Source: Haliclystus octoradiatus (Eukaryota; Cnidaria; Staurozoa; Stauromedusae; Haliclystidae). Taken from it: a stretch of 64,000 nt of DNA. Under the pieces are notes generated by a model that was not told the DNA's origin, made no database searches, and saw only the letters and a program-made list of their open reading frames with translations. Within the stretch, counting starts at the first letter, position 1, and each line of letters starts with the position of its first letter. Shown one piece after another: positions 1 through 64,000 of this stretch. The position numbers were made by a program, and so were the translations under genes. Location of the stretch: the NCBI GenBank assembly GCA_916610825.1, contig OU744453.1, positions 6,857,845-6,921,844 of the forward strand. The letters are read 5' to 3'.

Positions 1-249
1 AGACAGATTGCTATTGTGAGCTGCATACAGGTAAAACACTTTGTTATTATCAGCAGAGAAGTGGGAACAGTAACTATATTCCCATTCAATTATATATCAT
101 ACTATCACAATCATCAAGCCAAACTATATACTGAATGCTGAAACTTAATCCGGAATCACAGTCTCTCTTAATTTCTTTATTTTTCCCAGATAGGAAACTA
201 TATTTATCAGGTATTTGTTAAATATAAATTATTACCTTTTCATTAACAG

Positions 250-662
250 CAACATCGGCAACTGATGAAATAGTTTGTCATGAAGGTATGCGGGAGCGTC
301 CAGGAATATTTACCTGGAAGTTGGATTCTGGTGACTATAAGATTAAACTTTTCCATGTGAGTGGTATAATTGGCTGCGTTTGGCTTGGGCCCAAGTGGCC
401 TTTCGGATGCCATTTGAATGGGGAAACAGTGACGCAGCTGTTGTCTTACGCATGGAAGGGTGATGTCATCATTCCAACAAGCGAATTTCAAGCTGATGCT
501 TTTGGTGGAGCAGCAACATACATATGGACAGAGAATTACTATCGTTTCTACGAAGGCAGACAGTATGCAATATGGCACAAAGAAGATTACTACAATTGGT
601 TGGATCTTGATAATTATGGTTTTACATGCATGAGAGTATTAGCAACAGCAAAGTCACCATGA
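250..662 (+). CDS. Last exon of secreted-protein family gene Z (5' part outside window)
   Basis: An acceptor (TTAACAG) precedes base 250 and a TGA stop ends at 662. The exon enters in phase 1, so a G from the previous exon completes an Ala codon. The encoded segment (about 137 residues) starts near ATSATDEIVCH and runs through a conserved core with GIFTWKLDSGDYKIK, WPFGC, GGAATYIWTENYYRFY, YAIWHKEDYYNWLDLDNYG and MRVLATAKSP. It has four cysteines and many aromatic residues, and no membrane segment. It is almost identical to the last exon of gene B and close to that of gene A. I do not recognise the domain. From the A, B and C gene models it should be the C-terminal half of a secreted protein; exon 1 and the micro-exon are upstream of the window. 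Splice boundaries are inferred from consensus and phase, with no transcript evidence. Confidence 0.72.
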
Positions 663-842
663 TCATGACCATCTATCCTACCAGCTTTACCATGACCCGT
701 CCTCATGTAATACCAATCGAATTATAGATGCTACTTATTTGGGTATACTTTTTTTTCCAATCATACTAATGCTTTTGATTTTACAAAATATATAGAGTGA
801 ATCTAAATACAGCGTAAAATTATAACAAAAGAGTGCTAATAA

Positions 843-1223
843 TTAAACAAAGAGCCGGGATTTCGCAGAGTCTAATTGTGGGTTGAGTGTAGGCTTGATC
901 TGCCGAATCGCAAGCATTTCATGAATAGGGCAATCAAAGCTATTTTTGCATTTTTTAATTACTCTAAAATTTTTATGGCAATCGCGGACAATGATACTAT
1001 GAGAATGTCGAAGATGCGATCCAATAGCTGATCCGCTATGTCCGTCAATGCGTTGATGTAAGTGTTGGCAAGTGAAACCAACATAACTTGCATCATATAA
1101 GTCACAATGAAAACAATAGACAACGCATTGACGAGACAAGAGCGGTGGCTTAGGCTCACGTAATCGCATATCATCGACAGGTTTTTTAGTATTAAAAATC
1201 GGTCTTGTTACCGATATTACCAC
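843..1223 (-). pseudogene. GIY-YIG endonuclease fragment, inverted copy at Penelope 5' end
   Basis: A minus-strand reading frame of 126 codons matches the C-terminal part of the element, which lies on the plus strand at about 2890-3210. It shows CVVYCFHCDL, YVGFTCQHLHQRIDGHSGSAIG, HLRHSH and IHEMLAIRQIKPTLNPQ, that is, a GIY-YIG-like nuclease with the shared zinc-ligand-like Cys and His residues. It is cut off from the RT by the inversion and is not an independent gene. Confidence 0.82.
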
Positions 1224-1243
1224 TTCAATTTGATAACTGTTTA

Positions 1244-3210
1244 TTTAATGAAACTGAACTTGGAAAGCTACAATATGAGAATGTTATGTCAATACACACT
1301 AAGAAATTTTCAAGAATGCTTAGCCGATGTAGATAAACATATTGTCAACTTATCCTCGTACGAATTATCATTTTTTGAAAAGCTTGTTATATCCAGAGGC
1401 CTTAAATTTTCCCTTTCGCGTCGTAACGTATAACTGATGAAAGTAACGTTTTGCTAGTTTTGAAAAGGCATGTTGGAGGCTTGACAAGTCCCTTTCATCT
1501 GAACAGAAGGAGCTTGCTCTAACAACTCTAACGACCTTAGCAATCAACTACAGCCAACACAGAGGACCCACTGCCCCTAAAAAATTAGTCAGGGCAATAA
1601 AAAGTCTCAAAAGTAAGAAAGATATTGTAATCACGAAGGCTGGTAAAGGAAATGGTGTTGTCGTAATGGATTATAGTTAATACCAGCTACTTTTAAGAAA
1701 GGCGTCTATCGACAAAACTGATAAGTTCCAGCCGTATTGCAAAAGTAGCAAAAATCAAGAGGAAGGCCTCGGAAAATTGACAACCCTTTATTAGAAAGAG
1801 AACGAAAAGTCCAAGAAGCTTTAAAACGAATTATATCTAAACCATTAGCTGACACTCTGTCACCAAAAGGATCAAGACTTGCCCATATTTATGGTCTTCA
1901 TAAGACATGCATAGACCAATTTTATCAATTAGACCAATTATGTCTAGCACTAACTCTTATAACTTTAAATTGGCCAAATGGTTAGAAGAGAAACTAAAGC
2001 CTATATCTATTAATGAATACACTGTAGATGATATATTTCAATTCCGCCAGTAGCGGATGATATTATGGTATCTTATGATGAAGAGTCCCTATTTACTAAT
2101 GTACCCGTAGACGTTAAAATAGACATTTTAGTAGAAAGAGCACTCCTAAATAACTGATTTAACGACACAAATGATTCAAATTTAACAAAAGATGATCTTA
2201 AACAATTACTGCAATATGCCACGAAATATTAGCTATTTACTTTTCAAGGAGAGCTACACGAACAGATAGATGGCGTAGCAATGGGTTAGCCTTTGGGTCC
2301 CTTAGTGGCGAACGTTTTTATGTGTCATATAGAAGACAGATTAAGAGAAAATATCAATCTCCCTGATCATTGTTATCATTATGTTGATGATTTTTTGACA
2401 ATTATGCCAAACCTATACGAAGCAAATAATCTACTTCAAAAGTTGAACAATGAACATCCTGCATTGAAATTTACAATGGTTATAGCGGAACAGAATAAGT
2501 TGCCTTTTTTCGGCGTCTCAATGGAGTTTACTAATAATATAATTGAAACTAGTGTTCATTACAAAGCTACTGATAACGGTCTACTATTACATTATCAGAG
2601 TCATGTAGATTCTAGCTATAAAAAGGCATAATTGATTACCATGCTTGATCGTGCTAATCGGCTCTCATCAACCGATAAAAACTTTGATGAAGAATATATT
2701 ATAATACGTAGTAGATTTTTAGGTTTAAAATATTCAAGTCAATTGATTGAATTTTATATTAACAAATTAAAAAGCAGCATGTTGAAGGTACACTTGATCT
2801 GCCAGTCGCAAGCAGGAGTAAAAATGATATTAACATGATTTTACCCTTTGAGCACCAAATTTCAGAAAAACAGTTATCAAATTTAAGTGGTAATATTGGC
2901 CGTAAGACCGATTTTTCATACTAAAAAACTTGTCGATGATTTGCGATTACGTGAGCCTAAGCCACCGCTCTTTCACGTCAATGCGTTGTCTATTGTATTC
3001 AATGTGACTTGTGTGAAGCAAGTTATGTTGGCTTCAATTGCCAACACTTACATCAACGCATTGACGGACATAGCGGATCAGCTTTTGGATCGCATCTTCG
3101 ACATTCTCATGATATTACTGTCCGCGATTGCCATAAAATATTTCAGAATAATTAAAAAATGCAAAAATCGCTTCGATTTCCTTATTCATGAAATGTTTGC
3201 GATTCGGCAG
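1244..3210 (+). pseudogene. Penelope-like reverse transcriptase plus GIY-YIG endonuclease, decayed
   Basis: The N-terminal region includes SSYELSFFEKLVISRG (near 1360-1410) and KDIVITKAGKGNGVVVMD (near 1618-1672), typical of the segment before the RT. The RT core is best preserved at 2290-2830. It has LGPLVANVFMCHIED, the catalytic YVDDF at about 2380-2394, and a KLPFFGVSMEF motif like the KLPFLDV-type motif of the family. Several in-frame stops (for example within the VAMG/PLGP motif near 2286 and at 2629) and at least one frameshift toward the GIY-YIG part (about 2890-3210) disable it. The same stops occur in the second copy, so most decay predates the segmental duplication. Confidence 0.85.
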
Positions 3211-3218
3211 ATCAAACC

Positions 3219-4039
3219 TAGCCTCACTCCATCACGGCCCTCATTTCCGCGCGGTGCTCCAGTGAGGGCCTATTAAAATTTAAGGTTAAAAAGTGTGCCA
3301 GAAACCAAAAATATGGTGTGCCCAATCACAGCTCACATTGATGTCATGTGAGTTACAGCCAGGTGTTGGTTGGTCAGCCCATCAAAAAATAATACAACGA
3401 GGTGTGAACAAAAATTGAAATTTGCTGAAATCAGCAATTTTGAATTTCAACATTTTGTAAACAAACTGTCGAAGAAAACTTAAAACACCAAGTTTACGGG
3501 ATTATTTTGGATCGAATTGGAGTAACAAAAATAAAAATAATATATTACGTTTATCTCGAAGGACTGTATGAACATTATGATGTTTTTTTGTGGGCGTAGA
3601 ATACAAAACAAAGGGAGAAAACATCTTGTTTTGACGGAGCGATCGCGATCGTTGGGAAATTGTAAGCACTTCCGTCGTTTTGAATCTTGATTTAAATAAT
3701 CAAAATCAAAGAATTATTTAAAATTTAAGATCGATTCACCATAATACAGCATTGCTCTAATTCCAACTTCCACTTCTCCGTAAATATATAATTCAAAATT
3801 GACGATATGATAGAATAAACGATCGAAATATAACCTCTGAGAATGATTCAAGCAAGTTTGTATACATTTTTAGTATTTTATTCACCAACCAGCGCTCGAT
3901 AAAACTTCACCTGACATCAAGGTGCGCTGTGATTGGGCACACCATATTTTTGGTTTCTGGCACACCTTTTAACCTTAAATTTTATTAGGCCCTCACTGGA
4001 GCACCGCGCGGAAATGAGGGCCGTGATGGAATGAGGCTA
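3219..4039. mobile_element. 821-bp non-autonomous DNA transposon with long TIRs, copy 1
   Basis: The ends are inverted repeats of about 120 bp (3219 onward, and the complement of about 3920-4039). They begin TAGCCTCACTCCATCACGGC and contain an internal short palindrome around CCGCGCGG. A 9-bp target duplication flanks it: GATCAAACC at 3210-3218 and GATCAAGCC at 4040-4048 (one mismatch). The uninterrupted Penelope sequence, seen in the inverted left end, carries a single GATCAAGCC. No ORF is present. Long TIRs plus a 9-bp duplication suggest a Mutator-like origin; hAT (8 bp) is the alternative because of boundary ambiguity. Copy 2 at 56896-57716 has the same length and site. Confidence 0.85.
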
Positions 4040-4152
4040 GATCAAGCCTACACTCAACACACAATTAGACTCTGTGAAATCCCGGCTCCTTGTTTAATTA
4101 TTAGCACTCTTTTGTTATAATTTGACGCTGTATTTAGATTCATTATATATAT

Positions 4153-4770
4153 TAGGTAAATTTCCTTTACCACTCTCTTGCCTGACGATGATTATGAAGA
4201 TAACGGAATATTGCCAATTATGTCACTTTTATCGCTGTCATTTATCTCAAAACTAATGGTTTTATGACATTAATAGTTTGAAATTCATTTTGAGAGTTAC
4301 TGCAGATATTGATAGAATATTTAAGTTGAACAACACATATGCACTATACATATGCACATAACAGCTGCACGCGACTTTTGTCTTTATATGCTTGGAATTA
4401 ATGAAAACAAGAGCTACTGGGAAAATGTGTCTTTATTTGAATCTTTCCATACAATGTTAATCAAAGATCTCAAATCCTCTAGCGTTAAGAGGCATTGATG
4501 TTACACTGAAATATAGTAAAAAAAAAACAAATATTCGACAGTATATACTCGACGACCTTTTGAAAAGTGGACATTGTTAAGATAGAGTATAAAAACACGT
4601 AAGACAAAACAAACAATAAGGTGAAACTTTGTGAAATTTTTAACAATTTAGATGTTGAGCATTGAGGGAAACTGTCTTTATTCCCACTTGGAGAAATACG
4701 GAAATTTTGAAGTCGAATATTTTCTGTCAATCTCCTTAAACTGTATAATATTTTTCAATGGGCAGTACAA
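4153..4770. other. Spacer shared by both duplication copies, no gene seen
   Basis: About 620 bp of AT-rich spacer between the Penelope-like element and the Helitron insertion point. It aligns to 57827-58433. Short open frames on either strand show no recognisable motif and differ between the copies by indels. Confidence 0.6.
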
Positions 4771-7700
4771 TCACTTATCTACTTATATTAATAATACTGT
4801 CTGTTTATATCTACTTATATTAATAATACTGTCTGTTTATATATCACAATATTTCTATATTTCTATATTTCTATATTTCGATATTTCGATATTTCGATAT
4901 TTCTGTGTCTGTCCGCGACTTATGTACGTCTTACTGGCGATATAATACGGATAATCCGTTGTCGGGAAATTATGCAAACATTTGTTTCGAGATAACCGTG
5001 TACAGTAACAAATTTGCTGTATGAAAAGTATGGGTCTATGACGTTGTTTTAAAATATTATACTTCATCAGATATTTTATTTGATATCCTTGCATTAAAAA
5101 ATTCAGAGATTTTGAAAAATTTCATAGGTCGATAATCTAGCGGGCAGCCAAATCGAAGTCAAATTGAAATCCCCAGAACAAAAATATTTTGCTTTGAATT
5201 TAAAAGCTGCGTGTAAATTGTTTGAACAAGTGAAACTTAAAACTGAATCAGTTTTATGATAATTAAAACAATACGAATTACTGAGTTACATTGAATTACC
5301 AATATAACTAGGCCAGACAAAATATGTTTTGAAATCAAAGAAACGTAGACCTATTTCATGTAGTGTTGATATCAGCAATACAAATAGCGCGGCACAAACG
5401 CTATGAAATTAAAGAGACTTTAGGTCTTAATTTAATTTATTAATGAAACCAAATGCCGTTCATTACTTTTACCAAAATCGAGATACAAAACATTTCACTC
5501 TTAAAAAGGCTATTTTGATATATAACTTGTGAGAACACTGAGCAAACAATCTGTTTTGAAATGAATAATCTATCGCGGGGCATAAAAACAAATTAACTTG
5601 CAAGAATTTTCAAAATGACGTTGGCGTTCGATCAATTCGAAAAATATTCAAAGTTCGAATAGATTATCTGTCTACAGTTTAAAATTATAGAGTTTAGAAT
5701 TAATCAAGGCATTGCACAAAAGTATTTCTATAATTTATTATTTAATATAAAAAAACGAATCATTTGGTTTTGAGCAGCAAGGCTTTTATTTTCAGATTTT
5801 GCTTCCATAAGTAACGAAGGAATTATAGGCATCGATAAAAATTAAAATTTCATTTTGTTGACTTGCTATACGAATAAGACACAGTATGTTACTACAGTTT
5901 CGAGAATAAAAATAGCGGTGTCTTGTTATTATCGTTGATCAACATTTAATAAAGTAAATTTCAGGTATATCAAATTTAACAAAGTTAAATTGAATTGAGC
6001 GTATGATTTGTGATAAATAATAATAATTATAATATTTTCAGCGTTCAAAAATTTTGCTTTGAATTTAAAAGCACAAAAACATAATTTAAAAACATTTTTA
6101 AATAGTTAATACAGTTTGGATGAGTGTAACAAACCTTGTGTTACAAAAATAAAAGGCGAAAAGGTTGCATGAAATAATCGATCATAGCAAACAATATTTA
6201 TTAAAATACAACTTACCATTTTCCAAATGAGATCCAAATAAAAACTATACGAGCGGCATAATCTCCGAACAACATTTAAATACATAATAGCGGGCTCTCT
6301 GAGTTAATACACCAATCAATAATAAGTTAACAACCATATTTTATCGAAGGAGAATGTACGCCCGATAAGAATAAAATAAAGATTGTCTTTTATTCGAAAT
6401 AATTCTGACAAAAATGATCATTTCATATCGTGATCAAATGCATGGTAAAGTAGATTCATTTTCTACATAGTAAATTATCCTTTTCGTCAGACATCATAAC
6501 ATGAGCATTTAATTATTACCATCGGCTGTGGTATTTATATCTTTGAAGCTGCACTAAACATTTCCACTCTATAAACCATCGCGTCCGTTTCAATAAATTC
6601 TGAATAAATATGCATATCACGAATCTGGCAAAATGAGTTGTTTTCGTTTTTCTATCAAAATAATTAATTTATTCATAATCATCTTTTCTTTCATTCGACA
6701 TCTGTAATGTATTATAAATAGCGCGTAGAAATATTGACAACAAGATGTAACATAATATCAATATCGAATTAGTATAGCGATTTATTATAGAATTTTATTT
6801 CCTTTTAAAAGAATGTTGATGCTATTAGTCTGGAAAATTTGATAACAAGAAGCACTATGAGGTCAACTTTTCACATCTTTTGTTTACTTTTAAAATTTTA
6901 TTTTCAACGAACTCTTAGTATTTTGATAGACTGCCATGAAAATCACAGGCATATTTGCTGAGATTGCAAAGATCAAAAATATATAGACTCATATAGTATC
7001 ATATCATAATATTTTCAGATCATATATATAATTTGAAATTCAATACACGCGCGTGGGTCGGCCTTGTTCAATAATACGTTGTCGAAGCAGTAGGTTTGTT
7101 TATAAGGTCAGTTAAAGCGCTGATATGAGTAAGTAACGGAGTGGCTAATTGGTTAATGCTCTTGTGTGATAATTTCAGGGTCGTCAGTTCAAATCCGCCA
7201 TTCGGCAACCTTTTATCAACGATTTTTCTTATTATTATTTAATATGAAGCAGTAAATCATTTTTAATTAACAAAAGATATCGTTTGATCATGTTAATAAC
7301 AGAAATCAGTGGACCATGTGTCTTGTTGAAGCTAAATTAATTTAATATTGAATGTATCGCATGCAATGCCACGAGTTTCACTGGCCACACTTTGACGGCG
7401 TTATTTTGTGAACAGCACATTAGTGTTGTATATATTGCAATAAAGATTTATGAATCCGAACCGAACGCGATCCGATCGTATCGGGTCAGATTCGGATTAA
7501 TATTTTAGGTCTTCGGATCGGATCGGATTTGAAGTGATTTTTTATGGATAGTTTCAGATTTCGAAATTTGACTAAGTATTTGTAATTATAATAATTAATG
7601 TGTTCTGGCCTCCTTTCAGCACATAAAATAAAGTTTTTCTATGTAGATATAGCTACGTTAAATTATACATTTCAATCGACTCAATTGATGTAAAATAAAT

Positions 7701-7895
7701 TAAACTTTTATCAAAGGAATGATTAAGATGTATTGATTAATGCTACATCGTTTCAATGCGTATTGTGTCTCATGATCTCCTCCAGAGTTCATACTCCGTA
7801 TTATACAGCGATAGTCAGCTTAGTCAATTGTTTAATTATAAGTGATCTGAAAGTTTTATCATAGAAGGTCCATAATGGACTACACTCATTGCTAG
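4771..7895 (+). mobile_element. Helitron unit 1
   Basis: Full-length unit with a doubled 5' segment: the stretch around CTACTTATATTAATAATACT occurs twice (about 4779 and 4818). It is followed by a short tandem run of TATTTCTA/TATTTCGA, a long non-coding body, a tRNA-like block at about 7130-7201, a GATCGGATCGGAT-rich patch near 7470-7530 and the 3' hairpin ending in CTAG at 7895. It joins unit 2 with no spacer. Confidence 0.85.
7130..7201 (+). other. tRNA-like / pol III promoter-like block in Helitron unit 1
   Basis: The block has an A-box-like GTGGCTAATTGGTTAATGC and, about 40 bp later, a B-box-like GTCAGTTCAAATCC. Matching blocks occur at about 12352-12422, 15432-15502 and 34175-34242 in the other complete units. 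No clean acceptor stem is visible, so this looks like a tRNA-derived (SINE-like) segment, not a functional tRNA gene. Confidence 0.5.
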
Positions 7896-10031
7896 TATCA
7901 CAATATTTCTATATTTCTATATTTCTATATTTCGATATTTCGATATTTCGATATTTCTGTGTCTGTCCGCGACTTATGTACGTCTTACTGGCGATATAAT
8001 ACGGATAATCCGTTGTCGGGAAATTATGCAAACATTTGTTTCGAGATAACCGTGTACAGTAACAAATTTGTTGTATGAAAAGTATGGGTCTATGACGTTG
8101 TTTTAAAATATTATACTTCATCAGATATTTTATTTGATATCCTTGCATTAAAAAATTCAGAGATTTTGAAAAATTTCATAGGTCGATAATCTAGCGGGCA
8201 GCCAAATCGAAGTCAAATTGAAATCCCCAGAACAAAAATATTTTGCTTTGAATTTAAAAGCTGCGTGTAAATTGTTTGAACAAGTGAAACTTAAAACTGA
8301 ATCAGTTTTATGATAATTAAAACAATACGAATTACTGAGTTACATTGAATTACCAATATAACTAGGCCAGACAAAATATGTTTTGAAATCAAAGAAACGT
8401 AGACCTATTTCATGTAGTGTTGATATCAGCAATACAAATAGCGCGGCACAAACGCTATGAAATTAAAGAGACTTTAGGTCTTAATTTAATTTATTAATGA
8501 AACCAAATGCCGTTCATTACTTTTACCAAAATCGAGATACAAAACATTTCACTCTTAAAAAGGCTATTTTGATATATAACTTGTGAGAACACTGAGCAAA
8601 CAATCTGTTTTGAAATGAATAATCTATCGCGGGGCATAAAAACAAATTAACTTGCAAGAATTTTCAAAATGACGTTGGCGTTCGATCAATTCGAAAAATA
8701 TTCAAAGTTCGAATAGATTATCTGTCTACAGTTTAAAATTATAGAGTTTAGAATTAATCAAGGCATTGCACAAAAGTATTTCTATAATTTATTATTTAAT
8801 ATAAAAAAACGAATCATTTGGTTTTGAGCAGCAAGGCTTTTATTTTCAGATTTTGCTTCCATAAGTAACGAAGGAATTATAGGCATCGATAAAAATTAAA
8901 ATTTCATTTTGTTGACTTGCTATACGAATAAGACACAGTATGTTACTACAGTTTCGAGAATAAAAATAGCGGTGTCTTGTTATTATCGTTGATCAACATT
9001 TAATAAAGTAAATTTCAGGTATATCAAATTTAACAAAGTTAAATTGAATTGAGCGTATGATTTGTGATAAATAATAATAATTATAATATTTTCAGCGTTC
9101 AAAAATTTTGCTTTGAATTTAAAAGCACAAAAACATAATTTAAAAACATTTTTAAATAGTTAATACAGTTTGGATGAGTGTAACAAACCTTGTGTTACAA
9201 AAATAAAAGGCGAAAAGGTTGCATGAAATAATCGATCATAGCAAACAATATTTATTAAAATACAACTTACCATTTTCCAAATGAGATCCAAATAAAAACT
9301 ATACGAGCGGCATAATCTCCGAACAACATTTAAATACATAATAGCGGGCTCTCTGAGTTAATACACCAATCAATAATAAGTTAACAACCATATTTTATCG
9401 AAGGAGAATGTACGCCCGATAAGAATAAAATAAAGATTGTCTTTTATTCGAAATAATTCTGACAAAAATGATCATTTCATATCGTGATCAAATGCATGGT
9501 AAAGTAGATTCATTTTCTACATAGTAAATTATCCTTTTCGTCAGACATCATAACATGAGCATTTAATTATTACCATCGGCTGTGGTATTTATATCTTTGA
9601 AGCTGCACTAAACATTTCCACTCTATAAACCATCGCGTCCGTTTCAATAAATTCTGAATAAATATGCATATCACGAATCTGGCAAAATGAGTTGTTTTCG
9701 TTTTTCTATCAAAATAATTAATTTATTCATAATCATCTTTTCTTTCATTCGACATCTGTAATGTATTATAAATAGCGCGTAGAAATATTGACAACAAGAT
9801 GTAACATAATATCAATATCGAATTAGTATAGCGATTTATTATAGAATTTTATTTCCTTTTAAAAGAATGTTGATGCTATTAGTCTGGAAAATTTGATAAC
9901 AAGAAGCACTATGAGGTCAACTTTTCACATCTTTTGTTTACTTTTAAAATTTTATTTTCAACGAACTCTTAGTATTTTGATAGACTGCCATGAAAATCAC
10001 AGGCCTGCTTGCTGAGATTGCAAAGATCAAA
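7896..10031 (+). mobile_element. Helitron unit 2, truncated at both ends
   Basis: It starts at TATCACAATATTTC, lacking the first roughly 30 bp of the unit, directly after the CTAG of unit 1. It is nearly identical to unit 1 over about 2.1 kb and stops at ...GCAAAGATCAAA near 10031. The distal roughly 0.9 kb, including the tRNA-like block and the 3' hairpin, is missing. Confidence 0.82.
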
Positions 10032-13000
10032 ATAAAAAAATAAATAATCAGATAAAGTATATTATTTTAAAACAACGTCATAGACCCATACTTTTCATAC
10101 AACAAATTTGTTACTGTACACGGTTATCTCGACACAAATGTTTGCATAATTTCCCGACAACGGATTATCCGTATTATATCGCCAGTAAGACGTACATAAG
10201 TCGCGGACAGACACAGAAATATCGAAATATCGAAATATCGAAATATAGAAATATAGAAATATAGAAATATTGTGATATATAAACAGACAGTATTATTAAT
10301 ATAAGTATTGTCCTTGCATTAAAAAATTCAGAGATTTTGAAAAATTTCATAGGTCGATAATCTAGCGGGCAGCCAAATCGAATTCAAATTGAAATCCCCA
10401 GAACAAAAATATTTTGCTTTGAATTTAAAAGCTGCGTGTAAATTGTTTGAGCAAGTGAAACTTGAAAATGAATCAGTTTTATGATAATTAAAACAATACG
10501 AAATACTGAATTACATTGAATTACCAGTATAAATAGGCCAAACAAAATATGTTTTGAAATCAAAGAAACGTAGACTTATTTCATGTAGTGTTGATATCAG
10601 CAATACATATAGCGCTGCACAAACGCTATGAAAATTAAAGAGACTTTAGGTCTTTAATTTATAAATGAAACAAAATGCCGTTCATTACTTTTCACAAAAT
10701 CGAGATACAAAACATTTCACTTTTAAAAAGGCTATTTTGATATATAATTTGTGAGAACACTGAGCAAACAATCTGTTTTGAAATGAATAATCTATCGCGG
10801 GGCATAAAAACAAATTAACTTTCAAGAATTTTCAAAATGACGTTGGCGTTCGATCAATTCGCAAAATATTCAAAGTTCGAATAGATTATCTGTCTACAGT
10901 ATAAAATTATAGAGTTTAGAACTAATCAAGGCATTGCACAAAAGTATTTCTATAATTTATTAGTGAATATAAAAATATGAATCATTTGGTTATGAGCAGG
11001 CAGGCTTTTATTTTCAGATTTTGCTTCAATAATTAACGAAGGAATTATAGGCATCGATTAAAATTAAAATTTCATTTTGTTGACTTGCTATACGAATAAC
11101 ACACAGTATGTTACTACAGTTTCGAGAATAAAAATAGCGATGTCTTGTTATTATCGTTGATCAACATTTAATAAAGTTAATTTTTTCAGGTATATCAAAT
11201 TCAACAAAGTTAAATTGAATTGAGCGTATGATTTGTGATAAATAATAATAATTATAATATTTTCAGCGTTCAAAAATTTTGCTTTGAATTTAAAAGCACA
11301 AAAACATAATTTAAAAACATTTTTAAATAGTTAATACAGTTTGGATGAGTGTAACAAACCTTGTGTTACAAAAATAAAAAGCGAAAAGGTTGCATGAAAT
11401 AATCGATCATAGCAAACAATATTTATTAAAATACAACTTACCATTTTCCAAATGAGATCCAAATAAAAACTATACGAGCGGCATAATCTCCGAACAACAT
11501 TTAAATACATAATAGCGGGTTCTCTGAGTTAATACACCAATCAATAATAAGTTAACAACCATATTTTATCGAAGGAGAATGTACGCCCGATAAGAATAAA
11601 ATAAAGATTGTCTTTTATTCGAAATAATTCTGACAAAAATGATCATTTCATATCGTGATCAAATGCATGGTAAAGTAGATTCATTTTCTACATAGTAAAT
11701 TATCCTTTTCGTCAGACATCATAACATGAGCATTTAAATATTACCATCGGCTGTGGTATTTTATATCTTTGAAGCTGCACTAAACATTTCCACTCTATAA
11801 ACCATCGCGTCAGTTTCAATAAATTCTGAATAAATGCATATCACGAATCTGGCAAAATGAGTTGTTTTCGTTTTTCTATCAAAATAATTAATTTATTCAT
11901 AATCATCTTTTCTTTCATTCGACATCTGTAATGTATTATAAATAGCGCGTAGAAATATTGACAACAAGATGTAACATAATATCAATATCGAATTAGTATA
12001 GCGATTTATTATAGAATTTTATTTCATTTTAAAAGAATGTTGATGCTATTATTCTGGAAAATTTGATAACAAGAAGCACTATGAGGTCAACTTTTCATAT
12101 CTTTTGTTTACTTTTAAAATTTTATTTTCAACGAACTCTTAGTATTTTGATAGACTGCCATGAAAATCACAGGCCTGCTTGCTGAGATTGCAAAGATCAA
12201 AAATATATAGGCTCATATACTATCATATCATAATATTTTCAGATTATATATAATTTGATTTTCAATACACGCGCGTGGGTCGGCTTTGTTCAATAATACG
12301 TTGTCGAAGCAGTAGGTTTGTTGACCACTTCAGTTAAAGCACCGATAACAAAAAGTAAGGTAGTGGCCGATTGGTTAATGCCCTGGTATTTCAATATCAG
12401 GGTCGTCAGTTCAAATCCGCCATATTGCAATTTTTATCAACGATTTTTCTGATTTTTTTTAATATGAAGCAGTAAATCATTTTTAATTAACAAAAGATAT
12501 CGTTTGATCATGTTAATAACAGAAATCAGTGGACCATGTGTCTTGTTGAAGCTAAATTAATTTAATATTGAATCTATCGCATGCAATGCCACGAGTTTCA
12601 CTGGCCACACTTTGACGGCGTTATTTTGTGAACACCACATTAGTGTTGTATATATTGCAATAAAGATTTATGAATTCGAACCGAACGCGATCCGATCGTA
12701 TCGGGTCAGATTCGGGTTAATATTTTAGGTCTTCGGATCGGATCGGATTTGAACTTATTTTTTGTGGATAGTTTCAGATTTCGAAATTTGACTGAGTATT
12801 TGTAATTTATAATAATTGTGTTCTGGCTTCCTTTCAACACATAAAATAAAGTTTTTCTATGTAGACAAAGCTACGTTAAATTATACATTTCAATCGACTC
12901 AATTGATGTGAAATAAATTAAATTTTTATTAAAGGAATGATTAAGATGTATTGATTAATGCTACATCGTTTCAATGCATATTGTGTCTCATGTTCTCCTC

Positions 13001-13113
13001 CAGAGTTCATACTCCGTATTATACAGCGATAGTCAGCTTAGTCAATTGTTTAATTATAAGTGATCTGAAAGTTTTATCATAGAAGGTCCATTATGGACTA
13101 CACTCATTGCTAG
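10032..13113 (+). mobile_element. Helitron unit 3, with inverted 5' end
   Basis: Bases about 10040-10310 are the reverse complement of the unit's first roughly 275 bp (compare 13114-13395). From TCCTTGCATTAAAAA at about 10311 the unit continues in the normal direction to CTAG at 13113. The 5' segment therefore appears inverted in place. The rest is almost identical to unit 4. The tRNA-like block is at 12352-12422 and the terminal hairpin just before 13113. Confidence 0.83.
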
Positions 13114-16100
13114 TCTACTTATATTAATAATACTGTCTGTTTATATATCACAATATTTCTATATTTCTATATTTCTATATTTCGATATTTCGATATTTCG
13201 ATATTTCTGTGTCTGTCCGCGACTTATGTACGTCTTACTGGCGATATAATACGGATAATCCGTTGTCGGGAAATTATGCAAACATTTGTGTCGAGATAAC
13301 CGTGTACAGTAACAAATTTGTTGTATGAAAAGTATGGGTCTATGACGTTGTTTTTAAAATAATATACTTCATCTGATAATTTATTTGATATCCTTGCATT
13401 AAAAAATTCAGAGATTTTGAAAAATTTCATAGGTCGATAATCTAGCGGGCAGCCAAATCGAATTCAAATTGAAATCCCCAGAACAAAAATATTTTGCTTT
13501 GAATTTAAAAGCTGCGTGTAAATTGTTTGAGCAAGTGAAACTTGAAAATGAATCAGTTTTATGATAATTAAAACAATACGAAATACTGAATTACATTGAA
13601 TTACCAGTATAAATAGGCCAAACAAAATATGTTTTGAAATCAAAGAAACGTAGACTTATTTCATGTAGTGTTGATATCAGCAATACATATAGCGCTGCAC
13701 AAACGCTATGAAAATTAAAGAGACTTTAGGTCTTTAATTTATAAATGAAACAAAATGCCGTTCATTACTTTTCACAAAATCGAGATACAAAACATTTCAC
13801 TTTTAAAAAGGCTATTTTGATATATAATTTGTGAGAACACTGAGCAAACAATCTGTTTTGAAATGAATAATCTATCGCGGGGCATAAAAACAAATTAACT
13901 TTCAAGAATTTTCAAAATGACGTTGGCGTTCGATCAATTCGAAAAATATTCAAAGTTCGAATAGATTATCTGTCTACAGTATAAAATTATAGAGTTTAGA
14001 ACTAATCAAGGCATTGCACAAAAGTATTTCTATAATTTATTAGTGAATATAAAAATATGAATCATTTGGTTATGAGCAGGCAGGCTTTTATTTTCAGATT
14101 TTGCTTCAATAATTAACGAAGGAATTATAGGCATCGATTAAAATTAAAATTTCATTTTGTTGACTTGCTATACGAATAACACACAGTATGTTACTACAGT
14201 TTCGAGAATAAAAATAGCGATGTCTTGTTATTATCGTTGATCAACATTTAATAAAGTTAATTTTTTCAGGTATATCAAATTCAACAAAGTTAAATTGAAT
14301 TGAGCGTATGATTTGTGATAAATAATAATAATTATAATATTTTCAGCGTTCAAAAATTTTGCTTTGAATTTAAAAGCACAAAAACATAATTTAAAAACAT
14401 TTTTAAATAGTTAATACAGTTTGGATGAGTGTAACAAACCTTGTGTTACAAAAATAAAAAGCGAAAAGGTTGCATGAAATAATCGATCATAGCAAACAAT
14501 ATTTATTAAAATACAACTTACCATTTTCCAAATGAGATCCAAATAAAAACTATACGAGCGGCATAATCTCCGAACAACATTTAAATACATAATAGCGGGT
14601 TCTCTGAGTTAATACACCAATCAATAATAAGTTAACAACCATATTTTATCGAAGGAGAATGTACGCCCGATAAGAATAAAATAAAGATTGTCTTTTATTC
14701 GAAATAATTCTGACAAAAATGATCATTTCATATCGTGATCAAATGCATGGTAAAGTAGATTCATTTTCTACATAGTAAATTATCCTTTTCGTCAGACATC
14801 ATAACATGAGCATTTAAATATTACCATCGGCTGTGGTATTTTATATCTTTGAAGCTGCACTAAACATTTCCACTCTATAAACCATCGCGTCAGTTTCAAT
14901 AAATTCTGAATAAATGCATATCACGAATCTGGCAAAATGAGTTGTTTTCGTTTTTCTATCAAAATAATTAATTTATTCATAATCATCTTTTCTTTCATTC
15001 GACATCTGTAATGTATTATAAATAGCGCGTAGAAATATTGACAACAAGATGAAACATAATATCAATATCGAATTAGTATAGCGATTTATTATAGAATTTT
15101 ATTTCATTTTAAAAGAATGTTGATGCTATTATTCTGGAAAATTTGATAACAAGAAGCACTATGAGGTCAACTTTTCATATCTTTTGTTTACTTTTAAAAT
15201 TTTATTTTCAACGAACTCTTAGTATTTTGATAGACTGCCATGAAAATCACAGGCCTGCTTGCTGAGATTGCAAAGATCAAAAATATATAGGCTCATATAC
15301 TATCATATCATAATATTTTCAGATTATATATAATTTGATTTTCAATACACGCGCGTGGGTCGGCTTTGTTCAATAATACGTTGTCGAAGCAGTAGGTTTG
15401 TTGACCACTTCAGTTAAAGCACCGATAACAAAAAGTAAGGTAGTGGCCGATTGGTTAATGCCCTGGTATTTCAATATCAGGGTCGTCAGTTCAAATCCGC
15501 CATATTGCAATTTTTATCAACGATTTTTCTGATTTTTTTTAATATGAAGCAGTAAATCATTTTTAATTAACAAAAGATATCGTTTGATCATGTTAATAAC
15601 AGAAATCAGTGGACCATGTGTCTTGTTGAAGCTAAATTAATTTAATATTGAATCTATCGCATGCAATGCCACGAGTTTCACTGGCCACACTTTGACGGCG
15701 TTATTTTGTGAACACCACATTAGTGTTGTATATATTGCAATAAAGATTTATGAATTCGAACCGAACGCGATCCGATCGTATCGGGTCAGATTCGGGTTAA
15801 TATTTTAGGTCTTCGGATCGGATCGGATTTGAAGTGATTTTTTGTGGATAGTTTCAGATTTCGAAATTTGACTGAGTATTTGTAATTTATAATAATTGTG
15901 TTCTGGCTTCCTTTCAACACATAAAATAAAGTTTTTCTATGTAGACAAAGCTACGTTAAATTATACATTTCAATCGACTCAATTGATGTGAAATAAATTA
16001 AATTTTTATTAAAGGAATGATTAAGATGTATTGATTAATGCTACATCGTTTCAATGCATATTGTGTCTCATGTTCTCCTCCAGAGTTCATACTCCGTATT

Positions 16101-16193
16101 ATACAGCGATAGTCAGCTTAGTCAATTGTTTAATTATAAGTGATCTGAAAGTTTTATCATAGAAGGTCCATTATGGACTACACTCATTGCTAG
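13114..16193 (+). mobile_element. Helitron unit 4, the most complete unit (3080 bp)
   Basis: It starts TCTACTTATATTAATAATAC immediately after the CTAG of unit 3 and ends GCTAG immediately before the TC of unit 5. It carries the TATTTCKA tandem run, a non-coding body, the tRNA-like block (15432-15502), the GATCGGATCGGAT patch near 15815-15830 and the terminal hairpin. It differs from unit 3 by only a few substitutions (for example near 15052 and 13940). Minus-strand ORFs at its 5' end are not maintained in all units and are not called. Confidence 0.86.
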
Positions 16194-16669
16194 TCACTTA
16201 TATACATAATACTGTCTGTTTATATATCACAATATTTCGATATTTCTATATTTCGATATTTCTGTGTCCGTCCGCGACTTATGTACGTCTTACTGGCGAT
16301 ATAATACGGATAATCCGTTGTCGGGAAATTATGCAAACATTTGTGTCGAGATAACCGTGTACAGTAACAAATTTGTTGTATGAAAAGTATGGGTCTATTA
16401 CGTTGTTTTAAAATAATATACTTCATCTGATATTTTATTTGATATCCTTGCATTAAAAAATTCAGAGATTTTGAAAAATATCATAGGTCGATAATCTAGC
16501 GGGCAGCCAAATCGAATTCAAATTGAAATCCCCAGAACGAAAATATTTTGCTTTGAATTTAAAAGCTGCGTGTAAATTGTTTGAACAAGTGAAACTTGAA
16601 ACTGAATCAGTTTTATGATAATTAAAACAATACGAAATTCTGAATTACATTGAATTACCAGTATAACTA
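16194..16669 (+). mobile_element. Helitron unit 5, 5' part
   Basis: It starts TCACTTATATACATAATACT after CTAG and runs to ...GTATAACTA, where the EnSpm-like transposon enters. The remainder of the unit continues at 32346 after duplication of the dinucleotide TA. Confidence 0.85.
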
Positions 16670-16880
16670 CACAGCAAAAAATGAAATTCTTATCAAGAAA
16701 AAAATACTTAATTTAAGCACTCTTTAAGCAAATAGATTCTTAATTTAAGGATTCTAGTACAAACGTACTTATCCACATTATCTGTGATTCTTATTATAAG
16801 TACATTTGTCTCAGTTAGAACACAAAATGTTCGAGTTAAGTATGCTTATTCTTTTTAAGCCAACTCTACTTATATTGAGA
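16670..16880. repeat. Left TIR and subterminal repeats of the EnSpm-like element
   Basis: After the CACAGCAAAAAATGAA terminus come repeated variants of ATTCTTATCAAG, ACTTAATTTAAGC and TATGCTTATTCT on both strands. Such dense short repeats near the ends are, in CACTA elements, transposase-binding sites; that role is inferred here. Confidence 0.7.
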
Positions 16881-16903
16881 ATTAATTATAATTTGCTGTA
16901 ATT

Positions 16904-17443
<540 letters not shown>

Positions 17444-17595
17444 TTATTCATTAAAACTATTGACACCACTGTCTGATGGTCACATCAAACATATTTGTCC
17501 ATATCAGCTTTCTCCTAACGTGAAAAGTACACATCCATAATAATGTCGATTGATCAAAGTTCAGCATGTTAGGTTTTGCCTTGAAAATATTTGGA

Positions 17596-18545
17596 AGCAT
17601 TTTTCACTGAGTTGCTTGGCCCATGAATTTTTTAATTTTGCCTTATTTGGAAACTATTTTCACTGAGTTTGTTGGCCCATGACTTTTTAAGTTTTGCGTT
17701 AAAAATAGTTTGAAGCACTTTTCACTGAGTTGGTTGGCTCTTGAATTTTTAAACTTGCCTTATTTGGAAACAATTTTCACTGAATTGGTTGGCCCACGAA
17801 TTTTCAAGTTTTGCCTTATTTGGAAACAATTTTCACTGAGTTGGTTGGCCCACGACTTTTCAAATTCCTCCTTAATTGGCAACAATTTTCACTGAGTTGG
17901 TTGGCTCACGATTTTTCAAGTTCTGCCTCAAATGGAAACAATTTTCACGGAGTTGACTGGCCGATGATTTTTCCTGTTTTGCCTTAAAAATAGTTTGAAT
18001 CATTTTTCACTGAGTTGGTTAGCCCATGACTTTCACGTTTTGGCTTACTTGGAAACAATTTTCACTGAGTTGGTTGTCTTTACTTTTTAAGTTTTGCCTT
18101 AAATGGCAACAATTCTCAATGAGTTGGTTGACTCACGATTTTTCAAGTTCTGGCTCAAATGGAAACAATTTTCACTGAGTTGACTGGCCGATGATTTTTC
18201 CTGTTTTGCCTTAAAAATAGTTTGAATCATTTTTCACTGAGTTGGTTGGCCCATAACTTTCACGTTTTGCCTTGGAAACAATTTTCACTGAGTTGGTTGT
18301 CTCATGACTTTTTAAGTTTTGCCTTAAAAAATTGGAAGCATTTTTCACTGAATTGTTTGGCCCACGTCTTTCTAAGATTTACCTTAAAATAGGTTAGAAG
18401 TGTTTCTCAATGAGTTTTTTGGCCCACGATTTTTCAAGTTTTATCTTAAAAAAATTTGAACGCATTTTTCACTGAGTCGGTTGACCCATGCTTTTCAAGT
18501 TTTGCGTTAAAAAAGATTAGAAGTCTAGTTGGTTTCCCAGGATAT
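17596..18545 (+). repeat. Minisatellite, about 16 units of 50-62 bp
   Basis: Each unit carries TTTTCACTGAGTTGGTTGGC, then a CCCATGA/CCCACGA variant, a T-run, AAGTTTTGCCTTA and TTTGGAAACAA or a TAGTTTGAAGCA variant. Copies are diverged from each other. The single open frame over part of it (17710-17895) is a by-product of the repeat. Confidence 0.9.
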
Positions 18546-18947
18546 TTTAGTTGGTTCGCCCACCATTCATTAATTTCTGAATTTTAGAATTAACACTGGA
18601 TTTATTAACAAGCAACTGTACTGCATGAGATTCTCACTATGTTGCCTATCATAAAAGCATGTACGCCTTGACAAGAATTGTGCTGCGCAAAATATCTAAG
18701 ATTTAGCGCATGAGTCAGCTATTTTACACTTGACTAATGAAATCTTATAAAAAAGTAATACAAGTCAGTATAATACATATAACACAAAGTTGAAACATTT
18801 GATAAAACTACATAATTTTAGAATAATTTCGCCCGAAGAGTGGTACAAGTGCAAAATTGAGTTTTAAAGTAAAAACTTTATTAATCTTTGCGCTTCATTT
18901 ATATATATGTAAATAGATGACCAATCAATATAAACATTATATCATTT

Positions 18948-21130
18948 CTATAAATCAAGAGGGAAACGATCATGCAAGTAGTCGTCTAACAGACTTTCAA
19001 TATCATATTTCACATAGATGTAGCGCATCTTAGACTTGGAAATTTTGATGTGATGCACATTATAGTCAACCAAGCTTTCATATGAGATAAATCGACGAGC
19101 ATTAGAAACATGACATAAAGCATAGGCATTGAATTTTGAACACAGCTCTGACGTATGCAATTCAGTTGTTTCAAAATAAACATAGTCTTTCAATAGATAA
19201 ATATTTAATATTTCACCAAATATAGGCAGAAGGGGATCTTTGTTAATATCTATCATTAGAGCTCCACTTTTTTTGTACTTTGTCCCATGTATTATTATCC
19301 AACTAACTGAGTGAATGTCTGTAAGATCCATTTCTGGACATAAACCATTGCTGTCAAAACCTTTTCTCAACTGGGGTATCTTTGCTGCTTGGATTGGACG
19401 AGGTACACCAATTTTTCGTTGTGAAGCAAAGAGAGGATGTGATTGCTGGCTTTCAACAGGATCACCAAAATTGCAGCATTCCAAAAATTGATGACGCTTC
19501 GCCAAAGACAATGGCAGATTTTTGAAGTTCTGCTTCCTTGCTAAATCTTTAAAATAATTGTGGGCAGATTCAAAAGCAAAACATGAAGATCTAATTAACG
19601 GTCCAAGTGAAGTAATCAGAGAAGGAAGATGGATCAGATAATGTTGCTTAGGAATAATATTCTTTAAAGGAAAAAGTTCTTTGAATGTTGTCAAATGACA
19701 ACTGATTAATGATTTCAGTGTGTCCAACGCATTTTGATTGATAACAGGTGCAAAGATGATCTGAACAATGCAAGAGAGCTCCATAAGAAAGTCATAATAT
19801 TCTTCATAGCCAGTAAAATTAATATTAGTAGAATCTAGTACTAATGGTAAAATATGCAGGAATAGTCTTGCTTGTGCTGCATTTTGCTTCAATTTATAGT
19901 CATTTCCTGAAAATACAGTGTCTCTTAATGGTCCTGATTTGCACCAACTTCGTTGTAACCATATTGGAAATTTGCAATAGAGGCATTAAGCTGATCCAGA
20001 GTAAATAGTGAATTGTTAATAAAATGAAGTAATATTAGTCGTACTTCGTATTGGACCACTCCTTCTAATAAGGTGTGCATAATGTCTTGAGGCAATTGTT
20101 TTGTAACATCGAAACCAGGTAAATCACATAAAGGACTTTTTGAATTGATACCATACAATATTTTCAAATTATCTCTGGAACTTTTCGTTTTGGCTGAACT
20201 GATTTGCTCCCATTCAGAGTCATACTGTATTTGACTGCGTATACAGAATTGATCCTCTTCAAATTGATGCTGCATTGCTGAGAAAGTGCAGTAGCAGGAT
20301 CTACATTTTTGATAAGACACACCTACGCCTTCCTTGTAGCCACCCCAAAGATGCTGCCCAAGAGTATCTCCAGCACAAAAAACTACCTTCCCTCGTACAA
20401 TTTCTTTCTTCCCATTGAAAACCATTTCACATCCACTGTAAAGTTTTAACAAATCTGCAATAATAGGCTCCATCACTTTAGATATTCCATATCTCTTTAC
20501 TAATTTAGCATTTGCTATAGCAAGTAATCGAACAGAGCTATGTTTTGAACGTAACTTGGGACTAAGGTTGCCAACTGTGTAATAAAACATGTCAAGTTTG
20601 TGTTTACCAGCTCTGCTACTGAGCGGATTGCATACCTCAACTTCGTCATGATACAATATAATCATCAATGCTTTCTTATTCTCTTGGAAGTACGGATCAT
20701 CTTTGTATAAATGTCCATCACAGACGTCATAAAATCCTTTTTCAGCAAACGTTGGCTCTTTTAAAATATTTGATCTAATAGTAGAATTGCTCAACAGCTG
20801 TGTCAGGCTCTGAATGATAGGGACATAAATGAACTTTTGTTCTTTAGTAGATAATACTTCTTGAGATCCAATCTTTTTTCTTAGCAATATTTTGCCATGC
20901 ACTTCTTCAGAAAAGGGGACATAATTGAAATTGTGTTTGATATATTCTGACTGTAAATGGTCCGTTTCTAATCCTTCAAATACATCAGGCATGTTATCAA
21001 ATATTGAAGTAACAGCATCTTTCAATTCAGTTTTTTCTCCTTCAAAGGCAGCCATAACTTCATGCTTTGCATGTTCCAGTACTTGATGTACTAAACAACT
21101 TGTTCCTCCAATGATAGCATTCATTGCAAC
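18948..21130 (-). CDS. EnSpm/CACTA-like transposase, exon 2 (catalytic), with a frameshift
   Basis: This exon continues from the zinc-finger exon at 24820-25230. The acceptor (TATAG) precedes base 21130 and both ends are phase 0. From the Met at 21124 the residues suggesting a DDE core are D160 in ILYHDEVEVCNPL, D253 in AGDTLGQH and E354 in DIMHTLLEGVV. C274, C277 and C279 (YQKCRSCYC) plus H350 fit the Cys/His insertion seen between the second D and the E in EnSpm-type transposases. The N-terminal reading frame stops at 19925, and the C-terminal 314 codons (19892-18948) lie in another frame that reads cleanly across the same point (PLRDTVFSGNDYKLKQ). This indicates one single-base shift near 19925-19935, real or an assembly error. 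With exon 1 the product would be about 860 residues, nuclear, cutting at the element's termini. Assignment rests on motif memory. Confidence 0.82.
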
Positions 21131-24100
21131 CTATAACACATAAAAAAACTAATTAGAACACCAATCATCGACACAATCAAGCATGATGTGAAGCCATACG
21201 GTCATTTGTTTTGAAATAGTGTCAGAGTTTGGGTATGTAGCCTATGCAACTTGATAATTTTAACAAAATTTTGAAAAACTATATAACAACAAAAATTCAG
21301 ATTTATTATCAAAACACTTTTATTGAAAAAATTTACCTGGAAGATTTGTTTTATTATTATTTTTAATTAGAATACTTGTCTACCTTATTATGAGTTGCAA
21401 TGAATATGCATATTGTGCTAATGGCATAACCTGATAACGCTCGAAGATATTAGGATTTTCTCATAAACTTCAATAAATTTACTGGGTAGTTGAGCAGTTG
21501 AACCAAAGGTTATTCTTCTTACCGGCATGCAGCACCGAAACGAGGACAATTGTTTTAAAGAGCAATTCCAAAGATATCCGGGACAGTTTGGGTCCGGGAA
21601 TTTGCCGGATGTGTTCCCATAACAACGCAATTAAATTTCACGCTTCTGGTTTAATGAAGTGGTTTCAGTTCGGCTAATTTACAATATATTCCTGTGTTAT
21701 TCAATGTTAAGAAAACCATATGGTCTTTGTTTGCCACGCAGAGTTTGTCTGTCAGATTTAGATTTTCATTTCAATTTTGATCAATTGTATACCAACTCCT
21801 TGGAGAAATATTATCATTTAAAGCAGCAATCAGTGTTATAAAATACTTTCAATATCAATGAAATATAAATCAAATCGAAAATAATGATTTCATAAACATA
21901 GAAAGTTTAAATTTTTTACGTCAATTTTCGGGAAAATGCTTTCCCGGGACTCTACTTTTGGTCTGATTCCCGGGACTCATTGCGATGCCCAAATATATAC
22001 ATTATAACTTTAATGGACAGATTCAGGAATAATCCGTAAGTAAATATTTACCTATTAACTGAAGTAAAGCTGTGAACTTATATTGTTTCAAAATCTGAAC
22101 ACGTTCTGATTATTTGTAAACTCTCTGCCACCTTCAATTGGTTCAATGTGAAAATGTCAAACACATCATGCATGTATTTGCATAATTGAAACCCCCATGG
22201 CATTGCAAAACCTGCCCCACAAAACAAATTTAATCCGCCCGGGTGAGGGGAACACTGATTTTACAATCCCTCTCCCCAATGGTCGGATATATTCCTCTTT
22301 TTCCTGTACTGTAGAATATGTTATGTAAATAATGCACAGAAAGGCTTACTGAATCCGAATTATGATGCAACATTTGATAGATCCAAAGCGAATAATGTAT
22401 TTAATATATAGGGTAATACAGTGAAACCTGTATATAACGGCCAGTTACCAGAGGTAGATGAATTGACCACTATAGACAGGTGACCTTTATATACAGGTTT
22501 GATTCAATAGAAAATACTCTTTTAGACATTGCAAGAGTGACCATTATAGACAGGTGGCCACTGTATAGAGGTGATCGTTATAACAGGTTTGACTGTATAA
22601 GTAATGACTGCATAGCAACAAAATTCATTAATGTGGAGACGCTGTGTCTGTGAAAGTTTATTATAAATATATATTCGTTTTTATAAAAAGCACAGTCCCT
22701 GGGGTTTCCCCGGGGGTAAACATGAAAATTTGCAAATGAAATCAAAGCCATTACCAGGCACCCTCTTCTGAGAAAAACTAACTCCTCCCCCTGGGAGCCC
22801 AGGAGTCAACTCCAGGGAAGCTCTGCGACATGCATTAACTGTGTTCCAAAGCTTTAAAGATAATTAGATAACTACAACAATATTTTAAGTTGTGACAAAA
22901 ATAATTTGGATAACACAACTTATACAAAGTTTTTATTTACTGCCCACAACCTTTCTCTCTCACATACTTTTTGAGCTCTTGCTTTCAATCTCTATGCACC
23001 TTACAAACTCTTGCATTTTACCTTACTCAATTTACGTCCTGGCTGTTATTTGTACAAAGGCATGGGAGATAGTATCCTAACCAAGTTAAGACGCAGTAAA
23101 ACAATATCAACCAAGTTACGCTCTTAGTATAGTTTTTTATTGCTTAATGATATTACATTTATTGTTTATAAGTCTGAAGTCATGATAAATTTTTACAGAT
23201 AAAATTTTTTTTTTCTCAAATGTAATATGTTTGTTATTATTGCTTGGACGGTAAAAGAAAATTAATAGAAGCCTACTTCTTGAGAATTTGAGGTATCAAT
23301 ATCCTGCATATCAAAACTGGGGATGTACAGAAAACAGACAGAGATTCCATAAATCAGACGTGCCCATCAACACAGATTTTGTGAAGAATAGGCCTACCAA
23401 TCTTATTTGCAGGATGTTAATAAAATGGGAAACATTGGTAGCAGGCACATTTTGAAAACAATCAAATTACGACAGGCAAAACTTTTAAAATTGAACAAAG
23501 TTCCATGGTTATTGCATTGTTATATTTCAGATGTTTTTGAAATAATAATTGAACATAGTCTGGGCATTAGACTGGTTCAAAAAAAAGAAGTTTATAATGT
23601 TTGAGGCACTAATCACTTAAACATTTGTTTTCTTTGAACCAGTCTACTGGACATATTAAAGATATTATCAAAAGTAGGCCTACATTAGAGTGCTTCCATT
23701 CCCAGTAAAATAACCATGAATACAATTGGTAGATTGGAGCAATCGTAAATGATTTGACATACCTGTTATATTTTATTCCTCTCTTTTACTTTCAATAAAA
23801 ATGATGCCGCACTTTTTCTGATATCAATATCCATTTTTTCTGAAGGCTAAAAGGTTAACAAAACAATTATCAATCATCATGAAGAATCTTAATAATAGGC
23901 TACCATTGATTTCATTATATGAGAATTGCACATTTTAAACACAAATTGTTGCTATATATGTGTCATCCAGTCAGCAAAACCAACTGCCTTCAACCTGTAT
24001 GCAGAACTGTGACAGCACATGTGTAATTCTTGACAATCATAATTTTAATATTATAATAAAGCATACAATTTGTATGTTTTCACATTATTCTGTGGTCATC

Positions 24101-24819
24101 AGACAAGAAATGCTTTGAAGATGTATTATTTTTGTACATGCTTAGATTGTTGAGTAAACATATTTTATTTTTTAAGTTAGCTGCTATAAGAAATATTAGG
24201 AAGCCTTCAAAATTTCGGGGAACATGAACAAATCCATCATTCATTAATAGGCTATTATTTTTTTTATTTCAATTTAGTTTAGGCATATATATAGCCCTAT
24301 CTTTGAAAGTTTCAAAATCGCAAATGTTTTTAACTTGACTTTTATGGTTAGATATAGACTGAGCGTCATATATTTGTACAACACTACATGCTGTGCTTTA
24401 TTGTAGTGCAATGAAATTCCTTGAAATATTTTGACGTTTTTGCCTGCTTTATAGCTCTGAAATGACTTTGAAGAAACTTTTGGTACTGAAATCCGATGAT
24501 ATCTAATAGAGACTGTTAATACTGAAGCTTTTGATTGGGTTTTATGAAAAGAAAAACTGCGGTACAGTATTGAGTAGTGAAAAGTATTCATTAAAGTATT
24601 GAGTAGTGAAAAGTATTACAGGAAGGTATAGTTTCAAATTAACAGCAAGCTCATAAAACCTACAATCAGACGCAGTGTTGATATCTAAGTGCCTATGGTG
24701 TGTCTACTTTTGACTGTGGCCCATTTGTAATTTTAATGACAAAAGCATAGGCAAGGCCTAATGATCTGATAACTGAGACAACACAGATAGGCCTACGATA
24801 GTAAATAGTTCAAACTTAC
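21131..24819 (-). other. Intron 1 of the EnSpm-like transposase gene
   Basis: On the minus strand it begins GTAAGT at 24819 and ends TATAG at 21131. It holds a Tigger-like small element (22419-22595) and otherwise non-coding AT-rich DNA, with two CCCGGGA/CCCCGGGGG-like patches (21935-21980 and 22695-22810). I see no other gene in it; scattered short ORFs have no motifs. Confidence 0.7.
22419..22595. mobile_element. Tigger/pogo-like MITE 1 (177 bp)
   Basis: TIRs CAGTGAAACCTGTATATAAC and, inverted, CAGTCAAACCTGTTATAACG are flanked by TA on both sides (22417-22418, 22596-22597). TIRs of the CAGTCAAACCTCTATATAACG kind with TA duplication belong to the pogo/Tigger branch of Tc1/mariner. No ORF. 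Confidence 0.8.
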
Positions 24820-25230
24820 TTGGCATGCTGTACCAGGATCTGAATCACTGTCAGTATCTTTATACTCAGATTCCGGATCTTTATCAAAGTTTTCTCCGCT
24901 TGAGTAAGAATAGCCAGGAGAGGAACATATATCTTCATTATTATCAACTTCCATAATCTCAGACGCAACTTCTGTTGAGTTATATTCCAGTGTATGCTTT
25001 CGTTTAGTGTGCCGATATAGTGAGTTGTGTTTAATAAACACGGAAGGACAACCATTGACTCTGCAAGTAACTTTGAATTGAAGGTCATTGCCATGAAAAA
25101 TGTTATAGTGACTAACAAGACATTTCAAACTAATTGACTGGAATTCTTCGCACAACTGGCACTTGAAAATTTGTTTTTGCACAAAGTTGGCTGCATGGTC
25201 TGCCATTACATAATAATGAGCTGTTTCCAA
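24820..25230 (-). CDS. EnSpm/CACTA-like transposase, exon 1 (C2H2 zinc fingers, acidic linker)
   Basis: The ATG at 25230 opens a 137-codon exon that ends with the donor CAA|GTAAGT at 24820/24819 in phase 0, matching the acceptor at 21130. Residues about 24-48 form CQLC...H.....H and residues about 58-79 form CRVNGC...H....H, two C2H2-like fingers. An acidic Ser/Asp/Glu-rich linker follows (EVDNNEDICSSPG, DTDSDSDPGTACQ). N-terminal fingers would plausibly bind the element's terminal or subterminal repeats; this is inference. The bidirectional arrangement with the gene starting at 26013 leaves about 780 bp between them for shared control. Confidence 0.8.
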
Positions 25231-26012
25231 TATACTTTATTCCAATTTTAAAACTCGACATAAAATGGAAATTTGAAATAGAGATGTTGATTATGTTGCT
25301 ACGCCATGTCGGAGGTTAACAGGAAATAACTAGCAGCAGATCTCACAAGGTCGAGATTGGAGAACCCATGGTGAGATCTCAGTCAGTGAGACAGCGATGT
25401 TTCCATGGCCTTCCATCACATTGCACAATCAAGTGCAAACCATTCTATTGTGTTAGTGCTTTAACGGATTTCAATATGAAATGTTTTTCCCCACATTATT
25501 CTTTGCTACTATATATTTTCATAATGTTTTTACCAAGTTGAAATCTTGAATTTCAAACAGATTCTCATTAAATTTCAATTGCAAATTAGTAATTACTACG
25601 AACTGCGGCCCTATGCGGTTGTCTCAGATTCATTGATATCAAAGCGAGGCTACGCGTGCGCAGTTTCCATTCTTCAGTCGTACCGCTCAATTTCAAAAAT
25701 GACAGATTGACAGTTGACATTATATGTTTGATGAAGGTTTTGAATGATGTAAATTTATGCCTGTTACTGATTGCTGAGCACAATTTTCAAAGCATAATAC
25801 GTGATGTTAGTTCTGTTGCGTTTTTGCCAATGAGTCAGTTCTATGGTTCCATGATGCTATATATTTGACTGCTTGGTTTGATCTGTTTGGTTAGAGCTGG
25901 CATCACTGTGATTCTGACATAAGATTGTTATTGGTACTGAAACATTCGCATGAGATTTCCTGTCCAAATTGTTTTGATGATATTGGTCTGACTGACCTGA
26001 CATGGCATAAAA
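25231..26012. promoter_or_regulatory. Putative bidirectional intergenic region between the two EnSpm-encoded genes
   Basis: The transposase gene starts leftward at 25230 and the accessory gene rightward at about 26013. No clear TATA box or coding segment was found. A short inverted pair, CAGATCTCAC (25337-25346) and GTGAGATCTC (25371-25380), lies near the transposase start. The promoter role is inferred only from the divergent arrangement. Confidence 0.35.
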
Positions 26013-29010
26013 ATGAAGCATACGCTTGTTCTAAAACAGTATCATCTGGCTGCTATTTGGAACAGACCAAAGAACGCTAAGAAACAGATTTGTCATTGTA
26101 GAAGTAGTCAACTCACTACGAAAGAAATGTCTTACAACCTTTTGGCCAAGTTGAACGAGCTAGGAAGAGATGTTTCAAAAAAGTTTGAAGGTAAGGAAGC
26201 ACATCCTATTTATTTAACGCAACTGTTATTGTTTTACTGACTGACGAATGCCTATTTCGTGTTCGATTGTGCGAAGTGTTCAATGTTATTTTCATTTCAT
26301 TGTAAATAAATGTGATTAGGATTTAAGCCTACATTTAAACTGTGAATAATATAAATAACATTGATTATGAAATGCAATAGATCACAATTACAAACTGATG
26401 TTCAATGTAATCTCAAATCTTCATGTTTCACACGAATGAATTTTTTCAACATCTTTTAGATTTTATAGATGACGATGAAGTGTTTGATCTGTGCTATGAA
26501 AGTCTTGCGGAAATGTTTCCTGGGTCAAATAAAGAAGCCCTCAGAACAAAATCCAAAGTTTGGAAGCTTATAACTGAAGCAAAGGTAAAACTAAGTGATA
26601 ATGATGATAGAAGGTAAAACTTTCATCCTGTTGTCGTTGTGAATCCTCGCTTTTTTATATCCATATTTATTACATTTTATTTCTATAAAATATCATTGTT
26701 ACTATCACTGTATTAATAATATTAATGATAAATGGGATAGTAGTATAGATCCTATCCTATTATTATTATTAATAACTGTTATTTTTATTACTACTGTAAT
26801 TTCATTATAACTGAGTCAAAGGCTACACAATAATTTTCTGTAACTTGATTTTTAAGTAACAAAAACATTTTAGTGTTATCTTTGACTATATTATTATTAT
26901 CGCTCTTCCAGATGACACTAAGCATAAGAATAAGAGATCATTATTATTATTACTTTATTATTACTTATTACTGTATTAATTATTAATTTTTAATATGCTT
27001 TTCAATGCTACATGAATCTATGATAGTATTTTCTTATTGTTAGAATATTCAGTGTTGATATTCATTTATGTTTATAGTAGTAGCCTAGCCAATCACATGC
27101 CAGGAAAAGGCTTTTGCCTGATCTTTTTTTTAGTTCTATATTTATAGTAGCCTTCATGTTTCAATATATGATATTTTTATTTCAGCATAATGGGGCAAAA
27201 CCAGAGTCCACAACTGCAATTGTCGATGAAGAGAAAGGAACAAATTGTGTTCACTCGCAGTCTGCTAATCTAGATGATTCTGAGATGACAATCAAAGTTG
27301 ATGACCCAGTCACTCACTTCAGCTCAAATTCTACTCTGGTAAAAGATAGCAAAGTTGTTGTTCGGTCACCAGAATTTTCAGTCCGCAGAGATAAATTTAT
27401 TGAAGCTGCTTCAAGGGAAGGAGAAATACCTAAAGAAATACGCAAAAAATATTTCCGAGATGTGGTTACAAACATGATAGCAGATGCCTATGCTGAGCCA
27501 TTCAACCGTGATCCTTCAATGCACGAATTCAAAGAAATGGCCAAATCTATCCTCTCAGTCTATCCACTTTTAGGTGGCAATGGTCATTCACATGTAAGTG
27601 TAGCATGCAATTGTTCCCTTAATGAATAAAGATATGTATACAGTCAAACCTGTTATAACGGTCACCTTTATACAGTGGTCACCTGTCTGTAGTGGCCAGT
27701 TTATTCACCTCTTATAGCTGGCTGTAATATCAATGTTTCACTGTACATATTTTTACAACTACCTTTGTCTTTCATTAACCAAACTGCGTTTTGCATTTAT
27801 TTTCAGAATGAAATTTTCAAGGAGTTGAGAAAGCGTTACCACAATGTAAAAGACAACCAGAAGAATGGGGCTGAAAGGAAGCGCCGCAAATCCGCAGCAT
27901 CTCAAAATAATGAGCCAATTGCAAAGAAAGGGACAAATGAAATGGCGAATAATGGGCATTGTAGTTCTCCTTCACCAGAACGCAGTAACGCAGAAGTTGA
28001 ATCACAGAATTCTCCTTGTAGTGATGGTATGTAGTCTTCATTAGTCTTGAATTTATCTCTGAAATAATCCCTGCGCCCATAATTTATAATATCCATAACG
28101 CATTCTATGGACATAGATGTTGCGCTTTTATTTTTCTTCTTGTCTTGATACTTTTTTTTAATATTTGAAACAATTGTTTAATGTCAATTCCAGTCTGTTC
28201 TAATTGTAAATACAATTGATTATTTTGAATTTGTTATAATTGTAGGCTACTCATAATATACTTCATGTTTTCTCTTTCACTCATTTTTATGTATACAATT
28301 TTTAGAGCAACATCCAATGCCATCCTATCCAATCGAAATGATGGAGCGACAGCACAAAACAATGCTGAAAGAGTTGAAGAAGAAAAATCCAGATTTGAAT
28401 GAAATTGATCGCTACTTGGACTTAAGTTTCATATCCCGGAGGAAATGGGTAACATCCTTAAACGGTACTACAAGATGCCATGAAGTGCTTCAAAAATATC
28501 CTTGCTTTAGATCTCATATACAGGTAATAATTGCTCATAATTTTCATAAAAATATCTGTATATAGCCAATGCATTACCATATTATAACAGATTGTCCATG
28601 TCTGTTTCTTCAGATTGTTGAGGAAGCTAGGAGAGTTCTGGGAAAGTTGAAAGGATCTACAAGTTTTCTATCTCAATGTACGATGAAGTTGAAGGAGGAA
28701 ATTGATCAATTGATCTATTTTGGTGTTGCTGAAGGAAACATCAAACATTCCAAAAGCCCAAATCTCAGTAAGTTATTTTAAAATATTATAAATAGGACTC
28801 ATGCTGAAATATTATTTAAATGTGAAAGAAATTACGTAATTATCCTGAAGAAGAAGAATGAATTACAGAGAGTTTCATTAACGATCCTTAATTTACAAAT
28901 TTTCAGTAATAGCTATGTTTGATTCTAATAATAATAATAGTGAGAAGGTCAAGAAAGACACATTCTTTGGTTTGGGAGTTACAACCAAAGAATGTGTCTT
29001 TCTTGACCTT

Positions 29011-29085
<75 letters not shown>

Positions 29086-29124
29086 TTATTATTATTTTTA
29101 TTATTATTATTATTATTATTTTTG

Positions 29125-29165
<41 letters not shown>

Positions 29166-29197
29166 GTTATTGTTATTGTTATTGTTATTATTTATTA

Positions 29198-29290
<93 letters not shown>

Positions 29291-31662
29291 TACGCTCTGC
29301 TATTCACTAGCATTGAGCACTATCCAATTGCCGATATTGAGTTTTAATATTTCTAATATATTTGATTCTATACATCAATAACATTTATTTAAATATTTTA
29401 CACATCACAGGTTCAAAGGTTCTTCACATCCTTGAAAATTTTCCTGCCATGTTCCCTGGGAAATATTCAAAGTCGTCAAAGAATCTCTGTGGCATTTTTC
29501 ACATCTTGGAGGTAAGATAACTCTTGTACTCTTGTAACTCTGTACCAGCTGGGCCTGAACTACTTTTCATGCCTTAACCGCCCTTTGAGACATGTCTTCT
29601 GTTTATACAAAAACCTTTCCTGTTCATCCTTTGTTTAACATAATGTTAATTGATAGTGTAGCGGTTATGAAACAGACGACCAGTTATCATCAAATACCTG
29701 AAAATTTACTAAAAATGTAATGTTTTCTACTTATTCCGTTAATACATACAACCACATATCAAAATGACATAGTGTACATCATGCACAATATTATCAATTA
29801 TCCACCATACCTGTTTCTTCTTGTAAATATTTTACAGTCCAACCTCTAAATAACATCTATCTATGTGATGTAGCTAATTTGACCATAATATGCAGGTGAC
29901 GTTTACTAAATGCTGATTTACTAGAAAATATCATTTCAAACATTAAAATAGTGACCATTATAGACAGATGCCCACTGTATAGAGGTGACCATTATTACAG
30001 GTTAGAAGAATGCACTTCAACTTAAGGAAGACATGATTTTTAGTGCAATAAAAATTAAGTATTTTCATCCAACTACATATCTGTGAATAAAATATTACAA
30101 TTGTGTGATCGGATTCATACTGACAATTATAGCTTTCTGATCAGATTATGTATGATTGAAAATATTTTACGTTGTTTAATAAAAAATTTTGAACCGGAAT
30201 AATTTTAAAGACCATAAAATGACCAGCAGCCTTTGTATATTTTTGTCTTTGAAATCTGGACCCAGATTTCAATCACTCGTTTTCATGATGCACGGCCCGC
30301 CTCTGTGTCTCCTTTGCACACACGCGCGATTTTGCAAAACATTTCGTAAAACGAAAATGGAAGCATTCTGTTATTTCAAGTTATTTATCAACGAACTGGT
30401 TTGGAAAGTTGCAAGAGCAACAGAGGTGGACGTCGTAAGGGCTTTCGACGCTTGAATAAATGTGTACCACGAAAATCAATTCACTTGCTACTAGCGTCAT
30501 ACGAATTGAGGAAGGAAAACGGAGTTGAAAGCTACAACTGAACTCGACTGGTGATTCAAAATTTCATGTTGGTGTGTACTTGATACAAGAATATTAGGGA
30601 TTGAAAGAACGGGAAGAGATTTGTTAGTATTCAAAATCGAAACTTATCGCCGAAACAAAATGAAATTATAACACTATGCAGGTGAATTCGATTTTTAATA
30701 CGGATACTTTGATCATTGACTCCAAATTATGTTTGTAAACACGTAGGCTTCGTCTAAAAATAGTTCGTTACATACCTATGTATGTTTTATATTGCATTGT
30801 TTTTCTGCAGTATATATGCACGTAAATTTTAAAATTTAGAATCATATGAATTTATTTAGTGTTGATTTGAAAGTACATTTTATCCAAGTTGTTTTGATTT
30901 GCGTCAAACTTCTCAGACAGATAATCGGACTGTGACTCCCATTCCGCTATTTATTTTTGAGCCGTATACATTTGTTGGCTATCTATAGCCATAGACTTGC
31001 GTTTCGACAAGTAAGAATTCAATTGAGAATTATCCAAAATTGAAATTGATAAACCAGACTATTTTCTCGGGCTTTCTGTCGTGTCTTTCCATAGCAACAG
31101 CCACGAGGACAATCCTCTGACGTGAGCGCTGACGTCACTTTCCAGAGGATCAGCCTCGTTTCTTTTAATCAAGACAACAAAACAAAGCAAAGGCTGCTGG
31201 TCATTCGAAACTCTTTAATCTTGAGTTTCGGATCAGATCAGATGTCAAATAGGTCTTACCAGTTTTTAATTCACTGAAAATCCAATCCAACGTACACCTC
31301 TATCATACATCATTATATGTGATTATAATTGAATTTTTTTTACTTTACAGGACAATGAAGACCCTGATGTTGTTTTAAACAAAAGAAAATCTGATTCCCC
31401 TATGATATTAGTGAAAGATGACATAAGTATTGTCTACGGCAAAGAGATTGTTACAAGAGTATCACTAAAAGATTCTGCAGAAGCATTGATCTGCTACTTG
31501 TGCCTTCATTATGTATTGAACATTGATTACGAAACAGCCAATGAACAAAGTCTCTATTTCCTACAGTTTGTATTAATTGGTGATACCAATGTCCCTGGAG
31601 ATATACATAAAAGTTTTATGCTATCTTTAGAGAAGTATAATAAATTCAAATCTGAATTTTAG
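26013..31662 (+). CDS. EnSpm-encoded accessory protein, eight exons
   Basis: Exons that join in phase: 26013-26190, 26460-26584, 27186-27593, 27807-28026, 28306-28523, 28614-28767, 29411-29511 and 31351-31662 (stop). All introns are GT-AG. The predicted protein is about 570 residues, charged, with no signal peptide or membrane segment and with a Lys/Arg-rich patch (GAERKRRKSAASQ) that could be a nuclear signal. Later exons contain KYPCFRSHIQIVEEARRVLG, NFPAMFPGKYS, LCGIFHILEDNEDPD and ALICYLCLHYVLNIDYE. This layout resembles, from memory, a family of transposon-linked proteins in fish and cnidarians annotated as SAMD3-like. The start is the first ATG after an in-frame stop at 26007; an upstream 5' exon is possible. 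It has no internal stops, so it may still be functional. The role in transposition is unknown. Confidence 0.75.
27641..27743. mobile_element. Tigger/pogo-like MITE 2 (103 bp)
   Basis: It starts CAGTCAAACCTGTTATAACG and ends with the complement of CAGTGAAACATTG, flanked by TA. It lies in intron 3 of the accessory gene and shares TIR and body words (GACAGGTGACC) with MITE 1. Confidence 0.75.
28941..29014. repeat. Perfect 32-bp inverted repeat with 10-nt loop
   Basis: The left arm (28941-28972, starting TGAGAAGGTCAAGAAAGACA) is exactly complementary to 28983-29014, with a 10-nt loop. The outer flanks, AATAATAATA and ATTATTATT, extend the pairing. It lies in intron 6 of the accessory gene. Confidence 0.95.
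29014..29290. repeat. (ATT)n microsatellite, about 277 bp
   Basis: ATT units with several ATTTT, TTTTTG and ATTGTT interruptions. It is complementary in sequence to the (TAA)n run at 16904-17443. The long Ile/Leu/Tyr frames across it are not genes. Confidence 0.95.
29835..30005. mobile_element. Tigger/pogo-like MITE 3 (decayed, about 170 bp)
   Basis: It begins with TA then CAGTCCAACCTCTAAATAAC and carries the same inner words (ATAGACAGATGCCCACTGTA, GAGGTGACCATTAT) as the other two copies. The right end is degraded (ACAGGTTAGAAG). It lies in intron 7 of the accessory gene. Confidence 0.65.
30006..31350. other. Rest of intron 7 of the accessory gene, no gene seen
   Basis: Non-coding DNA. The only notable structure is an imperfect inverted repeat at 31103-31159 (ACGAGG.ATCCTCTG facing CAGAGGAT.CCTCGT) around a TGACGTCA-like core. 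The ORF at 30189-30455 has no recognisable motif. Confidence 0.5.
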
Positions 31663-31789
31663 GCTTGTAATTTTTATTCATTTGTTCATATTCTATTTTA
31701 TAATTTTAATTATTTGTAAAGTAATATCCATTTGTTTTAATTTTTATTTGAAAATTACATTGTTTCTGTTATGTTAATTTACTTTGTGT

Positions 31790-32345
31790 TAAATACCATG
31801 TCAGTGATCAGTATGATGCTTAAAACAAGAATGTATTGCGTGCTTGACTCAAGCAGAAAAGTATATTTTTCAGTTAGCAGAACAACTTATTTCCAGCAGC
31901 GATATACTTAAAACAAGAATAAATTTGACTCAATTTGAGCAAGAAATTTTACTTGGCAAGCAAATAAGGAACTGACTTTAAGCAAGCGTGTGCTTCAAAC
32001 AAGCATAAACAGTGCTAATTTTAAGTAAAAAAATGGATTGGTAGGCAATTACAGAGCTTATTTCCAGTATATGTATACTTAAAACAAGAACGTTGTTGGT
32101 AAGGTGTATATAAAGTAACTTAAATCTAGCATACCAGTGCTTAAAACTGGTCGTTAATGACTGATTTCAAGAAGAAATCTGATTCACGAACTTGCTTATT
32201 TTTAGAATGGATATGCTAACCATGGGATTCTTATCAAGAAATAGATGCTTACCCCATGGACAAGATTTTTATACTTATTATAAGAATTATTTTGCTTAAT
32301 ATAAGCAATATTTTGCTTGAAATAAGTTATTCATTTTTTGCTGTG
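31790..32345. repeat. Right TIR and subterminal repeats of the EnSpm-like element
   Basis: At least five diverged copies of a motif like ATACTTAAAACAAGAAT (near 31818, 31906, 31990, 32077 and 32139), plus ATTCTTATCAAG and palindromic TTGCTTAATATAAGCAA. The end is the complement of CACAGCAAAAAATGAA. It mirrors the left subterminal region. Confidence 0.78.
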
Positions 32346-34935
32346 TAGGCCAAACAAAATATTTTTTTGAAATCAAAGAAACGTAGACCTATTTCATGTA
32401 GTGTTGATATCATCAATACATATAGCGCGGCACAAACGCTATGAAAATTAAAGAGACTTTAGGTCTTAATTTAATTTATTAATGAAACAAAATGCCGTTC
32501 ATTACTTTTCTCAAAATCGAGATATAAAACATTTCACTTTTAAAAAGGCTATTTTGATATATAATTTTTGAGAACACTGAGCAAACAATCTGTTTTGAAA
32601 TGAATAATCTATCGCGGGGCTTAAAAACAAATTAATTTGCAAGAATTTTCAAATTGACGTTGGCGTTCGACTAGTTCGAAAAATATTCAAAGTTCGAAGA
32701 GATTATCTGTCTACAGTCTAAAATTACAGAGTTTAGAATCAATCAAGGCATTGCACAAAAAGTATTTCTTTAATTTATTATTTAATATAAAAACATGAAT
32801 CCTTTGGTTTTGAGCAGGCAGGCTTTTATTTTCAGATTTTGCTTCCATAATTAACGAAGGAATTATAGGCATCGATTAAAATTAAAATTTCATTTTGTTG
32901 ACTTGCTATACGAATAAGACACAGTATGTTACTACAGGTTTGAGAATAAAAATAGCGGTGTCTTGTTATTATCGTTGATCAACATTTAATAAAGTTAATT
33001 TCAGGTATATCAAATTTAACAAAGTTAAATTGAATTGAGCGTATGATTTGTGATAAACAATAATAATTATAATATTTTCAGCGTTCAAATATTTTGCTTT
33101 GAATTTAAAAGCACAAAAACATAATTTTAAAACACTTTTAAATAGTTAATACAGTTTGGATGAGTGTAACAAACCTTGTGTTACAAAAATAAAAAGCGAA
33201 AAGGTTGCATGAAATAATCGATCATAGCAAACAATATTTATTAAAATACAACTTACCATTTTCCAAATGAGATCCAAATAAAAACTATACGAGCGGCATA
33301 ATCTCCGAACAACATTTGAATACATAATAGCGGGTTCTCTGAGTTAATACACCAATCAATAATAAGTTAACAACCATATTTTATCGAAGGAGAATGTAAG
33401 CCCGATAAGAATAAAATAAAGATTGTCTTTTATTCGAAATAATTCTGACAAAAATGATCATTTCATATCGCGATCAAATGCAAGGTAAAGTAGATTCATT
33501 TTCTACATAGTAAATTATCCTTTTCATCAGACATCATAACATGAGCATTTAAATATTACCATCGGCTGTGGTATTTTATATCTTTGAAGCTGCACTAAAC
33601 ATTTCCACTCTATAAACCATCGCGTCCGTTTCAATAAATTCTGAATAAATATGCATATCACGAATCTGGCAAAATGAGTTGTTTTCGTTTTTCTATCAAA
33701 ATAATTGATTTATTCATAATCGTCTTTTCTTTCATTCGACATCTGTAATGTATTATAAATAGCGCGTAGAAATATTGACAACAAGATGTAACATGATATC
33801 AATATCAAATTAGTATAGCGATTTATTATAGAACTTTATTTCCTTTTAAAAGAATGTTGATGCTATTATTCTGGAAAATTTGATAACAAGAAGCACTATG
33901 AGGTCAATTTTTCACATCTTTTTTTTACTTACAAAATCTTATTCTCAACGAACTCTTAGTATTTTGATAGACTGCCATGAAAATCACAGTCCTACTTGCT
34001 GAGATTGCAAAGATTAAAAATATATAGGCTCATATACTATCATATCATAATATTTTCAGATTATATATATAATTTGATTTTCAATTACACGCGCGTGTGT
34101 CGGCCTTGTTCAATAATGCGTTGTCAAAGCAGTAGGTTTGTTGATGACGTCAGTCAAAGCGTCTTTAATAATAAGCAAGGCAGAGGCTCATTGGTTAATG
34201 CTCTGGCATCACAATATGAGGGTCGTCAGTTCAAATCCGCCATTCGGAAAATTTTTATCAACGATTTTTCTTATTTTTTTTAATATGAAGCAGTAAATCA
34301 TTGTTAATTAACAAAAGATATCGTTTGATCATGTTAATAACAGAAATTAGTGGACCATGTGTCTTGTCGAAGCTAAATCAATTTAATATTGAATATATTA
34401 CATGCGATGCCACGAGTTTGACCGGCCTCACCTTGACGGCGTTATTTTGTGAACACCACATTAGTGTTGTTTGTATTGCAATGAAGATTTATCAATCCGA
34501 ACCGAACGCGATTTGATCGTATCGGGTCAGATTCGGGTTAATATTTTAGGTCTTCGGATCGGATCGGATTTGAAGTGATTTTTTATGGATAGTTTCATAT
34601 TTCGAAATTTGACTGAATATTTGTAATTCATAATAATTAATGTGTTCTGGTTTCCTTTCAGCACATAAAATAAAGTTTTTATATGTAGAGATAGCTACGT
34701 TAAATTATACATTTCAATCGACTCAATTGATGTGAAATAAATTAAATTTTTATTAATGGAATGATTAAGATGTATTGATTAATGCTACATCGTTTCAATG
34801 CGTAGTGTCTCATGTTCTCCTCCAGAGTTCATACTCCGTATTATACAGTGATAGTCAGCTTAGTCAATTGTTTAATTATAAGTGATCTGAAAGTTTTATC
34901 ATAGAAGGTCCATTATGGACTACACTCATAGCTAG
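32346..34935 (+). mobile_element. Helitron unit 5, 3' part, and terminus of the array
   Basis: It resumes TAGGCCAAACAAAATAT as in the other units and continues through the tRNA-like block (34175-34242) and the GATCGGATCGGAT patch near 34556-34568. It ends with the hairpin and CATAGCTAG at 34935, followed by T of the target site. It is more diverged from units 1-4 than they are within their pairs. Confidence 0.86.
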
Positions 34936-36589
34936 TATATATATATTCTGCTACTTAACGAAAATTTCGTTGTTTTACTTGAGCAGTTGTGACAGGATTC
35001 TGCGTGATGATCTAGCCGCGTGGTATTTGTTCAATAATTCATCGGTTTACTAAATTTCATGTTTGACTGTTTGGTGTTGCTTAGCAATTCATAATTAGTG
35101 AATAAATTTTTCTCAAATACTACGCATGCTCATAGGGAATACAAAATTATTTATTTTACAGCAGTTTATTCCTGAATTTCCGCTTTAAACCTCTTTTTCA
35201 AATTCAAATGTACTATCAAAAATACTATTAATTCACCAAGCGCGGTCACGCGATCCAAATGTTAAGAACAGCTGACAGCAAGCGCTCAATCTGTTCCATG
35301 GAAACACTTGCTATTTCTGATATACTGTTATTAAGTCTTCATCTCACGATTGTTGAAAGATTTTATTATATTTAGATTCCTAATTTTTTTACCATAGCAT
35401 CACATAATTTTGATATGTAAATTATATTCTTCTCCGATTTATATAATTTTTAAGAAAGAAGAGTTTGACCGCAATTATCAAAGCCTTCCAGTCTGCTTCA
35501 AGCTGTGATCCCACATTCCATGTAGGGGAACAATAGCAGCGCTTGGTGAATTGTTTCTCTTAAATAAAACTTTGTATTAAAATAAACTTTTTTTCTGATA
35601 TTTACTTTATAATAAATAAAATCTTAAACAAGCTCTTTAAAATTACTGTTTGAAATGTGTTTGGTATGAACCTTGATTTTGTTCCTGAGGATATATTATG
35701 ATACATTTTTTAAATTCAGTATCTCTTGATCCCTTAAAATAAGCAAAGACGATGAAGTTGGAAAAAATCTTCCTGAATTTCTTCACGCATGTAATAGAAC
35801 CTGACGTGAAAAAATAATTTGTTAACCTGGCGAGAAATTTGTTTCCATCTGAAAAATATTTCTTGGTTAAAAATTCCGATAGATCCAAATTAAGAAAAAC
35901 GGCTTGAGTACTGAATTGGTATCTAATATTGAATATTTAGACTCAAAATTGACTTTATTATTTAGATTTTTTCTTAAAGTCTCGATCATTTGAGTAATGG
36001 AAACCGATCATATATACGACCTGCAGTTAATTTCTAAGAAGGAAATAAGGCCATTATTCTATTACTGAATTCACATCACTATAGCCATTCGGTTAGAACT
36101 TCACATCATTATAGCCATAGAACAATGCAATTTCAAAAACGCAATCTAACTTACAAATCGAAATTGATGTCCCGAATGAGAATTTTGAGCTTGTTCCGGA
36201 TATTTTAAAACAATTAACAAACGCTCAAGAAAGTCATACGACAATTTATTAATATATAGTACTGTAGCTTTAGAGCAACTGGCGGACAAGTTTGTATGAT
36301 AATCGCTATTACGATAACTCAATATAAACACACGGAGTGGAGTTAACAAAAGAATGAAAATATTGAATAGAATACATACTATATAGTATACGAATGAGAG
36401 GCTAACCAGGTTACATGAATATGCGGTTACTGGACATTACACAAGGTTATTCAGAAGTTATAGCTTTATGGCGTAGTTGAGGCACCAAATGAGAAGATTG
36501 GAGGAATGCGAAAATGATTTGTCGTGATTTCTGATACTTTTTCGTTTTCCCCTGAAGTGAGTCGAGTGCGCCATAATGCTTTAACTCAC
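34936..36589 (+). repeat. Segmental duplication copy 1, continued; no gene seen
   Basis: It aligns with 58434-60068 in copy 2 and is AT-rich. A TATAGCCAT-containing stretch is repeated locally (36080-36120). Short ORFs (such as minus-strand 35643-35888) are not preserved between copies, so this is called spacer. Confidence 0.7.
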
Positions 36590-38166
36590 ATTGACTTGCT
36601 CAAGTCTCACTTCTGTGTTATGCCCATCTTGATGGATTGGGAAGTGAGACTTGCGTCCTTTGAGAAATCTATTGTCCTTCGAACACAGACAAACAGCTTC
36701 AGTTTTCAGGAAGTGACGCACATAGTCTGTTAGTATTCCAGGGAGTCAATAGGGAGGTTTTTAATTTTTGACGAGACGAGATCTTTCATGAGTTACGTCA
36801 TCACGCATGCGTATTAGTATCAAAATAAGGGGGATGCCGTGAAAGTCGTGATTTGTTTTTTCGTGTTTACGAGATTCTGAAAAAATTTCGTTTAGTTTTT
36901 ACGAGTTTATAGTTGGTGCAAAATTCCAAATATGAGAGTCTGTCAACTCAATATACTATTCACATTGGAAATGATCTGAAAGATGAGTATCGACAAAGTA
37001 TGTTCATGGATAAAAAGCTTGATAAATTAAAATCAAAAATTAAAATGCTTTAAAATTATTGCAAGCTATCAAACCAACCTACTACCAAGCCTACTATGGA
37101 ATTAGACAGATTTTAAAATATATTTTGTTTGCTGGTTGTTTATTAAAAGATCAGAACACTTCTCTTCAAAGGTATATTTTATATGACTTGCATGTCTTCA
37201 GAAAAGTTTTTAATCAATTTTTTGATATTCTGAATAATTATTCATAAATTTTCTTGAATCATTTATGAATCAAAAATTTGTTTTTAATTTCATTGGCTTG
37301 ATCAGCAATAAGAAAACGACACCATATTTTGCTACAGTTTCGATTTATTCTTAAATCATCTTCAGGCAGTCAGAGGGAGAATATAATTTAATTTAATTTA
37401 AGCTAATTTCAAGTATATCTTATCCAAACGAGTTTGTTTGCAACGATTTACAGTGACTAGCCTGTTTTCTTCTGCAAATCCACACTTGTATATAATATTA
37501 TCAACTATTGTAACTTTTTTCTAAACTCTGGTCTTTCTTAGGTAAGATGTTTTTGCGGTGTCTTTTTTCTTTAAATCAACGCTCAGATAAAAATTTTTGT
37601 TTATTTTGTTTAACGAGTTTTCCAAACGTTCAATCAAAAGTATCACAAATACGACTCAGCACCAGGCTACATAAAATAAAACTCGTGAAAGATCTCGTCC
37701 AGTCAAAAAATCTAAAACTCCCTAATATGCAACTTGAAATCCTTCCTGCGTCATTCACAAATATGGAGCCTGAAATTTGCGAAGCTATTGAGTTTGTGTA
37801 GAGCTCTGAAAGATTACATTTATTACATGTTTGATTCTTATCAAAGGTTAACTTATAAATAGAGTGACTACGAATCATAGTGATTATTTACATTGAATGA
37901 ACATTAAATATTGTAAACGTTTTGTAAACGTTTCTAATTCCAGGAGCCTAAAATTCTTTAAAACGTTATCATTATTAGAGAACTTGCTTGTATTGGGTGA
38001 CCGGGCTTTTTCCGCCTTCTGAGCGAGTGAACATTTATGAAACAATAGAATCAAACAAAATACCGTTGTGCAGGATTCTACACAACAGCCCTCAAAGGAC
38101 ATAAGTCCCGCATTCCAGTCGTGAAAATGAGTCAGCAAAAAAGAAATCGGGACTCGAGCCAATCAA
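36590..38166. mobile_element. 1577-bp insertion with 8-bp target duplication (hAT-like?)
   Basis: It is flanked by TAACTCAC at 36582-36589 and 38167-38174. Copy 2 has a single related TGACTCAT at 60061-60068 and no insertion. The ends are imperfect inverted repeats (TTGACTTGCTCAAGTCTC versus TTGATTGGCTCGAGTCCC). Near the left end is a perfect 13-bp inverted repeat, CAAGTCTCACTTC. No transposase motif is visible; the 84-codon ORF at 37547-37801 is unremarkable. An 8-bp duplication suggests hAT, but P-like elements also fit. Confidence 0.7.
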
Positions 38167-38381
38167 TAACTCACAGGAAAGCGTTTGACATCCATATTAA
38201 GCTTCAATGTAATGCCGAACAATGAAACCTGCTATCCTATGTCTTCTATAAGCATTTGATAGGATATCTCACTGTTTCTAGTGAGAAATGAATTATTGAT
38301 TATTTTAAGACGCTATCTTTGATCACTGAAAGGATATTTTTTAGCTTATTCGAAAGTTTTCAAGGTACTATTAATGACGCG

Positions 38382-38705
38382 ATGGATTTCTCTCGTATAT
38401 GTTTTCATGTAACTATCTTATATTTGTTAAATATCTTCAAAGTCAATGAAGGATCAGATCGAAGGCGACAATGGCTAATTACAAAGAATATTTCTCCAGG
38501 GGTCGCAAGCAAAGATCCACCAACTCGACCAGCGAAAGTGCTAAACAGTCCTTCTGCAATATCATGTGCTATGTATTGTAAAAGAGGTTCATGTTCTAGC
38601 TTCTATCAATATAATGATGTTAAGCGTCCACGCTGCTTTCTCGGAAATGGAAATTTGTCCCCCCAGACTTTACCAGGGAAAAATGGAAATTTTGCAATGA
38701 AAATC
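38382..38705 (+). CDS. Gene A exon 1: signal peptide and PAN/apple-like Cys segment
   Basis: The ATG at 38382 opens a 108-codon exon ending AAAATC|GTAAGT in phase 0. Residues 1-20 (MDFSRICFHVTILYLLNIFK) form a hydrophobic signal peptide. A basic stretch follows (SDRRRQW) and then a Cys segment, CAMYCKRGSCSSFYQYND...CFLGNG, with C-x3-C-x4-C spacing and a later Cys. This resembles a short PAN/apple-type module. The nearly identical exon at 60276 and the diverged one at 50198 show it is a conserved coding exon. The longer in-frame extension upstream to 38319 is not preserved as signal sequence. The exon joins the micro-exon at 48738 across a 10-kb intron filled with transposons. Function unknown; secretion is inferred. 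Confidence 0.78.
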
Positions 38706-39917
38706 GTAAGTATATTTATTAAATTTGGAACAAAATTTTATTTTTAACATTTTTTCACGATATATGTACGTTAACGGAATCGCTGCTGTCAATGGGTGTT
38801 ATCTTATTTTAGAACATATCGAGGATCTGCTACGATTTATTCTTGCAATTTGATTGGTCAACGCCAATAACGCCATTTCACCATAGCCGAGCTTGACCCC
38901 GTCGATTTCAAGAAATTTATGAAATTACCAAACAACCGATAATTATTTAAATATGGCATAATAAACTGGCAAGCAATATAAAGTAAAAAGCAAATACAGT
39001 GAATATTTGTAGAGTCATATACAATTTCATTGAGTTACTGTTTCATGCAGTGCCTCAGTTGTTCAAAATGAATCAAATGGCTCTGGGTGAAATATCTAAG
39101 CTAGTAAACAAACATGTTTAAAATGTATAGAAATATTTTGCACAAATTAACAATTCAAAAACAATTTGCCTAACTTTTACAGTATTGATAATTGTAAAAA
39201 CATAACATAACTTCATTTAATTAATACATTCCCTCGTCCTTTTATGGCCAGTTTTTTCAAGTTCCTAGATAAAAGTATAAGAACTAACTGGCATAGAAAG
39301 GAAAGCTTTCGATAAGCTATCAAAACCAAAACATAGGCTAAACAAATTCAACCGCTAAAATTTCAAATAATTAAACCATTTCTCCAAATGAAAGTTAGCA
39401 ACATTAGATAATCAGTTAGCTAAAAAGCTATCATCAATTCAATAATCTGCTCTTTATAAATACATAGGCAATTAGCAAACATTTAGTCAATAAATCTTTC
39501 GTTGTTTCATTTCTTTCTTCACGTTCACGGCTTTTTACGAAATTCTTCAAATTATAGGTAAGAATCATTTTCTTTCCTTTTCAAGTTTTTCCAGTCAGTT
39601 TTCCATAATGAATAACACACATAAGAACATAGAAAATATTGTTTAAAGATAAGAATCCATGACTATGTAAGAAAACGATGTTACACATCCATTCTTTTAA
39701 TTTCAAGAAGAGAAATATAAATTTCCCGATATCAATTTTTCCTCGCAGCTTTTAGTTGATTTAAAAAAGACAAGTGTAAAGCTCTCGACTCAGCTTTCTT
39801 CCGGTGACGTCACGAAAATAGGAGAATTGCATACTTGATCATGGATTGTAAAGATCAGAAAATGCTATGAAAAAACGTACAAAACATTCACAACTCGGGG
39901 TTGGCTATGTTCTAAAC
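38706..39917 (+). other. Gene A intron 1, first part
   Basis: Up to about 38800 it matches gene C intron 1. From there to about 40106 the sequence is absent from copy 2 and has no ORF or motif I recognise. It could be an insertion in copy 1 or a deletion in copy 2. Confidence 0.5.
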
Positions 39918-40102
39918 CAAATAGTTCATACTTTCCGTGAACTATGCTCTGATAGCACCACTCGAGTCACTTCAGGAGAAAACTCGAAGGCGAAAATTAC
40001 TCGCCGAGGCGGCTCGTAATTTTCTGATGCCTTCTCGTTTTCTCCTTACGTGCCTCTCGTGGTGCTATCAGAGCATAGTTCACAGAAAGTATGAACTATT
40101 TG
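39918..40102. repeat. Palindromic foldback element, 185 bp
   Basis: Left arm CAAATAGTTCATACTTTCCG... and right arm its complement, with over 50 bp of near-perfect pairing (including ACTATGCTCTGATAGCACCA) and a looser inner stem around GAGAAAAC and GGCG. It is a hairpin-type MITE or foldback remnant. The target duplication is not clear. Confidence 0.85.
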
Positions 40103-40540
40103 TTTAATAAATGATGTCAACTAAATACAATAGAGACTATAATATTTGTATTGTCCTTTTTGGCTAGACACCGTTGATGTCAGACGTGTTTTATGTACTC
40201 GAATTATTTTATTTTTATCAATATACAAATCTGCTTCATTTAAATGAAATCTTAGTTCTATGGCGACTGATATTGATACAAATCGTTTTATCAACATGAA
40301 TATATCCGTGGAATCGAATACTGGTGATACTTGTATTGAATTTATAAACTCAAACTCAGTAAAATGTATTATGCTACGGGAGTTTAGCTTGCTACCAACA
40401 ACGGATGATGTCGCTATCTTAAACGGACTTGATATTCTTGTAAGTAACAATCATGAAAATGCAAAAAAGAGATTTGGTTCTATTGCAAAAAAGAAGGATT
40501 TGCTTGCTCTCTGTATATATTTATATAAAGCTTCTTGTAA

Positions 40541-40850
40541 AAAATATTACAGACCTATTTCACTCAACACTATTATTTGCAAAGTCATGGAAAGAATTAT
40601 ATATCAAGATATGATCATATATTTCCGTCATAACAATTTAATTACAAAAGACCAATATGGATTTCTTTCCCACCGCTCGACCTGCACGCAGCTCATTATG
40701 ACTTTAAACGATTGGTGCAATGCATTTAATTCTCGGCGAAAAATTGACGCTGTGCACGTTGACTTCACCAAAGCTTTTGATACCGTCTCACACGAGAAGC
40801 TAATGTTGAAGCTAAAGTCATTTGACATAAATATTGAATTTGGTTATCTT
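40541..40850 (+). pseudogene. LINE reverse transcriptase fragment
   Basis: It encodes YYRPISLNTIICKVMERI, DQYGFLSHRSTCTQLI and VHVDFTKAFDTVSHEKLMLK, matching residues about 502-590 of the intact LINE ORF2 at 43480-46290 but diverged. The frame runs on after 40850 into unrelated sequence. A degraded trace of the next RT motif (GVTQGS-like) lies in another frame near 40920-40950. Upstream codons from 40260 have no match I recognise. Confidence 0.75.
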
Positions 40851-41047
40851 CTTTTTTGTTTGGCCGAACACAACAAGTGTTCGTTGGTGGCGCGATATCC
40901 ACTCTATTACCTGTCAAGAGAGGTGTTACGCAAGGTTCCTCAATCTAGAGTCTCTAGAAGTCCGGAGGATAAAACTCGATCTGTATTTATTATATAAAAA
41001 TACTTAAATACTAAAATATTTAATGTTTTATCCTGTATCTGCCTGAC

Positions 41048-41437
41048 ATGGCAATTTTATTGTTATGCAAGTATATTATCTTATTATCTTATATTTATTT
41101 GATTCCCTGCAATCATTTCCATGTTGAGCAGCAAACATTCAATTCTGAAAATATCGTGATGTCATCAATTTCACAATCGCAGGAGAATCGAGACACTCGT
41201 ATTATGATTCCCGACACAAGCGACGTCAAATATTGCATGTTGCAGATAACACCTTATAAAAACAACAAAGACCCAGACGATCGTCAACGGATAATGATTG
41301 ACAGTAGCAGCCCACAAACGACACAAAACGTTATTCATATCTGTTCTGATCATAAAACAGCACGAATAGCACATCTAATTATCATGCTAATCCTTATCTC
41401 AATTGTATCTATATTATTCGCTGTCTTTGATGAATAA
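41048..41437 (+). CDS. Unrecognised 129-codon ORF with terminal hydrophobic segments
   Basis: The ORF has a hydrophobic N terminus (MAILLLCKYIILLSYIYLI), a polar middle and a hydrophobic C-terminal segment (IAHLIIMLILISIVSILFAV). It sits between a LINE fragment and a gypsy RT fragment. The layout looks like a small single-pass membrane protein, but an ORF this short can occur by chance in AT-rich DNA, and no second copy is in the window. I do not recognise it. Confidence 0.25.
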   Translation: MAILLLCKYIILLSYIYLIPCNHFHVEQQTFNSENIVMSSISQSQENRDTRIMIPDTSDVKYCMLQITPYKNNKDPDDRQRIMIDSSSPQTTQNVIHICSDHKTARIAHLIIMLILISIVSILFAVFDE

Positions 41438-41473
41438 ACTGCGATTGGCTATCTCCGATTGTTGTAGCCTGGA

Positions 41474-41790
41474 AAAAAAAACGATACGCCGAGAATTTAT
41501 GGAGATTTTAGAAAGTTGAATGAATCAATCAGTCGTGAGAGATATGTTATACCTACTGCAGAAACATTATTTTCTCAGTTACTCGGTGCAAAATATTTTT
41601 CTAATTTGGATTTAGAATCAGGTTTCAACCAAATTATTTTAGACGAAGAGTCTAGTAGATTAACCACAATTTCAACACACAGAGGTAACCTCAGATATAA
41701 AAGATTACCATTTGGTATTAGCTCAGATCAGTTAACTAGAGCCATTGCCTGCACTTTTGGACTCAAAAATTTATGCCATTATTTTTGTCA
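41474..41790 (+). pseudogene. Ty3/gypsy reverse transcriptase fragment
   Basis: The frame reads PRIYGDFRKLNESISRERYV, then FSNLDLESGFNQIILDEESS and YKRLPFGIS, the first RT motifs of Ty3/gypsy pol. It closely resembles the pol at 63680-63930. It stops abruptly and lacks the YxDD motif. Confidence 0.85.
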
Positions 41791-41880
41791 CTGAGACCTC
41801 GTTGTCTCCAACAGTCCCCGATAAATCAATTTCGATAAATCAAAGGAACCCCCTATTCTTCACTACGTAAAGATCGCCCC

Positions 41881-42900
41881 TTGGGCACACATGGTGGTGA
41901 TGTAGCAATTTTCTACAACGACAATTCAAAATATATTTCTGTTGATATTCCAAGTCGATTTGATATTTTTAAATCGGTAGTTGCTGATATACTACTATCT
42001 GATGCAAAGTATCACATTACCTGTATTTACTATTCTCCTTTATCTGCATCAGGCAGAATACAGTCTGATTTATTAGGTTCTTTTATTGAATTTTGCACGT
42101 CGTGCAAACATCCTTGTGTTATCAGTGGTGACTTCAATTATCCTCTTATCGACTGGACAGTTCCATGTTTCAATGGATCAAGTTGCAATGGTCATTTGCA
42201 TTTTCTAGATGTTGTTACTAGAAATGGTCTCTTTCAATTAATAAATGAACCAACTCGAAAAAACAATATATGGGACATACTACTATCATCAAATCCATCA
42301 CACATCCTCACAGTAGAAGTCGATCAACCCTTCACATTTTCCTGTGATCAATGTTCAATTATAATTAAAATTTCTCTACCTTCTCCACCTGCTCAAAGTA
42401 TCACTTTTAAACTGGTTACAATTATGAAAGCCGATTATTAAAGTATGATTGACTACCTTAATAGAATCGATTGGCTTTACATTCATAATTATAGCCAAGG
42501 TAATGTTGAGAAATTTTGGAGCTCGATCACGAATATACTCGACATTTGTATGTCTAAGTTTTTTCCTGTTAAAATTACTCACAAAAATAAACATTTATAT
42601 CCAAAGCACGTTAGGAACGTAGCTAGACGAAAAAATGCAGCTTACAAATTATCTAAAAAGAATGATGAAAATAAATCTCATTATGAGATTCTTAGTCGTC
42701 AATATAAGAAAGCTGTCAATAATTTCATTATCGTACGTGATAACCAGTTATTGGCTGATCCTTCACTTCATTCATTTTACTCTTCTGTTAACAGTAAGTT
42801 AAAAACTAAAAGATAAATTTCTGCAATTCTAAAAGATTAAGAAAAACTTATTACTGACGATACAACCAAGTCCACTTTAATTAATAACTATTTTTCAAAT
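41881..42900 (+). pseudogene. Older LINE copy, 5' part (endonuclease and linker)
   Basis: The frames 41881-42441 and 42445-42816 encode an endonuclease-like region (HGGDVAIFYNDNS, VISGDFNYPLIDW, FTFSCDQCSIIIKI) and the linker (KFWSSITNILDICMSKFFPV, ADPSLHSFYSSVNSKLK) homologous to residues about 65-400 of the intact ORF2. A stop (TAA at 42439-42441) and small shifts disrupt it. It is interrupted at 42900 by the younger LINE and continues at 46522. Confidence 0.83.
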
Positions 42901-42904
42901 TATC

Positions 42905-43486
42905 CGGATTAACGGATTATCCGGACGGAAAGATGGTGTGTGTTTAAATTTCCATCCTAAAGTATGCACGCGTCACCTAAAGAATGGTCGATTTCGTGGT
43001 GAATGTAAACTGTCGAAAGACATGTGTCCTAAAGCGCACATATTTATTTGTAAATCTTCTTATCAAAGAAGATCATGTTATGACAATAATTGTCCATCGT
43101 TGCATTTAAAAGGAACAATTCGCTTTCTTTGGTCTGATCGAGTATCTCCCGTTAAACCCGGGGTTAAACCGCAAGAATTAAACAATCAACCTGAAAGGGC
43201 TGATACAGGTGCAGACAGATCCAACACAACATCTGCAAATGAAATACGACCAATGGTAACTCAATGGAGACATCCAAATTCTCAAGACACCTGTCAGCTG
43301 CCAATTAATTCTCAGATGATGCAACCTCCCGCACAGCCTCCTTTTTTGTACCCGGTGATGCCACACCCGGTACCTCCAGACTCGATCCGCTTGGATCGGA
43401 TGGAGACCAAAATCAATCAACTAGTACAGCTACTGATCAATGGCCTCAATCATCAACAACAACCTCATCAAATTCCTCGTTGTTGA
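42905..43486 (+). CDS. LINE ORF1 (zinc-finger, 5' truncated)
   Basis: The frame is open from the element's left edge, with no upstream ATG, and ends TGA at 43484-43486. The N-terminal part has closely spaced Cys and His residues (VCTRHLKNGRFRGECKLSKD, MCPKAHIFIC, CYDNNCPSLH), suggesting CCCH/CCHC-type fingers that would bind element RNA. A Pro/Gln-rich middle (MMQPPAQPPFLYPVMPHPVP) and a short C-terminal helix with heptad-like spacing (IRLDRMETKINQLVQLLING) follow. ORF2 is open in the other frame across this stop. Confidence 0.7.
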   Translation, partial: RINGLSGRKDGVCLNFHPKVCTRHLKNGRFRGECKLSKDMCPKAHIFICKSSYQRRSCYDNNCPSLHLKGTIRFLWSDRVSPVKPGVKPQELNNQPERADTGADRSNTTSANEIRPMVTQWRHPNSQDTCQLPINSQMMQPPAQPPFLYPVMPHPVPPDSIRLDRMETKINQLVQLLINGLNHQQQPHQIPRC

Positions 43487-46290
43487 AATGTTATTATTTT
43501 AATGCCAGATCAATTCAAAATAAATTAGACAGTCTCATTGTCATACTTGATTCTTATGTGTATGACGTCATCTTCATTACGGAAACCTGGTTATCATCTA
43601 TTATTCCAGATTCGATGTTGACAATCTCAACTGGATACACTATTGTTAGAAAAGACAGAGAGTCGGATGCCATTGGTGGGGGTGTGGCCATTTTGGTCAA
43701 GAGTAATATTAAATTTACCTGCGTAGAGATACCATCAAATCTAACTCATCTCGAATGCTTTGTAATTGACATTCACCTGTCCAGTCATCAATTTTATCGA
43801 ATGGCATGTGTATACCAAGCACCTTCCAAATCTAATTCTGTTATTTCTACTGATGAGCTGTGTTCGTTTGTAGACTTCTGTACCATTTGTACTTTCCCGT
43901 GTTTTATAATTGGAGATTTTAATTATCCGTCAATTGATTGGAATATTCCAATAAGTTATGGAGATAATTGTCACACGAGTTTTGTCGACCCTATTATGAA
44001 AAACAATTTGTATCAAGTAGTAGCTCAACCTACACGTATAAATAACTTTTTAGATTTACTGTTTACCTCAGAACCGTCACTTGTCAGTGATATCGAAGTG
44101 GTTGAACCGTTCACTCTAATGTGTGATCATAATGCAATAGAATTTTCCATCAACGTCCCACCATGTCAACCATCGATCAGCAACAGCAATAAAAGAAATT
44201 TTAGGAAAGCTGACTTCACGAGTATCTCAGATTATGTTCAGAGTGTTGATTGGCTATTACTATTCGAAGAAGCTAACGGTAATGTCGAGCTGTTTTGGCA
44301 GAGTATTTGCAGAATTTTGAACTATTGTATTGAAACGTATGTCCCAAAATTTAAAAATATCAAGCGGAAGACGAAATATCCCAAACAAATTCGATCTCTA
44401 GCTTTGAAAAAACGCGCAATGTATCGCAAATCTATATCTTCAAATCATTATAAGGCTGAATATATAAAAGTCTCGAAGCAATACTATTCTGCAATGAAAG
44501 ATTTTAATGTTGAACGTGAAAAATCTCTGCTCGAGGATCCATCTCTTGCAAAGTTTTATTCCTTTGTAAACTCTAAATTACAGTCTAAGCCTACGACGCC
44601 CCTTTTAAAAGATGACAGCGGTAACATTATCACGGATTCGAAAGAGAGAGCTAATTTATTCAATAAGTATTTTTCTACAGTCTTTACTGAAGATGATGGC
44701 CTTACTCCCGAATTTTCACGTCAAACGGATGATGAAACGTTTCTGTCAAATGTTAATTTCTCGTATTCAAATGTTTTACGCACACTATTGGACTTACCCA
44801 ATAAAACATCACGTACGCCGGATGGGTACCCTGCATTGTTGTTAAAAAACATTGCTACTGCTATTGCTTTACCTTTATCGATGCTGTTTGAGTTATCATT
44901 TTTACAAAGCTGTATTCCGGACATTTGGAAAACTGCGTTTGTTATTCCGATCTTCAAAAAGGGAAAGTCATCACTATGTCAAAACTATCGCCCTGTTTCC
45001 TTAACCTGTATTTCGTGTAAGGTGATGGAATCGGTTATAGTTAGTCAAATGCTTGATTATCTTCGTAAACATAACTTGCTAACAAAAGAACAACATGGCT
45101 TTTTAACTCGTCGCTCAACATGTACTCAGCTTATTGATACGTTACATAGCTGGAGTGAAGCAGTGAACAAAAGGCTACGCGTTGATACAATTTATATCGA
45201 TTTTAGCAATGCGTTCGATACGGTATCACATAGTAAGTTATTGATCAAGTTAAGTGCTTATGGTTTCGAATACGAACTTTTGGACTGGATTTCTTCATTT
45301 TTAAATGACCGTTCTCAAATCGTATGTATCGAAGATACCTATTCAAATCCCTTAAACGTTGTCAGCGGAGTACCGCAAGGTTCTGTGATTGGACCACTCT
45401 TATTTATTTTATTTATTAATGACATTGTCACTTGTGTTGAAGATGATTGTCAAATTAAATTATTCGCTGATGATGCAAAGATATTCTCTTGCAGAAGTAC
45501 AGCAAACGTTAACTCTGATTTATCTAACAGCATAGAAAACCTTTGTCAATGGTCAGAACAGTGTCAGCTACGTATCGCTTTTGAAAAATGCTCAGTCTTT
45601 AGTGTAGGAAACATGAAAATACCTTCATGTGATTACAACTTATCAGGACACTATTTACAACATGTCAATAAGATCAAAGACCTTGGAGTTATCCTCACTT
45701 CAGATCTAAAGTCATCTTCTCATTGCTCAATGATTGCATCTAAAGCATATTCAAGACTTTATTTAATATTAAAATGTTTCACCTGTCGTAATCCTGAATT
45801 ACTAGTCAAAGCCTACAAAACATATGTGCGCCCACTGTTGGAAACGGTTTCACCAGTGTGGAATCCCTGTCTTCAAAAAGATATTGTTACAATAGAGAAA
45901 GTTCAAAGGCATTTAACAAGAAAAATGAACCCTTCAAGAGTAGACAGTTTGTATTACAAGTCATATCCTGAAAGACTAAAATATTACAATCTTGAATCGT
46001 TGGAAACTCGTAGAATTGAAAATGATTTAATTTTTATGTTTAAAATAACCCATAATATGGTCGATTTAGACATAAATAAGCTTTGCGATTTTGATATAAA
46101 TAAATACAACATGAGAGGAAACTCGTACAAATTAAAATCCAAATCAATCCCCAAGTTTAAATCCATTCAAAACGACTTTTGCAATCGTGTCATACCTTGG
46201 TGGAATTCTCTGCCAGAGAAATGTGTTACTTCAAAGACAGTGCCAGCATTCAAACGTTCTTTAGCTAGCATAGATCTAAATGCCTTGTAA
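43480..46290 (+). CDS. LINE ORF2: AP-like endonuclease and reverse transcriptase
   Basis: About 936 codons with no stop. Endonuclease (residues 1-230): FNARSI, E35 in ITETWL, GGGVAILVKS (67-75), D146 and N148 in IIGDFNYPSIDW, and D216/H217 in MCDHNAI. Reverse transcriptase (about 485-750): FKKGKSSLCQNYRPVSLTCI, D574 in YIDFSNAFD, SGVPQGSVIGPLLFILFIND, and the catalytic FADD at 662-665 in place of YADD, as is common in CR1 and Jockey groups. A C-terminal tail carries WNSLP. The frame has no ATG at its start; the first codons near 43480 are TTG TTG, and the frame is open back into ORF1. It probably depends on ORF1 translation by frameshift or reinitiation. All catalytic motifs are present, so it may be a recent insertion. 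Confidence 0.92.
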   Translation: MLKCYYFNARSIQNKLDSLIVILDSYVYDVIFITETWLSSIIPDSMLTISTGYTIVRKDRESDAIGGGVAILVKSNIKFTCVEIPSNLTHLECFVIDIHLSSHQFYRMACVYQAPSKSNSVISTDELCSFVDFCTICTFPCFIIGDFNYPSIDWNIPISYGDNCHTSFVDPIMKNNLYQVVAQPTRINNFLDLLFTSEPSLVSDIEVVEPFTLMCDHNAIEFSINVPPCQPSISNSNKRNFRKADFTSISDYVQSVDWLLLFEEANGNVELFWQSICRILNYCIETYVPKFKNIKRKTKYPKQIRSLALKKRAMYRKSISSNHYKAEYIKVSKQYYSAMKDFNVEREKSLLEDPSLAKFYSFVNSKLQSKPTTPLLKDDSGNIITDSKERANLFNKYFSTVFTEDDGLTPEFSRQTDDETFLSNVNFSYSNVLRTLLDLPNKTSRTPDGYPALLLKNIATAIALPLSMLFELSFLQSCIPDIWKTAFVIPIFKKGKSSLCQNYRPVSLTCISCKVMESVIVSQMLDYLRKHNLLTKEQHGFLTRRSTCTQLIDTLHSWSEAVNKRLRVDTIYIDFSNAFDTVSHSKLLIKLSAYGFEYELLDWISSFLNDRSQIVCIEDTYSNPLNVVSGVPQGSVIGPLLFILFINDIVTCVEDDCQIKLFADDAKIFSCRSTANVNSDLSNSIENLCQWSEQCQLRIAFEKCSVFSVGNMKIPSCDYNLSGHYLQHVNKIKDLGVILTSDLKSSSHCSMIASKAYSRLYLILKCFTCRNPELLVKAYKTYVRPLLETVSPVWNPCLQKDIVTIEKVQRHLTRKMNPSRVDSLYYKSYPERLKYYNLESLETRRIENDLIFMFKITHNMVDLDINKLCDFDINKYNMRGNSYKLKSKSIPKFKSIQNDFCNRVIPWWNSLPEKCVTSKTVPAFKRSLASIDLNAL

Positions 46291-46521
46291 ATACTTTAGT
46301 ACAAATGTCGTAACCTTTAAATTTTATTTTATAACCTTTTTAACTTAGCTAGATAGTTCTAAATGCCTTGTAAATATTTGAGTAGCAATTTTGTTTGTAA
46401 AACTTTTATCTTAATAACATATCTTAACTTTTTTAACGGCTTTACATAAGTGGGAACCACAAGTTTCCCTGTATTTGCCTGTCACCATTGTTGACAAATA
46501 AAATACATACATACATACATA

Positions 46522-48046
46522 CAAATGTATTCACTACTGATAATGACATCATACCAGATTTTTCTCATCGATTAGAAGAAAACAATATAATTACTTTTGT
46601 TGAATTTTGTTACCCAGATGTGGTCAAGCTTCTGAAAAAGCTTCCTTCCAAGACATCACGTACACCTGATGGATACTGTGCGTTAATTTAAAAATCTATT
46701 TCCGATGAGATTGCAATTTCTTAAGTTTTGTTTACTATCCACCATCGCTAAAGCAATTCTTTCCTTTCTTTGAGATATTAATTTAATATCTAAAGATCTA
46801 TATGGATTCTTATCACGCAGATCAACCTGTACTCAATTGATTGTTACGCTTAACGAATGGTGCATTGCTATCCACAATCGTATGCGAATAGACTCCGTCT
46901 ATATTGATTTTAGCAAAGCGTTTGTCACACCAAAAACTTCTTGCAAAACTGGAAGCCTATGGCATCAAAATTTAATTATTGGCAGAGCTTGAATCGTTTC
47001 TTTCTGACAGATCATATCAAGTTTCAATTGGCAATGCTCTATCGTCATCTCTTCCAGTCACAAGTGGTGTTTCTCAAAGATCTGTGATAAGACCTTTGCT
47101 TTTCCTAGTATTTATCAATAACATAACAGATTGTTTAGAACAAGATTGTCACGTGAAGTTATTTGCAGATGATGCCAAGTTTGTTCAGCTAGAAACAATC
47201 AACACACACCAGCATTGCAACAAACATTAACTTCTTTTACAGCATGGGCTGATAGCTGATCTACACCTTATGATTTTTCAACAAACGTTTTACCACAAAC
47301 TGACTTTGTTCGGGATACTGGCATAATTGTATCATCCAATTTTAAATTTTCCAAACATTGTGCAAAGATAGTAGCAAAAGATGGAAATCGATCTTATTTG
47401 CTTAAAAAATGTTTCTCCTCAAGCAGTGCTATCTTGTTTGTCAAAGCCTTCATTACATATATTTATCCAATTCTTGAATCTAACACAGTGACACTCAAGT
47501 ATGGAGTCCGTGTTTATTAAAAGACATCAGATTAGTAGAAAAGTGCAAAGACACTTCGTTAAAGCCATACGCGGTCGCTGCAACATTAGTTATAACAATT
47601 ATAATGACAGACTTTTGAAGCTATCATTAGAATCTTTAGAAATTGTTAGAGTCAAATTCGACTTATACATGGTTTATAAAATCATAGATAATAAATTGGA
47701 TCTGGAAATCCATAGAAAATGGACTCTCTTTTTTCGTTTTTACCTCAAATTATACAACAAGAGGACATTCACATAGAATAAAACAACAACTTATCAATAG
47801 AAATAACTGAACACTTAATATTTTTTGCAGTAGAGTAATTACTTGATGGAAATCGCTTGATAAAAGTGTTGTCCTATCACCATCATTTAATGCCTTTAAA
47901 CAGCGTCTAGACGCTGTATATTACAGCGATTCTGTAAATTGTAAATAGGATAAATGTCAGTGTATTGATTATTTGATTGATAAATACCTTTGTTTGCCTG
48001 CAAATATATATTTTGCAAATAAATAAATAATAAATAAAATAAATAA
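46522..48046 (+). pseudogene. Older LINE copy, 3' part (reverse transcriptase and tail)
   Basis: It continues the older LINE after the younger insertion: VFTTDNDIIPDF, KLPSKTSRTPDGY, STCTQLIVTLNEW, VYIDFSKAF, LPVTSGVSQRSV and KLFADDAKF in several frames, with stops and a deletion. It ends with an A-rich tail of AAATA repeats at about 48010-48046. After this the sequence matches gene C intron 1 (ATGGCAAGCCAATA). Confidence 0.83.
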
Positions 48047-48737
48047 TATGGCAAGCCAATAAATATATTTCCTAATATACAAAGTCAATGGATATTGAAA
48101 ATTTGAGTAATGCAGATTAAGGGAAAAATGTAAGAATATAATATTTGGCTGCATCAGTGTTTAGAAATATTTATACAACTGTCAAAATTGAGCTTGAAAA
48201 TATTCTTACTACAAATCAGTTGCCATTTATTCTGTTTATAATGAGAACAGATATGAGGAAGGATAATAGAGTAGAAAACTCAATGGAAATATGCGCTCCA
48301 CAGTACGTCCCAAACTGGGCATCCTGTATTGAAGCAGAACCTGACTATACCATGGTGGTGATTTAACGCGAAAAAATGATTACTAGCCTCTGTCATTGAA
48401 AACAATATATTTTGAAATATTGTATCCGAAAAAATGTTCGAGCATGTGATTCATTCTAATTATAATGGTATTACATTTTGCTTTCAATGACAAGCACAAG
48501 GGCTTGTTTATTGGAGGACATTAGCAAATTTACAAACAACTAACGATAACTATTATTATAATTACGACGTATAGCTACGATAAACATGGGTGCACTGACG
48601 AGGAATCAAGCCCTTGTCTCCTGCGCAGAGTGCCAACACTCTACCTCTGGTCTACTAGTGCAGTATTCAATTCAGTGCAGCTGCAAGCGTACTAATACAG
48701 TCTTGAAATGAAAAGTTATGAAATTTCTCTTTGGTAG
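48047..48737 (+). other. Gene A intron 1, last part, conserved with gene C intron 1
   Basis: It aligns with about 60745-61438. An ORF at 48145-48366 is broken in the gene C copy and is therefore not called. Confidence 0.7.
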
Positions 48738-48774
48738 GTTCCATCCAAAGGGAATACAAATTATCAACCTCCAG
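48738..48774 (+). CDS. Gene A micro-exon (37 nt)
   Basis: It lies between TTTGGTAG and GTAAGA. Entered in phase 0 it encodes VPSKGNTNYQPP plus one G, leaving phase 1, exactly as the last exon needs. The equivalent in gene C (61439-61475) has two base changes. It would form a short linker between the Cys module and the C-terminal domain. Confidence 0.68.
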
Positions 48775-49207
48775 GTAAGACAGTTTGTTATAGTTCCTGG
48801 ACTACCAGAATAATATTAATGCGATTGATATATATTGATCCAATGAAATGAGGCATTTGACTTTCTCTGGTATGGTAAATAATTTTTATGTGAACCTTTA
48901 TTGCTCTAACTATCTACTAATTATTAGAGCATAATAAGGTTTTGCTACCAAAATTTCTTGCAATCTGATTGGTTTACGTCTAGGAAGCTATCTCACGACG
49001 TCACATCACAACAAAGCGTTAAAAACGAACCAGGACAAAAACGTATGAAACCATTTTTAAGAAATGGCTGACCGCAGCTTTGAAAATTGATAAAGTATAT
49101 AAAGTATAGCAGTGATAAATTAAATTTTGAAAATGTCTGAAATATGTCACAATAGAATACCTTCTCAGATATAGTTGATAACATATTGATTTCATTGTCA
49201 CTAACAG

Positions 49208-49620
49208 CAACATCCGCAACTGATGAAATAGTTTGCCATAAAGGTATGTGGGAAGCTCCAGGAATATTCACATGGAAGTTGGATTCTGGTGACTATAAGA
49301 TTAAACTTGTTCATGTGAGTGGTAGTATTGGATGCATTTGGTTAGCACCTCAATGGCCTTTTGGATGTCCGAATGCTTGGGAAACAATCACGCAAGTGTT
49401 AACCTATGCATGGAAAGGTAGTGTTATCATTCCAACAAGTGATTTTCAAGCTGATGCTTACGGTGGGGCAGCAACTTACATATGGACAGAGAATTACTAT
49501 CGTTTTTACAAAGGCAGACAGTATGCAATATGGCACAAAGAAGACTACTACAACTGGTTGGATCTTGATAATTATGGCACTACATGTATGAGAGTATTAG
49601 CAACAGCGAAATCACCATGA
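49208..49620 (+). CDS. Gene A last exon: conserved C-terminal domain
   Basis: The acceptor CTAACAG precedes base 49208 and the TGA ends at 49620. It encodes about 137 residues: ATSATDEIVCH, GIFTWKLDSGDYKIKLVHVS, WPFGCPNAW, GGAATYIWTENYYRFYKG, then the same WHKEDYYNW core and MRVLATAKSP end as genes Z and B. It differs from those at scattered sites (for example EAPGIF versus ERPGIF), mostly substitutions that keep the frame, which argues for selection on the protein. With exon 1 and the micro-exon it gives a secreted protein of about 257 residues. The domain is not recognised. Confidence 0.8.
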
Positions 49621-50197
49621 ACAATTGATCATGCTTCATATGCTATAAACTATTGTGCCAAAAGATATTTATTGGGGTATTTTGTTTTTCTAAACTTGAT
49701 TATATTTTATTGCAATTTTTGTTAGTTTAAATATTAAAAAGATTGATTTCGTTTCTAACGCATTTTATAGGATTATGTTAATTTTATACCACACTTTCTC
49801 TGCTATATATAATCACTATGAGGTACTGGGTGCCTGTCATCTATGGTTTGCATTAATGAAAATTCAGCTGTTGGAAAAAACGTGTGTTTACTTATTACGT
49901 TTCATACTTCATGATTGTTACTAACCGCACACATCCTCTACATAAGAGCTTTACAATATTTAATATTGTAATTATTAAATTTTCTCATGTTTGACTTATG
50001 ACTATTGGCTGTTATTGCTGGTCTATTCATACAGCATATTAAAATCATTGCAGGATCCTTTTATTGTATTAACTATGTGATTAAAAATTGTATTTGATGA
50101 ATAATTAATAACATCAACGAAACCAAAGCAGTTTTTCTTCATCGCATCATTTGCCATTACTTTTGTTTCACAAAGCAGCGACACAACATTCGATGTT
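49621..50197 (+). other. Spacer between genes A and B
   Basis: About 580 bp, AT-rich, with no ORF of note. It should hold the gene A 3' end and the gene B promoter. No TATA box or polyadenylation signal could be assigned with confidence. Confidence 0.5.
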
Positions 50198-50533
50198 ATG
50201 GATTTCAATGAATTATTCTTCTGCTTAGCAGTACTCTATTGGATAAGTACATCGTTAGCAAATGTAGATTCAACAACTAAGAGGCGTTGGATAATAGTGC
50301 CAAAAACTCCTACCGAAACTGCAGTGAAAAACCATCTGGCACAAACTTTTTTGATGAATGGAGTTGAGACTGCTTCCATGACTTTGTGTGCTTTCTTGTG
50401 TCAAAGATTCTCTTGTGAGAGTTTATACTACAATGGCCCTTTCAACCAACATAGATCGATGTGCTACTTGATCAATGGAAAGTCGTTCTTTCATTCAATT
50501 TCAGTGCAAAATGGTGATATTCCAATGAAAATG
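50198..50533 (+). CDS. Gene B exon 1: signal peptide and PAN/apple-like Cys segment
   Basis: The ATG at 50198 opens 112 codons ending ATG|GTAAGC in phase 0. MDFNELFFCLAVLYWISTSL is a signal peptide. KRRWII matches the RRRQWL position of gene A. The Cys segment is LCAFLCQRFSCESLYYNG...CYLINGK with C-x3-C-x5-C spacing, again PAN/apple-like. It is homologous to gene A and C exon 1 but clearly diverged, so there are two subtypes of the family. It joins the 22-nt exon at 51134. Confidence 0.78.
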
Positions 50534-51133
50534 GTAAGCAATATCCTTGTTTCCATTTGACATATATGTATAAATTAACTAAAGTATGCAGCTGGGTCGA
50601 GGTAACCGTGATTTTTCACAAAATTCCCTATTTATGGATAGCGACATTCTTGAGATAAGTATATATATATTCAAAAAAATCTTACCACATTAATCAGTTA
50701 ACCATGATCATGCAGGTTCTCGGCTAAATTTAAATAAAATTCTATTCTAAAAATCTATAAATTGCGGATAAAGCCCCGACGTGTAGAATCAGTATAGTTA
50801 TTTGAACTCTATCCAAATAAAAGTAAAATTGCACAGCAAATAAATTCTTCAGAACATTGATTCTGAAATATAGTGTGGGACTCTAAATTATTGAGAAAAG
50901 ATTACGTGTTAAAATAATTTTTTGTTGTTTCTTGACCCCTCAAATGGCCAAATGGCCATTTGTATTAAAGTTGCTATTAAGCGGAAAAAAGTTGCGATCA
51001 GTAATTAATTTCATGCATGGGTTTGTCTTTTCTTATACAATAATCAATAAAGAATTCCTAGCATGCTTTTGTAGGGAACTGAAAGGCTATAGTTGGAATA
51101 TTTTCTAATAAAATGCTATTCTTTGTTTTCCAG

Positions 51134-51155
51134 ATTCAGATTGGTCAAGAAACAG
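51134..51155 (+). CDS. Gene B micro-exon (22 nt)
   Basis: It lies between TTTTCCAG and GTAATA. It encodes IQIGQET plus one G, phase 0 in and phase 1 out, so it fits both exon 1 and the last exon. It differs in length and sequence from the 37-nt micro-exon of genes A and C. Confidence 0.6.
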
Positions 51156-53913
51156 GTAATAGTTCTAATTATGCATATGAAGTACATATTGTATTCTTAC
51201 AGGTTGCTTACTTTTGATTCGGAACATTTAGGTAAAGACTAAAGATATATAATTTGAATGGACACCCTCTGAAACGATGTGGCTATGACTCTCCTTTGAT
51301 AAAGCACGTTGATGTTATTTCGAGAAAAATTGATATTTGTTTAGAAAAGTTGAGGTTATGGCGTAAACCAGGAAAATAAATAGCAATAATAGAATTGAAG
51401 ACGTACATTTACAGTTGCGGATTGTGCAATAAATATGCTATTTTCAAACTGTAAACCACATTTCAAAATGGTGGTGTTCGACACGTCTGAGGTTTGGACT
51501 ATGATCATGGCATCAATATTACAATATGTGTTGGCAAAGGATCCGTTAATTAATAAAGCTACCAGCTCATATGTAGACGATGTTTGCATAAATATAAATT
51601 TAGCTGCATCGGTAAAGGTTCATGAACATTTAAAATACTATGGGTAAAAATTGTTATTTGATGTAGATTTGGTCAGATTCTTGACAAATTAATGGTATTA
51701 TTTTTGGATGAGGAATTAGCAAAGCACCAGTGTCATTCACAATTTGGAAAGAGTGTCAGTTTATACCCTATTTGTGATTGGTTACGTGTTATCGCCAGTT
51801 TTATAAAACCTATTTTATATGCTTATGAATGGAATGATGTTTCTAAAAATATCGTTACAGCTGTTACATAATTATTACAAATATTGAAAGAGAGTGACCC
51901 TGTGAAAGGAAAATGGAATATATTGTAAAAGTTATCATGTATCATGTTAGCGGTAGTGATATTACAGCTGATAAATATGTTTATAAAGTGATGATGAGAT
52001 AGTTGAGGATGCCTCCTGGTTACACACATTTTCAGCACATATAAACATGGCTGAGCTAGAGGCAGGTGTTAGATGTATTAATTTGGCTACATTCTGGGGT
52101 GTTAACAAAATTTACTTACTATAACTGACTCAAAAGCTAGGTATTAATGAATTAATGGCGTGTTATCAAAAAAAAAGAATTAGAACAAAGCCGTTTTGGA
52201 GATTTTGTAAAAGATGATTGAAACATTATAGTAGAAAATACATTACAGTAGTGGGTATCAGAGACTATTTACAAGAGTTCGGACACGCTTTCATGTGCCG
52301 TTACTGGCTCCTATTGGACAGATGCCAGTCACGTGATTTTTTTGAGGCCATTCGTACTAATTCGGGACCAGGTTTCTTGTTTTAAGCAAAGCGCGCTAGA
52401 AAATACAACTTTTATTAGTGAAAACAAACTTAGGCTATTAAATTATTGATTGTTGTGTTAATAGAAGCAATAGTAATCGAAATAAAGTGTTGTTTACTAT
52501 TCCAATTGGGGACAAGAACTAGAGTCTTCGACTGCAAAGAATAAGCGTAAGAGTGTAAGAGAAGTAGTCCGCATTCAACAAACTCCTTTTCCATTAGCGA
52601 TTTCAATAATAATGTATTTACTCCCGAGCAACATGCTGATGAGATCGATAACATGGTATACATTGAAGTAGATTTGAAATGGATTATTAAATGATTACAT
52701 TATTCTTTAACATTTGACACAGTTCCAAAATGGCTGCACACTGTTAAAAAGGTGCTCGGGTCCAGGCCAAAAAAACAAAAACAACATAAGTGTCCCAACT
52801 CTTGTATTTCGCGATATATGAACTTAATGTATCTGAATTTTGATCAAAGACGTAACTGTTTGTGCAGCTACTATTACAGATATGCTTTATAACAAACATT
52901 TAATTAGTGCTGTCAAAACGCACATACTATGAACCTTTGTGGATATGACCAGACAAAATGGCTAATTAATGAAATAGATATACAAGCACAACGAAAAATT
53001 ATCAAAAATGTTATTGCTATTCGTCCGCAGTGTTTATTTTTTTTAAATCCATCGGAATCTGGAAGCATGGTATTTAACAGCTAACTTAGATTGACAACGA
53101 TTGAGCGCTGATGTAACTCGGAATGAACATATAAAACATTCAACATTGATTGACTCTGATCTGTCATGTTTTGCCGTCTAGTGACGAATAGAGATGATTG
53201 TGCCATTATAATGAATGTAACATTATATCGAAACATTATAATAATGAATGTGCCAATATAAAAGTACAATATAGTCGATTATTGGAAATTCAATAGCGTC
53301 TTCCACAGGATTGAATATTTGAGAATATTAATTGTATAACATAGTGTAACCGTACAAAATTAGAAAGCAAGGAATATCATGCCTATTTCTTTTGCGCATG
53401 TAGGTATCAGCAATTAGCAACTTCAATGTCAATGTTAATGTTAAATTTCATATAGTTATCTAATTTTCTACATACCTGTATTAGGGTGTATTATTGAATT
53501 AAGCAATATTTCAATATATCAACAAATCGTCAAAGCGTTTTTCGATATGTTGTAAAATCCATGTTAAAATGTGATTACTCCTTCCAGTAAGCTATCACGG
53601 GTAAGAGTAATGGGTATGTAATTCAGCATTATCGTGTAATCTAGGAATCAAAGATAAGCATGAGAGACAGATTGCTATTGTGAGCTGCATACAGGTAAAA
53701 CACTTTGTTATTATCAGCAGAGAAGTGGGAACAGTAACTATAATCCCATTCAATTATATATCATACTATCACAATCATCAAGCCAAACTATATACTGAAT
53801 GCTGATACTTAATCCGGAATCACAGTCTCTCTTAATTTCTTTATTTTTCTCAGATAGGAAACTATATTTATCAGGTATTTGTTAAATATAAATTATGACC
53901 TTTTCATTAACAG
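51156..53913 (+). other. Gene B intron 2
   Basis: It holds a decayed retroelement pol fragment (51410-52150) and otherwise unassigned AT-rich DNA. The part from 53665 is the start of duplication copy 2. Confidence 0.55.
51410..52150 (+). pseudogene. Decayed retroelement pol fragment (RT and RNase H)
   Basis: SYVDDVCIN followed by VKVHEHLKYYG (51565-51645) is an RT active-site region. VCDWLRVIASFI (51772-51810) and HINMAELEAGVRCINLATFW (52040-52097) then TDSKA (about 52125) resemble the RNase H of LTR-type elements. The pieces are in different frames with stops. The superfamily is uncertain. Confidence 0.6.
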
Positions 53914-54326
53914 CAACATCGGCAACTGATGAAATAGTTTGTCATCACGGTATGTGGGAGCGTCCAGGAATATTTACCTGGAAGTTGGATTCTGGTGACT
54001 ATAAGATTAAACTTTTCCATGTGAGTGGTAGCATTGGCTGCGTTTTGCTGGGGCCCAACTGGCCTTTCGGATGCCATTTGAATGGGGAAACAGTGGCGCA
54101 GCTGTTGTCTTACGCATGGAAGGGTGATGTCATCATTCCAACAAGCTTATTTCAAGCTGATGCTTTTGGTGGAGCAGCAACATACATATGGACAGAGAAT
54201 TACTATCGTTTCTACGAAGGCAGACAGTATGCAATATGGCACAAAGAAGATTACTACAATTGGTTGGATCTTGATAATTATGGTTTTACATGCATGAGAG
54301 TATTAGCAACAGCAAAGCCACCATGA
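53914..54326 (+). CDS. Gene B last exon: conserved C-terminal domain
   Basis: The acceptor TTAACAG precedes base 53914 and the TGA ends at 54326. The exon is nearly identical to 250-662 (for example MWERPG versus MRERPG, and LFQADAF versus EFQADAF). Four Cys, and the GIFTWKLDSGDYKIK, TYIWTENYYRFYEG and WHKEDYYNWLDLDNYG motifs, are kept. A chance in-frame ATG at 53895 lies in the intron and is absent from gene Z. The full gene B product would be about 256 residues, secreted, function unknown. Confidence 0.8.
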
Positions 54327-54509
54327 TCATGATCATTAATCCTACCAGCTTTACCATGACCCATCCTCATGTAATACCAATCGAATAATAGATGCTACTT
54401 ATTTGGGTATACTTTTTTTCCAATCATACTAATGCTTTTGATTTTACAAAATATATATAGTGAATCTAAATAAAGCGTAAAATTATAACAAAAGAGTGCT
54501 AATAATTAA

Positions 54510-54844
54510 ACAAAGAGCCGGGATTTCACAGAGTCTAATTGTGGGTTGAGTGTAGGCTTAATCTGCCGAATCGCAAGCATTTCATGAATAGGGCAATCAA
54601 AGCGATTTTTGCATTTTTTTAATTAATCTGATATTTTTATGGCAATCGCGGACAGTGATACCATGAGAATGTCGAAGATGCGATCCAATAGCTGATCCGC
54701 TATGTCCGTCAATGCGTTGATGTAAGTGTTGGCAAGTGAAGCCAACATAACCTGCATCATATAAGTCACAATGAAAACAATAGACAATGCATTGACGAGA
54801 CAAGAGCGGTGGCTTAGGCTCACGTAATCGCATATCATCGACAA
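54510..54844 (-). pseudogene. GIY-YIG fragment, inverted, copy 2
   Basis: Minus-strand reading frame with CIVYCFHCDLYDAGYVGFTC, HLHQRIDGHSGSAIG and HLRHSH, equivalent to 843-1223. A single-base shift in the poly-T near 54610 breaks its end relative to copy 1. Confidence 0.8.
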
Positions 54845-54914
54845 GTTTTTTAGTATTAAAAATCGGTCTTACAACTTATTACCGATATTACCACTTTAAT
54901 TTGATAACTGTTTA

Positions 54915-56886
54915 TTTAATGAAACTGAACTTGGAAAGCTACAATATGAGAATGTTATGTCAATACACACTAAGAAATTTTCAAGAATGCTTAGCCGTGA
55001 CACCGATGTAGATAAACATATCGTCAACTTATCCTCGTACGAATTATCATGTTTTGATAAGCTTGTTCCTTAAATTTTCCCTTTCGCGTCGTAAAGTATA
55101 ACTGATGAAAGTAACGTTTTGCTAGTTTTGAAAAGGCATGCTGGAGGCTTGACAAGTCCCTTTCATCTGAACAGAAGGAGCTTGCTCTAACAACTCTAAA
55201 GACCTTAGCAATCAACTACAGCCAACACAGAGGACCCACTGCCCCTAAACAATTAGTCAGGGCAATAAAAAGTCTCAAAAGTAAGAAAGATATAGTAATC
55301 ACAAAGGCTGGTAAAGGAAATGGTTTTGTCGTAATGGATTATAGTTAATACCAGCTACTTTTAAGAAAGGCGTCTATCGACAAAACTGATAAGTTCCAGC
55401 CGTATTGCAAAAGTAGCAAAAATCAAGAGGAAGGCCTCAGAAAATTGACAACCCTTTATTAGAAAGAGAACGAAAAGTCCAAGAAGCTTTGAAACGATTA
55501 TATCTAAACCATTAGCTGATACTCTGTCACCAAAAGGATCAAGACTTGCCCACATTTATGGTCTTCATAAGACATGTATAGACCAATTTTAGCAATTAGA
55601 CCAATTCTGTCTAGCACTAGCTCTTATAACTTTAAATTGGCCAAATGGTTAGAAGAGAAACTAAAGCCTATATCTATTAATGAATACACTGTAGATGATA
55701 TATTTCAATTCCGCCAGTAGCGGATGTTATTATGGTATCTTATGATATAGAGACCCTATTTACTAATGTACCCGTAGACGAAACAATAAACATTTTAGTA
55801 GAAAGAGCACTCCTAAATAACTGATTTAACGACACAAATGATTCAAATTTAACAAAAGATGATCTTAAACAATTACTGCAATATGCCACGAAATATTAGC
55901 TATTTACTTTTCAAGGAGAGCTACACGAACAGATAAATGGCGTAGCAATGGGTTAGCCTTTGGGTCCCTTAGTGGCGAACGTTTTTATGTGTCATATAGA
56001 AGACAGATTAAGAGAAAATATCAATCTCCCTGATCATTATTATCATTATGTTGATGATTTTTTGACAATTATGCCAAACCTATACGAAGGAAATAATCTA
56101 CTTCAAAAGTTGAACAATGAACATCCTGCATTGAAATTTACAATGGTTATAGCGGAACAGAATAAGTTGCCTTTTCTCGGCGTCTCAATGGAGTTTACTA
56201 ATAATATAATTGAAACTAGTGTTCATCACAAAGCTACTGATAACGGTCTACTATTACATTATCAGAGTCATGTAGATTCTAGCTATAAAAAGGCATAATT
56301 GATTACCATGCTTGATCGTGCTAATCGGCTCTCATCAACCGATAAAAACTTTGATGAAGAATATATTATAATACGTAGTAGATTTTTAGGTTTAAAATAT
56401 TCAAGTCAATTGATTGAATTTTATATTAACAAATTAAAAAGCAGCATGTTGAAGGTACACTTGATCTGCCAGTCGCAAGCAGGAGTAAAAATGATATTAA
56501 CATAATTTTACCCTTTGAGCACCAAATTTCAGCAAATACAATAAAAAACAGTTATCAAGTTTAAGTGGTAATATTGGCCGTAAGACCGATTTTTAATACT
56601 AAAAAACTTGTCGATGATTTGCGATTACGTGAGCCTAAGCCACCGCTCTTTCTCATCAATGAGTTGTCTATTGTATTCAATGTGACTTGTGTGAAGCAAG
56701 TTATGTTGGCTTCAATTGCCAACACTTACATCAACGCATTGACGGACATAGCGGATCAGCTATTGGATCGCATCTTCGACATTCTCATGATATTACTGTC
56801 CGCGATTGCCATAAAAATTTCAGAGTAATTAAAAAATGCAAAAATCGCTTCGATTGCCTAATTCATGAAATGCTTGCGATTCGGCA
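54915..56886 (+). pseudogene. Penelope-like reverse transcriptase plus GIY-YIG, copy 2
   Basis: It has the same motifs as copy 1: LGPLVANVFMCHIED, the catalytic YVDDF at about 56047-56061, KLPFLGVSMEF, and the GIY-YIG segment at 56565-56886 (ASYVGFNCQHLHQRIDGHSG, IHEMLAIRQIKPSL). Stops inside the VAMG/PLGP motif and elsewhere are shared with copy 1. It is non-functional. Confidence 0.85.
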
Positions 56887-56895
56887 GATCAAGCC

Positions 56896-57716
56896 TAGCC
56901 TCACTCCATCACGGCCCTCATTTACGCGCGGTGCTCCAGTGAGGGCCTAATAAAAGTTAAGGTTAAAAAGTGTGCCAGAAACCAAAAATATGGTGTGCCC
57001 AATCACAGCGCACCTTGATGTCATGTGAGTTACAGCCAGGTGTTGGTTGGTCAGCCCATGAAAAAACAATACAACGAGGTGTGAACAAAAATTGAAATTT
57101 GCTGAATTCAGCAATTTTGAATTTCAACATTTTGTAAACAAACTGTCAAAGAAAACTTAAAACACCAAGTTTACGGGATTATTTTGGATCGAATTGGAGT
57201 AACAAAAATAGAAATAATATATTACGTTTATCTCGAAGGACTGTATGAACATTATGGTGTTTGTTTGTGGGCGTAGAATAAAAAACAAAAGGAGAAAACA
57301 TCTTGTTTTGACGGAGCGATCGCGATCGTTGGGAAATTGTAAGCACTTCCGTCGTTTTGAATCTTGATTTAAATAATCAAAATCAAAGAATTATTTAAAA
57401 TTTAAGATCGATTCACCATAATACAGCATTGCTCTAATTCCAACTTCCACTTCTCCGTAAATATATAATTCAAAATTGACAATATGATAGAATAAACGAT
57501 CGAAATATAACCTCTGAGAATGATTCAAGCAAGTTTGTATACATTTTTAGTATTTTATTCACCAACCAGCGCTTGATAAAACTTCACCTGACATCAAGGT
57601 GCGCTGTGATTGGGCACACCATATTTTTGGTTTCTGGCACATTTTTTAACCTTAAAATTTATTAGGCCCTCACTGGAGCACCGCGCGGAAATGAGGGCCG
57701 TGATGGAATGAGGCTA
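56896..57716. mobile_element. 821-bp long-TIR non-autonomous transposon, copy 2
   Basis: Identical position and length to 3219-4039. Here the target duplication is perfect: GATCAAGCC at 56887-56895 and 57717-57725. It was carried along by the segmental duplication. Confidence 0.88.
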
Positions 57717-57826
57717 GATCAAGCCTACACTCAACACACAATTAGACTCTGTGAAATCCCGGCTCCTTGTTTACTTATTAGCACTCTTTTGTTATGACGC
57801 TGTATTTAGATTCATTATATATATTA

Positions 57827-60275
57827 GGTAAATTTCCTTTACCACTCTCTTGCCTGACGATGATTATGAAGATAACGAAATATTGCCAATTATATCACTT
57901 TTATCGCTGTCATCTATCTCAAAACTAATGCTTTTATGACATTAATAGTTTGAAATTCATTTTAAGAGTTACTGCAGATATTGTTAGAATATTTAAGTTG
58001 AACAACACATATGCACTATACATAACAGCTGCACGCGACTTTTGTCTTTATATGCTTGGAATTAATGAAAACAAGAGCTACTGGGAAAATGTGTCTTTAT
58101 TTGAATCTTCCATACAATGTTAATCAAAGATCTCAAATCCTCTAGCGTTAAGAGGCATTGATGTGACACTGAAATATAGTAAAAAAAACAAATATTCGAC
58201 AGTCTATACTCGACGGCCTTTTGAAAAGTGGACATTGTTAAGATAGAGTATAAAAACACGTAAGACAAAACAAACAATAAGGTGAAACTTTGTGAAATTT
58301 TTAACAATTTAGATGTTGAGCATTGAGGGAAACTGTCTTTATTCCCACTTGGAGAAATACGGAAATTTTGAAGTCGAATATTTTCTGTCAATCTCCTTAA
58401 ACTGTATAATATTTTTCAATGGGCAGTACAATATATATATATTCTGCTACTTAACGAAAATTTCGTTGTTTTACTTGAGCAGTTGTGACAGGATTCTGCG
58501 TGATGATGTAGCCGCGTGGTATTTGTTCAATAATTCATCGGTTTACTAAATTTCATGTTTGACTGTTTGATGTTGCTTAGCAATTCATAATTAGTGAATA
58601 AATTTTTCTCAAATACTACGCATGCTCATAGGGAATACAAAATTATTTATTTTACAGCAGTTTATTCCTGAATTTCCGCTTTAAACCTCTTTTCCAAATT
58701 CGCTCAAAAATGTACTATCAAAAATACTATTAATTCACCAAGCGCGGTCACGCAATCCAAATGTCAAGCACAGCTTGACGCAAGCGGCAAGCGCTCAATC
58801 TGTTCCATGGAAACACTTGCTATTTCTGATATACTGTTATTAAGTCTTCATCTCACGATTGTTGAAAGATTTTATTATATTTAGATTCCTAATTGTTTTA
58901 CCATAGCATCACATAATTTTGATATTTAAATTATATTCTTCTCCGATTTATATAATTTTTAAGAAAGAAGAGTTTGACCGCAATTATCAAAGCCTTCCAG
59001 TCTGCTTCAAGCTGTGATCCCACATTCCATGTAGGGGAACAATAGCAGCGCTTGGTGAATTGTTTCTCTTAAATAAAACTTGGTATTAAAATAAACTTTT
59101 TTTCTGATATTTACTTTATAATAAATAAAATCTCAAACAAGCTCTTTAAAATTACTGTTTGAAATGTGTTCGGTATGAACCTTGATTTTGTTCCTGAGGA
59201 TATATTATGATACATTTTTTAAATTCAGTTTCTCTTGATCCCTCAAAATAAGCAAAGACGATGAAGTTGGAAAAAATCTTCCTAAATTTCTTCACGCATG
59301 TAATAGAAACTGACGTGAAAAAATAATTTGTTAACCTGGCGAGAAATTTGTTTCCATCTGAAAATTATTTCTTGGTTAACAATTCCGATAGATCCAAATT
59401 AAGAAAAACGGCTTGAGTACTGAATTGGTATCGAATATTGAATATTTAGACTCAAAATTGACTTTATTATTTAGATTTTTTCTTAAAGTCTCGATCATTT
59501 GAGTAATGGAAACCGATCAAATTTACGACCTGCCGTTAATTTCTAAGAAGGAAATAAGGCCATTATTCTATTACTGAATTCACATCATTATAGCCATTCG
59601 GTTAGAACTTCACATCATTATAGCCATAGAACAATGCAATTTCAAAAACGCAATCTAACTTACAAATCGAAATTGATGTCCCGAATGAGAATTTTGAGCT
59701 TGTTCCAGATATTTTAAAACAATTAACAAACTCTCAAGAAAGTCATACGACAATTTATTAATATATAGTACTGTAGCTTTAGAGCAACTGGCGGACAAGT
59801 TTGATAATCGTTATTACGATAACTCAATATAAACACACGCAGTGGAGTTAACAACAGAATGAATATATTGAATAGAATACAGACTATATTTAGTATATAT
59901 AATATATATAGTCTATAGTTTAGTATAGTATTCAGAAGTTATAGCTTTGTGGCGTAATTGAGGCAGCAAATGAGAAGAGTGGAATTCGAAGGTCATTTGT
60001 CGTGATTTTCTGATACTTTTTCGTCTTCCCCTGAAGTGAATCGAGTGCGCCGTAGTTCTTTGACTCATAGGAGAGCGTTTGACATCCATATTAAGCTTCA
60101 ATGTAATGCCGAACAATGAATCCTGCTATCCTATGTCTTGTATGAGCATTTGATAGGATATCTCACTGTTTCTAGTTAGAAATGAATTTTTGACTATTTT
60201 AAGACGCTATCTTTGATCACTGAAAGGATATTTTTCAGCTTATTCGAAAGTTTTCAAGTTAATATTAATGACGCG
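57827..60275 (+). other. Spacer of duplication copy 2, with empty Helitron site
   Basis: No gene seen. At 58433/58434 the sequence CAGTACAATATATATATATT reads straight through where copy 1 holds the 30-kb Helitron array. Around 60061-60068 it lacks the 1577-bp element. Short ORFs are not shared in frame with copy 1. Confidence 0.75.
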
Positions 60276-60599
60276 ATGAATTTCTCTCACATATGTTTCT
60301 ATGTAACTTTCATATATTTGTTAAATATCTTCAAAGTCAATGAAGGATCAGATCGAAGGCGACCATGGATCATTTCAAAGAATATTTCTCTAGGAATCGC
60401 AAGCAAAGGTCTGACAGCTCGACCAGCGGAAGTGCTAAACAGCCCTTCTGCAATATCGTGTGCTATGTATTGTAAAAGAGGTTCATGTTCTAGCTTCTAT
60501 CAATATAATGATGTTAAGCGTCCACGCTGCTTTCTCGGAAATGGCAATTTGTCCCCCCAGACTTTACCAGGGAAGAATGGATATTTTGCAATGAAAATC
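60276..60599 (+). CDS. Gene C exon 1: signal peptide and PAN/apple-like Cys segment
   Basis: The ATG at 60276 opens 108 codons ending AAAATC|GTGAGT in phase 0. MNFSHICFYVTFIYLLNIFK is the signal peptide, followed by SDRRRPW and the CAMYCKRGSCSSFYQYND...CFLGNG Cys segment. It is very close to gene A exon 1: same length, with substitutions mainly before the Cys region. It joins 61439-61475 across an 839-bp intron that has no insertions. Confidence 0.78.
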
Positions 60600-61438
60600 G
60601 TGAGTATATTTTTTATATCTCGAATAAAATTTAATTTTAACATTTTTTCACGATATATGTACGTTAACTGAATCGCTGCTGTCAATGAGTGTTTTTTATT
60701 ATAAATGATGTTAGCTAAATACAATATGGACGATAATACTATTATGGCAAGCCAATATTTCCTAACATACAAATTCAATAAATATTAAACGTTTGAGTAA
60801 TGCAAAATAAAGGTAGAATGTAAGAATATAATATTAGGCTGTATCATTATTTGCAAAGATTGATACAACTGTCTAAATTAAGCTTGAACATATTCTTACT
60901 ACAATGCAGCTGCTGTTTATTCTGTTTTACAATGAGAATAGATAAGAGGAATGATAATAGAGTAAAGAACTCAATCGATCGCCTCGCAATGAATGCCTCG
61001 CTGTATGTCCTGCAATGGGCAATCTGTATTGTAGCATAATCTGACTTTTCCATGGTAGTGAATTATCGCGAAGAAATGATTGCTAGCCTCTGTCATTGAA
61101 AGCAATATATTTTGAAACATTGTATCTAAAAATATGTTGGAGCATGTGATTCATGCTAATTATAAAAATATTACATTTTACTGTCAATGACAAGCACGAA
61201 TGATTGTTTTTTGGAGTACATTAGCAAATTTACAAACAAATGAACGATAATTATTATTATAATTACAACTTATAGCTACGATAAACATGGATGCACTGAG
61301 GAGGAATCGATTCCTAGTCTCCTACGCAGAGTGCGGACACTCTACCTCTGGTCTACCAGTGCAATATAGAATTTAGTGCAGCTGCAAGCGTACCAATACA
61401 GTATTGAATTGCAAAGTTATGAAATTTCTCTTTGGTAG

Positions 61439-61475
61439 GTTCCATTCAAAGGGAATACAGATTATCAACCTCCAG
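61439..61475 (+). CDS. Gene C micro-exon (37 nt)
   Basis: It lies between TTTGGTAG and GTAAGA. It encodes VPFKGNTDYQPP plus one G, phase 0 in and phase 1 out. It is equivalent to 48738-48774. Confidence 0.68.
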
Positions 61476-61894
61476 GTAAGACAGTTTGTTATAGCTCCTG
61501 GACTATTAGAATAATATTAATGCGACTGATATATATTGATCCAAGGAAATGAGGCATTTGAATTTCTCTGGTATGGTAAAGAATATTATTGTGATTCTTT
61601 ATTCCTCTAACTATCTACTAATTATAAGAGCATAACAAGGTTTTGCTATAAAAAAAAAAAGTGATTGCATTGGTTAGTTAACGCCTAGGAAGCTATCTCA
61701 CGACATCACATCACAACAAAGGGTTAAAAACGAACCAGGACAAAACCCATGACACCATATTTTCAAAATGGCTGACTGCAGCTTCGAAAATTATTAAAAT
61801 ATATAAAGTATAGCAGTGATAGATATAAATATGTCACAATGGAATAGCTTCTCAGATATAGCTGATAACATCTTGATTTCATTGTCATTAACAG

Positions 61895-62016
61895 CAACAT
61901 CGGCAACTGATGCAATAGTTTGTCATAATGGTACGGGGGAGCGTCCAGGAATCTTTACCTGGAAGTTGGATTCTGGTGACTATAAGATTAAATTTGTTCA
62001 TGCGAGTGGTAGTATT
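61895..62016 (+). pseudogene. Gene C last exon, disrupted by LTR retrotransposon
   Basis: The acceptor TTAACAG precedes base 61895. The frame ATSATDAIVCH, GIFTWKLDSGDYKIKFVHAS is read as far as the SGSI codons and is then replaced at 62017 by LTR sequence. The frame runs on in the LTR for about 36 codons to a stop at 62124. The C-terminal two thirds of the domain are missing here and would lie beyond the element, outside the window. Gene C is therefore probably non-functional, or makes a truncated secreted protein. Confidence 0.8.
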
Positions 62017-62175
62017 TGTGGTGCCTCGTTTATAGGCAGCCTCGTTATGACCACTATAAATAGCTTTATAATCTCTGTATGTGATCAGTTTCTATCTTGT
62101 ATGTACGCTAACGCTATCTATTAAATAATAATGAATTACAGTTGATACTTTGTTGTCAGATATTGAGTCACAACA
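62017..62175 (+). mobile_element. 5' LTR of a Ty3/gypsy element
   Basis: It starts TGTGGTG and ends CACAACA, an inverted pair. It contains a TATA-like CACTATAAATAG at about 62050. The base before it ends GTATT (62012-62016), the probable 5-bp target site; its partner would lie beyond the window. A TGG at 62177 may open the primer-binding site. The right edge of the LTR is uncertain because the 3' LTR is not in the window. Confidence 0.6.
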
Positions 62176-62250
62176 TTGGCTCAGTTGATGTTGCACCTGA
62201 CTTAGTTTATTTTATTTTGAATATTATTATAGATTTATTGTTATATAATT

Positions 62251-63027
62251 ATGGCAGGTTTTAGAGGGAGATTGCCTTCAGAATTTGACCCAACTCAACT
62301 TAATGCGTACGATAAATATGTTAAATGGAGATCTGCTTTTGAAACTTATGTTTTAGCAACAGATATTGAGTTAAAAACTCCACGAAAGCAACTTGCGATA
62401 CTATAAAATGTGGCGGGAGAATAGTTTCGACAATTCTGTAAGAAGAACTGCAAGTTCACCATTGACACACCAGAAAATGTGGAAAATGTTTTAATAGAAA
62501 TGGGAAATATACTTAAACCTCAACGACGACATTTACAATATCGCTGCAAACTACTCGATTCCAAGCAAGGAACTGATCAATCGATTAACGAATTCTTACA
62601 AGCTTTACGGACAGCTTACGAAGAGTCTGGCTATACTGATAACAACTTGAATGATGAACTATTAATACGCGATTTATTAATCAGAGGTATTAGAAACGAA
62701 GATGCAAAGCGATTAATTTTGCAACAAAATATCGATGAATTGACAATTAATGACTGTACAAATTTGATTTCAACATTTGAAACGGTTATTACGAATAGTT
62801 CAACAAGCCATACAATAGAAGGTGCTGCAAGTGCAATTACTTACGATGATTGTAAATTCTGCGGGCGATCACATGGCAAGGGAAACTGTCCCGCTTTTGG
62901 CAAAACATGTAGTAAAGGTCAGGCTAAAAATCATTTTGCTAATAAATGTAACAATTTTAAGAAAGAAAAAGTTATACAGAGAAGAAGTCTAAAAAGTATA
63001 TCAAGAAAAATACGAAGGAGAAATTAG
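62251..63027 (+). pseudogene. Ty3/gypsy gag, decayed
   Basis: The ATG at 62251 starts MAGFRGRLPSEFDP. The frame has stops at 62404 (TAA) and 62422 (TAG), then stays open to 63027. The C-terminal part has a zinc-knuckle region, CKFCGRSHGKGNCPAFGKTC...NHFANKC, where one expected Cys position appears changed (SKGQAKNHF). It would encode the nucleocapsid and structural protein of the element. Pol is open in another frame that overlaps the gag end. Confidence 0.82.
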
Positions 63028-64000
63028 CTGCTGTTAATTTGGATAATGTAAGTGACTCATCGTCGGAAAAGTCTGCATGTTTTTCAGATATTTCATTCGC
63101 TGTTGATGATATCAAAGACAATATTACTGGTAAGCGATTATATGTAAACCTGTATTGTGCTGGCCAAGCATTGAAATTTCTTATTGATCCTTGGGCGACA
63201 TCGACCATGGTCCCGGAGAGTTATTTACGTCAGGCGAAGGACTATACGTTATTAATAAACAATTATGTACGTCCATGGAACAGTAAGCCAATAGAGATTA
63301 GTGCTTCTGGCACGTTAAAGCTGTCGGCATCGCCGCAGCACAGAGCAGTTAAAATATTTGCCAAAAGCATTGCCAATTTAAAATGCCCTTTATTGTCTTA
63401 CTCAGACTATCTCGCATTAGGTGGTACACCAATAGCTTTACCTTCAGAATTCAATGTTGAAGTGAACACTGTTGAGACTTTAAGTAGTTTTGGCTCTGCA
63501 ACTATTCAACTTAAATCCGATTCTAAACCTGTTGTTCAAGGTGCCAGGAAGTTGGCATTTAGATTACATTATTCTGTTGCCAAGGAGATTAATCACATAG
63601 TTAAGGCTAACATTCTTGAACGTGTAACTGGGCACAGTGAGTGGTTATCCCCTATAGTTGTCGCATGGAGAATTAACGGCAAGCCTCGGATATGTGGATA
63701 TTTTCGAAGATTGAACGAATCAATTAATAGAGAACGTTATGTTATTCCTACTGCAGATACTGTGTTTTCTAATTTACATGGATCTACTGTATTTTCTACT
63801 TTGGATTTAGAATCCGGATTTAATCAGATTAAACTCGATGAAAAATCTAGTAAACTGACAACTATTTCAACTCATTGTGGCAATTATAGATATTTACGTT
63901 TACCGTTTGGCATTAGTCTGCCCCTGAAATATTTCAACGAACAATGAGTGACCATTTATCTGATTTACAGGGATGCTAAGTTTATATATATGATATTTTG
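63028..64000 (+). pseudogene. Ty3/gypsy pol (protease and reverse transcriptase), decayed, runs off the window
   Basis: Frame 63028-63947. The protease region is LKFLIDPWATSTMVPESYL, in which the usual D-T/S-G triad reads D-P-W. RT motifs follow: ILERVTGHSEWLSPIVVAWR, KPRICGYFRRLNESINRERY, FSTLDLESGFNQIKLDEKSS and LRLPFGIS. A one-base shift after PFGIS moves the continuation (EIFQRTMSDHLSDLQG) into another frame. A stop follows, and the catalytic Y-x-D-D position reads YIYD near the window end. Protease, RT and frame are thus all damaged. It is the same family as the fragment at 41474-41790. Confidence 0.85.

Follow-up and report, generated by a model that had tools for sequence, protein, structure and literature searches.

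Tandem arrays of Helitrons have been cited, in the part of PMC5876387 that treats them, as data-mining support for rolling-circle transposition, and the arrays of plant centromeric Helitrons were attributed to circles by Xiong et al. 2016, as cited in the relevant lines of PMC5148889. For adjacent Helitrons in maize, the pertinent passages of PMC2267711 propose insertion at the A/T formed by a host A and the T of the resident element, and argue against the rolling-circle tandem repeats proposed for bats by Pritham and Feschotte, cited therein. Composite Helitrons in Fusarium oxysporum are explained, in the sections of PMC5148889 devoted to them, by self-insertion followed by transposition of the segment that runs between the leftmost 5′ end and the first 3′ end, and the same sections report one Helitron that had inserted 2 bp ahead of the 5′ end of another copy.

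Here we consider a window of 64,000 nucleotides, the whole stretch of DNA analysed, from Haliclystus octoradiatus (GCA_916610825.1, contig OU744453.1, positions 6,857,845 to 6,921,844, forward strand), together with a survey of the 262 Mb genome. Positions 4771–34935 of the window hold a Helitron array of canonical units at an A^T site. The array, like many in the genome, very probably arose by serial, same-orientation insertion into the AT-rich left ends of resident family copies. At the level of sequence, self-insertion has its basis in the complementarity of fragments and suffixes, the mixed relatives of neighbouring units, the site preference, the one-sided orientation and a partner predicted to encode Rep and PIF1.

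The window array, its family and its empty site

Two stacked 5′ fragments, overlooked by the earlier note, lie ahead of the first full start at 4810. The outermost, TCACTTA at 4771–4777 by sequence reading, is without a complementary suffix in the window array; the composite start TCACTTA|TCTACTTATATT recurs behind a CTAG at C10:2043128. The second, of 32 nt (4778–4809), is by the rejoining test the left part of the resident that continues at 7896: fragment and suffix together make an exact, intact 5′ end, and the same end is present at two other loci. Stacked fragments of this kind at a left edge tell nested insertion apart from a concatemer. A full unit (4810–7895) is nested inside this resident, whose 3′-truncated remainder covers 7896–10032. 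There follow a unit at 10038–13113 with its first ~270 bp (10038–10307) inverted, similar to an inverted piece at C10:6691920–6692189; a full unit at 13114–16193; and the rightmost unit, 16194–34935, divided into 16194–16669 and 32346–34935 by an insert of ~15.7 kb (16670–32345). These fragments and units are on the plus strand. Pfam searches with seven window frames gave reverse-transcriptase domains in two and no match in five. The 3′ terminus (34904–34935, plus strand) ends in CTAG after a hairpin with a 6-bp stem, as read from the letters and from the predicted fold of the end's common form.

What had been described in the earlier note as five units of about 3.08 kb is therefore two full units, one truncated at its 3′ side, one partly inverted and one split. 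The joints it gave are present in the letters, namely precise CTAG|TC joints at 13113/13114 and 16193/16194 and CTAG|TATCAC at 7895/7896, as are the array borders, an A before 4771 and a T after 34935. The empty site proposed in the paralogous duplication is indeed exact, but lies at 58431/58432 by flank alignment, 2 bases from the 58433/58434 first given. The joined array flanks equal the paralogue across all 41 bases tested; flanks and paralogue form a single BLAST alignment of 1,212 columns with 96.5% identity and 6 gap openings, none of them inside those 41 bases. Insertion between A and T without a target duplication is borne out by this alignment.

The assignment of the family to the Helitrons holds, with its TC start, hairpin-CTAG end, A^T insertion and Rep/PIF1 relative with the same ends. 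Starts in both array and partner read TCACTT or TCTACTT, in keeping with the 5′ TC of Helitron1, and a few family starts deviate (for example TTACTTA). The 6-bp stem followed by CTAG corresponds to the hairpin and CTRR of the Helitron1 3′ end. Besides the empty site, 64 of 64 non-self right flanks have T at +1; left flanks were selected for A at −1, which therefore gives no test of A^T insertion. The A^T site differs from the T-T insertion of Helitron2/Helentron elements, a rule quoted in PMC5148889 where those elements are discussed. The search for an autonomous Rep/helicase relative, which the earlier note had suggested, located a partner of 19.5–19.8 kb through PF14214, and its ends are the same as those of the array family. 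The partner is predicted to carry a Rep (HUH) domain, PF14214, and a PIF1-type helicase was also detected; its Rep frame matches the Helraiser PDB chain 7lcc_A (E 7.9e-69). The partner copy on C4 is inserted into a resident 5′ end, and the halves of this resident rejoin exactly. The 5.1 kb preceding the array at C10:6.69 Mb were considered as a place for the partner and rejected, as they contain no helicase frame.

Joints and left-over 5′ fragments in the genome

Exact copies of the 3′ end number 496 in the genome, which is beyond chance since the reversed control has none, and at least 193 of the 496 (39%) abut a family 5′ end. Precise CTAG|TC joints, for which the earlier note had suggested a genome search, make up only 14 of these self joints; most of the remainder begin inside the AT-rich 5′ end and have the form CTAG|T. 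Two to four extra bases separate CTAG from the following TC in 5 of the 76 joints scored for orientation.

The missing 5′ pieces are found stacked at array left edges. Of 24 arrays open to the test, 18 have the fragment class required by their first junction, where 200,000 permutations gave a mean of 8.4 (p = 5e-6), and six do not (A8, A10, A14, A18, A19 and A22); an intact 5′ end is rebuilt letter for letter in 12 of 26, the window included, against 3.7 on average under permutation (p = 5e-5). Two fragments on C14 are matched by two junctions on a last-in-first-out basis, with one (TACTA)n repeat flanking both outer sides, and at C2:4.36 Mb an intact 5′ end is restored when the four leftover pieces lying between units are put together. 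At many left edges the fragments outnumber the joints of the array, so that the self-insertion account needs an extra step, composite elements.

We propose that a newcomer would land between A and T in or at the first ~100 bp of a resident, in the same orientation, leaving the resident's first bases to its left as a short 5′ fragment and the rest behind its own CTAG. A precise CTAG|TC joint would then be a hit at the A|T formed by the host A and the resident TC. Stacked fragments seem to be carried along in a single element whose boundaries are the outermost TC and the first CTAG, which suggests that 5′ ends grow by accretion. Of the two options first put forward, a single concatemer fails for most joints examined, and serial growth at one site stands, with the growth point mainly inside the resident 5′ end.

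Target choice and competing explanations

The alternative that survives best, though we consider it unlikely, is a plain target preference in which the 5′ end simply offers many suitable AT-rich A^T sites close together and receives no special recognition. The break sites observed are the five best same-strand sites under a small target matrix derived from non-self insertions, with this window alone as background, and insertions are 92% AT at +2 to +12 and 76% at −12 to −2 against a background of 66%, the same skew as in Helraiser, which favours AT-rich DNA mostly 3′ of the insertion according to the target-site account in PMC4778049. However, the matrix, given its size and window-only background, leads one to expect only 0.2–0.9% self-hits for 500–1,500 copies, against the 39% observed. 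It also predicts that ~20% of self-hits should be in the opposite orientation, whereas matched patterns gave 76 joints in the same orientation and none in the opposite one. Finally, exact-boundary sites score low, yet 14 joints use them, more than the scores suggest.

This excess of self-hits probably arises, on balance, because the partner's Rep binds resident left ends or nicks them. A more specific version, to which we give slightly less than even weight, is that Rep may bind and nick these ends in place, on the strand where transposition starts, and that incoming strands join there; this would give a single orientation, the excess at exact A|TC and the growing 5′ ends, and would make the tandem arrays of plants and bats largely products of self-targeting rather than of rolling-circle overrun.

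Unequal crossing-over or local duplication, expanding an array once a first tandem pair exists, is improbable as the main route. In seven of nine neighbouring pairs, one unit or both have a match at least as close in another array; the other two are mutually closest, both in one array (L026–L028), so local duplication also acts. L026 and L027 have a junction in common with 99.9% identity on both sides, four similar junctions on C11 are spaced ~2.77 kb apart, and the arrays of the window and C10:6.69 Mb have two precise joints in common. On the other hand, 24 junction contexts yield only two pairs more than 99.3% alike on both sides, 18 junction texts differ, as junctions within one array usually do, and duplication creates neither 5′ fragments nor new junction types. 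Arrays moving as dimers were also considered, and a single candidate pair was seen between loci (L022/L031).

Less probable still, and as a source of the precise CTAG|TC joints only, is homologous recombination of circular intermediates with resident copies: Helitron circles are known (PMC4778049, in its account of Helraiser) and would yield exact joints, which are more frequent than the boundary score suggests, but the truncated joints with fragments that form the bulk of the 193 cannot be produced in this way. As a sign of a concatemer we rejected the high identity of window neighbours, since the units compared at 4903 and 7957 are 99.92% alike but a unit on C4 matches the latter at 100%; the comparison 13207/16262 (64.9%) was left out because the 15.7 kb insert interrupts its second unit. 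A rolling-circle concatemer, in which the transposase overruns the 3′ terminator and a multimer, whether its starts are exact or alternative, is inserted in a single event, is the least probable of all, for although Helraiser forms circles with exact head-to-tail joints (in the same account) and the neighbours at two precise dimers are 99.8–100% alike, precise joints number just 14 of 193, most joints examined are CTAG|T inside a 5′ end with the fragment kept, six of eight comparable precise dimers are only 94.3–96.4% alike (540 bp), as is not expected of one template, neighbouring units usually have relatives at least as close in other arrays, and some joints contain extra bases. It could still explain one joint, 13113, where the flanking units are 99.63% alike, although the left unit is also 100% identical to units on C1.

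Relation to described Helitrons

The genome contains at least 193 joints that carry a record of their own history, as left-over 5′ fragments identify the copy that was struck, the point of entry and, in many cases, the order of events. Consecutive insertion had previously been argued from a single maize pair, in the passages of PMC2267711 cited above. The joints sampled point to self-insertion as the main route and to a target rule, and this rule does not explain the one-sided excess of self-hits, which suggests a testable link between the Helitron enzyme's recognition of its own end and its choice of targets. Nested Helitron self-insertion has been published; the scale and the targeting excess appear to be new, and a literature search on tandem, nested, composite and self-inserting Helitrons, with most subscription papers outside its range, found no account of orientation-locked left-end targeting.

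Truncated Helitrons in tandem are shared with plant centromeres (Xiong et al. 2016, as summarised in PMC5148889). With Helraiser the family shares TC/CTAG ends, A^T insertion and an AT-rich bias 3′ of the site, as given in the target-site descriptions of PMC4778049 and PMC5876387, but new Helraiser insertions did not cluster near donor sites (PMC4778049, same description). The maize pair is likewise head to tail with CTAG|TC, but as presented in those passages of PMC2267711 it is one pair of unlike elements, without nesting inside a 5′ end. The Fusarium oxysporum composites resemble the present elements in having several short 5′ termini and a single 3′ terminus; in the sections of PMC5148889 that describe them they are non-canonical, Helitron2-like and few, whereas here the ends are canonical TC...CTAG, the arrays are long, and at least 193 joints come with a target matrix and a one-sided orientation.

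Prefixes and suffixes of interrupted 5′ ends

We read the arrays as nested insertions: a newcomer entering an A^T site within the 5′ end of a resident element leaves the prefix to its left, and the suffix follows the newcomer's CTAG. We read both sides in 27 arrays, taken from the best family matches, or from 3′ ends that were spaced at about 3 kb or had been retrieved at a self joint. Leaving out A6 and A20, whose first junction could not be classed, and A16, an exact boundary, a prefix ending at the class needed by the first junction was present in 18 of 24 arrays (mean of 200,000 permutations 8.4, p = 5e-6). It was absent in A8, A10, A14, A18, A19 and A22; A8 and A22 look, by eye, like mutated starts. 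In 12 of 26 arrays, that in the window among them, prefix and junction suffix together gave the intact 5′ end of another locus, letter for letter including repeat counts (mean of 20,000 permutations 3.7, p = 5e-5). On contig C14 the stacked order TCACTTA, ...TTTATA, full start has its counterpart in the junctions TATCAC, then TATACAT, and a (TACTA)n repeat occupies both outer flanks. At C2:4.36 Mb an intact 5′ end is rebuilt from four leftover pieces lying between successive units. TA, TATA or TAA separates CTAG from a full TC start in 5 of the 76 same-orientation joints of the matched patterns, and we read these bases as host flank.

The array in the window and the kinship of its units

The five units described in the earlier note are five pieces, at 4810–7895, 7896–10032, 10038–13113, 13114–16193 and 16194–34935, but the second is 3′-truncated, the third has its first ~270 bp inverted (10038–10307) and the last is split by an insert of ~15.7 kb. 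Reading the sequence bore out the CTAG/TC joints at 13113/13114 and 16193/16194, the CTAG/TATCAC joint at 7895/7896, and the bounding A before 4771 and T after 34935. Left of the full start at 4810 lie a TCACTTA fragment (4771–4777) and, at 4778–4809, 32 nt that duplicate the element's 5′ end. The empty site claimed in the paralogous duplication is exact, but falls at 58431/58432 rather than 58433/58434: the joined array flanks match that copy exactly over the 41 bases tested, and a longer alignment gives 96.5% identity over 1,212 columns. This duplication pairs 1–4771 with 53665–58432 and 34936–38808 with 58432–60700 at 92–97% identity, and contains two related frames of 143–144 aa (49186 and 53895) that found no match in a Pfam search. 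A similar inverted piece recurs, together with both precise joints, 165 kb away at C10:6.69 Mb, so part of the array has been duplicated.

The insert (16670–32345) has inverted ends (CTACACAGCAAAAAATGAA) with TA at each edge, and looks like a cut-and-paste DNA transposon. Its large minus-strand frames at 18948–21124 gave no match in a Pfam search, and 16899–18514 holds some 180 copies of TAA in a run, along with tandem repeats of 56 bp. Elsewhere in the window are an endonuclease/reverse-transcriptase frame of 936 aa (43480–46290) and, at 63039–63947, a frame that matches reverse transcriptase weakly.

The earlier note had proposed a single concatemeric insertion or serial growth at one site. 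Across 32 units compared over 1,250 bp, median pairwise identity was 96.5%, and the nine comparable neighbouring pairs stood at 95.9, 96.0, 96.2, 96.5, 97.3, 98.2, 98.4, 99.2 and 99.9%. In seven of these pairs at least one unit had a relative in another array that was no more distant than its neighbour, and the other two pairs both belong to one array, L026–L028. Ten precise CTAG/TC junctions were fetched and eight compared over the last 540 bp, the search for the second unit's 3′ end having failed in two. Six of the eight dimers were 94.3–96.4% alike, two of which look like one duplicated case; the others were 99.8 and 100% alike, their units being also 100% identical to one on C7. The window's own joints adjoin units 94.97% (16193) and 99.63% alike (13113), the left one at 13113 being 100% identical to units on C1. 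Judged by these identities, array units mostly do not derive from one circle; the joint at 13113 is compatible with a concatemer but does not require one. Identity of up to 100% between units of unlinked loci points to recent activity.

Self joints and target preference across the genome

The genome (262 Mb, 33 contigs) holds 821 occurrences of the 3′ end with up to two mismatches (reversed control, 0) and 496 of a shorter exact form. Directly after the latter came TATYWC in 137 cases (98 of 100 among the matches listed being TATCAC or TATTTC), TATACATAATACTG or TATTAATAATACTG in 42, and TC(T)ACTTA, a precise joint, in 14. Self joints thus number at least 193 of 496 (39%). This count may include a few chance six-letter matches and takes in a few TATCAC cases (L021, L046) that are TA plus a whole TCACTT start instead of a break inside the start; mutated ends such as L111 are overlooked. 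As a cross-check, classification of 96 among the first 100 listed perfect 3′ ends (four were not fetched) gave 56 non-self ends and 40 same-orientation self joints (13 from L009–L038, one from L100–L139, 26 by joint classification); the 70 scanned directly contained no opposite-orientation self joint. Four like junctions at ~2.77 kb spacing (C11:12979428–12987781) are probably a local duplication of a shortened unit, and at L110 (C2:2938500–2938621) two 3′ ends stand tail to tail with ~10 bp between them.

A target matrix was derived from the flanks of non-self insertions, 64 right and 29 left, with two on each side set aside. The preferred target is A^T with some 12 AT-rich bases after it, AT content being 92% at +2..+12 and 76% at −12..−2 against a background of 66%; the background is that of the window only, and the matrix is small and partly from microsatellites. 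The five same-strand 5′-end sites that score highest, TCTA^TATTTC (9.9), CACAA^TATTTC (9.4), TCTACTTA^TATT (8.4), TTTATA^TATCAC (8.4) and TCACTTA^TATA (7.1), coincide with the break classes seen; the top score on the opposite strand is 7.4. For 500–1,500 copies the matrix would place 0.2–0.9% of insertions in 5′ ends, a fifth of them in opposite orientation, whereas self-hits make up 39%, roughly 40- to 200-fold more, with duplication accounting for some of these joints (24 junction contexts included 2 like pairs). The matched patterns gave 76 same-orientation joints and no opposite ones. Scored with an arbitrary filler flank, the exact boundary comes to −3.5 or 3.0; 14 joints nevertheless fall on it, and two pairs of these are common to the window and C10:6.69 Mb. 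The excess, the one-sided orientation and the boundary hits suggest, and we infer, that the enzyme recognising resident left ends also presents them.

The Rep/PIF1 partner and known Helitrons

A genome search with PF14214 gave 54 matches, seven loci tying at E 6.4e-48. The partner copy on C4 has a Rep frame, whose sole PDB match is Helraiser, and in the copy on C7 two consecutive frames match PIF1 helicase. Measured between left start and CTAG, the copies span 19,827 bp (C4), 19,826 bp (C7) and 19,525 bp (C8), and the 3.08 kb element has the same left and 3′ ends. Positions 1–2446 and the last 59 bp of this shorter element match the partner at 95.4% and 90%; it looks like a deletion derivative. 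Two of four partner 3′ ends read run into a family 5′ end, and the two halves of the resident 5′ end at the C4 copy rejoin into the commonest intact form.

All the defining features of canonical Helitrons that were tested are present, and the target skew resembles the bias to the 3′ side described for Helraiser (PMC4778049). Elements L004, L007 and L011 carry stacked 5′ fragments with a non-family right flank, resembling the Fusarium composites, for which transposition is proposed to start at the leftmost 5′ end and stop at the first 3′ end (PMC5148889). L011 (C1:6404982–6408009) is very short, its 3′ end lying ~60 bp past the 5′ anchor. The TCACTTA at 4771, which has no partner, is consistent with a composite start of this kind; the same composite follows a CTAG at C10:2043128. 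Nested self-insertion giving multiple 5′ termini (PMC5148889) and insertion at a resident's A/T boundary (PMC2267711) are already published. As far as the literature searched shows, the novelty lies in the scale, in a record that holds letter for letter, in the target rule and in an excess confined to one orientation.
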